A DNA stretch of 64,000 nucleotides from Lachnospiraceae bacterium (GTDB taxonomy: Bacteria > Bacillota > Clostridia > Lachnospirales > Lachnospiraceae). A program made the position numbers and the translations under genes. The stretch is taken from contig JAUNGD010000003.1 in assembly GCA_030524705.1 (NCBI GenBank), positions 1 through 64,000 on the forward strand, read 5' to 3'. Under the pieces are notes generated by a model. The model saw only the letters and a program-made list of their open reading frames with translations, made no database searches and was not told the DNA's origin. Below, piece after piece: positions 1 to 64,000 of the stretch (position 1 is the stretch's first letter; every line of letters starts with the position of its first letter).

Positions 1-85
1 CTCGATAAAATCTGATCTTCCTATACTTTTAAAAATCATTCATGAAACAACCCTGTCTTAAAAATTATATGCAAAATATTTCAAA

Positions 86-829
86 TTACGCTTTACTCGC
101 TGATTTTTGAATATTTCCATCAATGAGTATATATTTTACCTTTTTTCTATCCTCTGTTTTCAGGGTATTATAGTAATCTTGAAAAGAATCCAAGCGCTCC
201 CTATGCCCATTGTCAATAACTAGATATATTGCTTTTTCTGTATTTTCTTGCGCTATATAAAATGGTAATTGCTTTTTAAATCCATGCATAAGTTGTGGAT
301 TAGATGTAAGCTTAATCTCTACCAATATTTTGCTTATTCTAATATTATAATCCACAATCTGTTTGCTTAAAATAAAGGTCAATAAATCGCTTACCCTGTC
401 ACACCCCACCTTTTCCTGAAAAACATTTAACAATTCAAAAATAACCGGATCAACTTCACCTGATTTTTGCAATTCTTTAATAGTTTCCAAAATATTTTTT
501 CGTAATTCTTTACCAATTGCATTTCCACTAGTTCCTTGATTGGAATATCCTAAACATGTTCCCTTAATTTCTTTAAATATAAGTAACCTGTCAGCTTTTT
601 TCCAATACATATCTCCCAATGATTTAGAATGCTATAACAAGACAATGATTTTAGAAAAATATTCTTCTGTAAGGTCAGAAGCCTCTATAAATTCTGGTAC
701 TTTACAGAATCTTAATAATGCAGGATCAATAAAGTAGTTTAAATCTACATCTAAAATAATATCTAATGCTCCTGTAGATTCAAATAATTTCTTATCTATT
801 TTAAATTCATCAGTAAATGATTTCGGCAT
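86..829 (-). pseudogene. Nuclease-like protein gene with an in-frame stop
   Basis: One reading frame starts at an ATG at 829 behind a GGGGAUG-type ribosome binding site and would run to 86, but a TAG at 632-634 splits it into 65 codons and about 180 codons. The two halves are in the same frame, so a single nonsense change (for example CAG to TAG) explains the break. The C-terminal half contains a stretch reading VEIKLTSN, which resembles the E-x-K part of a PD-(D/E)xK nuclease core, followed by predicted beta and alpha segments. It lies 31 bases after yjdF and is probably co-transcribed with it. The family is not firmly recognised. A TTG at 617-619 could restart translation of the second half. 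Confidence 0.6.
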
Positions 830-860
830 TTAATCATCCCCCAGCGCATAAGGGCAGGTG

Positions 861-1277
861 TTACCTGCCCCTATGCTTCTCTTTCCTTTTCAGCTGTTTC
901 AGTTCAAACTGTCGCTGTTTCTCTGCTTCCCATTGTTTACGTCTCACGGTCCTGCGTTCAGTTTTCAGCTGCTCCTGCTGTAATTTCAAAGCCTGCTGCG
1001 ATTTTGTGCCTATGCCGGTATTCTGTACCTGCTTTCGCACTTCTCGCTGTACCCGTTTCGGATTGCGACCAGCTTCCTTTACATCAGTTGCCACAGCCGG
1101 ACTAAATTTCAGTCGATAGTAATTTTTCAGAACAAAATCGTATACCTCATAATCTTTCGGCTCCGTCCCAAACGTAACCTTGCATACAGATAATTTTCCC
1201 TCCGATATGCGTTCAAACACACCTATCCAGAATGGTTCCTCAAAAAATACTGTCAATCTGCCCAATACTTTGTCCAT
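861..1277 (-). CDS. yjdF: YjdF family protein (DUF2992)
   Basis: A 138-residue protein with an N-terminal beta-rich segment (LTVFFEEPFWIGVFER at about 8-23) and a very basic C-terminal half rich in K, R, Q and E, which is the layout of the YjdF/DUF2992 family. Family members often sit behind the yjdF riboswitch, which binds azaaromatic compounds; the biochemical role of the protein is not established. The start is the ATG at 1277 with AAGGAGGA eight bases upstream. It heads a two-gene unit with the broken nuclease-like gene and is preceded by a structured leader. Confidence 0.85.
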   Translation of the reverse strand: MDKVLGRLTVFFEEPFWIGVFERISEGKLSVCKVTFGTEPKDYEVYDFVLKNYYRLKFSPAVATDVKEAGRNPKRVQREVRKQVQNTGIGTKSQQALKLQQEQLKTERRTVRRKQWEAEKQRQFELKQLKRKEKHRGR

Positions 1278-1320
1278 GACAATTCCTCCTTAATGCCTTG
1301 CGGCTGTCGCGGTATTCGTC

Positions 1321-1470
1321 AAATGTTCCTGCAAGCAGGACATTTTTCTCATTACTCGCGCAAATTGTATTGAACAAAGAACGGACGACCCAAGGAGGGA
1401 GGGCTACTTACACCAGAGCGGTGCGGCCGGACTACCTACCGGCTCTGCAAGATTATCTTGCGTTGTGTTT
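1321..1470 (-). promoter_or_regulatory. Structured yjdF leader, candidate yjdF riboswitch
   Basis: The minus-strand leader between about 1470 and 1376 is GC-rich and can fold into several short stems (GCCGG with CCGGC, and a CACCGCTCTGGTG stem), unlike its AT-rich surroundings. It is followed by a perfect-arm hairpin at 1321-1345 (AAATGT.CCTGC/GCAGG.ACATTT) just upstream of the yjdF ribosome binding site. Position and gene match the azaaromatic-binding yjdF RNA class, but I have not matched its consensus base by base. From 1471 to 1664 I see no gene. Confidence 0.55.
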
Positions 1471-1664
1471 TTATCTTTGCTCCTATATATTACCATACAA
1501 ACGTGCGTTTTTCCATAAAAATATGGCAATCTGCCTATTACTGCAAACTGCCACATTAACATTTTCCCTTACCTGCATTAACTACATGGTGCTAGCACCA
1601 TGTCCAAATCACTACTAAGAAAAATTTTTCCCTTTTTCTCCACAGTTCGGAATTGGCGCTACTG

Positions 1665-1861
1665 TTAAATCAATTCCAATGCTCTTTTATAAAGTGGGGC
1701 TAAATCACAGCCACATTTTCCGCATTCTTCGTCTGCCTGCTTGATTGCCGATACTAATGTATCTTTGTCAGCATTTCCGTCTAACCATTGCTTGACGGAA
1801 TGGATATTAAATTCCAACCAGACGCAATAAACTTTTCCATAATTGATTTTAATTCTTCCAT
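1665..1861 (-). pseudogene. Small Cys-rich protein gene with a frameshift
   Basis: An ATG at 1861 follows AAAGGA and opens a frame reading MEELKSIMEKFIA, which stops early. Shifting by one base near 1825-1832 continues as a coherent sequence (NIHSVKQWLDGNADKD..., then ECGKCGCDL) to a TAA at 1665-1667. The total length of 197 bases is one short of a multiple of three, consistent with a single-base deletion. An intact product would be about 65 residues with a CxxCxC-like cluster. I do not recognise the family. It sits between yjdF and the DJ-1/PfpI gene in the cargo island. Confidence 0.5.
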
Positions 1862-1917
1862 AATTTAATTCCTTTCAAATTAGCAATTTTTGATTTTTCA
1901 ATTCTACAAGTCGGAAT

Positions 1918-2517
1918 TTACATTTTAGGCATGGGTACAGTATAATAGCCCAACTTGTGAAAATTGTACCACTCCACTATTTTCTCTTCACTTGCAACGT
2001 TTAAAGCAGATAAAATCTCTTTTGCAAATTCCAACGAAGCCGTTCCATTAGCTGTTATTATATTTCTGTCACGCACTGCTTGTTTTGCAATATATTTTTC
2101 CTCTCCTGTATAAATGGAACCTGCCCACTGTTTTAAGTCATTCAAATCATTACTTGTATGATATATGTCATTCAAAACACCTACTGTACCTAAAAAGGCA
2201 GACGCATCGCAAATACCGCCTAATACTTTTCCTTTTTGAGTACAATCTTTTACAAGTGTTTTAATCTGTTGCGCATTTTCATTTCTCCATGTCATGCCAC
2301 CGATTAAAATAATGGCTTCATAATCACTGGGAACAGACTTAATATCATAATCTGGCAATACTTTAAATCCACCTATTGATTGAACACAATCTTTCGATAA
2401 AGATACCGTTTTAATCTCATATTCGCCTTGCCCTAACATAGAAATTGCAGATGAAATATACGCTGCTTCCCAATCTGCGTATTGCTGTAAAATTACAAAT
2501 AATAATGTTTTCTTCAT
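1918..2517 (-). CDS. DJ-1/PfpI family protein (class I amidotransferase-like)
   Basis: 199 residues with the alpha/beta fold of the DJ-1/PfpI superfamily. The nucleophile-elbow motif GGICDASAFLG places a reactive cysteine near residue 101, and IILIGGMTW is the preceding conserved strand. Relatives act as glyoxalases, proteases, stress proteins or catabolic regulators, so the substrate cannot be called. The start ATG at 2517 follows GGAGGAG. It is an isolated cargo gene in the island, of a type often carried by mobilisable elements in Clostridia. Confidence 0.85.
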   Translation of the reverse strand: MKKTLLFVILQQYADWEAAYISSAISMLGQGEYEIKTVSLSKDCVQSIGGFKVLPDYDIKSVPSDYEAIILIGGMTWRNENAQQIKTLVKDCTQKGKVLGGICDASAFLGTVGVLNDIYHTSNDLNDLKQWAGSIYTGEEKYIAKQAVRDRNIITANGTASLEFAKEILSALNVASEEKIVEWYNFHKLGYYTVPMPKM

Positions 2518-2562
2518 ACTATTTTACTCCTCCATCAATTCCGATTGAGCAACTTCATTTTG

Positions 2563-2742
2563 TTAGATTTTATTTTTGGTGTTCGATAATCTATTGCAAA
2601 AGGTCATCTGCATACATTTTCCTCCTGCTAATGCTAAAATGGTATCGCTTAACCCTTTCTGACTACTTTTGCCTGAATACTCGGTTGCACAACTTCTTAT
2701 GATTTCTTCTATTGTTGCCCGATAAAGCACTCTTCTGTTCAA
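2563..2742 (-). other. Possible 59-codon frame between two cargo genes
   Basis: A frame from a TTG at 2742 to a TAA at 2563-2565 reads RRVLYRATIEEIIRSC and so on, in the same frame as the SAP-domain gene that ends at 2758 but separated from it by three stop codons. There is no good ribosome binding site. It looks like the decayed tail of a gene rather than a working one. I do not recognise it. Confidence 0.2.
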
Positions 2743-2757
2743 TCAGAGAAGATTTTA

Positions 2758-3330
2758 TCATTCTATTGCAATAAGGTCCGCCCTTTCATAGCGATTATGT
2801 CCTTGTAGTTGCTTTTTGTATTTCCAACACTTAATTGCTTCCTCTAACGATTTTCCTTTATTGTCTGCAAAAAAATCTCGAATATAAGTATTGTACTCAA
2901 ACTGCTTATCAATTTTAGTTTTTCCTTTTTTCTTATCCTCAAGGATTTGATAATAAGCAGCAATCGCTTCTTTATAAGTTTTCCCTGTATTGCTTTTTAA
3001 CCATTTTTGAAAAGTCACATTGAATGAAAAACCGCTTCCAATATGTTCTCTGAAAAATGCTCTATGTTTTTCTGAACAGACAAAGTTCGCTTCAATTCTT
3101 GTATCTTCACTAATGGTAGATACTACCGTTGCTCTTTTTCTTGCCGTTTGAGCAGACAATATTTTTCCTGTATCAAGAAAATATGCAATCCTATCTGTTA
3201 TTTCTACCTTTCCACCCGAAATAGGAATATCATTTTCTCTGCAAAAATTTACTAATTCCTCTTTTAAATAATAGAAATCACGAAATATCTTGCTATCTAA
3301 ATTTCTATCTAAAAGAGGTCTTTCGCTCAT
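2758..3330 (-). CDS. SAP-domain protein (DUF6434-like)
   Basis: 190 residues. Residues about 10-60 resemble a SAP helix-extended loop-helix module (DFYYLKEELVNFCRENDIP, then GGKVEITDRIAYFL), which usually binds DNA. The C-terminal part is charged and helical with a repeated K-G-K-[ST]-x-E-A-I pattern, seen in DUF6434-type proteins of Firmicutes. I chose the ATG at 3330 because AAGAGGT lies six bases upstream; an ATG at 3354 lacks such a site. It is a cargo gene without partners. The function is unknown. Confidence 0.7.
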   Translation of the reverse strand: MSERPLLDRNLDSKIFRDFYYLKEELVNFCRENDIPISGGKVEITDRIAYFLDTGKILSAQTARKRATVVSTISEDTRIEANFVCSEKHRAFFREHIGSGFSFNVTFQKWLKSNTGKTYKEAIAAYYQILEDKKKGKTKIDKQFEYNTYIRDFFADNKGKSLEEAIKCWKYKKQLQGHNRYERADLIAIE

Positions 3331-3456
3331 AAATACCTCTTTTCTACTGAACATAAAATCTCGATTTGTTTATATCTTTTATTTTTTGATTATATGACTC
3401 TTACCTTTTGTTTTCCACAAAATATAGGGCATAGCAACTGCCACGCCCCATATTTC

Positions 3457-3675
3457 TTATCGTTCCAACGATTTTTCAATCTTCCACTTCTGCCCTTTCA
3501 AGTCATTTTGCTTCTCGTAAAGACTAATACGCTCTTTACAAAGTTTTTTCATACGCTCCAACTGTACTTCTACTCCCTCCCACCAATCTGTCTCTATCCG
3601 TTTGTATTCCCCGGTCAGACTGCGGATTGTATTATTGTTTTCCTTGATCTGCTCATTTTGAAGGCACGTTTTGGA
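3457..3675 (-). pseudogene. Relaxase/mobilisation-protein-like tail, copy 1
   Basis: The minus strand encodes a lone C-terminal fragment (NEQIKENNNTIRSLTGEYKR and onward, ending KIEKSLER) with coiled-coil character. At about 3672 it is fused to unrelated sequence that reads in another frame. A second copy at 4373-4940 matches at about 55 of 66 residues and shares the downstream hairpin sequence. Such Arg/Glu/Lys-rich tails are typical of plasmid mobilisation proteins, but that assignment is tentative. Confidence 0.5.
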
Positions 3676-3724
3676 CGTTTATTTGCCCTTTCTGCCCGTT
3701 CTAATGCCTTTGACCGTTCAGTTA

Positions 3725-4264
3725 TTACATACTAACTATTTTTCTAACCGTATTCGCTGTTCTTATCGTTAGCTTTGAGCTAATATTTGCACTTGCTATT
3801 TTAGACCACCAGTTTGTTTTTTGATAGTCTTTCCGGCTAAAAGACCAAAATACAGTCTCTTTATATTCCTTTATCTTTTCTAATCCCTCTTTAGGCTCTC
3901 CGATTTCGCTATATACATCTTTGAATATAGCAGGTGGCATAATAAAGATTAGATTGTCATAAATCTCCTTACTTTCATCTCCCCACCAATCAGGCGCATG
4001 ATGTAAGATGTCCTCAAGTTCTTCTTTTAATATGACAAAAACAGGAATATCTAAACTAAATTGATTTTTAATCATTTCCTCAATCTTGCTTGTAAACTTG
4101 ATTGTATCGGCTTCAGCGCTTGAAAAAATCACATTACCGCTGTTTAAATAGGTCTTGACCTCCGTATAATTAAGTTTTTCAAAACCTTGTTTTAATTCTG
4201 CCATTGGCACTTTGTTTTTTCCGCTTATATTGATACCTCGCAATAAGGCGATATATCTTTTCAT
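3725..4264 (-). CDS. DUF1697 domain protein
   Basis: 179 residues. The N-terminal motif YIALLRGINISGKNK at about 3-17 and the NSGNVIF strand are the signature of DUF1697 (COG3797). The length fits the family, and the function is unknown. Of two in-frame starts, the ATG at 4264 is preferred because AGAGGTGG lies eight bases upstream; the GTG at 4276 sits within that site. The gene is bracketed by the two copies of the relaxase-like tail, as if captured as a cassette. Confidence 0.85.
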   Translation of the reverse strand: MKRYIALLRGINISGKNKVPMAELKQGFEKLNYTEVKTYLNSGNVIFSSAEADTIKFTSKIEEMIKNQFSLDIPVFVILKEELEDILHHAPDWWGDESKEIYDNLIFIMPPAIFKDVYSEIGEPKEGLEKIKEYKETVFWSFSRKDYQKTNWWSKIASANISSKLTIRTANTVRKIVSM

Positions 4265-4372
4265 ATTTTTAACCACCTCTACAACTTCCGATTTGTTGCT
4301 CTAAGTATAACATATCATCATATAGTTCACAATAAGAAATAAGGGGCATAGCTGCCGCCATGCTCCAAATCC

Positions 4373-4940
4373 CTACCGTTCCAATGCTCTTTCGATTTTC
4401 TGCTTTTGTCCCCTCAAATCATTTGTTTCTCATACAGACTGTCACGTTCTTTACAAAGTGCTTTCATGCGCTCCAACTGTACTTTTACTCCCTCCCGCCA
4501 ATCTGTCTCTATCCGTTTGTATTCTCCGGTCAGACTGCGTATCTCATTATTATTTGATTTTATCTGCTCCGACGCGCATATCCATTCAATTAGATTGCGT
4601 ACTTCCATATCCGTATCATACAAATCTGTTTCCGAAAGGATTTTCGTACGCAGCCGAACCATTACTTTCTTCTCGTTACTGTTCACAGTCGATTCAGTAT
4701 ATCGACGGAGTTTGTCGTGCTTGCGACGCGAAGCTAGTCCTTTAGGGCACGTAAGAAACCTGTTGATATACTGAATCAAACCTGTGAAACAGGAACCTCC
4801 CCCTACAGCCTCAGACATATGACGCGAAGCGGCATATAGCCTTCGAAGAAGGCAGTCTGTGGCTTGCAGAGCGGAGGGACTGTGAACAGTAACTTCTTCT
4901 CCATATCTGTCACTATTTTTGATAAGCTTTCGTTGTCGTA
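4373..4940 (-). pseudogene. Relaxase/mobilisation-protein-like gene, copy 2, interrupted
   Basis: This is the longer copy of the fragment at 3457-3675. It reads DNESLSKIVTDMEKK, is broken by the 219-bp inverted-repeat element at 4675-4893, then resumes VMVRLRTKILSETD and continues to LYEKQ. Removing the element and one target copy restores the frame. Near the end one A is missing relative to copy 1, giving a premature stop at 4414; the ancestral stop would be the TAG at 4373-4375. It is a remnant of a mobilisable element. Confidence 0.55.
4675..4893. mobile_element. 219-bp MITE-like element with 16-bp inverted ends and 8-bp target duplication
   Basis: The ends are perfect 16-base inverted repeats: GTTACTGTTCACAGTC at 4675-4690 and its complement at 4878-4893. 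The 8-base sequence TTCTTCTC flanks both sides directly, at 4667-4674 and 4894-4901. A second perfect inverted pair of 13 bases lies inside (4691-4703 and 4765-4777), starting exactly where the left end stops. No credible reading frame is inside. Size, ends and target duplication fit a non-autonomous transposable element moved by an unlinked transposase. It interrupts the copy-2 relaxase-like gene. Confidence 0.8.
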
Positions 4941-4961
4941 TTATTTGAGGTGTGATACAAT
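4933..4961 (+). promoter_or_regulatory. Promoter of the GNAT gene
   Basis: TTGTCG at 4933-4938 and TACAAT at 4956-4961 are separated by 17 bases, 38 bases upstream of the GNAT start. Confidence 0.65.
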
Positions 4962-4998
4962 GTAGGAAATGAAATAGCCATTTTCATAGGAGAAAATA

Positions 4999-5481
4999 AT
5001 GGAATATACAATACGGGAAATGAAAGTGGAGGAATATCCACTGTTGAGTAATTTTCTATACGAAGCGATTTTTATTCCAAACGGTATAGCGCCACCACCG
5101 AAAAATATTATTGCTTCTCCTGAATTGCAGGTTTATGTTGAGCATTTCGGAGCATTAAAAGATGATTTTGCATTAGTCGCAGAAGTCGGGGAAAAAATCG
5201 TTGGTGCTGTTTGGGCACGCATTATGAACGATTACGGACATATTGATGACAAAACTCCCTCCCTTGCAATCTCCCTATACAAAGAATACCGAAGCCAAGG
5301 AATAGGAACCGAAATGATGAAAGAAATGCTGTCTTTGTTGAAAACACATGGTTATAAACGTGTTTCTCTTTCCGTCCAAAAGGCTAATTATGCGGCTGAA
5401 ATGTATAGAAAAATAGGATTTGAAATTGTAAAGGCTAACGAAGACGAATGGATTATGCTATGGCATGAGGACAGACATTGA
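4999..5481 (+). CDS. GNAT family N-acetyltransferase
   Basis: 160 residues with the GNAT fold. The acetyl-CoA binding region is visible as YKEYRSQGIGTEMMKEM at about residues 93-109 (Q/R-x-x-G-x-G/A loop), followed by VSLSVQKANYAAEMYRKIGF, the usual beta5-alpha4 segment. The acceptor substrate is unknown; small-molecule or antibiotic-like amines are possible. The start ATG at 4999 follows AGGAGA and a good promoter. It is an isolated plus-strand cargo gene. Confidence 0.9.
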   Translation: MEYTIREMKVEEYPLLSNFLYEAIFIPNGIAPPPKNIIASPELQVYVEHFGALKDDFALVAEVGEKIVGAVWARIMNDYGHIDDKTPSLAISLYKEYRSQGIGTEMMKEMLSLLKTHGYKRVSLSVQKANYAAEMYRKIGFEIVKANEDEWIMLWHEDRH

Positions 5482-5559
5482 TATACCATATAAACACATA
5501 CACAACGCTAATCAGTGCCGTTCTGAGCGTTTGCTTCTCAATAGGAACGGTCATTTTTA

Positions 5560-5828
5560 TTTGTTGTCACAGGAATAATACTGATAGGACAATTAGGCTT
5601 GAAGTTGGGATATGAGGAACGCAACGCTGATGTTCGTGTGGTTCAATACGAATCCGGCTATTGTTTTCCCAAAAAAGATACACTCATGGAAATTGCCACA
5701 ATTTTAAATGTCAACAATTTCTCCGGAAAGAGTAGTTAAAGAATGGAGAAGTTTCAGAGGACGAATACTTTGAGTGGAAAATCAACTGGCCTGCTTCCAG
5801 CAGTAGCATTAATGAAAAGGACCATGAT
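5560..5828 (+). pseudogene. Remnant of an XRE-type regulator gene
   Basis: The text GQLGLKLGYEERNADVRVVQ and then FPKKDTLMEIATILNVN matches the helix-turn-helix region of clostridial XRE-type regulators that normally start about 15 residues earlier. After a TAA, a different frame gives SEDEYFEWKINWPASS, the usual C-terminal end of the same family. The middle, about 90 codons, is missing. The remnant is cut at 5829 by a palindromic repeat element. Confidence 0.6.
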
Positions 5829-6060
5829 GAAAAAATGTGCTTCGCACATCCTCGCGACTTCTATATACCCTCAATGAAGCACATTTTTTCTGCGCCACTT
5901 GTCGCAAGGAGGGACCCGCTTGCGGGAGGATTCCTTACGACCTGCGTACGCATCAGCGTGCTACCCTCAAGCGTGGTCAGCTTTAGCCGACATCTGCCTT
6001 TCACGCGAGTGCGCATACCCCAAGGGCACGCGTCGCTGCACGAAGTGCTTTTTTATGATA
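5829..6060. repeat. Palindromic dispersed repeat, copy A
   Basis: It begins with AAAAAATGTGCTTCGCACA followed by CCTCGCG, has a complementary arm GAAGCACATTTTTT at 5876-5889, contains several GC-rich stems, and ends CGAAGTGCTTTTTTATG. The same landmarks in the same order occur at 19432-19515 (copy B), which lacks about 120 internal bases. It carries no gene. Confidence 0.65.
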
Positions 6061-6127
6061 AAGAAAAGTAACAACTACCAGTAGAGAAAAAATAAATTTA
6101 TTAAGAATACGTCTGGAGGATAGTAAA

Positions 6128-6895
6128 ATGGATTTTAATGATATGAGCGCATTAGCATTTGAAATCAAAAATCTACATGATAAAGCAGAAATTTATTCAA
6201 AGGACAATGAATATGTATATACAGACGTTTATAAAACGTGGATTAAACAATATAATCGTTTACTAGACAAATATAACGCTCTCACCACCCTTAGCCTTAC
6301 ACATATGTCGTACAGTATTCATGATTTATCGTCTACACAAAAAACTGTGCGAAACGCTACCGTTAAATTCTTTTTAACCAATTTGTCTAATTTAATAAGA
6401 AAAATCGAATCGGATATTGAAACTACTCGTTTAAAAATGGCAGAAGAAAAAATTGCACCACATCAAATGCGTAAATGTTTCAAAATAGGCATAGAAGGTT
6501 GCCCTTTAAATCCCGATTATCAAAGTAACAAAATATTTATTGCTATGCCTTTTTCTGATGACTACAAAGACAGCTATAATTATGGTATTGTTCCTGTCTT
6601 AGATGGATTAGGATACCAATATTATAAAGCAGATAATGAAATTACAAATAAAGATATTATGTGCAAAATTTGTCAACAAATACAGTCTTGTCAAATGGCT
6701 ATCATCAATATATCTGGGCTTAATCCTAATGTCATGTTGGAACAAGGTCTTGCCTATGGCTTAGGCAAGCCTGTGATTATACTCAAAGATAAGGCAACTA
6801 AAGCAATTAGCGATTTAGGCAGTATAGAATATATTGAGTATAGTCATGCTGGAGATTTACAGCAAAAACTATACAAAACATTATCTTCAAAATAA
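6128..6895 (+). CDS. TIR-like / nucleoside deoxyribosyltransferase-like protein
   Basis: 255 residues. The first 120 or so are helical without a recognised motif. A C-x(6)-GC pair near 117-125 precedes a Rossmann-like C-terminal domain: KIFIAMPFSDDYKDSYNYGI, then ADNEITNKDIMCKI, then AIINISGLNPNVMLEQGLAY and GKPVIIL. This IF[IV]AMPF...D-I-[ST]..NPNV..E.G.A pattern belongs to the TIR/nucleoside 2-deoxyribosyltransferase-like superfamily, whose members cleave N-glycosidic bonds of NAD or nucleotides, several in phage defence. The role here is inference. The start follows TGGAGGA. No partner sensor gene is adjacent. Confidence 0.7.
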   Translation: MDFNDMSALAFEIKNLHDKAEIYSKDNEYVYTDVYKTWIKQYNRLLDKYNALTTLSLTHMSYSIHDLSSTQKTVRNATVKFFLTNLSNLIRKIESDIETTRLKMAEEKIAPHQMRKCFKIGIEGCPLNPDYQSNKIFIAMPFSDDYKDSYNYGIVPVLDGLGYQYYKADNEITNKDIMCKICQQIQSCQMAIINISGLNPNVMLEQGLAYGLGKPVIILKDKATKAISDLGSIEYIEYSHAGDLQQKLYKTLSSK

Positions 6896-6988
6896 TTCGT
6901 TGTAATTCTAGGTATTAAAAAGGTATCACACCCCATGCTAAAAGCCGGAAAGTCCACTGCTTATGCGGTCTCCCGGCTCTCTGTTTAC

Positions 6989-6999
6989 TATTCAAACTC
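6989..6999. other. Candidate island attachment repeat matching the guaA 3' end
   Basis: TATTCAAACTC at 6989-6999 repeats the last bases of guaA (8385-8395) in the same orientation. On the minus strand the local frame reads LTVGLEFE and a stop, next to a hairpin (AGCCGG/CCGGCT), as guaA ends IEFE and a stop before its terminator. The repeat brackets the integrase remnant and toxin gene. Only 11 bases are exact, so this could be coincidence. Confidence 0.4.
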
Positions 7000-7110
7000 C
7001 AGACCGACGGTAAGCGATATAAATCAATATTACTGAATTTAAGATACTTTTGGACACTTTAAGAGATTTTTGAAAAGAATGAAACAAAATTGAAAATGCA
7101 ATGAGTACAT

Positions 7111-7890
7111 TTGGCTATGCTAATGAACGCAACCGCATCCGGAGGTACTTCAATATCTTTTTCACCAAACTACTCAAAGAATGTGAGGACATTATATGTA
7201 ATATCAATTAGAAATAAAACAGATCGTGGATTTCCCACGGTGCAGAATTTACGGTGCATCTCCATTCCAAAATTCCTATATGATGAAGCTATGGCCTATT
7301 ACAATGCACTGTATAAGCCGGATCCGGAGGAGCGCCTTTTCTATTTTACAAAAAGTTATCTGCTCAGCGAAATAAAAAGAGTGGCAAAGCTGGCTGAACT
7401 GGAGCCGATCAGGGTCCATGATCTCCGACATTCACATGCCAGCCTGCTTATTGAAATGGGATTCAATATACTTATGGTATCGCAGCGCCTTGGACACGAG
7501 AAAGTTGAAACCACCTGGAGGATATATGCGCATCTGTACCCGGACAAGGAGAAGATGCTCGCTGCACAGTTGGATACCGTCAAAATCCACGGAATATCCG
7601 GGAACGTTTCTGTCGAAGAGCAGCTTCTTAATTTCCTTCAGCAGTTCCAAAACCACATTCAGGAGCAGCCGGCCCTCATCGATATCAGCGGTGAACAGAT
7701 TTTCCGGTGGAATCCTGATACCCGTGAGAAAGCTCTGGTTACTCAGGAAGAATTTGAGTACGAGGTAGAACTGGACCAGAATATCGAAGGAGAGCTGGCC
7801 GTAGCAGAGATTTTCCAAGCTGGCTATCTGGAAATCTGCGGCGTGGTATATTGTCTCGCCAGCCGGGGGCTGCCGATGAAATATCTGTAG
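7111..7890 (+). pseudogene. Truncated tyrosine-type integrase
   Basis: The catalytic C-terminal part of a phage/Tn916-type integrase is clear: RVHDLRHSHASLLIEMGF, then RLGHEKVETT and the tyrosine in YAHLYP, giving the H-x-x-R, G-H and Y elements. The N-terminal DNA-binding domains and the first catalytic arginine are absent. Homology begins about residue 25, and the first codons are unrelated. After about residue 165 the protein runs on for some 95 acidic residues not usual for this family. A short upstream frame (7101-7211, MSTFGYANERNRIRRYF) may be another fragment. It is probably inactive. It lies about 500 bases from the guaA 3' end, where islands insert. Confidence 0.75.
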
Positions 7891-7931
7891 GCACTTGCTT
7901 TTTCTGAAATCCAGATGTATAATGAACATAG

Positions 7932-7960
7932 AAAGAGCACCCACTCCAAAGCGGATGCTC
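7932..7960 (-). terminator. Terminator of the holin-like toxin transcript
   Basis: The minus strand folds as GAGCATCC...GGGTGCTC followed by TTTC. A second hairpin (GCCTACCCC/GGAGTAGGC) lies between it and the toxin stop codon. Confidence 0.55.
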
Positions 7961-8022
7961 CCGAAGGTAGTTATTTACCTCTCAGTGAGAGGCGCCTACT
8001 CCGTTGGCAGACGGGGTAGGCA

Positions 8023-8142
8023 TTATTTTTTTCGCTTATTTCTCTTGTCGAGAAAGGTAAGCAATGCAACGAGCAGGCCACCAAAGGAAATCAGCAAGCC
8101 GATTATCCCAAGGAAGATCATTATGATCTCATAAGCTGTCAT
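8023..8142 (-). CDS. Putative holin-like toxin, type I toxin-antitoxin family
   Basis: 39 residues: MTAYEIIMIFLGIIGLLIS, a continuing hydrophobic span, then LLTFLDKRNKRKK. The single membrane helix ending in L-T-F-L-D-K-R-[NK]-[KR] is characteristic of the Firmicute holin-like toxin family (Hol_Tox), small peptides usually held silent by an antisense RNA. The ATG at 8142 follows GGGAGGTGG. The gene has a sigma-A promoter about 95 bases upstream, a 5' hairpin (CCTGTCATGG/CCATGACAGG) at the predicted transcript start, and a terminator, the usual architecture of such loci. The antisense RNA itself is not visible with confidence. Confidence 0.8.
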   Translation of the reverse strand: MTAYEIIMIFLGIIGLLISFGGLLVALLTFLDKRNKRKK

Positions 8143-8234
8143 ACGCACCACCTCCCTTCCTATGTATTCCGGCGGACCGGTTTTCATTGGCTCGGGAGGC
8201 TACCACCCTGTCATGGGTACTCTTCCATGACAGG

Positions 8235-8263
8235 ATTATAGCATTCTTTTCCACTTTCGACAA
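8235..8263 (-). promoter_or_regulatory. Promoter of the holin-like toxin
   Basis: On the minus strand TTGTCG (8258-8263) and TATAAT (8235-8240) are 17 bases apart with TGC before the -10. The transcript would start just before the hairpin CCTGTCATGG. Confidence 0.75.
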
Positions 8264-8331
8264 TATAGGATTTGTCGGCCGGAAATATGCCTCTGAAACC
8301 GTTTTAATGTCACAGCAATGTCACGGAGCAG

Positions 8332-8372
8332 AAAAAAAGCCCGGAAACCCGCATAAAACACTGGGTTTCCAG
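8332..8372 (-). terminator. guaA terminator
   Basis: GGAAACCC and GGGTTTCC pair around a 12-base loop on the minus strand, followed by CGGGC and seven T's, directly after the guaA stop codon. Confidence 0.85.
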
Positions 8373-8383
8373 ACTTTTGCCAC

Positions 8384-9928
<1,545 letters not shown>

Positions 9929-10233
9929 TCTTCTCTCCATTCCGCGCCGCCGGCTCTGACGGCACAATTAATTGTACTTTGCTGCTCGGACACACTCATG
10001 CAGAATATTGTGCTGTGATATACACGGACAGATTCATCCAGCCTATTCAGCCTAAACGACGTAGCTTCCTGCGAGAGTGCAGCTCAAAGCATACATTGAG
10101 TGCCTAAAATTAAGGTGCATTTTTTACGATCCTATCCGGCAAAATAGCTCCAGTATGACGGCACCGCCATCCTAAAGCCATTCCGGCTCCATCTGGAACT
10201 ATCCTGCCGGAACAGATCTGGATTTATTGGACG
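9929..10233 (-). promoter_or_regulatory. Long guaA leader of unknown class
   Basis: About 300 bases separate the predicted transcript start from guaA. The first half has pairable GC-rich segments (TCCGGC/GCCGGA, GGTGCCGTCA) and the second half includes ACAATTAATTGT, a perfect palindrome at 9964-9975. I did not recognise a purine, PRPP, ppGpp or other known riboswitch core. No gene is visible. Confidence 0.4.
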
Positions 10234-10239
10234 CTGTCT

Positions 10240-10268
10240 ATTATAATGTAGCTTTTACAACTTGGCAA
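10240..10268 (-). promoter_or_regulatory. guaA promoter
   Basis: TTGCCA (10263-10268) and TATAAT (10240-10245) with a 17-base spacer on the minus strand. Confidence 0.75.
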
Positions 10269-10311
10269 CAATAATTTCTCTCAATCATTTAAAATAAACT
10301 TTATCTGACTC

Positions 10312-10456
10312 TCTCAAGCGGAAATTCTCTACTGCACAAGGCAGCAATCTCTTCCTTCTCAGGGCTGCAATTCCTCCGCTCCCTAATGCAGTAATCCCTC
10401 TGCTTCTCCGCGCGGCATTTCTCCACTTCCTAAGCCAATAACCCCTCTACTTCCTT
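10312..10456 (-). repeat. Degenerate 22-25-bp tandem repeat growing out of the trxA 3' end
   Basis: On the minus strand about six units resemble AGGAAGTAGAGGGGTTATTG, each beginning with purines (GGAAG.RGAG) and ending near TTGC.GC.TT. The first unit is the trxA 3' end (codons for K-E-V-E-G-L-L-A and the stop); the rest are non-coding and progressively diverged. No gene lies here. Confidence 0.6.
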
Positions 10457-10735
10457 ACGGTTCATCAAACCAAATCCGCGGTTGATGCATTCCCCGTCCT
10501 TAAAAACAAGGAGTGCCGGAATGGAAACCACACGATACTGCATTGCCAGATCCGGCAGCGCGTCCACATTCACCTTGCCGATACAATAAGCTTCTGCTTC
10601 CTGGTCAAGCTCCTCCAAAAGCGGTGCGATCGCTTTGCAGGGTCCGCACCAGTCCGCATAAAAATCCACCAAAACAGGCTTCTTTGCCTGTAAAACATCC
10701 TTTTCAAACTGTTCCTGATTCTCAATATTTAACAT
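10430..10735 (-). CDS. trxA: Thioredoxin
   Basis: 101 residues, the normal size for thioredoxin, a cytosolic disulfide reductase fed by thioredoxin reductase. The active site WCGPC has Cys30 and Cys33, and the cis-proline is Pro73 in [10 protein letters not shown]. The ATG at 10735 follows AGGACGGAAG at a slightly long spacing. It is a single gene with its own promoter. No trxB is nearby. The last codons are repeated in degenerate form downstream. Confidence 0.95.
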
Positions 10736-10831
10736 AAGCTTCCGTCCTTTCCTGTTGTCATATCTGCCCTTAAACGGCTTGTCTTCTGTTTAGCGTCCCC
10801 TTATCCTTTCCCAAATATTCTCCCTTGTTAC

Positions 10832-10862
10832 ATTATACCTCAATTTCTGTATCTCTGTACAA
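10832..10862 (-). promoter_or_regulatory. trxA promoter
   Basis: TATAAT at 10832-10837 and TTGTAC at 10857-10862, with a long 19-base spacer on the minus strand. Confidence 0.5.
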
Positions 10863-10882
10863 CATTTTTTGCCGTTATACGC

Positions 10883-10912
10883 TTGCACAATCTTCGCCTC
10901 CTATGCTACTAT
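10883..10912 (+). promoter_or_regulatory. larC promoter
   Basis: TTGCAC at 10883-10888 and TACTAT at 10907-10912 with an 18-base spacer, about 30 bases before the larC start. Confidence 0.55.
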
Positions 10913-10943
10913 GAAAAAAGTCTATCAAAGGAGTTTAATAAAA

Positions 10944-12230
10944 ATGAGCCAAACAATCTTATATCTGGAATGCAGCTCCGGCATCAGCGGGGACATGTCC
11001 GTTGCAGCTCTGCTTGATCTTGGAGCAGACCGTAAGGTATTGACAAGCGCGCTTGCAAGCCTCCCGCTGTCCGGGTATTCCATAGAAATAAAAGATGTTC
11101 TGAAATCCGGTATCCGTGCCTGTGATTTTCATGTTATTCTTGAAAAGGATAACCATGATCATGATATGCAGTATCTGCACGGCTCCTCATCCATACCCGG
11201 GGAGCATACGCACACAGAGCATACACACCCGGAACATCACCACGCGCACTCCCACCATGATGCCCGGAACCTCAATGATATTATTGAGATTATCCAGGCA
11301 GGTATCCTAACGGATTCCGCCCGTGAACTGGCGATTCGGATTTTCCATATTCTTGCAGAAGCAGAAGCCTTTGTACACGGTAAAAGCATCGAAGAAGTGC
11401 ATTTCCATGAGGTTGGAGCCGTCGATTCCATCGTCGATATTGTGGCTTTTGCCGTGTGCCTCGATAATCTGCAGCCGGACCGCATTGTTGTTTCCGCTCT
11501 GACCGACGGCACCGGGCAAATACGGTGTCAGCATGGCCTAATTCCTGTGCCTGTTCCGGCAGTTACCGCCATTGCTTCGATTCACGGGCTGCCGCTGAAA
11601 ATATCCGCTGTGGAGGGTGAGCTTGTTACCCCGACGGGCGCCGCCATTGCTGCCGCACTGATGTCTGATGAAAAGCTTCCGTCAGAATTTCGCATTCTGA
11701 AAACTGGCTTCGGCGCCGGAAAACGGGATTATGCGACCGCCGGTTTTCTCCGTGCAATGCTGCTGAGGCCTGTCAAGGAAGAAATGCATGACACAATCCT
11801 GACGCTGGAAACCAACATTGATGACTGCACCGGAGAAGCACTTTCGTTCACTATGAAACAGCTTCTGGAGGCCGGCGCATTAGACGCCTTTTTCGTCCCC
11901 ATTTATATGAAAAAAAATCGCCCCGCACAGCTTCTGAAGGTCATCTGCAAGCCCGAAGACCGTCAAAAAATGGAAGCTATCATTTTCCGAAATACAACGA
12001 CCATCGGTATCCGTATTCAGGAATTACAGCGCACCAAGCTGGAGCGCCGCATCCTGGCTGTTGAAACTCCCTGGGGAATGGCAGACGTCAAGTGCTGTGC
12101 CTACGGAGAGGATACGTACTATTATCCTGAAAACGACAGCGTATGCCAGCTTGCCCAGCTTGCAGGATATGGATTTTCTGAGATGTACAGTATGATCCAG
12201 GCTTACGTCCGGCAGCACGTCTCCGTGTAG
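10944..12230 (+). CDS. larC: Nickel-pincer cofactor nickel insertase LarC
   Basis: 428 residues. LarC inserts nickel into the pyridinium-bisthiocarboxylate mononucleotide to complete the cofactor of lactate racemase-type enzymes. The N-terminal signature YLECSSGISGDM at about 7-18, the His-rich loop at about 71-106 (runs of H-x-H and HHH), and VHFHEVGAVDSI at about 166-177 are all family marks. Here larC1 and larC2 are one continuous frame, whereas in some lactobacilli a programmed frameshift joins them. The start ATG at 10944 follows AAAGGAG. No larA, larB or larE lies in the window, so it is an orphan here. Confidence 0.93.
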   Translation: MSQTILYLECSSGISGDMSVAALLDLGADRKVLTSALASLPLSGYSIEIKDVLKSGIRACDFHVILEKDNHDHDMQYLHGSSSIPGEHTHTEHTHPEHHHAHSHHDARNLNDIIEIIQAGILTDSARELAIRIFHILAEAEAFVHGKSIEEVHFHEVGAVDSIVDIVAFAVCLDNLQPDRIVVSALTDGTGQIRCQHGLIPVPVPAVTAIASIHGLPLKISAVEGELVTPTGAAIAAALMSDEKLPSEFRILKTGFGAGKRDYATAGFLRAMLLRPVKEEMHDTILTLETNIDDCTGEALSFTMKQLLEAGALDAFFVPIYMKKNRPAQLLKVICKPEDRQKMEAIIFRNTTTIGIRIQELQRTKLERRILAVETPWGMADVKCCAYGEDTYYYPENDSVCQLAQLAGYGFSEMYSMIQAYVRQHVSV

Positions 12231-12244
12231 TGTCTGATATAACA

Positions 12245-12283
12245 TAAGGGATGCATCAAAACAGATTGAAGCATCCCTTACTA
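12245..12283. terminator. Hairpin after larC
   Basis: TAAGGGATGC (12245-12254) pairs with GCATCCCTTA (12271-12280). The following T-run is weak, so termination is likely but not certain. Confidence 0.6.
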
Positions 12284-12371
12284 TTGAATATATAAATACT
12301 GTTTTATTAATTTGTCATAAATTTCCTGAGCGAAACGAAGCTTCCGACTGCCAGGCATGCTCTCTGGCGTA

Positions 12372-12632
12372 ATACAAAAAATTCATACTGCTTTTTACCA
12401 TTATTTTCTGCCTGCTTTTACCATATTTCTTTTACTGCATTTCTTTTCTACATTTCCTACTAGCTTTTACTATATTTCCCCGTATCTCTTGCCTGCTCTT
12501 ATTATATTTCCTTTCCGTATTTTCTGTCTGCTCTTACTGCATTTCTTTTCTGTATTTTCCATCTCCGCCTTATCATCGTTTCTGCCCGCTCATGCTTATT
12601 CCAGGATACATTTCCAAGCCTCCAACAGCCGC
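12372..12632 (-). repeat. Degenerate 34-bp tandem repeat downstream of the deoxyinosine glycosylase gene
   Basis: Read on the minus strand, from inside the last codons of the gene ending at 12596 the sequence repeats a purine-rich unit of about 34 bases with the pattern RAAATRYRGAAARGAAATR and then TAAGAGCAGRCAG, at least five times with increasing decay. The first unit contains the gene's stop codon. Between larC and this gene (12284-12595) there is nothing else. Confidence 0.6.
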
Positions 12633-13087
12633 TCCAGAGAATACGCCGCATTCGCCGGGCTCGTTGAAGGCAACCCAATGATCTCTCTTTGACAACTCTT
12701 TTGCTGAAATTTTTCAAAAAGCTTCTTGGCCGTATTTCCGTTCGCGTAAATCTGACGGATGTCGGCCCCATTCAAAATCGGTTCCAGAGCCATCGGAACA
12801 ACATTTTTGATACTGCTGTCGCTAGAGCCTATGATATCGCATTCCGAAATGACATCGGAAATCGCAATATGCTGTCCCAGCAAAAGCGACTTTTTCTCCT
12901 CAATGCTTTGCGGGACCGGCTGGTTCGTCAGCGCGGCGATCACCCTCCAAAACCGGTTTTGCGGATGTCCGTAATAAAACATCTGCTCTCTGGATTTCAC
13001 CGAGGGCAGGCTGCCCAATATCAGAATTTTGCAGTCCTTATCATAAACCGGCGGAAATTCATGTTTTACTCTTTGATACTCCCCCAT
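12596..13087 (-). CDS. DNA-deoxyinosine glycosylase (uracil-DNA glycosylase superfamily)
   Basis: 163 residues of the family 6 (hypoxanthine-DNA glycosylase) type, which removes deaminated bases from DNA. The motif KILILGSLPSVKSREQ at about 20-35 followed by YYGHPQNRFWRV is the family's conserved N-terminal region, and LPSTSPANA near 139 is the C-terminal motif. The ATG at 13087 overlaps the stop codon of the thioesterase gene upstream, so translation is coupled. Confidence 0.88.
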   Translation of the reverse strand: MGEYQRVKHEFPPVYDKDCKILILGSLPSVKSREQMFYYGHPQNRFWRVIAALTNQPVPQSIEEKKSLLLGQHIAISDVISECDIIGSSDSSIKNVVPMALEPILNGADIRQIYANGNTAKKLFEKFQQKSCQREIIGLPSTSPANAAYSLERLLEAWKCILE

Positions 13088-13566
13088 TAGAATCCCTCAT
13101 TTCGACGTGTTTTCCGAAGCTCAGCCCGTTTTCGGCCCGCTTCCCACTCAATCTGCTGCGTTACACCTTCCACGATCAATCCCGGAACCTCCACCGGCCT
13201 CTGATTTTCATCTGTTCCCACCATAACAAAGTATGCGCGGTTGATCATTGTGCGCGTGCCGTCCAGTTCCTCGGCGTAGGTGTCAATGCGAACCTCCATA
13301 GACGACCTTCCCACATGGGTCAGACGTCCAATCAGAACGATCGTATCATTCACCTTTGCTCCAGACTTAAAGTACATATTGTCAACTGCCACTGTCACCA
13401 CATTCATTTCTGCGTGACGTTTTGCCACGATCCCGGCAGTTTCGTCAATCCACGAAAGGAGCTGACCGCCAAACAGATACCCCGCAGCATTCAGACAGCG
13501 CGGCATCAGCAAATGCGACTGCTCCGCCATGGAATCTTCTACCCGTTTCATTTTTCTCTCCGCCAT
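13087..13566 (-). CDS. Acyl-CoA thioesterase, hotdog fold
   Basis: 159 residues of the YciA/BFIT-like hotdog thioesterase group, which hydrolyse acyl-CoAs in the cytosol. Conserved text includes NAAGYLFGGQLLSWID at about 26-41 (the G-x-x-F/L-GG-x-L...D catalytic helix) and MYFKSGAKVNDTIVL. I chose the ATG at 13566, which has AGAGGAGG upstream; a frame open further upstream lacks support. It overlaps the next gene by one base. Confidence 0.88.
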   Translation of the reverse strand: MAERKMKRVEDSMAEQSHLLMPRCLNAAGYLFGGQLLSWIDETAGIVAKRHAEMNVVTVAVDNMYFKSGAKVNDTIVLIGRLTHVGRSSMEVRIDTYAEELDGTRTMINRAYFVMVGTDENQRPVEVPGLIVEGVTQQIEWEAGRKRAELRKTRRNEGF

Positions 13567-13703
13567 AATCTGCCTCCTCTGCAACATCATGGGCGGTGCC
13601 GATGAAAGCACCGCCCATCCGAACTGGCAATACAGCCTTATACATTGCCAGGCTACTGTTTATTATACTATTACCATGCAAAAAAACAAGAACAGATTGC
13701 CTT

Positions 13704-14402
13704 TTATGAATCATTTTCTGTTTCTGGCAGAACGTTTCCACGAATCAGTCGCTCACGGATATCCAGTGTTTTTTCTGTAACAAAACAGGGAAAATACCAG
13801 ATTGCAACTCCGGCCTTTTCTGCTTCCCTCAAGGCTTCACCAAACCCGGGATCCACAGTCAGATTCGGAAGTACTTCTGTGACGCCCTCCATCGGAATAA
13901 CGAAAGCAATGATACTGTGATATCCGTTATGCACTGCTTTTACCAGCTCTTTCACGTGACGCCGCGCCCTCTCGCTGGGAGCATCCGGGAAAAATCCTCT
14001 TCCGCCAAGCTCTAACGTACATCCCTTGACTTCCATCAGGTATTTCTTCCCATCCTGCTCCATATAAAAATCTATCCGCGATTCGCCGTACATATATTCC
14101 GGTTTGATATACGAATAATCCTGCTGCGCCAGCCACTCACCTACAACCTTATTGGGCGCCAGACTGTCAATATTGACCCATCCCAGCTTCTCCTTATATA
14201 CACCGATCAGATCGTATTTTGTTTTCCGCTTCGGATTATCCGATACCGCCAGTATCACCTCAGCTCCCGGAAGTAATAATTCTTTGCAGCGTCCGGTATT
14301 TTTCACGTGGACTGTCTCAAGCCTTCCGCCGATCCAAACCTGCGCAATGAACCGATTTTGCCTAACCGCAAATTTTCCTTGAATTACATGCTCGTATTTC
14401 AT
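13704..14402 (-). CDS. sfsA: DNA/RNA nuclease SfsA
   Basis: 232 residues, full length for SfsA. The N-terminal OB-like part (GKFAVRQNRFIAQV) is followed by VKNTGRCKELLLPGAEV, a hallmark, and by a PD-(D/E)xK-type core (IDFYME...YLMEVKGCTL). E. coli SfsA was first linked to sugar fermentation and later described as a nuclease; the cellular role is unclear. It is flanked by low-complexity spacers and probably transcribed alone. Confidence 0.93.
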   Translation of the reverse strand: MKYEHVIQGKFAVRQNRFIAQVWIGGRLETVHVKNTGRCKELLLPGAEVILAVSDNPKRKTKYDLIGVYKEKLGWVNIDSLAPNKVVGEWLAQQDYSYIKPEYMYGESRIDFYMEQDGKKYLMEVKGCTLELGGRGFFPDAPSERARRHVKELVKAVHNGYHSIIAFVIPMEGVTEVLPNLTVDPGFGEALREAEKAGVAIWYFPCFVTEKTLDIRERLIRGNVLPETENDS

Positions 14403-14403
14403 T

Positions 14404-14622
14404 CTGCCGTTCCTCTGTCAATCTGATGCTGCCCCGCTCTCTTACAACTTTTCTGCCCTTTTGCAATCCTTCTTACCTTCTGCCATCTTTCGGCAGCCTT
14501 ACGGGCCTTCTGCTCTTCCGCAAATGCTCTGTTCTTTTAAAGACCTTCTGACCTTGTACTGTTCCCTCGTTTTCTTACCATCTCATTTTCTTTAGCCTCA
14601 TTATAATACTTTTCCTCCGCTT
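14404..14622 (-). repeat. Purine-rich degenerate repeats between thiC and sfsA
   Basis: The minus strand is built from 24-30-base units starting GGCAGAA or GAGCAGAA, each followed by GTAAG-like text, from the thiC stop to the sfsA start; the start codon of sfsA is itself preceded by GGCAGA. No ribosome binding site, promoter or gene is evident. Confidence 0.45.
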
Positions 14623-15933
14623 TTACAAAATATCAATATATTCTCCTGCCAGGGCCTTGTTCATGCTGCGCACAGCACAAAACTTCCCGCACATACTGCA
14701 GGTATCGCTGTGGTCATCCTCAGGCAGCCGGTCATCGCGGATCGCCTTTGCAGTCTTCGGATCCAACGCGCAGGCAAATTGTGCATCCCAGTCCAAAATC
14801 CGCCGTGCATCCGCCATTTTATCATCAATATCTCTTGCCCCCGGCACACCCTTCGCAATGTCCGCCGCATGAGCCGCTATCTTTGAGGCAATGATCCCCT
14901 GCTTCACATCCTCCACATTCGGAAGAGCCAAATGCTCTGCCGGCGTCACATAGCACAAAAAGGCCGCACCGCTCATCGCAGCCACCGCGCCGCCGATGGC
15001 CGCCGTAATATGATCGTATCCCGGAGCAATATCTGTCACCAGCGGGCCAAGTACATAGAAAGGTGCTCCCATACAAATGCTCTTCTGCACCTCCATATTT
15101 GCCGCCACCTGATTCAGCGGTACGTGTCCCGGACCTTCCACCATCACCTGTACATTGTGTTCCCAGGCGCGCTTTGTCAGCTCCCCGAGGCGAACCAGCT
15201 CTTCTATCTGGCACACATCCGTGGCATCCGCAAGGCAGCCCGGTCTGCAGGCATCTCCCAACGAAATCGTGACGTCATGCTCCTCACATATTTCCAGAAT
15301 TTCATCATAATATTCATAAAAAGGATTCTCCTCTCCCGTCATGCTCATCCAGGCAAAAACGAGGCTTCCTCCCCGGCTGACAATATTCATTTTGCGCTTA
15401 TGCTTTCGAATCTGTTCAATTGTTTTTCTCGTGATACCACAGTGCAGAGTCACAAAATCCACACCGTCCTCTGCATGAAGTCGCACCACATCAATAAAAT
15501 CCTTCGCTGTCAGCTCGGCCAGATCCCGCTGATAATGAATAACGCTGTCGTATACCGGTACCGTTCCGATCATAACCGGGCATTCCGCGGTAAGCTTTTG
15601 CCTGAAGGGCTGCGTATTTCCATGACTGGATAAGTCCATGATCGCTTCCGCTCCCAGGTTCACCGCGCTCATGACCTTTTCCATTTCGACGTTATAATCC
15701 TTGCAGTCCCTGGACACTCCGAGATTCACATTGATTTTTGTACGGAGCATACTTCCGATTCCTTCCGGGTTCAGGCATTTATGATGCTTGTTGGCCGGAA
15801 TAGCGGCCTTCCCCTCCGCCACAAGCTGCATAAGCTTCTCCACCGGCATATTCTCCTTCTTAGCAACCGTTTCAATCTGCGGGGTTACAACGCCTCTTCT
15901 TGCTGCATCCATTTGTGTTGTGTACTTTTCCAT
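14623..15933 (-). CDS. thiC: Phosphomethylpyrimidine synthase
   Basis: 436 residues, the short clostridial form. A radical-SAM enzyme that rearranges aminoimidazole ribotide to hydroxymethylpyrimidine phosphate for thiamine. [10 protein letters not shown] near 70-79, SHGNTQPFR and VEGPGHVP are conserved. The C-terminal iron-sulfur cysteines read CSMCGKFC, with three residues between the second and third Cys rather than the four in the common CSMCGPKFC form. The start ATG at 15933 follows GGAGGAAG. A TPP riboswitch with terminator controls it. No other thi gene is adjacent. Confidence 0.96.
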
Positions 15934-16071
15934 TTCCGCTTCCTCCATTCTTCAAACCTTGCAACTGTTTTCTGCCGCGGCAGTAGATGGTGTGCCCAAT
16001 CTGCCGTCTGTAACGTACCAAGCCTAAAAAGAATATGCCGCTGAGCATCTGTTATCAGAAAATTTCCTGCA

Positions 16072-16107
16072 ACAAAAAAGAAGATACCCGCAGGTATCTC
16101 CATCTTC
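16072..16107 (-). terminator. Riboswitch terminator of thiC
   Basis: On the minus strand GAAGATGGAGATACC pairs with GGTATCTTC around TGCG and is followed by six T's. Confidence 0.85.
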
Positions 16108-16117
16108 TCATGGTGTT

Positions 16118-16203
16118 ATTTCCCTACGTTGGCATTATCCAAATCAGGTTATGGGTCGAAACCAATCAGTTTCCTCTCAGCCGACTTCAGTCAGCTCCCC
16201 TTT
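16118..16203 (-). promoter_or_regulatory. TPP riboswitch (THI element)
   Basis: The minus strand reads GGGGAGC, then GGCTGAGAGG, GACCC, AACCTGATTTGGATAATGCC and AACGTAGGGAA, the complete conserved thi-box core including CUGAGA and the ACCUGAU/AAUGCCAGCGUAGGGA-type elements. It lies between the promoter and an intrinsic terminator, so thiamine diphosphate should switch off thiC by premature termination. Confidence 0.96.
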
Positions 16204-16216
16204 TCATTACTTTATT

Positions 16217-16245
16217 ATCATACATCAATCTTTTGTTTTTTTCAA
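16217..16245 (-). promoter_or_regulatory. thiC promoter
   Basis: TTGAAA (16240-16245) and TATGAT (16217-16222) with a 17-base spacer on the minus strand. Just upstream, ACCC.CTTTTCGTCT.YTGTAATT-like text occurs twice (16253-16275, 16289-16313), another degenerate spacer repeat. Confidence 0.7.
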
Positions 16246-16351
16246 TAGCGCAACCCACTTTTCGTCTATTGTAATTGTTGTTATGATTGTAACCCGTTTT
16301 TCGTCTGCTGTAATTCCGGCGCTCGCTCCTCCTTACCTGCTTTTATCCGTT

Positions 16352-16609
16352 CTATATACTCTCCATATGAAGATATTTTTCTTTCGTGGCCTGGCCGCCG
16401 CGTATGTGCCGCTCCTGTTTATTGACATCGAGTACCGATCGGACCTGACCAGCCAGGGAGGGGTTGAGCTGCCCAAGGCGTTCCGTGACATCTTTATGTA
16501 CCGTACTCTTACTCACCCCAAACCTCTTTGCCGTTTCACGCACCGTTGCATTGTTCTCTACAATATAAACAGCTATGTTCAATACCCGCTCTTCTATGTA
16601 ATCTTTCAA
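16352..16609 (-). CDS. spoIIID: Sporulation transcription factor SpoIIID
   Basis: 85 residues, the normal length. SpoIIID is the small mother-cell regulator that acts after sigma-E and before sigma-K. EERVLNIAVYIVENNATVRE at about 6-25 and the helix-turn-helix KRFGVSKSTVHKDVTERL at about 28-45 are almost invariant in the family, as is the basic tail HIRGGQATKEKY. It stands alone between thiC and the M56 peptidase gene. Confidence 0.96.
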   Translation of the reverse strand: MKDYIEERVLNIAVYIVENNATVRETAKRFGVSKSTVHKDVTERLGQLNPSLAGQVRSVLDVNKQERHIRGGQATKEKYLHMESI

Positions 16610-16726
16610 GGATGTTCCCCCGAGAAAGCCGTTTTTACAATGTATGCGGAAAATCTAACGGGTATGAGTTGAACTGATTTTCCTTGCGACTTGCTTCGCC
16701 ACACGATTTCTGTTTCTTACCTGAAA

Positions 16727-18925
16727 TCATTCAATCTTTCTTTCATCCATTTTTTCTACCTGCAACGCATCTATGCTGACAGAAATCAAATCGTTGCTGT
16801 AGTCTTCTGCAAACGACTGCAGCATGGCCAGAATATCACTCTTCTCCATCTTTAATAATTCATCTAAGCTGGTTTTCTCCCAAAATGTCTGAATCGAGCT
16901 TAACATTCCGCTTATGCAGCGGTCACGTTCTCCCACCTTAATTCTGCTTTTATCTGGAATATGGTAAGAAAACCGATAATACATATTGCACCATGCAGAA
17001 CCTCTGCCCGCTTCTTCCGACTTATCCAGAGTATATTCTCCAAAAACCGGATCCTCCTCCGGCTCGCCGGTGTATTCGCTCTGTACCGCTTTTGCATTTT
17101 CCATACCAGATGCATAAACAGTTAAGGCTACAAATAGCTGTTCTTCCTCTGATAAATTCACCTTCCGATCCTCCCAGGCCATGTCTGTATTGATACGTTC
17201 CATACGGTCATAATCCGCATTCGCCCATTCCAGCAGCCCGGCATTAAAATCGCTAAGCCTCATATTCTGATAATCCTCTGTTTTCAGCGACAGCAAAGAC
17301 CGGTAATCCTCGTCCGTTCCATAATGTGATTCTCTATATTCCCATTCTTCCGCGGCGACGGCATCCTCCTCCGGTATATTCACCAATGGAGTATACGACC
17401 AGCCATCCACCGTAATCTTAAGGCCCTCCGCTGCATACTGTTTCTCAAGTATATTTTCCTGCTGTAAAATATACCTGGTCATTATTTCCGTTTCATCCTG
17501 CAATTCTTCCGCGGACCTTCCTTCCAGAATATTGCTCAGTCCCCGGCGCATGCCATCACACGCATCCATATATTCTCCAACTGTTAGCTTATCCGCGTCC
17601 AAAATAGTAAGCGTAAAGGTATATTCCAGGCTTGCCTGATCACAGGGATATGGATAATCGGTCACTGCACAGCCAGAAAATTCATGAGCTTGCCATTTCT
17701 CACCGGTCAGAGGGAGCAATGTATTATTTAAAAACCCTGAAATATCATTTACATCCCGCAGATTGTAAATAGTATCATCCTGCGAAAATCTCTCCAAAAG
17801 CTCATTGTACGCCCTGGTATCAGTGTCTTTCCAGACTCTTTCCTGATATTCTGAAACACTCATCCTTTCATATCCGTCATATTTCAGCGCCAGCAATTTC
17901 TGGTATTCTCCATCAGAAAATTCCGTATCAGGAATCTGCTCCGGCGCATCCGTATCGGAGGATGCCGAGGTGGCAAATACTGCCGTAATACTCACAATCA
18001 TAGCTGATGCAGTCACAATCATTGCAAAAGAGGGTTTCCTGATCTTCATAATCGCCATTATCCTTTCCTCAATGGCCGTTTTGCTGAAGCTGCTTCCGAA
18101 GGGCGCCAGGCTCGTCTTCTTTTCCTCCATGCTGATCAGCAGCTTTGCATATGCAGCTCTTGTGTTTTCACCAAATCTGCGTATAACCGTTTCATCACAG
18201 GATAATTCTATATCTCTGTTAAATAGAATATACATTATCCATACAAGCGGATTAAACCAGTGAATACACGCTGCAAAGACCATCACCAGCTTTGCCGCTG
18301 TATCAAACCTTTGGATATGGACGTATTCATGCTCCAGAATATAACCTATCTGACGCCTGTTTTCCCAGTCAGATGTCTTGGGCATAAGTATGACCGGATG
18401 CAAAAAGCCATAGGTAAGAGGCGCTGTTATCTGGTCTGACTGCCGCACCAAAAGCTTCCGTTTCAGTCCATGCGTCATGTACCATTCCTTCAGCAGCTCA
18501 TTCTCAAGCGGCAGCGACTGCCTGTATTTGCGGTATCCCCGAATATAAGAAACCATATAATAAGAAAAACACAGCACCGCACCTATCATCCAAATAACCG
18601 TCCAAACCGGAAACGAACCTGCCGCCTTTACCGGCTGATCCACTCCTGTAGAGTTGACTTCAACAGTTTGCTGTTCTGCCGGCAAAAACTCTGACATTTG
18701 CATCTGCCCTGTCTCGTCCATCACAGGGTAACCTTTCGGCATAAGCGTGTAAACGCTGACCGCCGATTCAAGTTCATACGGAAACAGCAGCCTGCATAAT
18801 ACAATCCCCCATAAAATTAAAAATGTTTTCTTCGGCATTCTGTGAATCAAAATTGCTCTAAGCACTACGATTGCTACTATCATAATGCCGCCTGTAAAGC
18901 TCATCTGCAGCAGGTTCACATCCAT
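16727..18925 (-). CDS. BlaR1/MecR1-like M56 metallopeptidase sensor with duplicated extracellular domain
   Basis: 732 residues. Hydrophobic segments near 8-27, 36-50, 108-127, 210-235 and 300-325 form the membrane part, with a zinc peptidase motif HEYVH at 199-203 in the cytoplasmic loop. BlaR1 relatives cleave a BlaI-type repressor after sensing a ligand outside the cell. The outer C-terminal region, about 400 residues, carries no SxxK or KTG penicillin-binding motif. It contains two related modules (YQKLLALKYDGYERMSVSEY and YRSLLSLKTEDYQNMRLSDF). The start ATG at 18925 lies just after the blaI-like stop codon with GGAGTGAGG upstream. Confidence 0.88.
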   Translation of the reverse strand: MDVNLLQMSFTGGIMIVAIVVLRAILIHRMPKKTFLILWGIVLCRLLFPYELESAVSVYTLMPKGYPVMDETGQMQMSEFLPAEQQTVEVNSTGVDQPVKAAGSFPVWTVIWMIGAVLCFSYYMVSYIRGYRKYRQSLPLENELLKEWYMTHGLKRKLLVRQSDQITAPLTYGFLHPVILMPKTSDWENRRQIGYILEHEYVHIQRFDTAAKLVMVFAACIHWFNPLVWIMYILFNRDIELSCDETVIRRFGENTRAAYAKLLISMEEKKTSLAPFGSSFSKTAIEERIMAIMKIRKPSFAMIVTASAMIVSITAVFATSASSDTDAPEQIPDTEFSDGEYQKLLALKYDGYERMSVSEYQERVWKDTDTRAYNELLERFSQDDTIYNLRDVNDISGFLNNTLLPLTGEKWQAHEFSGCAVTDYPYPCDQASLEYTFTLTILDADKLTVGEYMDACDGMRRGLSNILEGRSAEELQDETEIMTRYILQQENILEKQYAAEGLKITVDGWSYTPLVNIPEEDAVAAEEWEYRESHYGTDEDYRSLLSLKTEDYQNMRLSDFNAGLLEWANADYDRMERINTDMAWEDRKVNLSEEEQLFVALTVYASGMENAKAVQSEYTGEPEEDPVFGEYTLDKSEEAGRGSAWCNMYYRFSYHIPDKSRIKVGERDRCISGMLSSIQTFWEKTSLDELLKMEKSDILAMLQSFAEDYSNDLISVSIDALQVEKMDERKIE

Positions 18926-18929
18926 CACC

Positions 18930-19283
18930 TCACTCCAATTCACCAATAATCTGCTTCAGCCTTTCAATCTGATCAGAGGAAAGCTTTCTTCTGCCAATCA
19001 GCGCCGCAAACAGCTTATCCTCCGACCCATCATAAATTTTATCAATCAATTCGTTGGTTTCCGCTTCCTGTACCTGCTCCTTTTTTATCAGTGCATGACA
19101 CATAAAATTGGGCTCCGAACGTTTAATGGCGCCTTTCTTGATACATTTTTTGATCACCGTATAAGTGGTATTCATGTTCCAGCCAATTTCATTCTTCAAA
19201 ATATCCGAAATACGCTTCGCCGTCATATCCCCTTCCTGCCACAATACACTCATCACCTTGAGTTCCGAATCAAAAAGCTTCAT
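18930..19283 (-). CDS. blaI: BlaI/MecI/CopY family repressor
   Basis: 117 residues. A winged helix at about 7-70 (ELKVMSVLWQEGDMTAKRIS, then NMNTTYTVIKKCIKKGAIKR) and a C-terminal dimerisation part containing the usual peptidase-cleavage region. It represses its own operon, which includes the downstream M56 peptidase. Start ATG 19283 follows AAGGAGG. Three matching palindromes overlap the promoter. The name is by family; no beta-lactamase is present. Confidence 0.9.
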   Translation of the reverse strand: MKLFDSELKVMSVLWQEGDMTAKRISDILKNEIGWNMNTTYTVIKKCIKKGAIKRSEPNFMCHALIKKEQVQEAETNELIDKIYDGSEDKLFAALIGRRKLSSDQIERLKQIIGELE

Positions 19284-19309
19284 ATCCGCTTTTCCTCCTT
19301 AGTATTTAT

Positions 19310-19379
19310 ACTACTGCAATAGTTTGCATTTCTATACTATCACAGTAGTTTCCCCGTGTCAATACACTATTGCAGTAGT
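19310..19379 (-). promoter_or_regulatory. Promoter and three BlaI-type operators
   Basis: Palindromes ACTACTGCAATAGT (19310-19323), ACTATCACAGTAGT (19336-19349) and ACTATTGCAGTAGT (19366-19379) share the form ACTAN(6)TAGT. The promoter is TTGACA (19357-19362) and TAGTAT (19334-19339) with a 17-base spacer on the minus strand. One operator covers the -10, one lies just upstream of the -35 and one just downstream of the start. Confidence 0.88.
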
Positions 19380-19431
19380 TTATGTGAGAAATACCAATGC
19401 TTCTACTGCTTACGCCGATCTCAGCTTAGAA

Positions 19432-19515
19432 CAAAAGTGTGCTTCGCACACCCTCGCGCTTTCATTTTCTTTCAGGAAGCACACTTTTGCTGCATCGTTG
19501 CACAAAGTACTTTTT
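19432..19515. repeat. Palindromic dispersed repeat, copy B
   Basis: Perfect 14-base arms CAAAAGTGTGCTTC (19432-19445) and GAAGCACACTTTTG (19476-19489), with CGCACACCCTCGCG after the first arm, then TTGCACAAAGTACTTTTTATG-like text to 19517. It shares landmarks and order with copy A at 5829-6060. A further hairpin (CACGCT/AGCGTG) follows. Confidence 0.65.
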
Positions 19516-19571
19516 ATGTTATATGGAAAGAATTTTCACGCTCTAGCGTGGCACGGTCTTTCCTATGACAT

Positions 19572-19611
19572 AAAAAAGAACCGGCAGATATTTCCCAAAG
19601 AATACCTGCCG
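19572..19611 (-). terminator. Terminator of the MATE gene
   Basis: On the minus strand CGGCAGGTATTC and AATATCTGCCG pair, followed by GTTCTTTTTT. Confidence 0.8.
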
Positions 19612-19699
19612 ACCTCTGTTTTCCTTCATATCATATTCGTTTTTAATCAATACTTTTTATGCTCTGTCATTTCTCCTTATTCCATCGCTTTTCCATCCT

Positions 19700-21073
19700 T
19701 TAACTTTTCCCTCTGTTCAAATCCGCTGCCTCTAAATCCCTGAAAAATACTGCAACGATAGGCAGTGTAACGATGGCCGAACCCAGATACGCCAGCGACT
19801 GTGCCGCCTGAATTCCGGTAATTCCCCAAAAATGCGGCAGTATAAGGATCAGCGGAATAAAAATCAGACCGCTCTGCACTGCAGCGATCAGCAAAGCCCT
19901 GCCTTTTTTTCCGATACTCTGGAACAGCATACTCCCTACCGCTGATATTGGAAGGGTAAATAGAAGCCTGCACATCCACCGAAGCGCTCCTGTTCCCATT
20001 TCCAGAATACTTTCCTCATCGCGGAACAGACGGATAATTCCAGGGGCGTTGATATAGCAGGCCGCACAGAGAGCCCCCATAATGCTCATTCCCATTAACA
20101 TCGTAAACCATGCCGCCTTTTTTACACGACCATACTTCCTGGCGCCGTAATTGAAAGCGCTGACCGGCTGAAACCCCTGGGCAATTCCCAAAGCAAAGCT
20201 GAACAACAGATTACTGCACCTTCCTACAATACTCATGGCTGCGATCGCCGCATCGCCGTAAACGGAGGCCTGCACATTGACGATCGTAGTAGAAATACTG
20301 TTTAATCCCTGCCTCGTCAGACTTGGAAGCCCGGTCAGAACAATATTTTTTATATCTGCGAAGTCTTTTGTAATATAGCGGGGATGAAGCTTCGTGACAG
20401 TCTTTCCCTTCAAAAAAGGATACAATAGAATTGCGGTACTGATATACTGGGAAACGGCAGTCGATAAACCGGCCCCGGCAGTTCCCATATGGCAGGTAAA
20501 AATCAGGATCGGATCCAGGAACATATTCAGGATGCCGCCCGCCGTCAGTCCCACCATGGCAAAAAAAGCCCTGCCCTCATAGCGCAGAATATTGTTCAGG
20601 ACACATCCCACCGTCATCGCAGGACCAGAAATCAGAATAAACGCCCCATAAGTCTTTGCGTCCGCAAGAATCGTATCGGTACTTCCCAAAAGACGCATCA
20701 GAGATGTGGGAAATAATAAACCCAAAACTCCGATCAATACGCCGGTTGCCAGAGACAGAAACACGCTTGTCGACGCAAAAATCTTTGCATGCTCTACTTT
20801 TCTTGCCCCTAAAAGACGGCTGATATTGCTCCCCGCGCCATGTCCGAACATAAAGCCAAACGCCTGCAGGATAGCCATCAACGCAAATACAATTCCGGTG
20901 GCGCCGCTTGCGGCAACACTGATCTTACTTACATAAAAAGTATCCGCCATATTGTAAATATTTGTAATGAGCATGCTCACTGTGGTAGGCATCCCCAGCA
21001 TCAAGACCAGTTTCCATACCGGCGTACAGGTCATTTTATTATATTGTCTGCTTTCCTCATCCTCCACACACAT
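19700..21073 (-). CDS. MATE family efflux transporter
   Basis: 457 residues with about 12 membrane helices. Two MATE halves are visible: PTTVSMLITNIYNMADTFYV in the first and GLPSLTRQGLNSISTTIVN in the second, plus the FNYGARKY signature near 300. Such pumps exchange cationic drugs or metabolites for Na+ or H+ across the plasma membrane. Start ATG 21073 follows AAGGAAGG. It is transcribed alone with its own terminator. Substrate unknown. Confidence 0.93.
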   Translation of the reverse strand: MCVEDEESRQYNKMTCTPVWKLVLMLGMPTTVSMLITNIYNMADTFYVSKISVAASGATGIVFALMAILQAFGFMFGHGAGSNISRLLGARKVEHAKIFASTSVFLSLATGVLIGVLGLLFPTSLMRLLGSTDTILADAKTYGAFILISGPAMTVGCVLNNILRYEGRAFFAMVGLTAGGILNMFLDPILIFTCHMGTAGAGLSTAVSQYISTAILLYPFLKGKTVTKLHPRYITKDFADIKNIVLTGLPSLTRQGLNSISTTIVNVQASVYGDAAIAAMSIVGRCSNLLFSFALGIAQGFQPVSAFNYGARKYGRVKKAAWFTMLMGMSIMGALCAACYINAPGIIRLFRDEESILEMGTGALRWMCRLLFTLPISAVGSMLFQSIGKKGRALLIAAVQSGLIFIPLILILPHFWGITGIQAAQSLAYLGSAIVTLPIVAVFFRDLEAADLNRGKS

Positions 21074-21452
21074 AACCTTCCTTCAATCATCCATTATATT
21101 TTCTGAGCTTCAAATCTGATACGGCATCTGTTCTGCCGCCGGATTTTCTGTCGTATTCTGTCATTCTATCACTTTCATACCGGGATAACAATACATGATT
21201 TTGGCAAGGTACAGGACATCTTTTATATGCAATACATCCAAAATTCTTTTCTGAAGATAAAGATGAGAATAATCCATCCACCGTAAATTACTGCACGGTC
21301 AGGTACTGAAACAAAGAACCCTGATTCAGCCACTTCCACGGCTTCACAGATCGGTCTTCGGGCAAAATGCCATGCATCTTCATTTTTCAGCATATACCCG
21401 ATCGGCATCTGCGTAATTGCAGTAAATGTATTGATTGACAGATTCACAAACA
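21074..21452. other. Gene-free spacer
   Basis: Between the MATE start and the CoA-transferase terminator I see no gene. A minus-strand open frame (21223-21564) runs through it, but it contains the terminator hairpin and overlaps the CoA-transferase end, so it is not called. Confidence 0.6.
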
Positions 21453-21491
21453 AAGAGACAAGTCTGCTATTTTCTGACCTCCTTGTCTCTT
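21453..21491 (-). terminator. Terminator of the CoA-transferase gene
   Basis: AAGAGACAAG (21453-21462) and CTTGTCTCTT (21482-21491) are perfect 10-base arms; on the minus strand TTGTTTG follows. Confidence 0.8.
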
Positions 21492-21532
21492 CATTCGTTA
21501 TTATGTTCCTTTCAGCACATCCCTGGATCACC

Positions 21533-23044
21533 CTATATCTCCACTTCAAATGGCAGTTGTGCAAGAATGTCCCGCTGCACGTCTATTCCCGGATAAGCTT
21601 CGATCAGCTTAAGCCCTTTCGGCGTCAGCCGGAAAACACAGCGTTCCGTCACATACAGTACCTTCTGTCCATTTGCGATTGCCCGCTTTGCGGAAAAGCT
21701 GATACTGCTTACCTTATCTACAAATTTTGAAATTGTTCCCTCCTGATGTATCGTCACGATTCCCTTTTTCTGGGAAACCTCCAGTCCCTTGGTATTGAAA
21801 GTCATACAGAAGACGACCGTCGGCGTCTTCGCCGTAATATTTGCAAAACCGCCGATCCCGGCAAAAGCCCCGGGGCCGCGGTGAGCGTTGACATTTCCCT
21901 GGCCGTCCACCTCCAGAGCGCCCATAAAGCAAATATCCAGCCCGCCGTTATCATAGAGGTCAAACTGGTTCGCCATATCATAAACAGACGCAGCGCCGAT
22001 CATCGCTCCAAACGCTTCCCCGGAAACCGGAAAGCCGCCGATGCCTCCAGACTCTACCGTAAGCGTAACCAGATCCAGCATACCGTTTTTTCTCGCATGT
22101 CTGGACACCATTTCAGGAATACCGATGCCGATATTGACAATGTCATCCACCCGCAGCTCCATCGCCGCCCTTCTTCCAATGATATTGCCGACAACACTGT
22201 TTTTCTGCGGCTTCTGGGAAACCGTGTCAATCTTCTCGTTCCATACGCTCCATTCTTCATAGGGAATCTCAAAGCTTCCGGTCAGGGCCGTATATGCTTC
22301 ATTGCGCTTTTCCGGCTCTGTTACCACCACCGCATCCACCAGGCATCCCGGAATAATTGCATTTCTGGGACGGGCAGGCGTATCGACAAGCCGGTCAACC
22401 TGCACGATCACCTTACCGTGATTTGCCTTCACCGCCTGGCAGATAGACAATGCATCCCCAGACATAAACATATCGTCAAAGGAAATATTTCCCTTCCGGT
22501 CCGCCGCGGTTCCCTTAATCAGCGCAACCGTGAGCTTCGGCAATTTATAGTAAAGGAACTCTTCTCCATCCACCTCCACATATTTGACCAGAGAATCGTC
22601 AATGGATATTCGGTTAATGCCTGGGCCTTCCTTTCTCGGATCCACAAAAATATCCAGTCCGACCTTGGAAAGAGCCCCCGGCAGTCCCCCAGCCTGAGCG
22701 CGGATCGCATGGGAAATACAGCCCAAAGGCAGATTGTACGCCTCAAAACGATCCTCCAGCACAAGCTTCTTCGTGCTCAGCATCGCTCCGAAATGTCCGC
22801 AGATCAACCGGTCCACCGCGCCTTCACGAATATATCCCTCCGCATTTCGTTCTTCATCCCAGACGCCAAAGCCGGCACTGGAAACGACCGTCAAATGCCT
22901 CGGGGACTGCATTCTCTGATATCTCTTGTAAAGAGCCTCATGCAGCTCCACCGGACTCTCAATACCTACAAATGAATTGACACAAATACAGTCTCCATCC
23001 CGAATCAGGCGAATCGCTTCGTCTGAACTCATAATTTCATACAT
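21533..23044 (-). CDS. Acyl-CoA:acetate/3-ketoacid CoA-transferase (class I, fused subunits)
   Basis: 503 residues joining alpha-like (1-240) and beta-like (290-500) halves, as in propionate CoA-transferase and YdiF. It moves CoA between a short acyl-CoA and a carboxylate such as acetate through a glutamyl-CoA intermediate. The catalytic glutamate is Glu331 in TVESGGIGG, and SGDALSICQAVK is typical of the first half. Start ATG 23044 follows GGAGAGAAG; more distant starts lack a site. It is a single gene. Its substrate (propionate, lactate or butyrate) cannot be read from sequence. Confidence 0.9.
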   Translation of the reverse strand: MYEIMSSDEAIRLIRDGDCICVNSFVGIESPVELHEALYKRYQRMQSPRHLTVVSSAGFGVWDEERNAEGYIREGAVDRLICGHFGAMLSTKKLVLEDRFEAYNLPLGCISHAIRAQAGGLPGALSKVGLDIFVDPRKEGPGINRISIDDSLVKYVEVDGEEFLYYKLPKLTVALIKGTAADRKGNISFDDMFMSGDALSICQAVKANHGKVIVQVDRLVDTPARPRNAIIPGCLVDAVVVTEPEKRNEAYTALTGSFEIPYEEWSVWNEKIDTVSQKPQKNSVVGNIIGRRAAMELRVDDIVNIGIGIPEMVSRHARKNGMLDLVTLTVESGGIGGFPVSGEAFGAMIGAASVYDMANQFDLYDNGGLDICFMGALEVDGQGNVNAHRGPGAFAGIGGFANITAKTPTVVFCMTFNTKGLEVSQKKGIVTIHQEGTISKFVDKVSSISFSAKRAIANGQKVLYVTERCVFRLTPKGLKLIEAYPGIDVQRDILAQLPFEVEI

Positions 23045-23346
23045 GAATACTTCTCTCCTCATAAATAACATACTGGGGCACTCTACTCCTCGGCATACTC
23101 ACTCTTTACAGAGTATTGTACTGAAGATCCAAAATGTCTCAGACATGAGATTTATTCTAACAGAATAATATTTCAAAGTCCAGAAACTTTGCATCTAAAT
23201 AACAGAAACAAAAAGATACATTAAAAGGATTTTTATGCTAAAATACAAAAGACCAACCTGTAAAGCCTGAATCAAGAAGTTTTCCAAATCGGTTCTTTAT
23301 TTTATTTATATATTTTTTTCTAACCATGGCTCTGTCCTTCTGATTT
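23045..23346. promoter_or_regulatory. CoA-transferase leader with a perfect palindrome
   Basis: The spacer holds ATGTCTCAGACAT at 23134-23146, a perfect inverted repeat of six-base arms that could be a repressor site for the CoA-transferase gene. A -35/-10 pair is not convincing. The rest is AT-rich and holds no gene. Confidence 0.35.
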
Positions 23347-24063
23347 TTAATAATACGCTTTTATCGACATCCCATCATCATAATACTGCAAATCTACCCA
23401 ATAATCGCGAATACAGTATTCTGTTCTCCAATCCTGAAGAGAATACAGCTTCATCGTTTGAAAGTCTACCAGACAAAACGGAATTGGTTTCTTTTTTTCA
23501 TAGCGCCGTTTACTTATCGTCAACGAATCCGCAACCTTTGTCAAACAGATCGGACAAAGATTTTCTTCAATCAGTGCCTTATCAAGGGTGAGGCTGTCAT
23601 TCCATGTAACCCGCAGGGCAGTCCTGTGCCCCGAAGATACCCGGTCAGCAAATATGTTTATCTGTCCCGTATTCACTTGACTTATGGATGTAACGGCAGC
23701 CAAATGGCCAGGCTGGCTTCCATTACCAGTGCATGATAAAAAGTCTATCATATACCAGTCATTCAGTGAAATCAATCCTATTGTATCAAACTGCCGGTAA
23801 TATCCGATCATGCTCTCGGTATCATCACCACAAAGAAAACACAGGTCTTTGTCCGACAGTTTCGAATGAAACTCCTGATATTCAATAAGTTCACATTCCA
23901 GATCCATCAGATATCTTTTGATTTCTTTTGTAAATACCATGCAGAGTAGCATCACGGGCAGAATACATGATATACTTTTCCATACCCTTACTGATTTTAT
24001 TTTATTGCATACTCCCTCCTCTGACGATGCCTTCTCTTTTCGAATTTTCCTCCTGAACCTCAT
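23347..24063 (-). CDS. Membrane-anchored protein with CxxC motifs, unknown function
   Basis: 238 residues. A basic N-terminus (MRFRRKIRKEK) precedes one hydrophobic segment at about 26-44 (WKSISCILPVMLLCMVFTK), so the rest is probably outside. Two Cys pairs (CFLCG near 75 and CPIC near 168) could bind metal or form disulfides. I do not recognise the family. The ATG at 24063 is chosen because AAAGGAG lies eight bases upstream; the ATG at 24069 is too close to that site. It is divergent from a ribbon-helix-helix gene, with shared repeats between them. Confidence 0.65.
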   Translation of the reverse strand: MRFRRKIRKEKASSEEGVCNKIKSVRVWKSISCILPVMLLCMVFTKEIKRYLMDLECELIEYQEFHSKLSDKDLCFLCGDDTESMIGYYRQFDTIGLISLNDWYMIDFLSCTGNGSQPGHLAAVTSISQVNTGQINIFADRVSSGHRTALRVTWNDSLTLDKALIEENLCPICLTKVADSLTISKRRYEKKKPIPFCLVDFQTMKLYSLQDWRTEYCIRDYWVDLQYYDDGMSIKAYY

Positions 24064-24099
24064 CCCCATCGCTCCTTTGACATCTGAAAATAAATTCTA

Positions 24100-24158
24100 T
24101 GTACTTAAAACAAGTTCATTTTAAACACTTCTTCAGAAATGTACTTAAAATGTACTTA
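24100..24158. promoter_or_regulatory. Candidate operator repeats TGTACTTA between divergent genes
   Basis: TGTACTTAAAA occurs at 24100-24110 and 24140-24150, and TGTACTTA at 24151-24158 immediately abuts the second copy. Short tandem sites are typical for ribbon-helix-helix repressors, and such a gene starts at 24200. Confidence 0.5.
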
Positions 24159-24199
24159 TGAACTCATTATATACTTGTTTTAGTCTGAAAGGAATAACT

Positions 24200-24361
24200 A
24201 TGGAAAAAGATAAACATTTAGGTCTGCGAATTGACTCAGAAACTCACCGAAAACTGAAAAGTCTTGCCGAATTTGATGGGCGCTCTATTAACGGAGAAGT
24301 ATTATATTTAATACGTCAGGCCATCATCAGACACGAGCAGAGATATGGCACTTTAAAATAA
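24200..24361 (+). CDS. Arc-like ribbon-helix-helix DNA-binding protein
   Basis: 53 residues: HLGLRIDSETHRKLKSLAEF forms the beta strand and first helix, GRSINGEVLYLIRQAI the second, matching the Arc/MetJ-type fold. Such proteins act as dimeric repressors or antitoxins. Start ATG 24200 follows AAAGGAA. No toxin-like gene follows. The direct TGTACTTA repeats just upstream suggest autoregulation and control of the divergent membrane protein. Confidence 0.8.
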   Translation: MEKDKHLGLRIDSETHRKLKSLAEFDGRSINGEVLYLIRQAIIRHEQRYGTLK

Positions 24362-24520
24362 CAGCCAAAACCTTTACATCCTGCAACTGAAGTTTTTCCC
24401 TGTCCAATATTTATTTGTGGCGTTACATCCAGATATAAATATTCACTTTTCCACGTGTATAAGAAGTCTGACAAGACATCTTAGAACTTATATTTCTATT
24501 CTACATTTCATACACTATAG

Positions 24521-24549
24521 TTGTCAAATACTTGATTATATTTTGATAA
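24521..24549 (+). promoter_or_regulatory. Promoter of the plus-strand XRE gene
   Basis: TTGTCA at 24521-24526 and TGATAA at 24544-24549 with a 17-base spacer. Between the RHH gene and this site nothing else is visible. Confidence 0.6.
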
Positions 24550-24572
24550 TTTATATGGAGAGGTAAAATAGG

Positions 24573-24812
24573 ATGTATAATCAGGATTATGGATATATTC
24601 GCATTAAATTGGCTGAACTGATAGCAGAACGAGGCATCAGTAAAAACAAGCTGTCCCATCGTGCTGAAATGCAACGCTCCCAAATTAATCAATACTGCAA
24701 TAATCAGGTCACACGTTTAGATACTGCTGTTCTGGCCCGTATCTGTTCTACATTGGATTGCCGGATTGAGGACTTACTGGAATTCATTCCTTCTGAATCA
24801 GAAGAAACATGA
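24573..24812 (+). CDS. XRE-family helix-turn-helix protein, short
   Basis: 79 residues, almost entirely a Cro/CI-type helix-turn-helix: IRIKLAELIAERGISKNKLS, then MQRSQINQYCNNQVTRLD and ICSTLDCRIEDLLEF. This compact form (YozG-like) is common in Firmicutes as a stand-alone regulator. Start ATG 24573 follows GGAGAGG. Target unknown. Confidence 0.85.
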   Translation: MYNQDYGYIRIKLAELIAERGISKNKLSHRAEMQRSQINQYCNNQVTRLDTAVLARICSTLDCRIEDLLEFIPSESEET

Positions 24813-24892
24813 TCATAAAAGCAGGTGTGTGCTCCATACTTGCTTTTATTTTGCGCAAATACCTCCTCTATAGTATTAGACACTATTCTCAT
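24704..24892 (-). other. Possible 62-codon gene convergent with the XRE gene
   Basis: A minus-strand frame from ATG 24892 (MRIVSNTIEEVFAQNKSKYG) has a strong ribosome binding site (GAGGAGG), but its last third overlaps the XRE gene on the other strand by 109 bases. I do not recognise the product. Confidence 0.25.
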
Positions 24893-25010
24893 TCTCTGTT
24901 CCTCCTCTGTATGTTTATTTTTGATGCTTAACTTTGCTTCACTCTGATGTATCGTATTTGCGATAAACGTTTTTACGTTTTTCTTATTCGTATATACGAA
25001 TATTATCACA

Positions 25011-25058
25011 TTAAAAGCGGCATGTCAAGAACAAAATAAATTTAATCCGGACATGCCG
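25011..25058 (-). terminator. Terminator of the minus-strand XRE gene
   Basis: CGGCATGTC (25018-25026) and GACATGCCG (25050-25058) pair; on the minus strand CTTTTAAT follows. Confidence 0.7.
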
Positions 25059-25063
25059 ACTCC

Positions 25064-25408
25064 CTAATCTAATTTATTTTTCAGTGCATCCATATAGCCT
25101 AACAGCTTTGCTTTGTCATTTGTCTGCAGTGAATGGTAAGACTCCAGCAATGCGTATTCCTCGGAATCTTTCCCTATAACAACATAATCTTTTTGCTGTG
25201 TACCCTTACACTCCGTATCCCCCAGCAGTTCATATACTGATACATCCAATACGCTGCATATGACCATAATTTTATCTGCCGCTGGATTTGTCTTCTTTCT
25301 CTTCCAGTCGCTGATCGTACTCTGTGCAATTCCGGTTTTCTCGGAAAAAGTTTTCTGCGACATCCCCTTTTCATTTAAAATACAAAAAATACGCTCACTG
25401 ATGATCAC
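25064..25408 (-). CDS. XRE-family transcriptional regulator
   Basis: 114 residues. N-terminal helix-turn-helix of the phage-repressor type (SERIFCILNEKGMSQKTFSE, then IAQSTISDWKRKKTNPAADK and LDVSVYELLG), then a short acidic tail that probably dimerises. The start is a GTG at 25408 with AAAGG about 11 bases upstream; no better start is in frame. It has its own promoter and terminator. Target unknown. Confidence 0.85.
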   Translation of the reverse strand: MIISERIFCILNEKGMSQKTFSEKTGIAQSTISDWKRKKTNPAADKIMVICSVLDVSVYELLGDTECKGTQQKDYVVIGKDSEEYALLESYHSLQTNDKAKLLGYMDALKNKLD

Positions 25409-25479
25409 TGCTGCTACGACCTTTCTCTCACAATTTTATCATACGTAATATCCTCCGGCCTGTTTTCGCCGACGCTCCT

Positions 25480-25508
25480 ATTATAATCGTTCCCCCTACC
25501 GAAGTAAA
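25480..25508 (-). promoter_or_regulatory. Promoter of the minus-strand XRE gene
   Basis: TTTACT (25503-25508) and TATAAT (25480-25485) with a 17-base spacer on the minus strand. Confidence 0.6.
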
Positions 25509-25511
25509 GAT

Positions 25512-25606
25512 TTTTCCTGTCCTGCTTCCGCGCGGCGCTAGTCTTCTCTTCTGCCTCCGTGCGATACTGTTCTCCCAGCCCATTTCCGCACGGCGCGGTT
25601 CCTATT
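25512..25606 (-). repeat. Degenerate ~30-bp purine-rich tandem repeat after the SGNH hydrolase gene
   Basis: On the minus strand three units begin GCGCCGTGCGGAA, TCGCACGGAGGC and GCGCCGCGCGGAAGC and end in GGAGAA or GGAAAA-like text, from the SGNH hydrolase stop codon to the next promoter. Confidence 0.45.
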
Positions 25607-26255
25607 GTATACGTTCAAGGATTTCCGTGATCTTTTCTGCCAGACCCTCCGCCAGCTCGCTGTGCCCCTGTGCCGTCAGATGCATGTAGTCGATGGTATT
25701 TGGCCCTGCCTTCACCACCTCATTTGCATCCAGATAGTGGCAGCCCATCAGCTCCGCGATCTTCCGGTATTCTTCAGAAAGGCCCTCCGATTTTTCCGCA
25801 CAGCCCCGTCCCATGGTGGCCCCGACCTCTGTGTCTGCATACTGCCGTCCGATATTCTGCGGAGTCACCACCAGGATATTCGGTTTTCCGTCTCTCCAGC
25901 AGTCAGTCGCGGCATACGCCTTTGCGATCAGCCGTTTTAGCCCCAGAGCGATACAGGCCGCAGACGCCCCGAAACGTTCCTTCGTATCGTTTGTTCCCAG
26001 CATGATTACCAGAAGATCCACCGGCTCATGACTCATCAGACAGGGGTAAATATAATCCAGCCCGGACAATCCTTCAAATAAGGGATCGCTAAAGCAGGTG
26101 GTTCTGCCGCTGAGCCCCTCCTCCAGGATCAGATAGCCCTGCCCCAGGTGTTTCTGCAATAAATGTGTCCACCGCTGCGTTTCTTCAAACCGTCCATTAT
26201 TTTCCGCACAATAGCCGTGCGTATTTGAATCTCCAAAGCATACAATATGTTTCAT
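25602..26255 (-). CDS. SGNH/GDSL hydrolase in the sialic acid operon
   Basis: 217 residues with the SGNH hydrolase blocks: GDSN at 8-11 (Ser nucleophile), GLSGRTT, VIMLGTNDTK and the C-terminal DYMHLTAQGH (Asp-x-x-His). Members are esterases of acetylated sugars or lipids. There is no signal peptide, so it is cytosolic. As the last gene of the nan operon it may remove O-acetyl groups from imported sialic acid; that is inference. Start ATG 26255 follows GGAGGAG. Confidence 0.88.
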   Translation of the reverse strand: MKHIVCFGDSNTHGYCAENNGRFEETQRWTHLLQKHLGQGYLILEEGLSGRTTCFSDPLFEGLSGLDYIYPCLMSHEPVDLLVIMLGTNDTKERFGASAACIALGLKRLIAKAYAATDCWRDGKPNILVVTPQNIGRQYADTEVGATMGRGCAEKSEGLSEEYRKIAELMGCHYLDANEVVKAGPNTIDYMHLTAQGHSELAEGLAEKITEILERIQ

Positions 26256-26348
26256 CACGCTCTCCTCCAATGATATCTTTCAGTGTCCGTCCAGCCGGAA
26301 TGCAATGTGGGCACGTATCATCCGTGCCCACAACCAAAACAGCCTCAT

Positions 26349-27266
26349 TTACATGTCTTTCGTATCTTCGATTGCTTTCTTGATGTCTCTGTACAGCTCT
26401 GTCAGCTTCGGATCCTCCGTAGATACCGGAAGGAACGGAAGCCTCGGATCTCCCATCGGGCATCCGTCCAGTGTGATGATTCCCTTCACCGCACCATGCA
26501 TGGAAGCAAAGGAGCAAAGCCGGTAAATCAGCGGGGTCACGATGTTCTGAACCTGCGCCGCCTTTTCCCACTCGCCGCGGTTGATCAGCTCATCCATCTT
26601 CAGATACAGCTCCGGCATTGCTCCGTAGGTGCCGCCGATACCCGCATCCGCACCCAGGATGCGTCCTGCCACAAACTGCTCGTCCGGGCCGTTGAATACA
26701 ATAAAGTCCTTTCCTCCGGCCTGCTTGAACCGCAGAATATCCTGTGCAGGATCAGAGGAGCACTTCACACCCGCCACCCGCTCATTTTCCAGCATGCGGT
26801 TGAAGAGGTTCATGGAAAGATTAAAACCGGTAAGCTGCGGAATATTGTAAATGAAAAATGGAACATCCGCCGCCTTTGTGATCTCTGTCCAATGTCTGTA
26901 TACGCTTTCCTCGCTTGGACGATAGTACACACAGGGAACGGCTGAGGTCGCTGCCGCCCCGATTTTTTCTGCGTGTTCGGCAAGAATACAGGAATGTCTC
27001 GTATCGGCGCAGCCAACGTGTACGATGATGTTCATATCATCTCCCACCTCATTTACGACGGTCTCGGCCACCAGCTTACGTTCCTCCGTATCCAGCAAAA
27101 AGCCCTCTCCCGTACTTCCGCAGACGTACATCTGCTTAACGCCCTTATCTCTGAAATATCTGGAAACATTCTTCACTGCCTGAACATCTACGCTGCCATC
27201 CGCTTGAAATGGTGTATTCAAAGCAACCGTTATGTTTCTGAATTTATTGATATCATACTTTGACAT
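26349..27266 (-). CDS. nanA: N-acetylneuraminate lyase
   Basis: 305 residues. A TIM-barrel aldolase that splits N-acetylneuraminate into N-acetylmannosamine and pyruvate. The Schiff-base lysine is Lys168 in AGVKCSS, the catalytic tyrosine Tyr140 in FFIYNIP, and the pyruvate loop GSTGEG is at 50-55. The clostridial-type text PCVYYRPSEES is typical of NanA rather than DapA. It follows nanE by 18 bases on the minus strand, in the nan operon. Confidence 0.95.
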   Translation of the reverse strand: MSKYDINKFRNITVALNTPFQADGSVDVQAVKNVSRYFRDKGVKQMYVCGSTGEGFLLDTEERKLVAETVVNEVGDDMNIIVHVGCADTRHSCILAEHAEKIGAAATSAVPCVYYRPSEESVYRHWTEITKAADVPFFIYNIPQLTGFNLSMNLFNRMLENERVAGVKCSSDPAQDILRFKQAGGKDFIVFNGPDEQFVAGRILGADAGIGGTYGAMPELYLKMDELINRGEWEKAAQVQNIVTPLIYRLCSFASMHGAVKGIITLDGCPMGDPRLPFLPVSTEDPKLTELYRDIKKAIEDTKDM

Positions 27267-27284
27267 AGTATCTGCCTCCCTTTC

Positions 27285-27983
27285 CTAACGATTTTCCACT
27301 GCCTGTATAAACCTGGTTGCAATCTCAAGGGGTCTCGTTATGGCTCCGCCAACCACTACGGCAAAAGCCCCTGCATTCAGCATCTCCACTGCCTGCTCCG
27401 GTGAATGGACTCTTCCCTCTCCGATGACCGGAACGTCAATATCCGCCGATAATCTTCTTACCAGCTCATAATCCGGTCCCGGAAGCTTCGGTGAATCGCT
27501 GGTATAACCGCTCATGGTCGTACCTACGAGATCCATCCCCAGCTTCCATGCGTTGATGCCCTCCTCGTACGTAGAGATATCCGCCATAAGAATCGCATCT
27601 GGATACTTTGTGCGCACCTCAGTAATATACTCGCTGATGCTCTTTCCGTCCCCGCGCTTCTGATTCGTACAGTCAAAAGCAATAATGTCAGAGCCAGCCG
27701 CCACCAGATCATCCACTTCCTTCATGGTGGGGGTGATATAGCTCTCAAAACCCTCATACTGAATTTTTACGAGACCGATGACCGGAAGTCCCGTCTCTTC
27801 CTTAATCGCCACAACGTCCCGGATACTGCTGGTACGGATCGCCGGAGTGCCGGCCCGCTTCGCAGCCCTCGCCATTAAATACATAATAGACTTTTCCTCC
27901 ACATACAGCGGCTCTCCCGGAACCGCCTGGCAGGACACAATGACTTTTCCCTTTATTTTATCAAAAATCTCCTGTTTTGTCAT
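27285..27983 (-). CDS. nanE: N-acetylmannosamine-6-phosphate 2-epimerase
   Basis: 232 residues, the normal TIM-barrel size. It converts ManNAc-6-P to GlcNAc-6-P. The N-terminal VSCQAVPGEPLY, the active-site IAFDCTNQKR and the phosphate-binding VIGEGRVHSPEQAVEM with AVVVGGAITRP are conserved. Start ATG 27983 follows GAAAGGG; an earlier ATG lacks a good site. It lies between the permeases and nanA. Confidence 0.95.
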   Translation of the reverse strand: MTKQEIFDKIKGKVIVSCQAVPGEPLYVEEKSIMYLMARAAKRAGTPAIRTSSIRDVVAIKEETGLPVIGLVKIQYEGFESYITPTMKEVDDLVAAGSDIIAFDCTNQKRGDGKSISEYITEVRTKYPDAILMADISTYEEGINAWKLGMDLVGTTMSGYTSDSPKLPGPDYELVRRLSADIDVPVIGEGRVHSPEQAVEMLNAGAFAVVVGGAITRPLEIATRFIQAVENR

Positions 27984-28060
27984 GACATTGCCCTTTCTTT
28001 GATTCATACACTGTAACCATACACTTTTTTTGATACCAGTTCAAGCGGCATATGCACTGC

Positions 28061-28963
28061 TTAGCCCTTTACCGCGCCCATCGTAATTCCCTTTGTAAAG
28101 TACTTCTGGAAAATCAGGAATATGATGATAATCGGAATTGCTGCCAGGGCCGCGCCTGCCATGATGAGGCCGAAGTCCGTGGAGTTCTCCGCCTGCATCT
28201 TCGCAATACCAAGAGGCATCGTTGCCGTCTCCGTGCTGGTCAGCATAATCAACTGCATAAAGTACTCATTCCAGGAACTGATAAAGGTAAAAATTGCCAG
28301 AGCGCCGATACCCGGCTTGATCATCGGAAGCGCCACATTGGAGAAGGTCTTCCACTCGCTGGCGCCGTCGATCCTGGCGGCCTCCATCATCTCCGAAGGA
28401 ATGCCCTCCGCAAATTGCTTGATCAGGAAGACGCCGAAGGGCCAGCCGACAATCGGCAGAATAACCGCCCAGATCGTATTGTACAGTTTCAGCGCGGACA
28501 TCTCCCGCAGCAAAGGAATCAGAATCACCTGCTTCGGCAGAGCCATCGCACATACGATCAGCGAAAATACAAGAGTCCGCCCGAAGAAACGCTTCTTGGC
28601 CAGAGCGTATCCTGCCATCGCTGCGGTTGCACACGTAAGCAGCATCGCCATAACTGCCATGAAGATCGTATTCAGCAGCCAGCGGATCGCCGCCGGAACC
28701 ACCGGCCCCGCAAACGTGACATCTGTAAACGGGATATGCACGGACCAGATTGGCGCTACCTGCTTGCTGAACAGCTTCTGATAATTGTCCAGCACCCACT
28801 CAGAGGGCCACCACTGCGGCGACGTGGCATTGATTTCCTTCGCTGTCTTGAAGGAACCGGTAACAATCCAGTAGAGCGGAAATGCAAACGCAATCGCCAG
28901 GATGACAATAACCGCTACGGAAAATATCTTATAGCATTTGCTTTTTGTTGATGATGTTTTCAT
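28061..28963 (-). CDS. Carbohydrate ABC transporter permease, MalG type
   Basis: 300 residues with six membrane segments and the EAA loop EAARIDGASEWKTFSNVALP near 200, which contacts the ATPase. It forms the inner-membrane channel with the MalF-type partner encoded just upstream. No ATPase gene is in the operon; clostridial sugar transporters often share one MsmK-like ATPase encoded elsewhere. By context the substrate is a sialic acid. Confidence 0.93.
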   Translation of the reverse strand: MKTSSTKSKCYKIFSVAVIVILAIAFAFPLYWIVTGSFKTAKEINATSPQWWPSEWVLDNYQKLFSKQVAPIWSVHIPFTDVTFAGPVVPAAIRWLLNTIFMAVMAMLLTCATAAMAGYALAKKRFFGRTLVFSLIVCAMALPKQVILIPLLREMSALKLYNTIWAVILPIVGWPFGVFLIKQFAEGIPSEMMEAARIDGASEWKTFSNVALPMIKPGIGALAIFTFISSWNEYFMQLIMLTSTETATMPLGIAKMQAENSTDFGLIMAGAALAAIPIIIIFLIFQKYFTKGITMGAVKG

Positions 28964-28980
28964 ATTCCCGGCCCCCTTTC

Positions 28981-29877
28981 TTAATCTGTCTTCGCCATCT
29001 TAAACTGTACGGCGGAGAGAACAGCAATGATCACTGCCAGAATTACGCCCATAGCGTTTCCGTAACCGTACCGGTACAGCTTAAATGCATTGTAGTAAAT
29101 ATAATACATGATCGTATCCGTACTGTGGTTCGGGCCGCCGCTGGTAAGAAGCTGGATCAGCGCGAAGCACTGGAAGCTGTTGATCGTAGTGATAACCAGA
29201 ACGTACAGTGTCGTCGGCATGATCTGCGGCCACTTGATCTTCCAAAAGCACTGGATCTTATTTGCTCCGTCCACCTCGGCAGCCTCCACCAGAGACTGAT
29301 CCACATTGTTCAGAGCGGATACGTAAAGAACGATGGGCTGCCCGACGGATGTCGTCAGCAAAATAAGTATGATACAGCCCAGCGCGTATTTCTCATCGCC
29401 CAGCCAGTTAATATTTTTATCCAGAAGGCCAATGCCTTTTCCAACATAATTGAAAATACCGTAATAATTGTTAAACATCCATTTCCATACGACTGCAACC
29501 GCCACGGAGCCCGTTACCACCGGAAGATAGAAAATACACCGGAATGCGGAGCACAGAGGGCCCTTTAAGTCGTAGATCACGGAGCTGACCCACAGAGAAA
29601 AAATGCAGGTAACCGGCACGGAAACCACCACTATGATGATTGTGTTTTTTAACGCGCCCAGAAAATATCCATCCTGAAACAGTTCGATGTAATTACCAAA
29701 GCCAATGAAAATATCCTCACGGTTCATGGTAGAATCAAAAAAGCTGGTAATCACACACTGTATCATGGGATAAATAACAAACCCTACAAAGAATATCAGG
29801 CTGGGAAGCAAAAATGCGTAACCGGCTATCGTCTCTCTGCGGGCCAGCGCTCTGCTTGCACTGGTTTTTTTCGTCAT
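28981..29877 (-). CDS. Carbohydrate ABC transporter permease, MalF type
   Basis: 298 residues, six membrane segments, and the EAA loop EAAEVDGANKIQCFWKIKWP near 205. The N-terminus (TIAGYAFLLPSLIFFVGFVI) is the usual first helix. It pairs with the MalG-type permease 17 bases downstream and is separated from the binding-protein gene by an attenuator-like hairpin. By context it imports a sialic acid. Confidence 0.93.
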   Translation of the reverse strand: MTKKTSASRALARRETIAGYAFLLPSLIFFVGFVIYPMIQCVITSFFDSTMNREDIFIGFGNYIELFQDGYFLGALKNTIIIVVVSVPVTCIFSLWVSSVIYDLKGPLCSAFRCIFYLPVVTGSVAVAVVWKWMFNNYYGIFNYVGKGIGLLDKNINWLGDEKYALGCIILILLTTSVGQPIVLYVSALNNVDQSLVEAAEVDGANKIQCFWKIKWPQIMPTTLYVLVITTINSFQCFALIQLLTSGGPNHSTDTIMYYIYYNAFKLYRYGYGNAMGVILAVIIAVLSAVQFKMAKTD

Positions 29878-29919
29878 AAGACATCCCCCTCCTCTTTTAT
29901 CAGATTCTCCTTCTTTGCG

Positions 29920-29957
29920 AAAAAATACCCTCCCCGCGCGGTACGCAGGAAGGGTGC
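29920..29957 (-). terminator. Intra-operon attenuator after the binding-protein gene
   Basis: On the minus strand ACCCTTCC and GGGGAGGGT pair around a 12-base loop and are followed by ATTTTTTCG. It lies between the binding protein and the permeases, so it should make the binding protein more abundant than the membrane parts. Confidence 0.65.
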
Positions 29958-30002
29958 ACGAGTCCGAAAAACTATATTCGACTGATGTTTTCTATAGAAT
30001 AT

Positions 30003-31265
30003 TTACTGTGCTGCCGCTGCATTTGCCGTTGCTGAGAACTCTGCAACCGCTGTTGCAACATCTGCACCGGAACCGATCTGCTGAAGCATATTCCACCATG
30101 CGGTACGAGCCTCAGCCCATCCGCTTACTACCTGGTAGTAGTCGCCCATGTACTGAACGAATGTAGCGTACTCAGTCATCAGATCATCGCCTTCGTAGAT
30201 ATTTACGCCAAGATCCTTTACGGGCCAGTAGCTGGAAGCCTTTACGCTCTCAACAACCTGAGTCTCGTCGTTTGCCATAAAGTCGATGAAGGTCTTAGCT
30301 GCTGCGATCTTAGCCTCGTCGCCGTTATCAAAGATACCGAAGCCCCAGATACCGCCGCAAAGCTGCGGGTCGCCGCTCTCTGTCGGGAAGGACATCGGAA
30401 GAACGTCGAAGGAAATGGTATCAAGGTTGTTCTTTTCCTGAGATACGTTCCAGCAAAACGCCATTGCCAGCGTGCCGTTGCAGAACAGATTGATCTCGTC
30501 GCCGCCTGCGATGGATGCGTCAAAGTTGATACCATCCATACTTGTCAGAAGCTCCAGAGCCTTGATGTTCTCATCGCTTTCCACCGTGTACTCTGTATGC
30601 TCGGCATTCGTAAAGGTGCCGCCGTACAGGTTGTTGATCAGAGCACGCGTACCCTGGTCGCCGCCCTGGCCGCTGCAGTATACTGCGCCGACATTTTCCT
30701 GACCGCTCTCATATACGGCCTTCACTGCATTGACAAATCCCTCTGTCGTCCAGGTACGTGTCTCTTCATCCAGATACTGAAGCGCATCGGCTGCCTCAAA
30801 TACGTCTCTGTTGATCGCCATCGTATGCGCTGTCATGCAAAGCGGATACTCATAAAATACACCATCGTTGCTCTGGCAGGCAGCTTCTACGGAATCATAG
30901 ATCGCTTCCTTTGCCTCGTCTGTCCACAGGTCGGCAAGGTCAACCATCAGGCCCTTTGCTCCCCAGTTCGCCACGAGACGCTCCGGTCCTTCCATAACAA
31001 GATCAGGAGCCTGTCCGCCCTCAATCGCGGTGTTGATCGTGTCGTCGCCATTTGTATAATCCAGATATTCAACAGTCACGTGAATGTCCGGGTATGCTTC
31101 GTTGAAGCTTGCAATCAGACCATCTACGGTAGCTGCATCGCCCCAGCTTCCGATCGGATACGTCCAGAGTGTAATGTCTGCTGCTTCGCCTTCTGCGAAA
31201 GCCGTTGTTGCCGGTAATACCATGCTGGCTGCAAGTGCCAGAGCTGTCAGTTTACGATAGTTCAT
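30003..31265 (-). CDS. Extracellular solute-binding protein, probably for sialic acid
   Basis: 420 residues, family 1 solute-binding fold. The signal peptide MNYRKLTALALAASMVLPAT ends in TAFA with cleavage before EGEA. No cysteine follows the hydrophobic stretch, so the lipobox expected for a Gram-positive binding protein is missing. Mature-protein text such as IEGGQAPDLVMEGPERLVAN is typical of sugar-binding proteins. The ATG at 31265 follows AAAAGGAGG. It is the first gene of the nan operon. Confidence 0.9.
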   Translation of the reverse strand: MNYRKLTALALAASMVLPATTAFAEGEAADITLWTYPIGSWGDAATVDGLIASFNEAYPDIHVTVEYLDYTNGDDTINTAIEGGQAPDLVMEGPERLVANWGAKGLMVDLADLWTDEAKEAIYDSVEAACQSNDGVFYEYPLCMTAHTMAINRDVFEAADALQYLDEETRTWTTEGFVNAVKAVYESGQENVGAVYCSGQGGDQGTRALINNLYGGTFTNAEHTEYTVESDENIKALELLTSMDGINFDASIAGGDEINLFCNGTLAMAFCWNVSQEKNNLDTISFDVLPMSFPTESGDPQLCGGIWGFGIFDNGDEAKIAAAKTFIDFMANDETQVVESVKASSYWPVKDLGVNIYEGDDLMTEYATFVQYMGDYYQVVSGWAEARTAWWNMLQQIGSGADVATAVAEFSATANAAAAQ

Positions 31266-31312
31266 AAAATAGCCCTCCTTTTCGTCGAACATGAATAAAT
31301 TTTGTTGTTCTA

Positions 31313-31341
31313 ATTGTACCTTTCGTTGGTCACTTTGTCAA
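31313..31341 (-). promoter_or_regulatory. Promoter of the nan operon
   Basis: TTGACA (31336-31341) and TACAAT (31313-31318) with a 17-base spacer on the minus strand. Confidence 0.8.
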
Positions 31342-31379
31342 TAACTTTTTTCAAATTTTTTTCATCTTTTCCAATTTAT

Positions 31380-31391
31380 GAAAATAATTTC
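31380..31391. promoter_or_regulatory. Candidate RpiR operator in the divergent nan region
   Basis: GAAAATAATTTC is a near-perfect palindrome midway between the two divergent promoters, of the GAAA-N4-TTTC form reported for RpiR-type regulators. A related GAAAGTGAAAGTTTC lies at 31405-31419, in the spacer of the plus-strand promoter. Confidence 0.45.
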
Positions 31392-31401
31392 CATTTTTTT
31401 A

Positions 31402-31430
31402 TTGAAAGTGAAAGTTTCTTATGCTATAGT
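31402..31430 (+). promoter_or_regulatory. Promoter of the ROK kinase and RpiR genes
   Basis: TTGAAA (31402-31407) and TATAGT (31425-31430) with a 17-base spacer. Confidence 0.75.
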
Positions 31431-31479
31431 CAGATTTAACATACGATACTTTATCCAAGCTGACAGGGAGGGAAAAATC

Positions 31480-32367
31480 ATGAGAACCATGGTACTGGAT
31501 ATCGGCGGTACGGCAATCAAATCCGCCGTATTTGAAAACGGAAGCTTATTGAATATCAGAGAAACTCCTACGGAAGCCAGATTGGGCGGGGCGCATGTAA
31601 CGCAGCGTGCCATTTCCATTATTTCAGATTATCAGAAAGTATTTTCATTCGGCCGAATCGGCATCAGCACCGCCGGACAGGTCAATCCCGAAACAGGGAC
31701 GATTATATATGCAAACCAGAACATTCCGGGATATACCGGGACAGAACTGAAAGCTATTATGGAAAATACCTTTCAGATCAGCACCTCCGTAGAAAATGAT
31801 GTAAACGCTGCCGCCCTGGGGGAAGCCGCCTTCGGCGCCGGACAGGGAGAAGATGATTTTGCCTGCCTGACCTACGGAACCGGCGTGGGCGGAGCCATGG
31901 TCCTACGGGGGGAGCTGTATCATGGAAGCAGCTTTTCTGCCGGAGAGTTCGGCGCGATCATGACTCATCCAGAGGAACACCGCCCCGAACAGGATCCTTT
32001 TTCCGGGTGCTATGAAAAATACGCCTCCACCACCGCCCTCGTCCGCCGGGCATCCCGGCTGGATCCGGCACTGACAAACGGACGCATCATATTTGAACGA
32101 ATGGAAGATCCTATGGTCAAAACAGTCATCGACGGCTGGATCATGGAAATTGTCTACGGTCTGGCCACCATCACTCATATGATGAATCCCTCCTGTCTCG
32201 TTCTGGGGGGCGGCATCATGGAGCAGCCTTACGTGCTGGAGCAGATACAGGACAGGCTGTACCGCAGCATTATGCCAAGCTTCCGCCGCGTAAGGGTGAA
32301 AAAAGCAAGCCTCGGCAATCAGGCCGGGATGCTGGGAGCGGCGACCCTTGCCGACCGGCGGAAATAA
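31480..32367 (+). CDS. nanK: ROK-family kinase, probable N-acetylmannosamine kinase
   Basis: 295 residues. The N-terminal phosphate loop VLDIGGTAIKSA and VENDVNAAALGE and YGTGVGGAMV are ROK/hexokinase motifs. The zinc-binding CxCGxxGC cluster of most ROK proteins is absent; the region reads SGCYEKYAST, with a single Cys. By context it phosphorylates ManNAc to ManNAc-6-P for nanE. Start ATG 31480 follows GGGAGGG. It is divergent from the transporter operon and precedes the RpiR regulator by 44 bases. Confidence 0.85.
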   Translation: MRTMVLDIGGTAIKSAVFENGSLLNIRETPTEARLGGAHVTQRAISIISDYQKVFSFGRIGISTAGQVNPETGTIIYANQNIPGYTGTELKAIMENTFQISTSVENDVNAAALGEAAFGAGQGEDDFACLTYGTGVGGAMVLRGELYHGSSFSAGEFGAIMTHPEEHRPEQDPFSGCYEKYASTTALVRRASRLDPALTNGRIIFERMEDPMVKTVIDGWIMEIVYGLATITHMMNPSCLVLGGGIMEQPYVLEQIQDRLYRSIMPSFRRVRVKKASLGNQAGMLGAATLADRRK

Positions 32368-32411
32368 TACAGTATGTTATTTGACAACACCGTGCAGAGG
32401 AGGGATAACTA

Positions 32412-33269
32412 TTGACAGGAAACATTATGGAAGCTATTACTGAAAACTATCAATCTTTTACCCGATCAGGCAAAAAACTGGCTGATTACATTTTCAATCA
32501 TGCCTCAGATACACAGTATCTTTCCATTTCCGTTTTAGCAGAGCAAAGCGGAGTTTCGGAAGCCACGATCACGCGCTTCTGCCATGGGCTCGGCCTGTCA
32601 GGCTACAATGATTTCAAGCTTGCCCTTGCCAAAACAGACCGGGTGACAGACCTGGGAGAACCGCTGAATTCTCCTCAGACCATCACCTCAGAGGACAGTC
32701 TGGACAGTATCATTCAAAAGGTCCACGCATCGAATATTGTTGCATTAAATGAAACGCTGGAAATGATTGATGAAAAAAAATTAAGCGACGCCATCAGCCT
32801 GCTGACTGCCGCCGAACGCGTCTATTGCTTCGGCCACGGCGGAAGTATGGTCATGGCCATGGAAGCATGGGCGCGCTTTTCCACCGCTTCCTCCAAATTT
32901 ATCCATATTTCCGATTCTCATATGCAGGCCATCGCCACCGCCCTTACGACCTCAAAGGACGTCCTCCTGTTTTTCTCCTATTCCGGCTCCACCAGGGATA
33001 TGGAGGATATCATGTACATCGCCAGGGAGCGGCATGTTCCTATTATCCTGATCACCCATTTTCCAAAGTCCCGGGCGGCAGAATTTGCCGACGTCGTACT
33101 GTTGATCGGCTACAACGAAAGTCCGCTTCAGTCCGGCTCCATCGCGGCAAAAATGGGCCAGCTATTTCTGATCGAATGTCTGTACTACGGATTCTGCCAG
33201 AAAAATCCCGAGCAGATTCTCAAAGCCCGGGAGTCCACGGCAGAAGCCGTCACGAAAAAGCTGCTGTAA
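32412..33269 (+). CDS. RpiR/MurR family transcriptional regulator
   Basis: 285 residues. N-terminal HTH_6 domain (1-77; SEATITRFCHGLGLSGYNDF is the recognition helix region) and a C-terminal SIS sugar-phosphate binding domain (about 125-255; CFGHGGSMVMA and LFFSYSGSTRD). It probably senses ManNAc-6-P or another nan intermediate and controls both divergent units. A TTG at 32412 is taken as start because GAGGAGGG lies eight bases upstream; the ATG at 32427 is too far from it. Confidence 0.92.
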   Translation: MTGNIMEAITENYQSFTRSGKKLADYIFNHASDTQYLSISVLAEQSGVSEATITRFCHGLGLSGYNDFKLALAKTDRVTDLGEPLNSPQTITSEDSLDSIIQKVHASNIVALNETLEMIDEKKLSDAISLLTAAERVYCFGHGGSMVMAMEAWARFSTASSKFIHISDSHMQAIATALTTSKDVLLFFSYSGSTRDMEDIMYIARERHVPIILITHFPKSRAAEFADVVLLIGYNESPLQSGSIAAKMGQLFLIECLYYGFCQKNPEQILKARESTAEAVTKKLL

Positions 33270-33282
33270 TACGAATGCAGCA

Positions 33283-33332
33283 TAAAAAGCGGCAGGTTCC
33301 GGCCTGATTGTCTGCCGGAAGCCGCCGCTTTT
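33283..33332. terminator. Terminator between rpiR-like and sdpI-like genes
   Basis: AAAAAGCGGC and GCCGCTTTT form the outer stem and TTCCGGC/GCCGGAA the inner one, ending in TTTTC. It can serve both converging transcripts. Confidence 0.75.
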
Positions 33333-33367
33333 CTGCCATTGATTCGCATACGCCTCAGCTTTGCCTA

Positions 33368-33751
33368 TTACTGCATCCTTGGTTTTCCATTTTCATCAAA
33401 CCTGCTCTTCAATGCCTTTTCCGTAAAATAAATCGGTATGAGCATCACAATACATTGCAGGCAGCAGAGCACATTGCCCCAGGCTCCCACCGTATCTTTG
33501 CTTTTCCCCAGCACCGCCAGCATAGCCGCGGCGGTGAGCGGAAGCAGTACGAGCCCCCACCTGTACCAGAGCTTTCCGAAATACCTGTGTGCAAAATCCC
33601 AGCTTTCTTTACTTTTGCTGGAGCGTGATGTCCGATATCCGTAAATACTGTTGATTTCCTTCGGAGGTCTTCTCACAAAAATCCATCCAAACAGTATCAT
33701 CATGACGGGAATCAGTAATTCCATACACAGCATAAAAATCCAAAATCCCAT
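33368..33751 (-). CDS. SdpI family membrane protein
   Basis: 127 residues with three to four hydrophobic segments. RPPKEINSIYGYRTSRSSKS, then WDFAHRYFGKLWYRWG, is the hallmark of the SdpI C-terminal domain, known from the B. subtilis immunity protein against the killing factor SdpC. Most relatives are uncharacterised. Start ATG 33751 follows AGAGGGATGG. It follows the PH-domain gene by 13 bases, so the two form a unit. Confidence 0.85.
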   Translation of the reverse strand: MGFWIFMLCMELLIPVMMILFGWIFVRRPPKEINSIYGYRTSRSSKSKESWDFAHRYFGKLWYRWGLVLLPLTAAAMLAVLGKSKDTVGAWGNVLCCLQCIVMLIPIYFTEKALKSRFDENGKPRMQ

Positions 33752-33764
33752 TATCCATCCCTCT

Positions 33765-34163
33765 CTACCGAATCTGAATCGCAGGATTGATCCGCCGCAA
33801 TTCGTGAAACAGCTTCTCTTTATCGCATACAGAGCACATAAGCTCCTGCCGCCTTCCCTTAATGACAATACGGTCCAGGGAGGCCGCGCTGCTGGCAATA
33901 GGATCGTGAGTCGTATATACCTCTGTGATCTCTTTTATCTCAATAGAGTCCTTCCCAAGCCCAAAACAGACTGTCAGCTTATCATCCTTTATCTCCACGT
34001 AATTTCTCAGCACAATCGGCCAAAATATAATATTGCATACGAGAAAACCGATGATCAACGCTGCCAGATTATCTCTGGAGAAAATCAATTCATATATCAT
34101 TATTGCATTGGCGCCAAATAGAATCAGCCAAAACCAGACCGCCACTTTTCCCTTCAATCGCAT
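33765..34163 (-). CDS. Membrane protein with a bacterial PH-like domain
   Basis: 132 residues. Two hydrophobic segments at about 9-25 and 35-50, then a beta-rich part (YVEIKDDKLTVCFGLGKDSI, EITEVYTTHDP) ending in a helix (EKLFHELRRINP), the layout of the YyaB/YdbS-like bacterial PH domain. Start ATG 34163 follows AAGGGAGGAG. Function unknown; it is probably co-expressed with the SdpI-like gene. Confidence 0.65.
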   Translation of the reverse strand: MRLKGKVAVWFWLILFGANAIMIYELIFSRDNLAALIIGFLVCNIIFWPIVLRNYVEIKDDKLTVCFGLGKDSIEIKEITEVYTTHDPIASSAASLDRIVIKGRRQELMCSVCDKEKLFHELRRINPAIQIR

Positions 34164-34238
34164 AGGAATCTCCTCCCTTTTCATTCCAGCGTTTCTGTTT
34201 TCCCACTTGTCCCCGCCGTTTGAAAACCGAAAGCCTGA

Positions 34239-34886
34239 TCACTTCATATACAGTCCCGCCAGCCTCATATCCTCATCAAAGGAAATCGTATATGTGATAT
34301 TGGTTTTCTCGTAGGCCGCCGTCAGCTCCACGACCGCAAAGGTTCTTCCCTGCTGCTCCACCTCTGCCATATAAAAATTCCCGAACTGCCGGAATTCTCC
34401 GCGGTCCTTGGCCACCTGGTCTCTGGCGCGATCCATACTCTCTGCATTCAAAAACGGAATCATTTCTGCGGCGGCACTTTTCTGCAATGTCTCATAGTCG
34501 TCTGCATCCAGGGAGAGAACGACCTGCTTTGCACGCCCCTCCACCTCCTCTGTGCGGAAGCTGCCGCTGTCCGCAAGCTCCTTTGCTTTTGGAAAAAACC
34601 AATATGCAGTCAGAGCCAGAAGAAGGATAACATCAATGACTATAAAGCATAGCTTCATCCGTTTTTTTCTGGCATAACGCTTTCGTTCGGTCTCGGGCAT
34701 ATTCTGGTTAAACTCCCCGGCGATCTCTGACGGATCTCCCATCCGTCTCACAATGTCCTCCAGAGCTTCGCCGCTCTCCAGCTCCGCCCTGACATCTGCC
34801 AGAAGCTGGCGCCGGATCTCTTCTTTTCTTTTTCCAGAGCATTTTAACCGTTTCACGATCTGTCTTACATATTTCTCAGCAGTCAT
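34239..34886 (-). CDS. HAAS-domain (DUF1700-like) membrane protein with DUF3887-like tail
   Basis: 215 residues. Residues 1-60 match the HAAS signalling helix region (AEKYVRQIVKRLKCSGKRKE, then EALEDIVRRMGDPSEIAGEF), a membrane segment follows at about 77-97, and the outer part (AKQVVLSLDADDYETLQKSA and so on) resembles DUF3887. HAAS genes are usually paired with a PadR repressor, as here: the ATG at 34886 lies inside the end of the padR-type gene. Confidence 0.75.
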   Translation of the reverse strand: MTAEKYVRQIVKRLKCSGKRKEEIRRQLLADVRAELESGEALEDIVRRMGDPSEIAGEFNQNMPETERKRYARKKRMKLCFIVIDVILLLALTAYWFFPKAKELADSGSFRTEEVEGRAKQVVLSLDADDYETLQKSAAAEMIPFLNAESMDRARDQVAKDRGEFRQFGNFYMAEVEQQGRTFAVVELTAAYEKTNITYTISFDEDMRLAGLYMK

Positions 34887-35226
34887 ACGCTTCCTCCTCC
34901 ACAATCCTCTCGATTCCCTCTGAAATCTGGTTCCACATACGGATCATCTCGGCCAAAGTATCCTTCCCCTTTTCCGTTATCGCATAATATTTCCGCGGAA
35001 GCTGCTTCCCCTCCGGCTCGCTCCATCTGCTCTCCACCAGCTTTTCATCCTCCAGGCGATATAAGACCGGATAAAGCGTGCCCTCCTTCAGGACAAATAC
35101 GCCCCCGCTTTTTTCTTTCATCTCACTGATCAGCTGATACCCGTATTTTGGCTGCTGCAAAAGCAGCTTCAGCATCAGCATATCCAGAACGCCCTTCTTC
35201 ATCTGACGCTCGTATTTTTCATTCAT
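34876..35226 (-). CDS. PadR family transcriptional regulator
   Basis: 116 residues. Winged helix with the PadR marks LDMLMLKLLLQQPKYGYQL, then LKEGTLYPVLYRLEDEKLVE and RKYYAITEKGK, followed by a C-terminal helix. It overlaps the HAAS gene by 11 bases, so translation is coupled. An AT-rich palindrome over its -10 region fits autorepression. Start ATG 35226 has GGGGAGAG upstream. Confidence 0.92.
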   Translation of the reverse strand: MNEKYERQMKKGVLDMLMLKLLLQQPKYGYQLISEMKEKSGGVFVLKEGTLYPVLYRLEDEKLVESRWSEPEGKQLPRKYYAITEKGKDTLAEMIRMWNQISEGIERIVEEEAYDC

Positions 35227-35254
35227 CGTCTCTCCCCATATACTTTGTATTACT

Positions 35255-35289
35255 AAATATATAATATAACAATATATTTAAAAAGTCAA
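35255..35289 (-). promoter_or_regulatory. padR-type promoter with operator palindrome
   Basis: TTGACT (35284-35289) and TATTAT (35261-35266) with a 17-base spacer on the minus strand. AAATATAT (35255-35262) and ATATATTT (35272-35279) are perfect inverted arms that overlap the -10. Confidence 0.7.
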
Positions 35290-35301
35290 TTCCTCCAGGG
35301 C

Positions 35302-35346
35302 AAAAAAAGACAGGGATTTGCGAGTTCTTCACAAATCCCTGTCTTG
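35302..35346 (-). terminator. Terminator after the SIS gene
   Basis: ACAGGGATTTG and CAAATCCCTGT pair on the minus strand and are followed by CTTTTTTTG. Confidence 0.9.
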
Positions 35347-35362
35347 TTGGAAATTACTCTCT

Positions 35363-35974
35363 TTATTTCTCGTCATCCCGAAGCTTGCCAAGGGCTCCGC
35401 CCGGATGCCACTTGACGTACTGCTGCGGTGTTACATCCTTGTCCGCCTGAAGCGCTACGCTCAATGCCTGAAGCACCAGAGTCTCCGCCAAAATTGACAT
35501 TCTCGGCGCACGTCCCAGAGGTCCGCCCTCCTTCGGTACTCCCGCAAACAAATGCACTGCGCTTTCCTTCGCCAGCCAGGAATCCCGGTTGCCGCTGACG
35601 CCGATGATCTTGCACCCATTGTTCTTTACCGCCAGTACGGTGGAGCGCATCTCCGCCGTCTCGCCGCTGTTTGAGATAAAAATAACCACATCCCCCGGCA
35701 CAAGCTGTCCGCAGGAACCGTGTACCGCTTCCGTGCCGTGCAGGAAGTAAGTCGGATTGCCCGTTGAGGACATCAGTGAAGCGATATAGCCGGAAATATG
35801 CCCCGGCTTGCCAATACCGGAAATATGCACGCGGCCTCCGGCCTTCTGAGCCTCTAAAATGAGATCCGCCGCCGCTTCGATCTCAGCATAATCCATATTG
35901 TCAATAAAATCACTCAGATCATTTTTCACTGTATCCAGGAAAAATGAGTAGGATTCTTTACATTTTGCATCCAT
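35363..35974 (-). CDS. SIS-domain sugar-phosphate isomerase
   Basis: 203 residues: a single SIS domain (GRVHISGIGKPGHISGYIAS, then VIFISNSGETAEMRSTV, then GCKIIGVSGN) and the C-terminal QQYVKWHPGGALGKL, which is characteristic of KdsD/GutQ arabinose-5-phosphate isomerases, but without their CBS domains. It could also be a hexulose-phosphate isomerase. It is 38 bases downstream of the ribokinase-type gene and shares its terminator, so the pair probably handles one sugar. Confidence 0.85.
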   Translation of the reverse strand: MDAKCKESYSFFLDTVKNDLSDFIDNMDYAEIEAAADLILEAQKAGGRVHISGIGKPGHISGYIASLMSSTGNPTYFLHGTEAVHGSCGQLVPGDVVIFISNSGETAEMRSTVLAVKNNGCKIIGVSGNRDSWLAKESAVHLFAGVPKEGGPLGRAPRMSILAETLVLQALSVALQADKDVTPQQYVKWHPGGALGKLRDDEK

Positions 35975-36012
35975 GATAGGAACCTCCCTGAAAATAGAAT
36001 AAATCTGTCTTA

Positions 36013-37005
36013 TTATTTCAGCATTGATGTATCCGGAACAAGCCCGGTTCTCTCCTGCAGGAATTTCTCAACCCTGTCAAGTGTCGGCAAAGAGGGCATC
36101 GCTCCCATACCAGAAACAGTAAGCGCCGCCGTATGATTTGCAAACTTCAGTGTCTCGTCATATCCCCAGCCGCAGCTCAGTCCTACAGAAAGTGCGCCCA
36201 CGAAGGAATCTCCTGCCGCTGTCGGGTCAACCGCCATGATATTTTCTGCACACGGGCTGTAGAAAATGCCGTCCTTCTCGGTATCAAGGATCGCCCCTGC
36301 TTCTCCTAACGTAATCAAGACATTCTTTACGCCCTTTGCCTTCAGAGCAGCCGTTGCAGCCTTCGCCTCGTCCATATTGACGCCCTTGCCCTCATGGGAA
36401 ATCCTGATTCCCACCATATCATAAGCCTCATGCTCATTCGGGGAAATGTAGGTCAGATGAGACAGAAGCTCATCGGAAAGCGGAGCGCTGGGCGCGGAAT
36501 TCAGCATAACCGGAACGCCCTTCTCATATGCGTAAGCAGCTACCAGCTCATTAATCTCCATCGGGATCTCCAGCTGAAGCACAACAAGATCATACTCTGC
36601 GATCTTATCCTTCAGAAATGCAATGTCCTCCGGCGTAATGCTCATATTGGAACCGGACAGTACGATGATACGGTTCACCGTCTGTTTGCCCGGAGCTTCT
36701 TCCAGGATAATAACGCTGCAGCCTGACGGAAGCTTGTCATCGTACAGAACATGCTCCGTATTGATGCCTGCCTCTTTACAGGTCTTCACCATCTCTTCTC
36801 CGTTGCTGTCGTGTCCGAGTTTTCCTATCATTGTAACATCCGCACCAAGACGTGCCATCTGTACGGCCTGATTTGCGCCCTTTCCGCCCGGTGCTTTTGA
36901 AAATGTACCCCCCAGTACTGTCTGTCCTTCCCGTGGGAAAATCTCTGTAGTGGCGATCTGATCCATTACAAAGCTGCCTACCACAAGAATCTTAGGTTTT
37001 GCCAT
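36013..37005 (-). CDS. rbsK: Ribokinase-type PfkB sugar kinase
   Basis: 330 residues of the PfkB/ribokinase family. GGKGANQAVQMARLGA at about 40-55 is the substrate-binding signature, and DPTAAGDSFVGALSVGL near 255-271 contains the catalytic Asp and the ATP anion hole. ISPNEHEA is conserved too. It phosphorylates a pentose or related sugar. The partner SIS isomerase downstream suggests a small sugar-phosphate pathway rather than a ribose operon; no ribose transporter is present. Start ATG 37005 follows AAAGGAG. Confidence 0.9.
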   Translation of the reverse strand: MAKPKILVVGSFVMDQIATTEIFPREGQTVLGGTFSKAPGGKGANQAVQMARLGADVTMIGKLGHDSNGEEMVKTCKEAGINTEHVLYDDKLPSGCSVIILEEAPGKQTVNRIIVLSGSNMSITPEDIAFLKDKIAEYDLVVLQLEIPMEINELVAAYAYEKGVPVMLNSAPSAPLSDELLSHLTYISPNEHEAYDMVGIRISHEGKGVNMDEAKAATAALKAKGVKNVLITLGEAGAILDTEKDGIFYSPCAENIMAVDPTAAGDSFVGALSVGLSCGWGYDETLKFANHTAALTVSGMGAMPSLPTLDRVEKFLQERTGLVPDTSMLK

Positions 37006-37040
37006 TGTTGTTACTCCTTTCGTCTGTCTGTAATATTTTT

Positions 37041-37069
37041 AGAATATCAAAAATAATCAGAAAATGCAA
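37041..37069 (-). promoter_or_regulatory. Promoter of the kinase-isomerase operon
   Basis: TTGCAT (37064-37069) and TATTCT (37041-37046) with a 17-base spacer on the minus strand. Confidence 0.6.
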
Positions 37070-37175
37070 GACCGGCACTCTTCTTTTACCATAAAATTAC
37101 CAAAATCTCATTTTCTGCATGGTTCCTGTATAAACTATTTACAATTTAGGACTGTTCGAATCCGTTTTCATCGTG

Positions 37176-37181
37176 TATAAT
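37176..37181 (+). promoter_or_regulatory. -10 element for the small multidrug export gene
   Basis: TATAAT preceded by CGTG. The -35 is weak. It lies about 100 bases before the ATG at 37280. Confidence 0.4.
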
Positions 37182-37279
37182 ATCCGCGAGTTGTATTCGG
37201 CAGCATTATATCAGCTTCTTTCCGGCTGCCGACGCGATATTCATGCAACCTGCAGAACAAAAAAGCAAAGGAGTTACTT

Positions 37280-37756
37280 ATGATTAATTATTTCATTGTA
37301 TTTTTTATTTCCATGGTGCCGCTGATCGAGCTCAGAGCCGCGATCCCCTATGCCATAGCCCTGGGGCTTCCGGTGGTTCCCTCCTATATCATTGCCATTA
37401 TCGGCAATATGCTTCCGGTTCCCATCATTTATCTTTTCGCCCGTAAGGTGCTGATCTGGGGAAAGGACAAGCCGGTTATCGGGAAATTTTTTACCTTCTG
37501 CCTTGAAAAGGGTGAAAAAGGCGGAAAAAAACTGCAGGCAACCGCAGGCAGGGGCCTTTTCGTTGCCTTAATGCTGTTTGTCGGTATCCCGCTTCCTGGT
37601 ACGGGAGCCTGGACCGGCACACTGGCCGCCAGCCTGCTGGATATGGATTTCAAATCCAGTATTATCGCGGTCATGCTTGGCGTCATTCTGGCCGGACTGA
37701 TTATGGGAGCTGCCAGCGCCGGATTATTCGGTGCTCTCGGTGCAATCTTCGGCTGA
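37280..37756 (+). CDS. Small multidrug export family membrane protein (COG2426)
   Basis: 158 residues, four to five membrane segments. SMVPLIELRAAIPYAIALGL at about 11-30 and FVGIPLPGTGAWTGTLAASL near 100-119 are the two conserved blocks of the Sm_multidrug_ex family. The family name rests on old annotation and the transported compound is uncertain. Start ATG 37280 follows AAAGGAG. It is 55 bases upstream of aroK. Confidence 0.88.
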   Translation: MINYFIVFFISMVPLIELRAAIPYAIALGLPVVPSYIIAIIGNMLPVPIIYLFARKVLIWGKDKPVIGKFFTFCLEKGEKGGKKLQATAGRGLFVALMLFVGIPLPGTGAWTGTLAASLLDMDFKSSIIAVMLGVILAGLIMGAASAGLFGALGAIFG

Positions 37757-37811
37757 TACAGCCCGGATGAAACGTTTTTAGATTGCTATTGCACATAAAA
37801 AGGAAACAGAT

Positions 37812-38315
37812 ATGCAGAAGAATAACATTACCTTAATTGGAATGCCCGGTGCCGGAAAAAGCACCATCGGGGTCGTATTAGCCAAGGTCCTGGGATATGA
37901 TTTTATTGATTCGGATCTCCTGATCCAAAAGGAAGAGGGCAAGCTGCTCTGGGAGATCATGAGAGATTCCGGTAATGAAGCATTCGCCCGTATCGAAGAG
38001 CGGGTGAACAGCCAGATCCAAGCGGAGCATGCCGTGATTGCCACCGGAGGCAGCGTCGTGTACGGGCCAAAGGCTATGGAACATTTACGCGAAATCAGCA
38101 CCGTGGTCTACCTGAAAGCAAGCTGCTCTACACTGGAAAAGCGTCTCGGCGATCTTACCCGCCGGGGCGTGAAATTCGAACCCGGCCAGACGCTGCTGGA
38201 TCTCTACAAGGAGCGGGTTCCCCTCTACGAAAAATACGCACATATCACAGTCAACGTAGGGCGTAAGACGGTGCAGAATTCCGTCGCCGCAATTATCTCC
38301 GCTCTGAACAGCTGA
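37812..38315 (+). CDS. aroK: Shikimate kinase
   Basis: 167 residues. Phosphorylates shikimate in aromatic amino acid synthesis. Walker A GMPGAGKST at 10-18, shikimate-binding Asp33/Asp35 in FIDSDLLI, and the VIATGGSVVY loop are present. The lid region reads LGDLTRRGVKF, where most family members have a P-L-L-x-x-x-D text, and the binding region is degenerate compared with AroK from enterics, as in many clostridial sequences. Start ATG 37812 follows AAAAGGA. It is isolated from other aro genes. Confidence 0.88.
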   Translation: MQKNNITLIGMPGAGKSTIGVVLAKVLGYDFIDSDLLIQKEEGKLLWEIMRDSGNEAFARIEERVNSQIQAEHAVIATGGSVVYGPKAMEHLREISTVVYLKASCSTLEKRLGDLTRRGVKFEPGQTLLDLYKERVPLYEKYAHITVNVGRKTVQNSVAAIISALNS

Positions 38316-38335
38316 CACAACAGAACCTCCGTTCA

Positions 38336-38386
38336 GGGAGTATGCCCAAGCCTTTTATACCGGCTCAGACATACTCCCTAATTTTC
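38336..38386. terminator. Bidirectional terminator between aroK and the second MATE gene
   Basis: GGGAGTATG (38336-38344) and CATACTCCC (38370-38378) pair around a 25-base loop; TAATTTTC follows on the plus strand. Confidence 0.6.
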
Positions 38387-39743
38387 TGTATACGGTAAAA
38401 TACATCGTTCCAAAGCAGGCCAGACCCCCGATCACATTGGAAACCGGCTCGGCAAGAAAGATGCCCGCCACCGGATCCGACAGAAACCGGGGCAGCAGAA
38501 TCGTAAGCGGCAAAACGATCACAACCTTGCGGAACAATGAAAAAAACACTGCTTTTTTCGATTTTCCAAGCGCAACAAAAACAGACTGTCCGGAAAACTG
38601 AAACAGCATAAACACAAAGCCCGCAAAATACAGATGCAGAGACCGTACTCCCGTCTCTATCATCTCGCGGTTTCCTGTAAACAAAGCGAGAAAGGGCTTC
38701 GGAAACAGCATGAGCACCGCCCAGGCAGCCGCTGTATATGCACCGCCGGACAAGGCCATAAAACGGATGCCTTTACGAATCCGTTCGTATTTTCTGGCGC
38801 CGTAATTATATCCCAGCACCGGCTGAGAGCCGCTGGTGATGCCCTGAACGGGCATACTGAAAATCTCCCGAACCGAATTCAAAATCGTCATTATTCCAAT
38901 GTACAAATCACCGCCGTAAATGCTCAGCATCGCGTTGCAGGCGATTTGCGCAATACAGTTTGTCGCCTGCATGATAAAGCCGGACATCCCCAGCGCTGTG
39001 ATTTCCCGCACCAGCGGCCAGTCCAGACGAAACCATTTTCTTTTCAGACGGAGGATCGCCTTCTCTCCCGTCAGAAATTTCAGAACCCATACTGCTGATA
39101 CAAGCTGCGCAAGCACCGTGGCAATCGCGGCCCCCTCTATTCCCATTCCAAGCCCAAAAATCAAAATCGGATCTAAGATCAGATTGATCACGGCCCCCAG
39201 CAGCGTCGTACACATGGCCGTCTTAGGAAATCCCTGGGATGTTATAAAATTGTTCATTCCATTGCCAAGCATAAAAAATACTGTGCCAAGCAAATAAATC
39301 ATCAGATACGTATTGGCATAAGGGTACGTTGCATCGCTGGCCCCCAGAAGGTACAGGACAGGACGCTTCAACAGATAGCAGACCGCCGTCAGCAGGAAGG
39401 AGCTTCCAAACAACAAAACCACCGAGTTGCCCATGATCTTCTCGGCCTCTTCGATATTCCCGGCCCCTCTGCGGATCGAGCACAGAGGCGCGCCTCCCAT
39501 GCCAAACAGATTTGTAAATGCGCTGATCAGCGATACGATGGGGAAAACAAGCCCGATGCCCGTCAATGCCAGACCGTTCGCCCCGGGCAGATGTCCGATA
39601 TAAATTCGGTCCACCACATTATAGAGAAGCTGCAGCACCTGTGCAATAATGAGCGGTACAGCCTGCATCATAATATGCCTGCTCACGCTTCCCTTCGAAA
39701 AATCATGCTCCGCTTCTTCGTTTTCTGAAAACTCACGAGCCAT
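38355..39743 (-). CDS. MATE family efflux transporter
   Basis: 462 residues with 12 membrane helices: LIIAQVLQLLYNVVDRIYIG in the first half, NYGARKYERIRKG near 315, and LPRFLSDPVAGIFLAEPVSN near the end. It is only distantly like the MATE protein at 19700-21073 and belongs to the VmrA/MepA-like side. The start ATG 39743 follows GAAGGGAAGAG; a GTG at 39779 overlaps the alkyltransferase-like gene. Substrate unknown. Confidence 0.92.
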   Translation of the reverse strand: MAREFSENEEAEHDFSKGSVSRHIMMQAVPLIIAQVLQLLYNVVDRIYIGHLPGANGLALTGIGLVFPIVSLISAFTNLFGMGGAPLCSIRRGAGNIEEAEKIMGNSVVLLFGSSFLLTAVCYLLKRPVLYLLGASDATYPYANTYLMIYLLGTVFFMLGNGMNNFITSQGFPKTAMCTTLLGAVINLILDPILIFGLGMGIEGAAIATVLAQLVSAVWVLKFLTGEKAILRLKRKWFRLDWPLVREITALGMSGFIMQATNCIAQIACNAMLSIYGGDLYIGIMTILNSVREIFSMPVQGITSGSQPVLGYNYGARKYERIRKGIRFMALSGGAYTAAAWAVLMLFPKPFLALFTGNREMIETGVRSLHLYFAGFVFMLFQFSGQSVFVALGKSKKAVFFSLFRKVVIVLPLTILLPRFLSDPVAGIFLAEPVSNVIGGLACFGTMYFTVYRKLGSMSEPV

Positions 39744-39757
39744 GCCTTCTCTTCCCT

Positions 39758-40087
39758 TCAAAAAATCATTTTCTTCCACTGATATTTTTCCATATCCACT
39801 CTGCCGTCCTTAAATTCCACTCCCTCCGCCTGTAAAAGCTCCACCTGACGGTTTCCGCCTCCAAAGGCAAAGGCGCTGGACACCTCACCAAAGCGGTTTA
39901 CGACACGGTAGCACGGAATCCGCTCCGGCTCCGGATTGACGTGCAGCGCATAGCCGACCACTCTGGACAGCCGTTTATTGCCCGCCAGAGCCGCAATCTG
40001 TCCGTATGTGGCCACCTTGCCGTATGGAATCTGACACACAATATCATATATCGTTTCAAATGTATTCTTTTCTGTATTATTTTCCAT
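39758..40087 (-). CDS. MGMT/alkyltransferase-like protein
   Basis: 109 residues, only the C-terminal DNA-binding domain of O6-methylguanine methyltransferases. Residues RIPCYRVVNRFG near 57-68 keep the reactive Cys59 but replace the invariant His of PCHRV with Tyr60. Classical transferases need that His to activate the Cys, whereas alkyltransferase-like proteins lose the Cys. It may therefore bind alkylated DNA with little transfer. It lies 14 bases upstream of the MATE gene start. Confidence 0.85.
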   Translation of the reverse strand: MENNTEKNTFETIYDIVCQIPYGKVATYGQIAALAGNKRLSRVVGYALHVNPEPERIPCYRVVNRFGEVSSAFAFGGGNRQVELLQAEGVEFKDGRVDMEKYQWKKMIF

Positions 40088-40147
40088 GCTCTCTTTTCTG
40101 CCTCATTTCCTGCCGCCTCCGCCCCAGGCAGCCGTCGTGCCGCCCTG

Positions 40148-41122
40148 TCACAGCTGATACTTCCGATACAGCTCCTCCCGGTACGATTCATCTGCCGCTG
40201 CACGCAAAAGCTCCTGCGTCCTTCCCTCCTGCAAAAGCTTTTGTGTGAGCCCTGCAAAACGCTTTTCGCCCTCTGCCATACCCGTTTTTATTCCTTCTTT
40301 TATTCCTTCTTCCCTTCCCTCATCTCTCACCGAACGCATATGCCGTTCCTCATCGTATTCATAAATGCTCACACTTTTCGCCTCCGCTCTGTATTTTCTG
40401 AGAAAATCTGCCAGAATATCCTCCGCAATACACTCTGTAACCGCCTGTTCGACTGCATCCTCCAGGCTCATTTTCTGAGCATAGGTTCGAACCCGATGCG
40501 TATATTCTGAATAATCCCGCAGTATTTTACATGCTTCCAATAGCTTTTCATTATGTCCCGGATTGATATTGAGTATCACAGCCTTTAGCTCCAGGGAAGG
40601 TTCTTCTTCCGGCACCGTATACAGATCCGATAGCCTGAGCACCTCCACATCGGGCCGTTCTTCCGCTCCGTTATAAAAAATCACAAATCTTGGCGTGGGA
40701 ATTCTGACTGCTTCCGTCCCGTAAAGATTTTCATCCTTTGTAATTACGCAATACAAGTCTGATATATACATCAGACACCTGAGGGAGAGATTCGGACTAT
40801 AGGTGGACTGATGCTCATACAAGGTCAGCCTGGAATCAATGATAAACGATAAATCGTTCCGCATTGACATATAAATAGCATTTTCCAGCGTATTGATCTC
40901 CAGCAGCTCCGGGTCCGCGTAATCTGTCCCGTTCATCGCATTATACAATTCCAGCAATTCTTTCTTCTGACTGAATATCATTTCAAACAATCTCGCCTTG
41001 TAAATACGGTTTGCAAAGGGGGGATCCGCAATTCCTTCTATCCGCTTTCCTGCCGGACCTGCTTCCTTTCCCCTGACTGTTTGCTTTTTAAGTGTGTTAC
41101 TTACGTGCTCTTTTCTTTTCAC
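40148..41122 (-). CDS. Rpn family recombination-promoting nuclease / putative transposase
   Basis: 324 residues. The PD-(D/E)xK core is seen in YMSMRNDLSFIIDSRLTLYE followed by HQST (D...E-x-Q type) near 85-110, and VRIPTPRFVIFYNG is a typical Rpn/YhgA strand. The C-terminal part carries G-x-x-E-G repeats (EGREEGIKEGIKTG), also typical. Rpn proteins are DNA endonucleases linked to RecA-independent recombination, and phase-variable defence roles have been proposed. The start is the GTG at 41122 with AAAGGAGG; upstream frame is unsupported. Confidence 0.85.
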   Translation of the reverse strand: MKRKEHVSNTLKKQTVRGKEAGPAGKRIEGIADPPFANRIYKARLFEMIFSQKKELLELYNAMNGTDYADPELLEINTLENAIYMSMRNDLSFIIDSRLTLYEHQSTYSPNLSLRCLMYISDLYCVITKDENLYGTEAVRIPTPRFVIFYNGAEERPDVEVLRLSDLYTVPEEEPSLELKAVILNINPGHNEKLLEACKILRDYSEYTHRVRTYAQKMSLEDAVEQAVTECIAEDILADFLRKYRAEAKSVSIYEYDEERHMRSVRDEGREEGIKEGIKTGMAEGEKRFAGLTQKLLQEGRTQELLRAAADESYREELYRKYQL

Positions 41123-41290
41123 ATAAACGCCTCCTTTAAAACTGTGCAGGAGGCCTCTTTGCAAATCCGCCACCGAAACCTCTCTGCTGACTATGGATTT
41201 TTAAGCATTGAGATTTCCAGATAATAGCTGATAACTGAAATGATATCAGATGCGGAGAACCGCAAAGAAATTTACTGTATAAGTCCAGTC

Positions 41291-41330
41291 ATTATTGATG
41301 GTGCCTGCGAAGCAGGCATGAAAATTTAGA
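41291..41330 (+). repeat. 40-bp dispersed palindromic repeat, copy 1
   Basis: It contains GCCTGCGAAGCAGGC (41303-41317), a perfect 6-base stem with a GAA loop, and matches the minus strand of 56567-56606 at 34 of 40 positions. The rest of the spacer 41123-41516 is AT-rich, with only a weak promoter for dinB (TACAAT near 41443) and no gene. Confidence 0.7.
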
Positions 41331-41516
41331 AACTGAATGCTGTATCTGTATCGTATCACAAAGCCCTGAATTATTCCAGAAATATTTCAAAATGATGACA
41401 TTTCCTCTTTTTAATGATATGATGAAGTTGTTTGCAATGCTATACAATAGCTGCTATTCTGCCTGCTTCGGACAGGTCTGAGGATTTTTATAAAAGCATG
41501 AAAAGGGAGGTGCTTC

Positions 41517-42800
41517 ATGAACCTGATCTTCCATATTGATGTGAATTCTGCTTATCTGAGCTGGAGTGCCATGGAGCGCCTGAAAGAAGACCCTTCTCTG
41601 GATCTGCGGACAGTCCCCTCCATCATCGGCGGGGATGAGAAAAGCCGCCACGGGGTCGTACTTGCCAAATCCATTCCCGCAAAAAAATACGGAGTACGCA
41701 CCGGAGAGCCGGTGGCCTCCGCCCTGCGCAAATGTCCTACCCTGTTGATGGAACCGCCGGACCATAAATTGTACAGCAGGCGCAGCCGCGAGCTGATGGA
41801 TCTGCTGCACTCCTATACCTCGGATATCGAGCAGGTGTCCATTGATGAGTGTTATATGGCATACACCCCCATCAGTCATCAATTTTCCTCTCCGCAGCAT
41901 GCCGCCCGCCTCATCGCAGACCGCATCAGGCATGAGCTGGGATTTACCGTGAACATCGGTATTGCCCCCAACAAGCTTTTGGCAAAAATGGCCAGCGATT
42001 TTGAAAAGCCGGACAAAATACATACCCTTTTTCCTGAAGAAATCCCGCAGAAGATGTGGCCCCTCCCCGTAGAAGATCTTTTCATGGTGGGCCGCAGCAG
42101 CGCCCAGCGCCTCACTCAGCTCGGCATCCGCACCATCGGCGAGCTGGCCCACACTGACCCGGAATTTCTGCAGCTCCATTTCAAGAGCCACGGACAGATG
42201 ATGTGGGAATACGCCAACGGAATCGACATCTCCCCGATGAATATGGACTCCCACGAGCTGAAGGGGATCGGGAACTCCACCACCCTGTCCTCAGATGCCA
42301 AAACCGCTTCCGAGGCGAAAAAGGTGCTGCTGGCCTTGTCCGAGCAGGTGGCCTCACGTCTGCGCAGATCCCATCAAATAGCACAGACCGTAACCGTCGA
42401 GATTAAGTATAATACCTTTCAGTCCTGCTCCCGCCAGACACAGCTTTCATCCCCCAGCGCAGCCTCCGGCATCCTGTATGAATATGCCTGCCGCCTGTTT
42501 GATGAGCTTTGGAACGGTACTCCGATACGGCTTCTGGGACTTCGTACCTCAAAGCTTCTTCCTGAGGATGCTCCGGTACAGCTTTCCCTGTTCGATACCG
42601 GCCTTTTACCGGTGGAAGAGCCGTCGGCGCAGACCTCCGCTCAGACCGGATTTTCTGAAGCAAAGCAGCTAAACTCCGAAAAGCAGAAGCGTCTTGACCA
42701 GGCCATGGACCAGATTCGCCGGAAATTCGGACAGGATGCCGTCGTGCGGGGCGCTTTCCTGAAAAGAAAAGATGAGCCAAACTCTTCTGATTTAGCTTGA
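41517..42800 (+). CDS. dinB: DNA polymerase IV-like Y-family polymerase
   Basis: 427 residues. A translesion polymerase: Asp8 in FHIDVNSAY and Asp110/Glu111 in SIDECY are the metal ligands, and IGIAPNKLLAKMASDFEKP is the thumb/palm motif. The C-terminal QLSLF near 355-359 is a sliding-clamp binding peptide. Start ATG 41517 follows AGGGAGGTG. No clear LexA box was seen upstream, so SOS control is not shown. Confidence 0.95.
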   Translation: MNLIFHIDVNSAYLSWSAMERLKEDPSLDLRTVPSIIGGDEKSRHGVVLAKSIPAKKYGVRTGEPVASALRKCPTLLMEPPDHKLYSRRSRELMDLLHSYTSDIEQVSIDECYMAYTPISHQFSSPQHAARLIADRIRHELGFTVNIGIAPNKLLAKMASDFEKPDKIHTLFPEEIPQKMWPLPVEDLFMVGRSSAQRLTQLGIRTIGELAHTDPEFLQLHFKSHGQMMWEYANGIDISPMNMDSHELKGIGNSTTLSSDAKTASEAKKVLLALSEQVASRLRRSHQIAQTVTVEIKYNTFQSCSRQTQLSSPSAASGILYEYACRLFDELWNGTPIRLLGLRTSKLLPEDAPVQLSLFDTGLLPVEEPSAQTSAQTGFSEAKQLNSEKQKRLDQAMDQIRRKFGQDAVVRGAFLKRKDEPNSSDLA

Positions 42801-42873
42801 CACAGCAAAAAAGCAGGCGTAAACTACAAATAATTGCAATTCAGCTATTTTACCAAAGGAAGGACTGTTAACT

Positions 42874-43899
42874 ATGGAAAAGAAAAATATTGATTGGGCT
42901 AATCTTGGATTCGGTTATCTGCCGACAGACAAGAGATTTGTTTCAAACTATAAAGAGGGAGCATGGGATGAGGGCGTCCTCACCTCTGACGCTACCGTGA
43001 CTATTACAGAATGCGCCGGCGTACTTCAGTATGCCCAGACGTGCTTTGAGGGAATGAAGGCCTACACAACCGAGGACGGACACATCGTTACCTTCCGCCC
43101 GGATCTGAATGCAGCGCGTATGGAGGCCTCCTGTAAGAGACTGGAAATGCCGGTATTCCCGCAGGACCGTTTTGTTGACGCAGTGGTACAGACCGTCGCT
43201 GCCAACGAAGCATACGTTCCGCCCTACGGCTCAGGCGCTACGCTTTACATCCGCCCGTACATGTTCGGAAGCGATGCTGTTATCGGCGTAAAGCCGGCAA
43301 ATGAATACCAGTTCCGTGTATTCACCACCCCGGTAGGCCCGTATTTCAAAGGCGGCGTGAAGCCTCTGACCATCCGGGTCTGCGATTACGACCGCGCGGC
43401 GCCTCACGGAACAGGCCACATCAAAGCCGGCCTGAACTACGCTATGAGCCTTTACGCTATCATGGATGCACACCGCCAGGGTTACGATGAGAATATGTAC
43501 CTGGACGCTGCCACCAGAACCAAGGTGGAGGAGACCGGCGGAGCCAACTTCCTGTTCATCACAAAGGACAACAAGGTCGTTACTCCGAAATCCGGCAGCA
43601 TCCTGCCCTCCATCACCCGCCGTTCTCTTCTTGTGGTTGCAAAGGATTACCTGGGACTGGAGGTTGAGGAGCGCGAGGTTGCCTTCGACGAAGTGAAGGA
43701 CTTCGCAGAATGCGGACTGTGCGGTACTGCCGCTGTTATCTCTCCGGTGGGTAAGATCGTGGATCATGGCAAAGAAATCTGCTTCCCCAGCGGCATGAGC
43801 GAAATGGGCCCGGTGACCAAGAAGCTGTACGATACGCTGACCGGTATCCAGATGGGACGCATCGAAGCGCCGGAAGGCTGGATCAAGGTAATCAAGTAA
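42874..43899 (+). CDS. ilvE: Branched-chain amino acid aminotransferase
   Basis: 341 residues of the fold-type IV aminotransferases. It reversibly transfers the amino group of leucine, isoleucine or valine to 2-oxoglutarate. The PLP lysine is Lys184 in GTGHIKAGLNYA; CFEGMKAY, ATRTKVEETGGANF and CGTAAVISPVG are conserved. Codon use is strongly biased compared with neighbours, suggesting high expression. Start ATG 42874 follows AAAGGAAGG. Single gene with its own terminator. Confidence 0.95.
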   Translation: MEKKNIDWANLGFGYLPTDKRFVSNYKEGAWDEGVLTSDATVTITECAGVLQYAQTCFEGMKAYTTEDGHIVTFRPDLNAARMEASCKRLEMPVFPQDRFVDAVVQTVAANEAYVPPYGSGATLYIRPYMFGSDAVIGVKPANEYQFRVFTTPVGPYFKGGVKPLTIRVCDYDRAAPHGTGHIKAGLNYAMSLYAIMDAHRQGYDENMYLDAATRTKVEETGGANFLFITKDNKVVTPKSGSILPSITRRSLLVVAKDYLGLEVEEREVAFDEVKDFAECGLCGTAAVISPVGKIVDHGKEICFPSGMSEMGPVTKKLYDTLTGIQMGRIEAPEGWIKVIK

Positions 43900-43963
43900 A
43901 ACAGGTGCGCCGAATCATAATCACAAAGATCAGGCAAACAGACTGAATCATAATATGCAAAAC

Positions 43964-44003
43964 AAACGGGCTGGAATGCGATATCATTCTCCAGCCCGTT
44001 TAT
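43964..44003 (+). terminator. ilvE terminator
   Basis: AAACGGGCTGGA and TCCAGCCCGTTT are perfect 12-base arms around a 14-base loop. Confidence 0.85.
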
Positions 44004-44048
44004 ACTGCTGTAACAGTTCACCATATCTTTAAGTACTCAGAGGGCTCC

Positions 44049-44897
44049 TTACCCTATCACCGTAGTTTTTCCCGACGGGAACACCACCGTTTCCCCATCC
44101 AGACACATCCAAATATCCTGCACCCCGGGATTGTACACGTACTGTCCGGCGGCAGAATATTTCAACTGCTTTGCAGCCCTCACATAATCACAGATCTCAA
44201 TGTTTGCCGCATACCAGACCGTATCCCTTCCGGCCATTTTTTCCAGGAACCGCTCCATACGCCCCCAGTCATCCCGCGCGTCAAATTCATAGGAATGCCC
44301 CCAAACGTAAAACAGTCTCGGCCCATAGTACTTCATCTCCGGCTCAAAAAAGCGGTCCGCCAGCTCAAAAAGCTGCTCATCCGCATGGTGGCAGGTGGGA
44401 TGCCAGGTCAAAAATTCCTGCGGCAGTTCAAAGCCGTGCGTACTGCGGGTTGTCCTGGCATATTCTATACCGCTGTACCGCAGCATTTCCACCAGCTCCT
44501 TCGTATAGGTACCGAAGGGATAGGCCATTCCCCTCACCGGAGCCTTTACCATATCCTCTATGCTTTTTCGGTCCGCCGAAACCTCATAGGCAGCCGTGGC
44601 CGCCCCGGCCAGCGCCAGGTCCAGGTGCGTCAGACCGTGTACCGCCAGCTCGTGCCCCTTATAGATTCCCGGAATCTCCTCCGGCCTCAGTTTATTATGA
44701 GTGACCGTCCTACCATTTTGCACATGAAGGCTTTCCTTTCCCAAAAGACCTGTATTGATATTAAAGGTACCTTTCATTTCATAACGATTCAGCAGCTCAA
44801 TAAAACGTACATCCTGAGTCACTGCATCGTCATAGCTGAAGGTAAGCGCATGCTTTTTCCCGCCGGGAAATAAAAGCAGATCACGTCGTAGTCCCAT
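44049..44897 (-). CDS. Polysaccharide deacetylase (NodB-like) family protein
   Basis: 282 residues without a signal peptide, so probably cytosolic or non-classical. The NodB motifs are visible: LTFSYDDAVTQ with Asp23/Asp24, and HGLTH with the metal ligands His87 and His91. YPFGTYTKELVEML is the third motif. Family members remove acetyl or similar groups from sugars or act as amidases; a cytosolic form suggests a small substrate. It follows the MoxR gene by 26 bases and may be the last gene of that operon. Confidence 0.85.
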   Translation of the reverse strand: MGLRRDLLLFPGGKKHALTFSYDDAVTQDVRFIELLNRYEMKGTFNINTGLLGKESLHVQNGRTVTHNKLRPEEIPGIYKGHELAVHGLTHLDLALAGAATAAYEVSADRKSIEDMVKAPVRGMAYPFGTYTKELVEMLRYSGIEYARTTRSTHGFELPQEFLTWHPTCHHADEQLFELADRFFEPEMKYYGPRLFYVWGHSYEFDARDDWGRMERFLEKMAGRDTVWYAANIEICDYVRAAKQLKYSAAGQYVYNPGVQDIWMCLDGETVVFPSGKTTVIG

Positions 44898-44923
44898 ATC
44901 CTGTCCCTTTCTGCCTGCGGCGT

Positions 44924-46438
44924 TTACCGCCCCAGCGCCCGCAGCCGCGCCTCAATCGCCCTGCCGCTCTCGTCAAACAACAGCTCCTTATTGTAATAAT
45001 AATATCTTTCGCAGTCGTATTCCTGCAGGAATTTCACGCTGTAATAGTCATTGTTCAGCTCCGTGATAAAGATGACCAGCTCCTGTCCCCTGCCGAACGC
45101 AGCCTCCAGGAAATCAAAGGCATGCTCCAGCATGGCGCCGGCTTCATCCTGCTCCGCCTCCAGTGCATCCTGCCTTTCATCAAACCATCCCTTCATCCAT
45201 TCAAAGGCAGTATGTCCTTCTTCTACCCCATTCTTCTTCAGCTTCAGCAGATATTCCTCAAGGATCTCCGCCACCCTGCGGCGGCAGCGCTCCTCCGCTC
45301 TGGTCAGAAGCTCAGCTTCCTTTCTGTGCTGCGTTTCCTTCTGAAATCCATCCAAAAGCTCCTGCAGGAACTGAACCGGCTCTCCGGCATGTACTCCCAG
45401 CAGCCCCTCCTTCAGCGTCTTCAGCTGTTCAAACAGAAGCACAACAACGTCCTCCTCCCGCATGAAATCCGCAAAGCTTTTCCGGCACCTTCCCAGCAGC
45501 AGCCCCACCACACTGAGGCGCTCATCAAAGGAGGCGTGGGAGGCTTTTTTCAGCAGCAGCGGATCAATCTCGCCGGAAAGCACCGCATCCAGCTGATAAT
45601 CCATCTGATATTTGCGGTACAGCTCCAGATAATTGGCAAAATCCTTTGCCACCGTTTCATGCTGCAAATACTGTACCACCACTTCCCGATCCATTTCCTT
45701 GCCCAGCTTTTCGTATACCATCAGCATCTGAGAAAGATCCTCCCAGCCCCGGGGAGTCGCAAATTTTCTTCCGTCCACCGTGGTCTCCATCTTATAGAAA
45801 TTCCCCGTCCGCGTATTCAGATAGGAAATCACCGCCGGATGAAGCTGCTGCATCAGCGCATACTCCTTCCACACCGCAAAATCCGGCTCCACCTCGATTT
45901 TTTTCACACGGTCCATGGTCACCACGTCAAACTCCCGGACAGATTTGTTGTACTCCGGCGGATTTCCCGCCGCCACGATGATCCAGCCCTGGGGAATCTC
46001 ATGGCTTCCGAAGGTCTTGCACTGCAAAAACTGAAGCATAGCCGGAGCCAGCGTCTCCGAAACACAGTTGATCTCATCAATAAACAGAATCCCCTCTTTC
46101 AGTCCGGTCTTTTCCATCTTCTCATAAACGGAAGCCACGATCTCGCTCATGGTATATTCCGTCACCGTGTACTCCCGCCCGCCGAACTCCTGCTTCGACA
46201 CAAAGGGCAGGCCGATGGCGCTCTGCCTGGTATGGTGGGTGATGGTATAGGCCACCAGCCCGATGCCGCATTCCTTTGCAATCTGCTCCATGATCTGGGT
46301 CTTCCCGATACCCGGCGCCCCAAGAAGCAGGACCGGCCGCTGCCTGATCTGCGGAATCACGTATTCACCGTATTCATCCTTCAAAAGATATGCCTCTATT
46401 GTGTCCTTTATTTCCTGCTTTGCGCGTTTAATATTCAT
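44924..46438 (-). CDS. MoxR-type AAA+ ATPase
   Basis: 504 residues. The AAA+ core has Walker A GAPGIGKT at 40-47 and Walker B GILFIDEIN at 116-124, with IIVAAGNPPEYN as sensor 1. The text ITHHTRQSAIGLP marks the clostridial MoxR subgroup. After about residue 290 a long helical, acidic C-terminal region follows. MoxR ATPases act as chaperones with VWA-domain partners; the VWA gene is immediately upstream. I chose ATG 46438 (GAGG nine bases upstream, family-like N-terminus); ATG 46462 is possible. Confidence 0.9.
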   Translation of the reverse strand: MNIKRAKQEIKDTIEAYLLKDEYGEYVIPQIRQRPVLLLGAPGIGKTQIMEQIAKECGIGLVAYTITHHTRQSAIGLPFVSKQEFGGREYTVTEYTMSEIVASVYEKMEKTGLKEGILFIDEINCVSETLAPAMLQFLQCKTFGSHEIPQGWIIVAAGNPPEYNKSVREFDVVTMDRVKKIEVEPDFAVWKEYALMQQLHPAVISYLNTRTGNFYKMETTVDGRKFATPRGWEDLSQMLMVYEKLGKEMDREVVVQYLQHETVAKDFANYLELYRKYQMDYQLDAVLSGEIDPLLLKKASHASFDERLSVVGLLLGRCRKSFADFMREEDVVVLLFEQLKTLKEGLLGVHAGEPVQFLQELLDGFQKETQHRKEAELLTRAEERCRRRVAEILEEYLLKLKKNGVEEGHTAFEWMKGWFDERQDALEAEQDEAGAMLEHAFDFLEAAFGRGQELVIFITELNNDYYSVKFLQEYDCERYYYYNKELLFDESGRAIEARLRALGR

Positions 46439-46475
46439 ACCTGTATTCCTCATTTCTGTCATTTCCGCAGCCCTT

Positions 46476-47822
46476 TCACCTTCTGAAAACGGCGCCATTC
46501 ATTTCCTCTTCCATTTCCCGGGGATCAATAATCAGCTTAATCGCCCAGGGCGGTACATCCACGTCCCGGTAATCCTGTTTCATAAATACAAACGCCGTTT
46601 CGTAGGGAGGCTTTTTCACCGGAAACGTACCGTAGCCGTCTGTAAAATAAATCATTCCCCGCAGCTTCGTAAAGCATCTCCGCTGCAAAAGCTCCTGCAC
46701 CCGCACAAACGCCGGGCGGAAATCCGTGCCTCCAAAGCCGCGTACCGTGAAATGCTCCAGATAATCCTGCATCTCCTGGCGGCTCGTAATCAGCACATCC
46801 TCCTGTACCTTATCGTCACACTGCAGGATGTGTACATGGATCTTCCGAAAAAAGCCCTCCGACTCGCTAAGCACACTGTAGGTCTCCTCCAGAAAATGCC
46901 GGATCAGCTCACCGCTGCAGGACATTGAGGTGTCCAGAGCAATGACAAAATCCTCCACCTTCTGCACCTCCTTTGTCTCCAGCGGCTCAATCAAAGGCAT
47001 ATTCCCGTAGAGGCTCATGCCGTAATTATAAAAGATATAATCAAAGGAGTCCATGTCTACCTGCATTTCTTCCTTTAATACAGAAAATTTCCGCAAAAAT
47101 TCTTTGTAATCATATCTTTTTCGGTTTGCCGCACAGATCTGTTCTTCCAGGCTTCTCGTATCCTCAGAAGCTTCCTTGGAAAACGTCTCCATCTCCGTCT
47201 GCATCTTATCCCGAATATCATCCCATTTCTGTCTTTGGGGATTCGGAGCCTTTGAAGAATTCTCCTGCTGCTCCCATTTGCAATGATCATCCACAAGAAA
47301 TTCCCGTTTCCATATATCAAGCTGGGCCTGGATCGGATGCATTCTGCAAAGAAAACGGTATACCTGCTCCGCCGTTACCACTGTGTTTTCCGAAGACTGC
47401 AGCAGCCGGTAAAGCTCCCGGCGCACAGAAGACTTTGGGCGATGAACCGCCTTCAGATACAGGCCGTCTATCACATATTCCGCCGCAATGTCGCAGGCAA
47501 GATTCCAGTACTCAGGGTCCCGGTCCTTTCTTGTCCAAAGATGCGAAAAAAGGCAGTGTACGATACTGTGAAGATACTGCCGGTTGACCGCCTGCCTCCC
47601 CTTCCGAAACACAGATACCAGAGCATCCGGCTGAAAATAAAGAATGCTGCCGTCTGTTCCCGTCACATGAATCTGCTGCTCCGGTAAAAAAGCCAGTGAG
47701 GACAGGGCGACGTCCAGAAAACGCATATTCAGATACAGTTCGTTCCTCGCATTACGCAGTATGTCCATGGCGACCTCAATAAAATCCAGAGTCTGTTTTC
47801 GCTCATCATATACCGGATTCAT
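46476..47822 (-). CDS. VWA-like protein, DUF2201 type
   Basis: 448 residues. The N-terminal half (about 15-200) is the putative metallopeptidase-like domain of DUF2201, with HSIVHCLFSHL at 85-95 in place of a clean HExxH. The C-terminal VWA domain has a MIDAS motif DTSMSCSG at 297-304, GFGGTDFRPAF and YFTDGYG. It is the probable partner of the MoxR ATPase just downstream. Start ATG 47822; 43 bases after the LRR gene. Confidence 0.88.
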   Translation of the reverse strand: MNPVYDERKQTLDFIEVAMDILRNARNELYLNMRFLDVALSSLAFLPEQQIHVTGTDGSILYFQPDALVSVFRKGRQAVNRQYLHSIVHCLFSHLWTRKDRDPEYWNLACDIAAEYVIDGLYLKAVHRPKSSVRRELYRLLQSSENTVVTAEQVYRFLCRMHPIQAQLDIWKREFLVDDHCKWEQQENSSKAPNPQRQKWDDIRDKMQTEMETFSKEASEDTRSLEEQICAANRKRYDYKEFLRKFSVLKEEMQVDMDSFDYIFYNYGMSLYGNMPLIEPLETKEVQKVEDFVIALDTSMSCSGELIRHFLEETYSVLSESEGFFRKIHVHILQCDDKVQEDVLITSRQEMQDYLEHFTVRGFGGTDFRPAFVRVQELLQRRCFTKLRGMIYFTDGYGTFPVKKPPYETAFVFMKQDYRDVDVPPWAIKLIIDPREMEEEMNGAVFRR

Positions 47823-47865
47823 AGCCTCACCTCCTTCACCTCTGTAAATTAGCTTCCGGCTTTTG

Positions 47866-48924
47866 CTATAGCTCCAGCCGTTTTCTGCCTGCCCGTCTGC
47901 TGTCGCGCCGGCAGTCCATCAGATAGCTGACGGCCTCCGTGTAATGCAGCCTGGAGGCATGTTCTGCCATTTCCTCCAGAAGCACTTCTCTATCCGGCAC
48001 GCCTGCCGTAAGCTCCGCCAGCCATCTGATGCCCTCCAGATCCCGCTTCTGAAGCATCCATCCGGCAATCTCCCGGGCATGCTCAAACACGTATCGTTCA
48101 TACTGTTCCCTTGCTTTTTCTGCTAATCCCACCGGGTATCTCAAGCGACCCGATACCATGAGGGCCAGAACCTCCCGGCTCTCTAGCGCCTTCGCCTGCG
48201 GAAACAGCGTATCATACTGCACAAAATCAAATTTCCTTCCCTGAAAGCAATTCCGGTAGGAAATTCCGCTGCCGTGTACATGCGTCTCCAAAATCCTCGC
48301 CGGGGTATTTTCGACGCCCTCCTCATAAAATTCCGGGAACACCAGCACTGCCCTGTCATACGAAGGCCCGGTCTCCTCCGCTGCTTTTGGACAGCAGTAT
48401 TCCACGGCAAGCGTCTCCGGCAGCTCGTCCAGCACGTCCTTCAGGTAGGATTTTCCATCCCGATCCGTATATACCCGCAGCTCTTTCACATGATGGCACC
48501 GGGTAAAAACGCCGCTTCCCCAGTCCGTCAGTGTTCCCCAAAATTCGATCCGGTGCAGGCTGCCGCAGTCATAAAAACAATATCTTCCGACACGGCGTAC
48601 CGTCCCCGGCAGTACGATTTCCTCTAATTGCTCCCCGCAGAGCGGAAAAAGCCCCGACAGGCTTTCCTCCTCTATGCACCCCTTCAATACTCCCGGAACA
48701 TAAATTTGCACCGTGCCCGCGTTTATTTTATTTTGCAGTTCCCTCTCATCCATATGGGCGGAAAATGCATAGGGCGCAAGCTCCGTCACCGGATATCCTT
48801 GTATCTGCGCCGGAATCTCCGCCCTCGTATCACGAGAAAAACAGCGCCATATTACCGCGCTGTCTTTCCTGATCTCATATGCGAATGACTGTGCCGCCTG
48901 CACGGCTATGCCTTCTTCGTGCAT
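47866..48924 (-). CDS. BspA-type leucine-rich-repeat protein without signal peptide
   Basis: 352 residues. Residues about 110-170 form LRR_5/BspA-type repeats (LEEIVLPGTVRRVGRYCFYD, then LHRIEFWGTLTDWGSGVF), a fold usually found on secreted proteins. Here no signal peptide is present and the C-terminal half is helical (LRYPVGLAEKAREQYERYVF, then WLAELTAGVPDREVLLEEMA), suggesting a cytosolic scaffold. Start ATG 48924 follows GGGAGAGG. It is the first gene of the LRR-VWA-MoxR operon. Confidence 0.8.
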   Translation of the reverse strand: MHEEGIAVQAAQSFAYEIRKDSAVIWRCFSRDTRAEIPAQIQGYPVTELAPYAFSAHMDERELQNKINAGTVQIYVPGVLKGCIEEESLSGLFPLCGEQLEEIVLPGTVRRVGRYCFYDCGSLHRIEFWGTLTDWGSGVFTRCHHVKELRVYTDRDGKSYLKDVLDELPETLAVEYCCPKAAEETGPSYDRAVLVFPEFYEEGVENTPARILETHVHGSGISYRNCFQGRKFDFVQYDTLFPQAKALESREVLALMVSGRLRYPVGLAEKAREQYERYVFEHAREIAGWMLQKRDLEGIRWLAELTAGVPDREVLLEEMAEHASRLHYTEAVSYLMDCRRDSRRAGRKRLEL

Positions 48925-49018
48925 CTGTATATCCTCTCCCGCCGGTATCCATGAACGAACGGCAGCACGCCCTGAGCCGTGCGGTTCATACACCGACGCT
49001 ATCAATCCTGCAACAACA

Positions 49019-49024
49019 ATTATA
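49019..49024 (-). promoter_or_regulatory. -10 element of the LRR-VWA-MoxR operon
   Basis: TATAAT preceded by ATAC on the minus strand, about 95 bases before the LRR start; no strong -35 is seen. Confidence 0.4.
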
Positions 49025-49075
49025 GTATACCTTGGTCACCATGCTCGAACATGCTTCGCTGAGTGTCCGGGTATT

Positions 49076-50395
49076 TTATAAATGTGTCAATACAAAAATA
49101 TCGTAAATTGCTTTTACTGCACGCTCGAAGTCCTCATTCTTCACTCCGATAATAATATTCAGCTCACTGGAGCCCTGGTCAATCATCTTGACATTGACAT
49201 TTGCATGGGACAATGCCGCAAAGATCCGTCCGGCAGTTCCGCGGGTTGCCCGCATACCGCGTCCAACCACCGCGATCAGAGCCAGGTCGGACTCCAGATC
49301 CAGCATATCCGGCGCCACCGCACGGTGAAGGCCGGAGATTACTCTCTGCTCCTTCTCCATGAACTCAGACTGATGCACGATCACCGTGAGGGTATCAATG
49401 CCGGAAGGAACGTGCTCGAAGGAAATCCCGTTTTCTTCAAATACCTGCAGAACCTTCCGTCCGAAACCGATCTCTGAATTCATCATGTCCTTTTCAATAT
49501 TGATGGCGCAAAAGCCCTTCTTTCCCGCAATACCCGTAATCGTATATTTCGGCTGGCGGCAGGTGCTCTCAACAATCAGCGTGCCCGGATCCTGGGGCCG
49601 GTTCGTGTTCTTAATGTTGATCGGAATCCCCTCCTGGCGCAACGGGAAAATCGCGTCTGCATGAAGCACCGTAGCGCCCATATAGGACAGCTCCCGAAGC
49701 TCCCGGTACGTGATCGTCTCGATGGTGGCCGGGTTCTCCACAATATGCGGATCCGTCACCAGGAAGCCGGACACATCCGTCCAGTTCTCATACAGATCAG
49801 CATGCACGGCCCGGGCCACAATAGAGCCTGTAATATCAGAACCGCCTCTGGAAAAGGTCTTGATGGTTCCATCCTCCATCGCGCCGTAAAAGCCGGGGAT
49901 GACCGCATTTTGAATGCCCTCCAGGCGCTTCTGCATAATCTGGTTCGTCGCCTCCGGGTCAAACACGCCGTCTTCGTCAAAACGTATCACCTCCGCCGCA
50001 TCAATGAACTCATACTCCAGATAGGCCGCCATAATGATACCGTTCAGGTATTCTCCCCGGGAAGCGGCATAATCGCTGCCTGACTGGGCCGCAAAGGCCT
50101 CTTTTATCTTCTCGAACTCTTTTTCCAGAGATAACTGAAGAGCCAGACCGTCAATAATCTCCTGATATCTTGCTGCGATCGCCGCCATTTTTGTATCGAG
50201 GGCCCTGCTGTCCCCGGCTGACTGGTAGCAGTCATAAAGCATATCTGTTACCTTTGTATCATCGGAAAACCTTTTTCCCGGTGCTGACGGTACAACGTAT
50301 CTTCTGCCGCTGTCATTATGGATAATCTCTCCTACCTTACGAAACTGCTCTGCGCTGGCCAGAGAGCTTCCTCCAAATTTGACTACTTTTTTCAT
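49076..50395 (-). CDS. lysC: Aspartate kinase
   Basis: 439 residues. Phosphorylates aspartate at the head of the lysine, threonine and methionine pathways. KFGGSSLAS at 5-13 and GRGGSDITGS-type text (SRGGSDITGSIVARA) are the kinase motifs. The C-terminal ACT domains start near 300 (VVGRGMRATRGTAGRIF) and bind feedback amino acids. Start ATG 50395 follows GGAGG. It is third in the lysine-riboswitch operon, 29 bases after dapB. Confidence 0.95.
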   Translation of the reverse strand: MKKVVKFGGSSLASAEQFRKVGEIIHNDSGRRYVVPSAPGKRFSDDTKVTDMLYDCYQSAGDSRALDTKMAAIAARYQEIIDGLALQLSLEKEFEKIKEAFAAQSGSDYAASRGEYLNGIIMAAYLEYEFIDAAEVIRFDEDGVFDPEATNQIMQKRLEGIQNAVIPGFYGAMEDGTIKTFSRGGSDITGSIVARAVHADLYENWTDVSGFLVTDPHIVENPATIETITYRELRELSYMGATVLHADAIFPLRQEGIPINIKNTNRPQDPGTLIVESTCRQPKYTITGIAGKKGFCAINIEKDMMNSEIGFGRKVLQVFEENGISFEHVPSGIDTLTVIVHQSEFMEKEQRVISGLHRAVAPDMLDLESDLALIAVVGRGMRATRGTAGRIFAALSHANVNVKMIDQGSSELNIIIGVKNEDFERAVKAIYDIFVLTHL

Positions 50396-50424
50396 AATTT
50401 CCTCCAAAGTATAATATTAAATTT

Positions 50425-51183
50425 TTAACCGCAGACAACGTCTCCCATGTCATAGAAGCCTGCCGGTTTATCTTTCATATATTTTGCCGCCTGTACAGCG
50501 CCCTTGGCGAACACGCTCTTTGAATATGCCGTATGCTTGAACTCGATTACCTCGTCCAGTCCGGCAAAAATCACCTCATGCTCCCCAACGATATTGCCGC
50601 CCCGCACAGCGCTGATGCCTATCTCATATTTTTCTCTTCTCCTGCGCTCCTGGCTCCTGTCATACTTATATTCATACTGCTGATCCAGCGCCTCATTCAG
50701 GCTGTCCGCCAGAGCCAGCGCCGTGCCGCTGGGGGCATCCACCTTCAGATTGTGGTGCCTCTCCACGATCTCCATATCAAAGCCCGCCGGAGCCAGCAAT
50801 TTAGCCGCATCCTTTATCAGCTTCAGGAGCATATTGATTCCCAGTGACATATTGGCGGATTTCATCACCGCAGTCTTATCAGCGGCAGCCTTTATCTGTG
50901 CAAGCTGCCCGTCAGAATATCCGGTGGTGCAGAAAACTACAGCCACCTTCTTTTCCGTACAGTAGGAAAGCAGACCGTCCAGTGCCTTCGGTGAGGAAAA
51001 ATCAATCACCACATCTGCCGGTACATCGCAGTCTGCGATATTTGTAAATACGGGATACGTCTTATCCTGATTATCCACAAGATCAATTCCCGCAACGATT
51101 TCCGCATCTTCATCTGCCGCAACGATCTCCGTAACCACACGTCCCATGTATCCGTTGCAGCCGCTCATAATAATTCTGACCAT
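50425..51183 (-). CDS. dapB: 4-Hydroxy-tetrahydrodipicolinate reductase
   Basis: 252 residues. Reduces the DapA product with NAD(P)H. The nucleotide loop GCNGYMGRVV is at 8-17, ERHHNLKVDAPSGTAL near 140-155 holds the catalytic His/Lys pair, and DVVIDFSSP lies in the N-terminal domain. Second gene of the dapA-dapB-lysC operon, about 95 bases after dapA. Confidence 0.96.
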   Translation of the reverse strand: MVRIIMSGCNGYMGRVVTEIVAADEDAEIVAGIDLVDNQDKTYPVFTNIADCDVPADVVIDFSSPKALDGLLSYCTEKKVAVVFCTTGYSDGQLAQIKAAADKTAVMKSANMSLGINMLLKLIKDAAKLLAPAGFDMEIVERHHNLKVDAPSGTALALADSLNEALDQQYEYKYDRSQERRRREKYEIGISAVRGGNIVGEHEVIFAGLDEVIEFKHTAYSKSVFAKGAVQAAKYMKDKPAGFYDMGDVVCG

Positions 51184-51278
51184 TATTTTGTCCTCTTTCT
51201 ATTTTGTCTCATTCAGAATATTTTACCCAATTATCAGCTTTTCTGCCGACAGTCTTTTTCTGATTATCTGCTGAATTT

Positions 51279-52163
51279 TCAAAGAATTCCATAATTCTTC
51301 ATTGCTTTTTCAAGCCTCTGCGCATTTGCCTCCTCCATCTCGGAAAGCGGGGAACGCAGCGGGCCAACCTCCTTGCCCATCAGGTTCAGTGCCTTTTTGA
51401 CCGGGATTGGGTTCACCTCACAGAACAGCGCGTCTATCAGCTCAACAGCCTGAAGCTGAAGCTCGCAGCTTCGCTTTACATCTCCTGCCAGATAGGACGC
51501 TGCGATCTCATGGGTCTGCCGCGGAGCCACATTGGACAGTACGGAGATCACGCCCAGGCCGCCCAGGGACATAATCGGCACAATCTGATCGTCATTTCCA
51601 GAATACAGGTCAATCTCGCCGCCTGCAAGGCTCATCAGCTTCGCCACCTGAGATATATTTCCCGAGGCCTCCTTCACGCCCACAATATTTTTTACATTTT
51701 TTACAAGGTAAGCAACAGTCTCCGGCAGAAGATTGCACCCTGTACGGCTCGGTACATTATACAGAATGATCGGCAGCGAAACCGACTCTGCAATCTTCGT
51801 ATAATGAGCCTTCAGGCCGTTCTGCGTAGCCTTGTTGTAGTACGGTGTCACCAGAAGCAAGCCGTCCGCCCCGGCCTTCTCTGCCTCCTGGGAAAGGTAG
51901 ATCGCCGTCTGCGTGCAGTTAGAGCCGGTTCCCGCAATCACCGGAATTCTTTTTGCCACCTTATTAATCGCATACCGGATCACATCCAGATGCTCCTCAT
52001 GGGTCAGCGTCGAAGATTCGCCGGTCGTACCGCAGATGATGATTGCATCGGTGCCCCCTGCGATCTGTTCCTCCAGAAGCTCCCCGAGCTTATCATAATT
52101 TACTTCACCATTGTCATACATCGGCGTAACGATTGCAACACCTGCACCCTTAAAAATAGCCAT
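51279..52163 (-). CDS. dapA: 4-Hydroxy-tetrahydrodipicolinate synthase
   Basis: 294 residues, TIM-barrel. Condenses pyruvate with aspartate semialdehyde. Schiff-base Lys164 in GVKEASG, Tyr135 in ILYNVPSRTG with Arg140, and GTTGESSTL near 45-53 are as expected. Start ATG 52163 follows AAAGGAGG. It is the first gene after the lysine riboswitch. Confidence 0.97.
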   Translation of the reverse strand: MAIFKGAGVAIVTPMYDNGEVNYDKLGELLEEQIAGGTDAIIICGTTGESSTLTHEEHLDVIRYAINKVAKRIPVIAGTGSNCTQTAIYLSQEAEKAGADGLLLVTPYYNKATQNGLKAHYTKIAESVSLPIILYNVPSRTGCNLLPETVAYLVKNVKNIVGVKEASGNISQVAKLMSLAGGEIDLYSGNDDQIVPIMSLGGLGVISVLSNVAPRQTHEIAASYLAGDVKRSCELQLQAVELIDALFCEVNPIPVKKALNLMGKEVGPLRSPLSEMEEANAQRLEKAMKNYGIL

Positions 52164-52189
52164 AATTATCCTCCTTTAATAAACCTGAC

Positions 52190-52222
52190 ATAAAAAGGGG
52201 GCTGTCGATAAACAGCCCCAAA
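52190..52222 (-). terminator. Lysine-riboswitch terminator
   Basis: GGGGCTGT and ACAGCCCC pair around TTATCG on the minus strand and are followed by CCTTTTTAT. Confidence 0.9.
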
Positions 52223-52235
52223 GAATACACAGATA

Positions 52236-52413
52236 CATTTTCTTCAGATAGCTCTCCACCGAAATCCGATGACAGTCATGTGGTTTTTCACCGCATGCCC
52301 AAGAAAACAGTCTTCGGAACTGCCTTCTTTCGGCGTTCTCCCCTTTCCACAGCGTTCATCTGTGCCCGAACACATCCTGCTGCTTACTATTGAATCACGC
52401 AACCTCTATCAAT
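52236..52413 (-). promoter_or_regulatory. Lysine riboswitch (L-box)
   Basis: The minus strand contains GAGGTTGCG, AGTAAG, GGGGAGAACGCCGAAAGAAG, CTTGGGCATGCGGTGAAAAA, ACTGTCATCGGA and GGTGGAGAGCTATCTGA, the conserved L-box elements in order, between a promoter and an intrinsic terminator. Lysine should terminate transcription before dapA. Confidence 0.93.
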
Positions 52414-52428
52414 CTCAAAATTTATCTT

Positions 52429-52457
52429 ACTATAGCACTATTCAATTATCTTGTCAA
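52429..52457 (-). promoter_or_regulatory. Promoter of the dapA-dapB-lysC operon
   Basis: TTGACA (52452-52457) and TATAGT (52429-52434) with a 17-base spacer on the minus strand. Confidence 0.85.
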
Positions 52458-52529
52458 CGGGTTCTATGCAGAATTCTGCTGCTTCTCTGCGGGAAATTTT
52501 ACTGTTTTCCCGGCCTGTATGTCTGCCCT

Positions 52530-53051
52530 TCAGGCTTCGCTCCCGGGCGGCATCTCATCTGCTTTGTAGGAAGTCACCAGCTCCGTCACCTCGTCCACAT
52601 AGGGCCAAAGCGCCTCGCATCTGTTCGTTCCGGTCAGATAAAGCTCTGTCTCGTCTCCCACCGCTTCAATCAGGCTGTGCAGCTCGTCGATCGTGACAAT
52701 TCCCTTATCCGTCAATCCCAGTATTTCATCGAGAATCAATACATCACATTCTTCCGTCACAAGGACCTTCTTTGCGAAATTCAATCCGTTTTTAATATTC
52801 TGAATCTCATCCGCTTTTTCACGTTCCGTCAGATTCTCATAATTTTCAGGAAATTTCTGAAAACGGAACAGCTTCACCTCCGGTTCAAGGCGTTTAAAAA
52901 AATCCATGCTCTCTCCAGACTGCTTCTCCTTGAGGAACTGTATCAGAACTACACTTTTCCCTTCGCTGGCCTCGCGTACACCCTTTCCCAGCGCCGCCGA
53001 GGTCTTTCCTACACCCGTACCGCAAAAGATGTGAATATATCGTCTGCTCAT
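52530..53051 (-). CDS. Cob(I)yrinic acid a,c-diamide adenosyltransferase family protein
   Basis: 173 residues of the CobA/BtuR/CobO type, which transfers the adenosyl group from ATP to cob(I)alamin. Walker A-like FCGTGVGKTSAALGKG at 9-24, the Walker B-like CDVLILDEILG near 103-113 and LYLTGTNRCEALWPYVDEVT are conserved. Start ATG 53051 follows GAGGTG. It has its own promoter, and no cobalamin riboswitch or other cob gene is near, suggesting corrinoid salvage. Confidence 0.9.
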   Translation of the reverse strand: MSRRYIHIFCGTGVGKTSAALGKGVREASEGKSVVLIQFLKEKQSGESMDFFKRLEPEVKLFRFQKFPENYENLTEREKADEIQNIKNGLNFAKKVLVTEECDVLILDEILGLTDKGIVTIDELHSLIEAVGDETELYLTGTNRCEALWPYVDEVTELVTSYKADEMPPGSEA

Positions 53052-53164
53052 CCTTCACCTCATCCATTCCACAGCAGAACAGCACTCTGGCCGCTGCTTC
53101 GCCGTTGTCCATGACTGCAGGCTGCTTCATAGCTGCTTACATTCAGTCAGTTGTAATTTCTGTC

Positions 53165-53193
53165 ATTTTACTACAACTTTACATAGAATGCAA
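53165..53193 (-). promoter_or_regulatory. Promoter of the adenosyltransferase gene
   Basis: TTGCAT (53188-53193) and TAAAAT (53165-53170) with a 17-base spacer on the minus strand. Confidence 0.6.
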
Positions 53194-53302
53194 TTCTTAT
53201 CTTACCTTAATTATCCAGTCGCCCATCCATAAAAATGGGAATATAACCTGGCAGGCAGACCGTTCCGGTCTATTTGCCCGCTTTTCCTGCATGGCTGAAC
53301 TG

Positions 53303-53929
53303 TTACTCCATGTATTCAAGCTTACTGACAGATACTTCGTATGCAACCCTTTTCTCTGTGGATTCATCATCCAGCTTTTTTACATACTCCCTGCTCTGTA
53401 TCCTTCCCCATACCTGCACATGACCGCCCACCTCGAAGCCCGAGGTGAATCTCGCATTTCTCCCCCAGCAGATGCATGGAATGTAATCGGACTTTCCGTA
53501 GGGCCGGTTCACGGCCAGAAGCATATCGGCAATCTCTCTTCCAAGAGGCGTCCGGCGGTACACCGGCGTCTTGCAGATATAACCGTCCAAAAAGATCTGA
53601 TTACTTTTTATCTTATCACATTCTTCTTCCACAAAGCTGACCTCTCTGGCAAAAACAGACAGCACCAGCTTGTTTTTCTTTTCCTCATGCCTGTTATAGG
53701 ATCGGAACTGTCCGAAGATCTGTATGTACTCTCCTTCATAATCCTGTGTAACGTCAATCAACCGCTCGGAGATCATCACCGGAATGATGTCTGAGGAATC
53801 GCTCAGTCTCTGAACGGAAATATCCACCATGTAAAATCCCTCTCCGAATACTTCATGGCTGAATACAAATCCGGATACGATTTTCCCCATGATGGATACC
53901 TGATTGTTTTCAATAATCTTATCTGTCAT
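53303..53929 (-). CDS. SSB-like protein with two OB-type segments
   Basis: 208 residues. Two SSB/PriB-like OB segments are suggested: NQVSIMGKIVSGFVFSHEVF with GFYMVDISVQRLSD at 9-50, and IFLDGYICKTPVYRRTPLGR with ADMLLAVNRPYGKSDYIPCI and WGRNARF near 120-165. The last is the typical single-stranded DNA-binding protein strand. It probably binds single-stranded DNA. Start ATG 53929 is chosen by similarity to the SSB N-terminus and a moderate site (AGGGAG); the frame upstream looks non-coding. Confidence 0.7.
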   Translation of the reverse strand: MTDKIIENNQVSIMGKIVSGFVFSHEVFGEGFYMVDISVQRLSDSSDIIPVMISERLIDVTQDYEGEYIQIFGQFRSYNRHEEKKNKLVLSVFAREVSFVEEECDKIKSNQIFLDGYICKTPVYRRTPLGREIADMLLAVNRPYGKSDYIPCICWGRNARFTSGFEVGGHVQVWGRIQSREYVKKLDDESTEKRVAYEVSVSKLEYME

Positions 53930-54069
53930 AAATCTTAGTTCTCCCTTCATACGAAGTATCTCTTCTTGTATTTTTATACTATTCATTTTTATTCGAAATC
54001 CCCGTTTTTTAGAACCTTTCTTTTTACTTTTTCTAAAATTTTTCCTCCACCGGTACAAAAACTTCCAGC

Positions 54070-54103
54070 TTGCACTTGTAATCTCCCAGAATTGTGATAA
54101 ACT
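54070..54103 (+). promoter_or_regulatory. Likely typA promoter region
   Basis: TTGCAC (54070-54075) or TTGTAA (54076-54081) with TGATAA or TAAACT at 54095-54103; the exact pair is uncertain. Confidence 0.4.
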
Positions 54104-54150
54104 AAATCGCGTACACAAAAATAGCATTAAATAAGAAGAGAGAGATTTGT

Positions 54151-55980
54151 ATGATAAGAGAAGACATAAGGAACATTGCCATCATCGCACATGTCGACCA
54201 TGGCAAGACCACGCTGGTGGATGAGCTGCTCAAGCAAAGCGGTGTATTTCGTGAGAACCAGGAAGTTGCAGAGAGAGTTATGGACTCCAATGATCTGGAA
54301 AGAGAACGCGGTATTACGATCCTTTCCAAAAACACTGCTGTCTTTTATAAAAACACAAAGATTAATATTATCGACACCCCAGGACATGCAGATTTCGGCG
54401 GCGAGGTAGAGCGCGTCCTCAAAATGGTAAACGGCGTTATCCTCGTTGTCGACGCCTTCGAGGGAGCTATGCCCCAGACAAAATTCGTGCTCCGCAAGGC
54501 TCTGGAGCTTGACCTTCCGGTCATTGTCTGCATCAACAAAATCGACCGTCCTGAGGCGCGCCCCAGCGAAGTCATCGACGAGGTTCTGGAGCTCTTTATT
54601 GATCTGGATGCTTCAGACGAACAATTAGACTGTCCTTTTGTATACGCTTCCGCCAAGGGCGGCTACGCTGTTCTGGATCCGGCGGACAAGCCCGTCAATA
54701 TGGTACCTCTTTTTGAAACGATCCTGAATTATATTCCGGCGCCCCAGGGTGACGAGGACGGCCCGACGCAGATGCTGATCAGCACCATTGATTATAATGA
54801 ATACGTAGGCCGTATCGGCGTCGGCAAGGTTGACCGGGGTACGATCTCCGTCAACCAGGAGGCAATTCTTGTCAACCACCATGACCCGGATAAGAAACAG
54901 AAGGTCAAGATCAGCAAGCTCTATGAGTTTGACGGTCTGGAAAAGGTGGAAGTCAAATCTGCCACCATCGGATCCATTGTCGCACTTTCGGGAATTGCCG
55001 ACCTCCATATCGGCGATACGATCTGTGCTGTGGATGCGCCTGAGGCTATCCCGTTCCAGAAAATTTCCGAGCCGACAATCTCCATGAATTTTGTTGTCAA
55101 CGACAGCCCGCTGGCGGGACAGGAGGGCAAATTCGTTACCTCCCGCCACCTCCGTGACCGTCTCTTCCGTGAATTAAATACGGACGTCAGCCTGCGGGTA
55201 GAGGATACGGAAGATACCGATACCTTCAAGGTTTCCGGCCGCGGAGAGCTGCATCTCTCCATCCTGATCGAAACCATGCGCCGGGAGGGCTATGAATTCG
55301 CAGTCAGCAAGGCGGAGGTCATCTACAAGACCGATGAGCGCGGCAAGAAGCTGGAGCCCATGGAGCTGGCTTATATTGATGTACCGGAAGAATTTTCCGG
55401 CAACGTCATCCAGAAGCTGAGCCTTCGGAAGGGGGAGCTTCAGGGCATGAGCCTCGGACAGGGCGGCTACTCCCGTCTTGAGTTCAGCATCCCGTCCCGG
55501 GGCCTGATCGGCTACCGCGGCGAATTCCTTACCGATACAAAGGGCAACGGCGTTATGAATACAATCTTCGACGGCTACGGCCCGTACAAGGGAGACCTCG
55601 CATACCGCAGCCAGGGTTCCCTCATCGCCTTCGAGACCGGAGAATCCGTTGCTTACGGTCTGTTCAACGCTCAGGACCGCGGCACTTTGTTTATCGGTCC
55701 GGGCGAAAAGGTATATTCCGGTATGGTCATCGGCCAGAGTGCAAAGCCGGAGGATATTGAGCTTAACGTCTGCAAGACGAAGCATCTCACAAACACCCGG
55801 GCTTCCGGTTCCGACGACGCATTAAAGCTGACGCCGCCGAAGCTTCTCAGCCTGGAGCAAGCGCTGGAATTCATTGATACGGACGAGCTGCTGGAGGTAA
55901 CGCCGAAGAGCCTGCGTATCCGCAAAAAGATACTGGATCCGACCCTCAGGAAAAGAGCCGGCTTTAAAAATAAAAATTGA
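54151..55980 (+). CDS. typA: Translational GTPase TypA/BipA
   Basis: 609 residues, full length. A ribosome-associated GTPase. G1 [10 protein letters not shown] at 13-22, G2 region RERGITI, G3 [14 protein letters not shown] and G4 [10 protein letters not shown] are present, followed by EF-Tu-like domain 2 and EF-G-like domains, ending in the TypA-specific basic C-terminus ([11 protein letters not shown]). The [15 protein letters not shown] tail is typical. Start ATG 54151. Carbonic anhydrase follows after 28 bases, probably in one transcript. Confidence 0.97.
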
Positions 55981-56008
55981 ATATCTTTTACTGGAAAGGG
56001 GGATTCTT

Positions 56009-56563
56009 ATGATTAATACGATTCTGGAATACAACAGACAATTTGTAGAGGGAAAGAAATACGAGCAGTACGCCACCAGCAAATACCCGGATAAAAAGCT
56101 TGCCATCGTTTCCTGTATGGATACGCGGCTTCTTGAGCTGCTCCCGGCTGCTCTGGGACTTAAAAACGGCGATGCAAAGATCATCAAAAATGCCGGCGGC
56201 GTCATCTCACATCCCTACGGCAGCGTTGTCCGCAGCCTTCTCGTGGCGATCCTGGAGCTCGGAGTTACAGAAGTCATGGTCATCGGCCACACGGATTGCG
56301 GCTGTCAGGGCATGGACAGCGATGAAATGATCGAAATGATGCTGGCCCGGGGCATAAAGCAAAGCGACATCAACATGCTGAAATACAGCGGCATTGATTT
56401 CAAGAAATGGCTCGGCGGTTTTGACAACGTGGAGGACTCCGTCATCAGCACCGTCCAGGAGCTCCGGGACCATCCTCTGATTCCGAAGGATGTCTTTATC
56501 GGCGGATATGTCATGGATTCCGTTACCGGAAAGCTGACAGTCCTTGACTGCTCCGAAAAATAA
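56009..56563 (+). CDS. Beta-carbonic anhydrase
   Basis: 184 residues of the clade with the zinc ligands Cys36 in VSCMDTR, His94 and Cys97 in GHTDCGC, and the Asp38-Arg40 pair. It interconverts CO2 and bicarbonate in the cytosol. Start ATG 56009 follows AAAGGGGG. It is followed by a dispersed repeat and then a strong terminator. Confidence 0.93.
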   Translation: MINTILEYNRQFVEGKKYEQYATSKYPDKKLAIVSCMDTRLLELLPAALGLKNGDAKIIKNAGGVISHPYGSVVRSLLVAILELGVTEVMVIGHTDCGCQGMDSDEMIEMMLARGIKQSDINMLKYSGIDFKKWLGGFDNVEDSVISTVQELRDHPLIPKDVFIGGYVMDSVTGKLTVLDCSEK

Positions 56564-56566
56564 CAA

Positions 56567-56606
56567 TCTAAACTTTTACGCCTGCTTCGCAGGCGCCGCC
56601 AATAAT
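56567..56606 (-). repeat. 40-bp dispersed palindromic repeat, copy 2
   Basis: On the minus strand it matches 41291-41330 at 34 of 40 positions, with the palindrome GCCTGCGAAGCAGGC fully conserved at 56580-56594. Confidence 0.7.
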
Positions 56607-56642
56607 ATAAGAGCTGCTGTTTTATCAACCGGCTTTTTCTTT

Positions 56643-56688
56643 AAAAATATGGGGGTATCGCAAAATGTGCGGCACCCCCATATTTTTA
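56643..56688. terminator. Terminator after carbonic anhydrase, shared with the MFS remnant
   Basis: AAAATATGGGGGT and CACCCCCATATTTTT pair; T-rich on both strands, so it can serve both directions. It overlaps the stop codon of the minus-strand remnant. Confidence 0.8.
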
Positions 56689-56931
56689 TTTGCTTAATCT
56701 TTTTTCCAATTCCCAAATGTCCCGGTTGTGCCGGAAGTAAACGCACACGCCGATTCCAGCAAAGGCAAGAATCAAAAACAGAAACGCCGCCCCGGAGCCC
56801 TTGCCCGCTCCGAACAGACGGATCAGAATGCTGTTCTCCTCCTGAGCCGCCATAAACGAACGCCACATACGGCGCATAATTCCCAGTCCCGAAAAGGACT
56901 GTGTGATCCAAAGCAGTAAAAATGTACGCAT
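56686..56931 (-). pseudogene. MFS transporter gene reduced by an internal deletion
   Basis: 81 codons. MRTFLLLWITQSFSGLG is the usual N-terminus of an MFS_3-type transporter, but after residue 17 the sequence jumps to a region typical of the C-terminal end (GAGKGSGAAFLFLILAFAGI, then NRDIWELEKRLSK). Some 300 residues between are missing without loss of frame. A two-helix product might still be made. No clear ribosome binding site precedes the ATG. Confidence 0.6.
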
Positions 56932-57157
56932 TCTGAGAATGCATGTTTATAATTTTTCATAGACTTTGCCCCTTAACCTACAAAACAGATTTTCTTTTTT
57001 CTGTTAATTTGCAAAGTCCCAGGATAGTACTGTTACTCCACGCCGCCCTATCCTAAAAGACCTTGCATGGAGCTGATGCAATACACAATTTCATTTTCTC
57101 ATCTTTTCCTTCAGATCATATACCTGCAGCGGTCAAAATATCCCGGACAGGTCTCTT

Positions 57158-57682
57158 TTAAAACATCTCCCGATGAATCTTTTCCATCGGCAGCTTCTCC
57201 AGCTCATACGCCTCGGGATGATTTTTCGGCATACCCAGAGAAAGAATCGCTTCCAGCCTGAAATGTTCCGGGAACTTCAGCAGCTCTCTCAGATATTCCT
57301 CTGTAGTCTTCTCTCCCGGAGCCTCCCGCAGTCTTCCCTGGATCCAGCAGCTTCCCACGCCGAGGCTGTCCGCCATTAAATGCATATTTTCCATAGCTAC
57401 GGAGCAGTCCTCCACCCATACGTCAGACTTCTCCTCGTCTCCCAATACCACAATGGCGCAATCCGCAGACAACAGCATTTTCGAGCCTGCGACCCGGCAC
57501 TCGGCCATTGTCTTCAGCGTCTCCTTGTTTCGAATCACAATAAATTCCCAGGGTCTTATGGCCTTACCGGAAGCTGACAGCAAGCCAGCCTGTAAAATGC
57601 TGGTCACCTTCTCCTCTGATACTGTCTCCTCCGTATACGTTCTCACACTGCGGCGTTTCCGCATTACCTCTAATAATTCCAT
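57158..57682 (-). CDS. Nitroreductase family protein
   Basis: 174 residues. FMN-dependent reductase fold: MRKRRSVRTYTEETVSEEKV at about 7-26 is the N-terminal FMN-binding R-R-S-x-R, and LGVGSCWIQGR and ILSLGMP are the later FMN/NADPH elements. Such proteins reduce nitro compounds or quinones. Start ATG 57682 follows GGAGG. Its promoter begins on the stop codon of rarD. Confidence 0.92.
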   Translation of the reverse strand: MELLEVMRKRRSVRTYTEETVSEEKVTSILQAGLLSASGKAIRPWEFIVIRNKETLKTMAECRVAGSKMLLSADCAIVVLGDEEKSDVWVEDCSVAMENMHLMADSLGVGSCWIQGRLREAPGEKTTEEYLRELLKFPEHFRLEAILSLGMPKNHPEAYELEKLPMEKIHREMF

Positions 57683-57712
57683 CCTTCATTCCTCCGTTTT
57701 ATCTCAAAATAA

Positions 57713-57830
57713 ATCTGGCGTTCCTGTCCAAAGAACATTTTCCGCAAAAAGGCCTTCGCTGCAACAAACTCCTTCGCAAAAAAGCTTTCTCCGCAAAAGA
57801 ACCTTCTCTGAAAAAACCTTCTCCACACAC
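57713..57830 (-). repeat. Degenerate 17-bp tandem repeat before the nitroreductase gene
   Basis: On the minus strand about six units of the form GGAGAAGGYTYTTTTGC follow each other (GTGGAGAAGGTTTTTTC, AGAGAAGGTTCTTTTGC, GGAGAAAGCTTTTTTGC, and so on). They fill the leader between the promoter and the nitroreductase start. Confidence 0.65.
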
Positions 57831-57863
57831 AAACCGCGAATCAGTAAAATCCATCTGTTTCCA

Positions 57864-57892
57864 AGTCTACAACGAAATAAACAGCATGTCAA
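57864..57892 (-). promoter_or_regulatory. Nitroreductase promoter overlapping the rarD stop codon
   Basis: TTGACA (57887-57892) and TAGACT (57864-57869) with a 17-base spacer on the minus strand. The -35 includes the TGA stop of rarD (57889-57891). Confidence 0.65.
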
Positions 57893-58785
57893 ATACTTAC
57901 CTCTGCTTTATTTCTCATCAGCCTCAGCTTATCATACACCGTAAAAAGAACCCCGATCCAAATGATCACAAAAGCAATCAGCCTGTTCTGATCTAGCTCT
58001 TCTTTAAAATAAAACAGCCCCATTAAAAACTGCAGCGTCGGATTAATATACATCAATATACCAGATATGTAATAGGGGATCTGTCTGACTCCGCGGTTAA
58101 ACATCAGCAGCGGCACCGATGTGATGATCCCGCAGGCCGGCAGCAGCAAAAGCTGTGCTCCCTGCAGTATCCCAATGCTGCCCGCTCCCTTCGCATCCGC
58201 ATACACCGCGAACAACAGCGCAAAAGGAGTCATGCAAAGCGTCTCCATAAACAAAGAGGTATGCGGAGTAAGCTTCAGTGTCTTCTTAACAGCCCCGTAT
58301 ACGGCAAAAGACCCCGCAATCAAAAGAGCCAGAACCGGGAAGGTCCGCGTCGCCGCGATCATATAGGCAAGACCTGCGACTGAAAAAACAAAAGTAATCT
58401 TTTCCAATTTGCTGAGGCGCTCCCGGAACACCAGCATTCCGATCGCTCCCACCAGAACGGGTTCCAGAAAATATCCGAGGCTTGCATCCAATACGTGGCC
58501 GCTGTTAACCGCGAAAATATAGACGCCCCAATTAATCGTAATCAAAATTCCGCAGACAAAACAGATTGCAAGCTCCCTTCTGCTTTTAAAAACCTCCGCA
58601 ATTTCTTTCCATTTATGCAGCACCGCCATATAAATCCCCATAAACACCATCGACCAGATAATCCTCTGGGCCAGTATATACAGGGAATCGACCTCCCCCA
58701 GCAGATTCCAGAATATGGTCAGCACTCCCCAGCAGGCATATGCAAACGCCACGCTTATAGAGCCCCATGTCGTTTTCTTTTTCAT
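57889..58785 (-). CDS. rarD: EamA family transporter RarD
   Basis: 298 residues with ten membrane helices. The RarD marks include AFAYACWGVLTIFWNLL at about 13-29, LGYFLEPVLVGAIG near 105, and GILMYINPTLQFLMG near 240. The family transports amino acids or drugs, and the original name refers to chloramphenicol resistance, which is not established here. Start ATG 58785 follows GGAGGAG. Confidence 0.93.
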   Translation of the reverse strand: MKKKTTWGSISVAFAYACWGVLTIFWNLLGEVDSLYILAQRIIWSMVFMGIYMAVLHKWKEIAEVFKSRRELAICFVCGILITINWGVYIFAVNSGHVLDASLGYFLEPVLVGAIGMLVFRERLSKLEKITFVFSVAGLAYMIAATRTFPVLALLIAGSFAVYGAVKKTLKLTPHTSLFMETLCMTPFALLFAVYADAKGAGSIGILQGAQLLLLPACGIITSVPLLMFNRGVRQIPYYISGILMYINPTLQFLMGLFYFKEELDQNRLIAFVIIWIGVLFTVYDKLRLMRNKAEVSI

Positions 58786-58830
58786 TTTCTCCTCCGTATC
58801 CTTTCCATTATTTTTAAGCGTTTATCCTCC

Positions 58831-59529
58831 TCAGAACCAGCGGAAAGCAATTTTCCATTCCCCCGGCTTCCGAAGCAAACTCTCATACTCCTCCACTGTC
58901 AGCACCCCTTTCAGCTCCTCCATTTCGTCCTCATCCACCACAGCATGCAGGCAGTCCGAAAAACAAAGCTTCGGATAAAGAACACACCACCAATTATGCC
59001 CCTTTGCTTCACCAAGGCTGATGCGAAGTGCCTTATACCATCCCGCGGGAAACGTACAGTCCCCATAGGTGCGGTCTGGAAAATAGCAGGTTGTAAGAGC
59101 TGCTTCGGCATGATAATCTACATTTTGTTCTGCAAGCACACGATCCGCAATCTGCTCAATTTCCTCCAGATGCAAGGTCAGAAACTGCTCCATCGCTGCT
59201 TTTTCCTCCGGTTCTGAGCCGGATTCTGCTAATGCTGCCCCCTTATACTCCGTCTCCGCTAATTCTATTATTTCCTGCCCCGCTTCCGTTCCTTGCCCGG
59301 TTTCTGCTTCCTGCATCCACCTGAGCACTTCATCCCGAACCATATATTTTATTTCCTGGTCCCGGTCGCTGTCACTGTTGGCGAGAACGTGAAAACGCAG
59401 CACCTCTTCGGCAATTCCCTGCTGCAGAACCGCCCGGTGCGCCGCTGACACTCCGAAATTTAAAATAAGCGCAAAAACAAGGATCGTAAACCAGGTACTT
59501 TTCTGTAAAGCTTTGATGATCTGAAACAT
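58831..59529 (-). CDS. spoIIR: Stage II sporulation protein R
   Basis: 232 residues. SpoIIR is secreted from the forespore and triggers SpoIIGA to process pro-sigma-E. A single N-terminal membrane segment (STWFTILVFALILNFGVSA) is followed by VLRFHVLANSDSDRDQEIKY, the family hallmark, and by YGDCTFPAGWYKALRISLGE and GHNWWCVLYPKLCF. Start ATG 59529 has GGAGGG nine bases upstream, but this site lies in a hairpin. Confidence 0.95.
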   Translation of the reverse strand: MFQIIKALQKSTWFTILVFALILNFGVSAAHRAVLQQGIAEEVLRFHVLANSDSDRDQEIKYMVRDEVLRWMQEAETGQGTEAGQEIIELAETEYKGAALAESGSEPEEKAAMEQFLTLHLEEIEQIADRVLAEQNVDYHAEAALTTCYFPDRTYGDCTFPAGWYKALRISLGEAKGHNWWCVLYPKLCFSDCLHAVVDEDEMEELKGVLTVEEYESLLRKPGEWKIAFRWF

Positions 59530-59532
59530 AAT

Positions 59533-59566
59533 AGGCAACCCTCCTGTCCTTTCAGGAGTGTTGCCT
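59533..59566 (-). promoter_or_regulatory. Hairpin that buries the spoIIR ribosome binding site
   Basis: AGGCAAC.CTCCTG and CAGGAG.GTTGCCT pair with one mismatch around a six-base loop. The 3' arm holds the GGAGGG site of spoIIR. As the hairpin is also just after uraA, it may reduce read-through translation. Confidence 0.6.
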
Positions 59567-59598
59567 GTATTTCTTTCTCTATTCAGAATTGCCGCAAA

Positions 59599-60867
59599 TT
59601 AATCCTTCAGCACGGCGTCCTCACCTTCTGGAAGGACAAGGGCAAGAATGATTCCCACAACGGCCGCCAGAGCCAGGCCGGAAATGGTCACCGTCTCCGT
59701 TACCGGAATGCTGTCACAGCCAATTCCCAGCACAAGCACAATCGCAGCAATCATAAGGTTCCTGCTGTTGCCAAAATTCAGCCTTTCATTTACAAGAATT
59801 CTCACTCCGACGGAGGAAATCATACCGTACAGCACGATACTGATACCCCCGATAACCGGCCCCGGAATACTGGTGATCACAGCCCCTACCTTGCCGAAAA
59901 TACCCAGGAGAATCGCAAAAACTGCCGCAATACGAATAACCGATGGATCATAGTTCTTCGTCACCGCAAGGACGCCCGTATTCTCGCCGTACGTCGTGTT
60001 GGCAGGGCCGCCCAGCAGACCGGCCAGAGCCGTTGCCAGGCCGTCTCCGAGAAGCGTTCTGTGAACGCCCGGATCCACCATGAAATTCTGTCCTGTAACT
60101 GCACTGTTGGTAGTAATGTCACCCACATGCTCTACCATTGTGACCAAGGCAATGGGCGCGATGGCCAGAACCGCATCCGCCCTGAAAACCGGCATGCAGG
60201 TAAGCTGCTCCATAATTCCTTTATCCATAAAGGAGAAAACTGCCGCGCTTCCCACAGACGAAAAATCACAGAATCCCATAAAATAACTGATGATATATCC
60301 TACGATAATTGCAAACAAAATCGGCATCAGATTGAAAATACCCTTTGCAAAAATGGAAACCAGAACGACCGTCAAAAGCACGCAGACCGTTACAAAAACT
60401 GCTTTTAAATCAAAATTTCCGTTCACATAAAACGCATTGTTGATCGCTGAAGAGCTCAGCCGCAGGCCGATCACAATAATCACCGGCCCTGTAACAATGG
60501 GCGGAAGCACCTTGTTGACCTTCTCATACCCCACCAGCTTAATTATAAGAGCAAATACAACGTACACCAGACCAGCAATAATCAAACCGCCCTTTACCGC
60601 TGACAGTTTTTCAATAAAATCAGGATCCCCCGCACGGGAATCGCCGATCACCGCCATGATGCCTCCCATAAATGCAAAGCTGGAACCAAGAAATACCGGC
60701 ACCTTGCGCTTTGTCACTAAATGGAAAAGAAGTGTTCCAAGCCCCGCACAGAACAGTGTAATCGAAGTATTAAGCCCTGTCAGTGCAGGTACCAGAACCG
60801 TTGCCCCAAACATCGCCAGCACATGCTGAATGCCAAGAATCAGCTTCTGTCCCGTTGATTTTCCCAT
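59599..60867 (-). CDS. uraA: Uracil/xanthine permease family protein, probable uracil permease
   Basis: 422 residues with 14 membrane segments. MGKSTGQKLILGIQHVLAMFGATV and TNSAVTGQNF-type motifs are conserved (VEHVGDITTNSAVTG near 236-250, then GGPANTTYGENTGVLAVTK), as in UraA/PyrP. It imports uracil or a related nucleobase with protons. Start ATG 60867 follows AGGAGAGAG. It lies upstream of spoIIR on the same strand. No PyrR site was recognised. Confidence 0.9.
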   Translation of the reverse strand: MGKSTGQKLILGIQHVLAMFGATVLVPALTGLNTSITLFCAGLGTLLFHLVTKRKVPVFLGSSFAFMGGIMAVIGDSRAGDPDFIEKLSAVKGGLIIAGLVYVVFALIIKLVGYEKVNKVLPPIVTGPVIIVIGLRLSSSAINNAFYVNGNFDLKAVFVTVCVLLTVVLVSIFAKGIFNLMPILFAIIVGYIISYFMGFCDFSSVGSAAVFSFMDKGIMEQLTCMPVFRADAVLAIAPIALVTMVEHVGDITTNSAVTGQNFMVDPGVHRTLLGDGLATALAGLLGGPANTTYGENTGVLAVTKNYDPSVIRIAAVFAILLGIFGKVGAVITSIPGPVIGGISIVLYGMISSVGVRILVNERLNFGNSRNLMIAAIVLVLGIGCDSIPVTETVTISGLALAAVVGIILALVLPEGEDAVLKD

Positions 60868-60923
60868 ATTTTTTCTCTCTCCTTTTTCTTTTGAACCTTC
60901 CCTATAAGACGCTCATTCTCTCA

Positions 60924-61775
60924 CTATTTATCCTTTACGCTCAAAAGCTGCAGAACTGCCAGCGCTCCCTCCAGATACGGATTTTCCGCTTCGTCAAACG
61001 CTCCGGCGTCTGAAAGCTCTGTAAGCTTCGGATCAATCGGCACTTTGCCAAGAACCGCCACGCCAAGCTCCTGGGAAACCTCGTCTATCTTGCTTTTACC
61101 GAAAACCGGAATCTCCTTTCCGCAATCCGGGCATTTCAAATAGCTGTAATTCTCAATCATTCCCAGCACCGGAATATTCATGGCAGATGCCATATTGTAA
61201 GCCTTCTTGACAATCATCTTAACGAGATCCTGGGGTGAGGTCACGATCACGATGCCGTCCACAGGAAGGGACTGGAACACTGTAAGCGGCACATCGCCGG
61301 TTCCCGGAGGCATGTCCACAAGAAGATAATCCAGTTCCCCCCAGATGACATCCTTCCAGAACTGTTTTACCATATTTGCCAGCACCGGCCCCCGCCAAAT
61401 CACCGGCGTCTCTGGATCCGGCATCAAAAGATTGATGGACATGACCTTTATATCATTGTTTGTCAAAACAGGATAGATCCCCTCGTCATCCGCCATTGCC
61501 GGGCCTTCCAACCCATACATCCTCGGAATAGACGGACCTGTGATATCCGCATCCATGATACCCACACGGTATCCCTTCGACGCCAGTAAATTTGCCAGCG
61601 ATGCCGTCGCCATGGATTTTCCTACGCCGCCTTTTCCGCTGACAACTCCTATCACATGTTTTACCTCTGAATAAACGTTCAGCTCCTCAAGAAAGCTCTG
61701 CGGTTTTCCCGCGCTGGGACATCCCTCACAGCTCTCCTTGCTGCAGCCTGAACTGCTGCATGATTTTTCTGCCAT
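60924..61775 (-). CDS. apbC: Mrp/ApbC-type iron-sulfur carrier ATPase
   Basis: 283 residues. P-loop ATPase that carries or inserts Fe-S clusters: deviant Walker A VSGKGGVGKS near 45-54, VDMPPGTGD, and the CPDC pair at 215-218 that holds the bridging cluster between two subunits. The N-terminus is short and Cys-rich (SCSSSGCSKESCEGC), replacing the DUF59 domain of longer Mrp proteins. Start ATG 61775 follows AGGAGG. Single gene with its own promoter. Confidence 0.93.
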   Translation of the reverse strand: MAEKSCSSSGCSKESCEGCPSAGKPQSFLEELNVYSEVKHVIGVVSGKGGVGKSMATASLANLLASKGYRVGIMDADITGPSIPRMYGLEGPAMADDEGIYPVLTNNDIKVMSINLLMPDPETPVIWRGPVLANMVKQFWKDVIWGELDYLLVDMPPGTGDVPLTVFQSLPVDGIVIVTSPQDLVKMIVKKAYNMASAMNIPVLGMIENYSYLKCPDCGKEIPVFGKSKIDEVSQELGVAVLGKVPIDPKLTELSDAGAFDEAENPYLEGALAVLQLLSVKDK

Positions 61776-61817
61776 ATCAGCACCTCCTAATAACTACATA
61801 CTGTACACATTTCAACT

Positions 61818-61846
61818 ATTCTATACCAAATATACATACAGTGCAA
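61818..61846 (-). promoter_or_regulatory. apbC promoter
   Basis: TTGCAC (61841-61846) and TAGAAT (61818-61823) with a 17-base spacer on the minus strand. Confidence 0.7.
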
Positions 61847-61882
61847 GGTGTTTTTCTACAAACAGGACACCATTTACACATA

Positions 61883-63673
61883 TCAGAAATCTGCATTTCC
61901 TTCCTCCAGAAGCTTTCGCAGATACCTTCCCACTACTCTGGAAAAGCTTTCAATATTTCTGATGTACGCAAAGTCCTTACCGAAGATTTTTTTCTCTGCC
62001 ATCAGATCCTTTTCCCTGCCGGTGAACACTCCCAGGACACATACTCCGCTGCTGCGCAGCCGTCGCACTTCAAAAGCCGTGTCCTTTACCGCATAATCTC
62101 CATAATATGGCTTTGGATTTCTGCTGTTCGGCCTGTTGACAATGATGTCATTCGGTTTTCCGTCACTCAGTACAATTAATATCTTCCCTTCTTCTCCCCG
62201 CTGGAGAAGAGAATCACCCGCCGCCCGTATTGCAAGGCCGTCGCGGTTGTTCGAGGAGGTCACAAAATCAAGGATCCGCAGATTATCCTCCCGGGGCGCA
62301 TCGTATTCCCGGAATCTCTGCAAGATCGTATAATCCCAGAAGCTGCAAAAGCTCATGATCCGGTGCGGAACATGATTGTTGCTGAGGGCTTCGCTGATAA
62401 TATAAGCCTGCAGAGCCACCTGACTCTGACGGTCGCGCTGTGAACCGCTGGCATCCATCAGAATATCCACAACAAACTCAGAATTATTTCTGCGGTTTGT
62501 TTTTACAAACAGCTTGCCAGGGTCTTCCTTTCGCCCCACCTTCCACAAAAGCCTGGGAACGATCGCTCCCGACCAGGCCATACTGTCCTCCGGCTCGCTC
62601 CGGCGGTTCAGGGAACGCTTCAATTCATCTGTCAGCTGCTCAATATTCCGCGCAAGCATATTGCGGCTGTTGCGGAACATGACCTTATTTTTTTCGGCAT
62701 GGCGCCGGGCATTGACAAACTGTGCATTCGTCAGAACCGGATTCTGCAGTATCCCGTCTGTCAGATAAAGGCTGCAGTCTACATGGGCGCCGCGGCACAA
62801 ACGCTGATTCAGCCGTTTCTGCTCCGTCTCAGATAGGTAAGAACGGCCATAGTTCAGCTCTATATAGGAATACATCTTTGCTGCGGCCTCTTCCGTAATT
62901 ACAACAATCTTCTGCTTCCCTTTCTGCTTTTTTTCTTCCTCCGCTTCGTCCTGCTCCTCGTTTAAAACCGTCACCTGACTGTTCACCTTATTCAGATACT
63001 GCTCCAGCATATCTTCTGTCATTTCCTCTTCCAGGAAATCACTCCAGTCAAATTCCTTCAGATCCTCCATGGTCACCTCCAGCACATGCTGAAGCTCCCC
63101 GTGTTTTCGCACAAAGCTCTTGTCAATCAGCGTATTGTACAGCTCGTCCGCCGTCCGAATGATATCCATGATATCCTCCGTATCTTCTAACGCCACAATT
63201 TTTTGAACGGCCTCTTCAATCATTTTTTCGCAATGCCAGTTTCCCATCAGATAGCCCCGGATCATGGCAATTTTGATCCTGCCCGGCAAAGAACCGCTCA
63301 TTCGGTGAAAGGACAGGTCCAGCAAATCAGAAAATGCTTTTTCCCTGAGCTCCCATACACCGGGACGCTCCTGCGCAATCCTTCGGTACACGGCAGCATC
63401 CACACAGAGCTGAGCCAGCTCTGTCAGGGGCTGCTCCTGGGCGCCGTAATATACCTTTTTCACCATATACATAGCCAGCTCATTCCGGTCAAAATACCGT
63501 GCAAAGGCTCCCTGCTTCACAGCATCGTACATCGAAATATATTTAGAACGGGAGTAGGACTCCATATCCAGCTTCGTATCGAGCTGATAATTTCCGCTGA
63601 CCGTCCACATCAGATTTCGTATTCTGTTTTCCGCCTCCAGCTGCAGTTCCTCGTCATCATATATCAGCTCCAC
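61883..63673 (-). CDS. VWA-domain protein, NorD/CobT-like
   Basis: 596 residues. Helical N-terminal half, an acidic linker near 235-255 (NEEQDEAEEEKKQKGKQK), then a VWA domain with MIDAS DASGSQ at 407-412 and IVLSDGKPND near 512. This arrangement is that of nitric oxide reductase activation proteins (NorD) and CobT-like chelatase partners, which work with a MoxR-class ATPase. Start is the GTG at 63673 with GGGAGG 11 bases upstream. The partner is presumably the gene cut by the right edge. Confidence 0.85.
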   Translation of the reverse strand: MELIYDDEELQLEAENRIRNLMWTVSGNYQLDTKLDMESYSRSKYISMYDAVKQGAFARYFDRNELAMYMVKKVYYGAQEQPLTELAQLCVDAAVYRRIAQERPGVWELREKAFSDLLDLSFHRMSGSLPGRIKIAMIRGYLMGNWHCEKMIEEAVQKIVALEDTEDIMDIIRTADELYNTLIDKSFVRKHGELQHVLEVTMEDLKEFDWSDFLEEEMTEDMLEQYLNKVNSQVTVLNEEQDEAEEEKKQKGKQKIVVITEEAAAKMYSYIELNYGRSYLSETEQKRLNQRLCRGAHVDCSLYLTDGILQNPVLTNAQFVNARRHAEKNKVMFRNSRNMLARNIEQLTDELKRSLNRRSEPEDSMAWSGAIVPRLLWKVGRKEDPGKLFVKTNRRNNSEFVVDILMDASGSQRDRQSQVALQAYIISEALSNNHVPHRIMSFCSFWDYTILQRFREYDAPREDNLRILDFVTSSNNRDGLAIRAAGDSLLQRGEEGKILIVLSDGKPNDIIVNRPNSRNPKPYYGDYAVKDTAFEVRRLRSSGVCVLGVFTGREKDLMAEKKIFGKDFAYIRNIESFSRVVGRYLRKLLEEGNADF

Positions 63674-63703
63674 AGTCCCGCATTCCTCCCTTCTCTTCCG
63701 TCA

Positions 63704-63840
63704 TCGTATATCCCCCGCAGCGCCGCACGTTGTTTTTCCTTGCTTTCTCCATACATCATCCGCAGCGCTGCACCTTGTCTTTCCCTGCCGCCGCCATAGC
63801 GGACTTGCTGCGCCGAACCTTGCTTTCCCGCTCCGTTCTT
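63704..63840 (-). repeat. Degenerate 45-bp tandem repeat upstream of the VWA gene
   Basis: Three units of about 45 bases on the minus strand, each with GGGAAAG(A/C)AAGGTKCRGCGC-like text followed by TGCGG or TCCGC and a TAT or TAC end. They start at the stop codon of the partial gene at the right edge. Confidence 0.55.
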
Positions 63841-64000
63841 TCATGCAAAAATATCCGCAGGCGTCCAGCTCGCCGGAATCCTCGTCATAACGATGTCCTC
63901 CACCAGCTCCCTCTCAAACAGGTCAAAGCTCTTATTCACAATTCCCATCCTGATAGCCAGCCGCGGCGCCAGGCCCGCCCGTACTGTCTTCAACGCCCCG
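63841..64000 (-). CDS. C-terminal fragment of a gene that continues past the right edge
   Basis: The minus strand has an open frame from the window edge to TGA 63841-63843, ending LFERELVEDIVMTRIPASWTP and ADIFA. It is 32 bases plus a repeat upstream of the VWA gene. I do not recognise the fragment; by analogy with NorQ/NorD pairs an AAA+ ATPase would be expected, but nothing in these 52 codons proves it. Confidence 0.5.
   Translation of the reverse strand, partial: GALKTVRAGLAPRLAIRMGIVNKSFDLFERELVEDIVMTRIPASWTPADIFA

Follow-up and report, generated by a model that had tools for sequence, protein, structure and literature searches.

Degenerate tandem arrays in intergenic spacers of a Lachnospiraceae bacterium and their likely growth by short tandem duplication

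Introduction

Tandem units in bacterial intergenic DNA are known from minisatellite (VNTR) loci and from the MIRU elements of mycobacteria; the latter adjoin stop codons and have a sequence common to many intergenic loci of one genome. The spacers described here lie in a 64,000-nucleotide stretch of a Lachnospiraceae genome (the window). They resemble minisatellites in possessing tandem units of approximately 10–100 bp beyond chance (four of six spacers, 0/1000 shuffles each), in the locus-private sequence of the two spacers tested, and in an array length which changes between close relatives. They differ in that the window arrays are old and degenerate, with 67–84% matches by TRF, and in that some arrays here take in the end of the upstream gene together with its stop codon. 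With MIRUs they share the position of intergenic tandem units beside stop codons, whereas the two spacers tested here are without a second copy.

E. coli topA mutants acquire de novo head-to-tail tandem duplications, which in galK are 2–19 bp long and are described as independent of existing repeats (PMC6954433). The duplications considered here are likewise head-to-tail and of new units, but these reach the 120-bp limit of our search. Replication slippage between short repeats, the mechanism which we favor, has also been invoked for small variable segments of bacterial genomes in work comparing genomes within three species, the subject of which, in the portion available, is not degenerate spacer arrays (PMC2884548). 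Slippage-generated minisatellites are already known, and the process of spacer growth is an ordinary one. A search of open-licence papers by title and start of abstract revealed, among the matches listed, none on spacers grown from gene 3′-ends.

Results

Six spacers between genes on the minus strand had been predicted, from the sequence alone, to consist of degenerate tandem repeats. The main test compared the gapped self-alignment score of each, over its exact predicted extent, with those of 1000 dinucleotide shuffles. The prediction stood for four spacers, the periodicity of which was reproduced by 0/1000 shuffles: 10312-10456 after trxA (self-score 53), 12372-12632 beside the glycosylase gene (54), 57713-57830 (37), and 63704-63840 (46). 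The array at 14404-14622, after thiC, is unsupported (self-score 21; 203/1000 shuffles as high) and that at 25512-25606 is marginal (self-score 21; 23/1000). A stricter, ungapped test covered 38 window spacers without gene ends, using 100 shuffles. The score was reached by 0/100 for 12231-12595 and 63674-63840, 1/100 for 57683-57888, 2/100 for 25409-25601, 5/100 for 9929-10429 (where the trxA array lies within a spacer of 501 bp), and 11/100 for 14403-14622. Three spacers absent from the original prediction (4624-5124, 15934-16351, and 19284-19699) also scored above all 100 ungapped shuffles.

At a reporting threshold of score ≥50, TRF revealed arrays at 10355-10453 (period 47, 2.1 copies), 12382-12442 overlapping 12415-12456, 12493-12559, and 57729-57824, together with a 12-mer at 40286-40311; the periods vary between spacers. 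Rfam identified three riboswitches in the window, none of them on an array. The features are listed in Table 1.

Table 1. Arrays, spacers, and neighboring genes of the window
Feature	Coordinates	Strand	Basis or remark
guaA (GMP synthase), downstream neighbor of trxA spacer	8384..9967	-	NF000848, 776.9 bits, over cut-off
Promoter-like TTGCCA-N17-TATAAT before guaA	10240..10268	-	far side of grown spacer
trxA array, ~3 decayed ~47-bp units	10314..10453	-	self-score 53; units cut by eye
trxA (thioredoxin), donor of first unit	10430..10735	-	TIGR01068 over cut-off; Pfam Thioredoxin
larC, convergent neighbor of glycosylase gene	10869..12230	+	TIGR00299 over cut-off
Arrays of ~35, 23, and 14 bp in convergent larC/glycosylase spacer	12382..12559	-	TRF; self-score 54; ungapped 0/100
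DNA-deoxyinosine glycosylase gene	12596..13087	-	TIGR04274, 132 bits, over cut-off
Spacer after thiC, array unsupported	14404..14622	-	203/1000 shuffles as high
Spacer, array marginal	25512..25606	-	23/1000 gapped; 2/100 ungapped over 25409-25601
~17-bp array between EamA transporter and nitroreductase genes	57729..57824	-	TRF score 74; neighbors by Pfam
45-bp duplication 3′ of AAA ATPase gene stop	63707..63788	-	ungapped score 39; 0/100 ungapped, 0/1000 gapped
AAA ATPase gene stop	63841-63843	-	AAA_5

The spacers after trxA and the glycosylase gene had further been taken for repeated copies of each gene's own end. This is borne out for trxA, where the last 24 nt including the TAG stop open the first unit of the array and recur in the spacer with 79% identity (score reached by 6/1000 plain shuffles), and not convincingly for the glycosylase gene, the end of which has a weak 9-base match (36/1000 shuffles as high). 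For none of five further gene ends was there recurrence beyond chance (98 to 553 of 1000 shuffles as high). When the trxA array is cut into 24-base pieces, pieces 0 and 2, which are 47 bp apart, are 79% alike (shuffled pairs: mean 57%, 99th percentile 67%). The adjacent pieces 0 and 1, at 58%, match no better than shuffles, which makes the case for a 24-bp period weaker than that for 47 bp; each ~47-bp unit may consist of two ~24-bp units. Of 748 genes, 9 have their last 36 nt repeated in the spacer downstream, whereas a repeat of the first 36 nt in the spacer upstream was seen in 0/808.

In the closest relatives, both orthologous spacers (trxA-guaA and larC/glycosylase) are shorter and without TRF arrays. 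From the trxA stop to the promoter-like box, a form of which is present in three of the four relatives checked, the distance is 13–21 nt in G023 and G002 and 164 nt here, with the array in between; the larC/glycosylase spacer, 365 bp long here, measures -4 bp in one of the two closest relatives and 47 bp in the other. Some species have an array at one orthologous spacer where others have none. The larC/glycosylase spacer of G022 and G011 holds other arrays, which the convergent spacer of the window genome (G000) does not match beyond shuffles (97 and 304 of 500 as high). The latter two arrays share a short A-rich local match, which 0/500 shuffles reach, and may be related to each other. Spacers also lengthen without visible repeats: in strain 1XD42-54 the trxA stop and the box are 152 nt apart without a TRF array (self-test 259/300 shuffles as high), and 364 bp without one separate the glycosylase gene from larC in G007.

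Comparison of G008, G012, and G013, which are close species represented by one genome each, reveals that the trxA-guaA array differs by indels of 19, 13, and 6 bp, as against 1–2 bp elsewhere. The arrays of these three end 11–36 nt upstream of the called guaA start; they could be under selection.

The copy search took in two of the four confirmed spacers, across 25 whole genomes. Neither has a second copy in its own genome, and among 24 sister species no convincing match was found, one spacer giving two short weak matches; at both, the array unit is private to its locus and lineage. At the EamA locus, searched in five genomes, the matches outside its own locus were of 22–26% identity, with no orthologous spacer to compare.

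Arrays with units of 10–120 bp were sought inside and outside genes. The period is a multiple of three in 113/128 arrays inside genes versus 30/84 outside (Fisher p about 1e-15); with both strands, the counts are 120/136 and 33/91. With contig-end arrays set aside, 17 arrays span stop codons versus 2 spanning start codons (p 0.0007); in control families stop-spanning arrays are not commoner than start-spanning ones (1 and 2, with 1 spanning both). Exact two-copy duplications of period ≥12 possess at least 3 bp of boundary identity in 20/35 genus cases, a feature in which they depart from the topA-mutant duplications as described (PMC6954433), although older decayed copies can inflate this microhomology. 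The comparison set, periods of 8–11, in which most repeats are expected to be due to chance, gave 5/98.

Array density, counted over 20–80 kb per sister genome, differs roughly tenfold between sister species. Genomes were labeled high or low at a cut of 9 per 100 kb, with G005 and G022 among the high and G015 and G009 among the low, and on the glycosylase tree this label changes 7 times (shuffled mean 6.5). Density as a clade trait was therefore rejected, the label not being clustered on this single-gene tree with 9/20 inner branches open. Density correlates with GC (Spearman 0.45, p 0.04, not corrected for kinship; 21/25 genomes with ≥40 kb sampled). Loss of repair genes was likewise rejected as the cause, since PolA, MutS1, RecJ, XseA, and RecD2 do not separate high from low. 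PolA is over cut-off in 25/25 genomes; its matches in G009, G014, G020, and G024 are incomplete or split, and one piece from G014 contains an in-frame TAG. MutS1 is over cut-off in 22/25 and below it in G008, G009, and G024, the match of G013 having one in-frame TGA. RecJ, XseA, and RecD2 exceed their cut-offs in 19/19 genomes searched of the 25. SbcC is uninformative (over cut-off in 0/19, any match in 18/19), the matchless genome being the high-density G005.

Discussion

Local duplication had been proposed as one mechanism of spacer growth, and the orthologous spacers, the change in array length, the frame filter, and the boundary microhomology speak for it; its gene-end component survives for trxA and is unconvincing for the glycosylase gene. 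We consider it likely that successive short tandem duplications, filtered by selection, lengthened the spacers, and that the arrays are tolerated scars, not functional elements. Short tandem duplications (units of 10–120 bp) would recur throughout the genome and lengthen spacers, most likely through replication slippage between short direct repeats, and point mutation would then decay the copies. Within genes, mainly in-frame events would survive. An event across a stop codon would do no harm, the stop being retained in the first copy, and the gene end could be copied outward into the spacer; events across a start codon or promoter would mostly be removed. If events survive by what selection tolerates, the arrays would therefore be mutational scars. 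Slippage as the molecular step and the neutrality of the arrays are what we infer from these patterns.

The original prediction had offered, as an alternative, a constraint keeping transcribed spacers purine-rich. Selection of this kind might build repetitive purine tracts, and five of the six named stretches, as cut, indeed have a gene-strand purine share of 0.66–0.74. In array-free co-directional spacers this share is 0.57–0.605 in nine genus genomes and 0.53–0.586 in five other families, and array spacers are rich in G003 (0.662, n=4, versus 0.585 without, n=31) and in one case from G016 (0.797). The array at 57.7 kb is not purine-rich, however (0.54 over 57683-57888), and the array spacers of G000 are no richer than the others (0.589, n=14, versus 0.605, n=151), with which G011 (0.562, n=7, versus 0.583) and G022 (0.576, n=1, versus 0.592) agree. 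Shuffles of unchanged composition likewise fail to yield the periodicity. The constraint is not needed, and we regard this explanation as very improbable.

A functional role, for example in setting how far the upstream stop lies from the following promoter or ribosome site, with selection acting on copy number, is somewhat easier to entertain, given how near the G008, G012, and G013 arrays lie to the guaA start. It nonetheless appears unlikely, as arrays come and go between species at one orthologous spacer and the trxA array of G000 is located on the upstream side of the promoter-like box. Insertion beside genes of a mobile or otherwise dispersed family of repeats, of MIRU or STAR type, would account for the stop-adjacent position in co-directional spacers, which resembles that of MIRUs; the periods which vary between spacers and the lack of a second copy of two spacers in their own genomes leave it hardly any credence.

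Growth by neutral tandem duplication alone leaves the difference in density between sister species unexplained. Conceivably, although we hold this to be doubtful, some species of the genus have, or had until recently, a heritable bias toward short tandem duplication, for example by way of a changed replication enzyme or topoisomerase I; such a bias would switch quickly on the tree. Were this true, spacers and in-frame protein repeats would grow several times faster in such species than in their sisters, and the approximately tenfold spread in density allows genome comparison to seek the cause of duplication-prone lineages. Orthologous spacers that carry arrays in some genomes and lack them in others, with a promoter-like box as the landmark in one, offer a clear case of the lengthening of bacterial intergenic DNA, and show that a spacer can grow out of the 3′-end of the preceding gene.

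Repetitive spacers in the window and in the genus

The genome under study (G000; 3.87 Mb, 145 contigs, 88% complete, with the window at G000:C126:1-64000) was compared with 24 genomes of the same genus and five control genomes of other families. The original prediction that at least six spacers of the window are built from degenerate tandem repeats is mostly right. Under a gapped self-alignment within the predicted limits, four spacers (10312-10456, 12372-12632, 57713-57830, and 63704-63840) outscored 1000 of 1000 shuffles of the same dinucleotide composition, so that their periodicity stands; the spacer at 14404-14622 does not exceed chance (203/1000 shuffles reach its score), and that at 25512-25606 is marginal (23/1000 as high). 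A repeat with 150 shuffles and other limits left the same four unbeaten, with values of 34/150 and 8/150 for the latter two. In an ungapped test excluding gene ends, where about 1% of spacers are expected to beat 100/100 shuffles, 25 of 182 did so in G000, 88 of 801 in the genus including G000, and seven of 149 in the control genomes; repetitive spacers are thus not confined to this genus, though they are more frequent in it.

Features located in the window
Feature	Position	Strand	Remarks
trxA array	10453 to 10314	minus	about three units of ~47 bp; Tandem Repeats Finder (TRF) period 47
azaaromatic (yjdF RNA) riboswitch	1365-1484	minus	Rfam gathering level
TPP riboswitch	16104-16211	minus	upstream of thiC; Rfam gathering level
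39-bp repeat pair	16252-16315		shares the spacer upstream of thiC with the TPP riboswitch
lysine riboswitch	52241-52416	minus	Rfam gathering level

The trxA array and its relatives

Cutting the trxA array by eye gave six pieces of 22-24 bp; the first piece consists of the 24 terminal nt of trxA, TAG stop included. The match is 79% between pieces 0 and 2 and 70-75% between several other pairs, but only 58% between pieces 0 and 1 (shuffled pairs: mean 57%, 99th percentile 67%); the 47-bp periodicity is therefore well supported, and a division of each unit into 24-bp subunits only suggested. The C-terminal TrxA residues of sister species G002, strain 1XD42-54 and sister species G011 (MNRKEIEALLQG, MNRNEVEALLQN, and TNRQELEALLA) resemble the 11 of G000. 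The copy inside the gene is thus the older, and copying went from the 3′-end of trxA into the spacer.

In 12 rows, including that of G000, guaA comes after trxA. Measured from the first nucleotide of the trxA stop codon, a promoter-like TTGyCA-N17-TATAAT box precedes guaA at 13 nt (G023), 21 nt (G002), 152 nt (1XD42-54) and 164 nt (G000); none was found in the G011 spacer. The stretch from stop to box in 1XD42-54 is no more repetitive than chance (259/300 shuffles as high) and no more similar to the G000 array than shuffles are (268/500 as high). TRF arrays with a score of at least 35 occur in this spacer in G008, G009, G012 and G013, and none in the other seven relatives; the same run missed the G000 array, which was detected on the opposite strand, and since TRF near its threshold depends on the strand, counts were redone on both. 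Among the close species G008, G012 and G013, the spacer is 88-94% identical, with indels of 19, 13 and 6 bp inside the array and 1-2 bp elsewhere.

The larC/glycosylase spacer

The convergent spacer between larC and the DNA-deoxyinosine glycosylase gene was measured in 18 rows, where G023 and S14_Bin4 have the same sequence. Its length is -4 bp in G002, 6 in G015, 47 in 1XD42-54 and 365 in G000; G007 (364 bp) and G005 (140 bp) have no array, and in four rows it reaches 965-1072 bp, where another gene may sit inside. Arrays with a score of at least 50 are present in G000 (35 and 24 bp), G022 (14 bp × 10) and G011 (23 bp × 5.5, beginning about 29 nt before the end of the gene), and a weak one (score 40) in G016. 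The G000 spacer matches those of G022 and G011 no better than shuffles do (97/500 and 304/500), while G011 and G022 have a short A-rich match in common (0/500 shuffles). Growth at this one location has thus occurred two or more times.

Across 25 whole genomes, 10266-10456 matched its own locus only, and 12372-12595 its own locus, 22 bases in G011 and 41 bases (84%) in G003. By these searches the DNA of both spacers is private.

At the glycosylase, the nearest three named records comprise two MAGs, one called Lachnospiraceae and the other Oscillospiraceae, and the strain "Bacterium 1XD42-54". The glycosylases of G008, G013 and G012 (loci L024, L025 and L021) carry an in-frame insertion of ~25-40 residues after FYGHPQNRFWK, at which no TRF array is listed.

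Frame, position and mechanism

Arrays (TRF score at least 50, period 10-120) were counted in 341 kb of G000 beyond the window, 20-80 kb per sister genome and 80 kb per control genome, mostly contig starts with genes called by a simple custom script. The period is divisible by three in 113 of 128 arrays inside genes versus 30 of 84 outside (109/124 versus 34/88 with a gene-score filter; 120/136 versus 33/91 on both strands). With six contig-end arrays set aside, 17 arrays span a stop codon and two a start codon; applying the gene filter and keeping contig ends gives 17 and five. The control genomes have one over a stop, two over a start and one over both. Array centers in co-directional spacers lie on the stop side of the middle in 11 of 14 cases in G000 and are spread in G003 (2/4 below the middle) and G011 (3/7).

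The earlier proposal that spacers grow through local duplication is judged right. Tandem duplication by slippage, then filtered by selection, explains the frame rule seen inside genes, the asymmetry between stop and start codons, and the private nature of the units. When exact two-copy duplications in the genus have a period of at least 12, 20 of 35 show at least 3 bp of boundary identity and eight none (controls: 6/8 with at least 3 bp), as against 5/98 at periods of 8-11, a range in which most repeats should be due to chance. Such microhomology is what slippage between short direct repeats should leave, although older copies can inflate it. The alternative, a constraint keeping spacers purine-rich, is not needed by the duplication account in G000; the four array spacers of G003 are purine-richer.

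Array density among species

Per 100 kb of non-coding DNA, arrays outside genes number 55 in G000, 72 in G003, G005, G011 and G022 together, seven in eight low genomes and 18 in the controls, the high and low sets having been chosen after the counts were seen. Heterogeneity over all 25 genomes, which involves no choice of sets, gives a chi-square of 88 (24 df, p 3e-9; some expected counts small), unchanged when both strands are counted. At a score of at least 60, density per 100 kb is 0 in G017 (52 kb), 1.7-2.5 in several genomes and 29 in G011; leaving out the four such arrays of the window, G000 retains 35 in 341 kb, a rate that their inclusion barely changes. One well-supported group spans 2.5 (G015), 6.4 (G009), 17.5 (G005) and 19 (G022).

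Slippage followed by selection fails to explain these differences, and none of the repair genes searched (PolA, MutS1, RecJ, XseA, RecD2 and SbcC) offers an explanation. Point mutants of E. coli topA are described as producing de novo tandem duplications (PMC6954433), which makes topoisomerase I a candidate gene. RecJ gave two or three match pieces within one open frame in 15 of 19 searched genomes, the break lying mostly around profile position 146-150, a pattern that may point to in-frame insertions particular to some lineages; G008, listed as 98% complete, had no MutS1 match over the cut-off.

The arrays belong to a known class, the bacterial minisatellites, and are for the most part old and decayed here. 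What is worth keeping is the direct view of a spacer growing from the end of its own gene, and the sharp contrast in array density among sister species.
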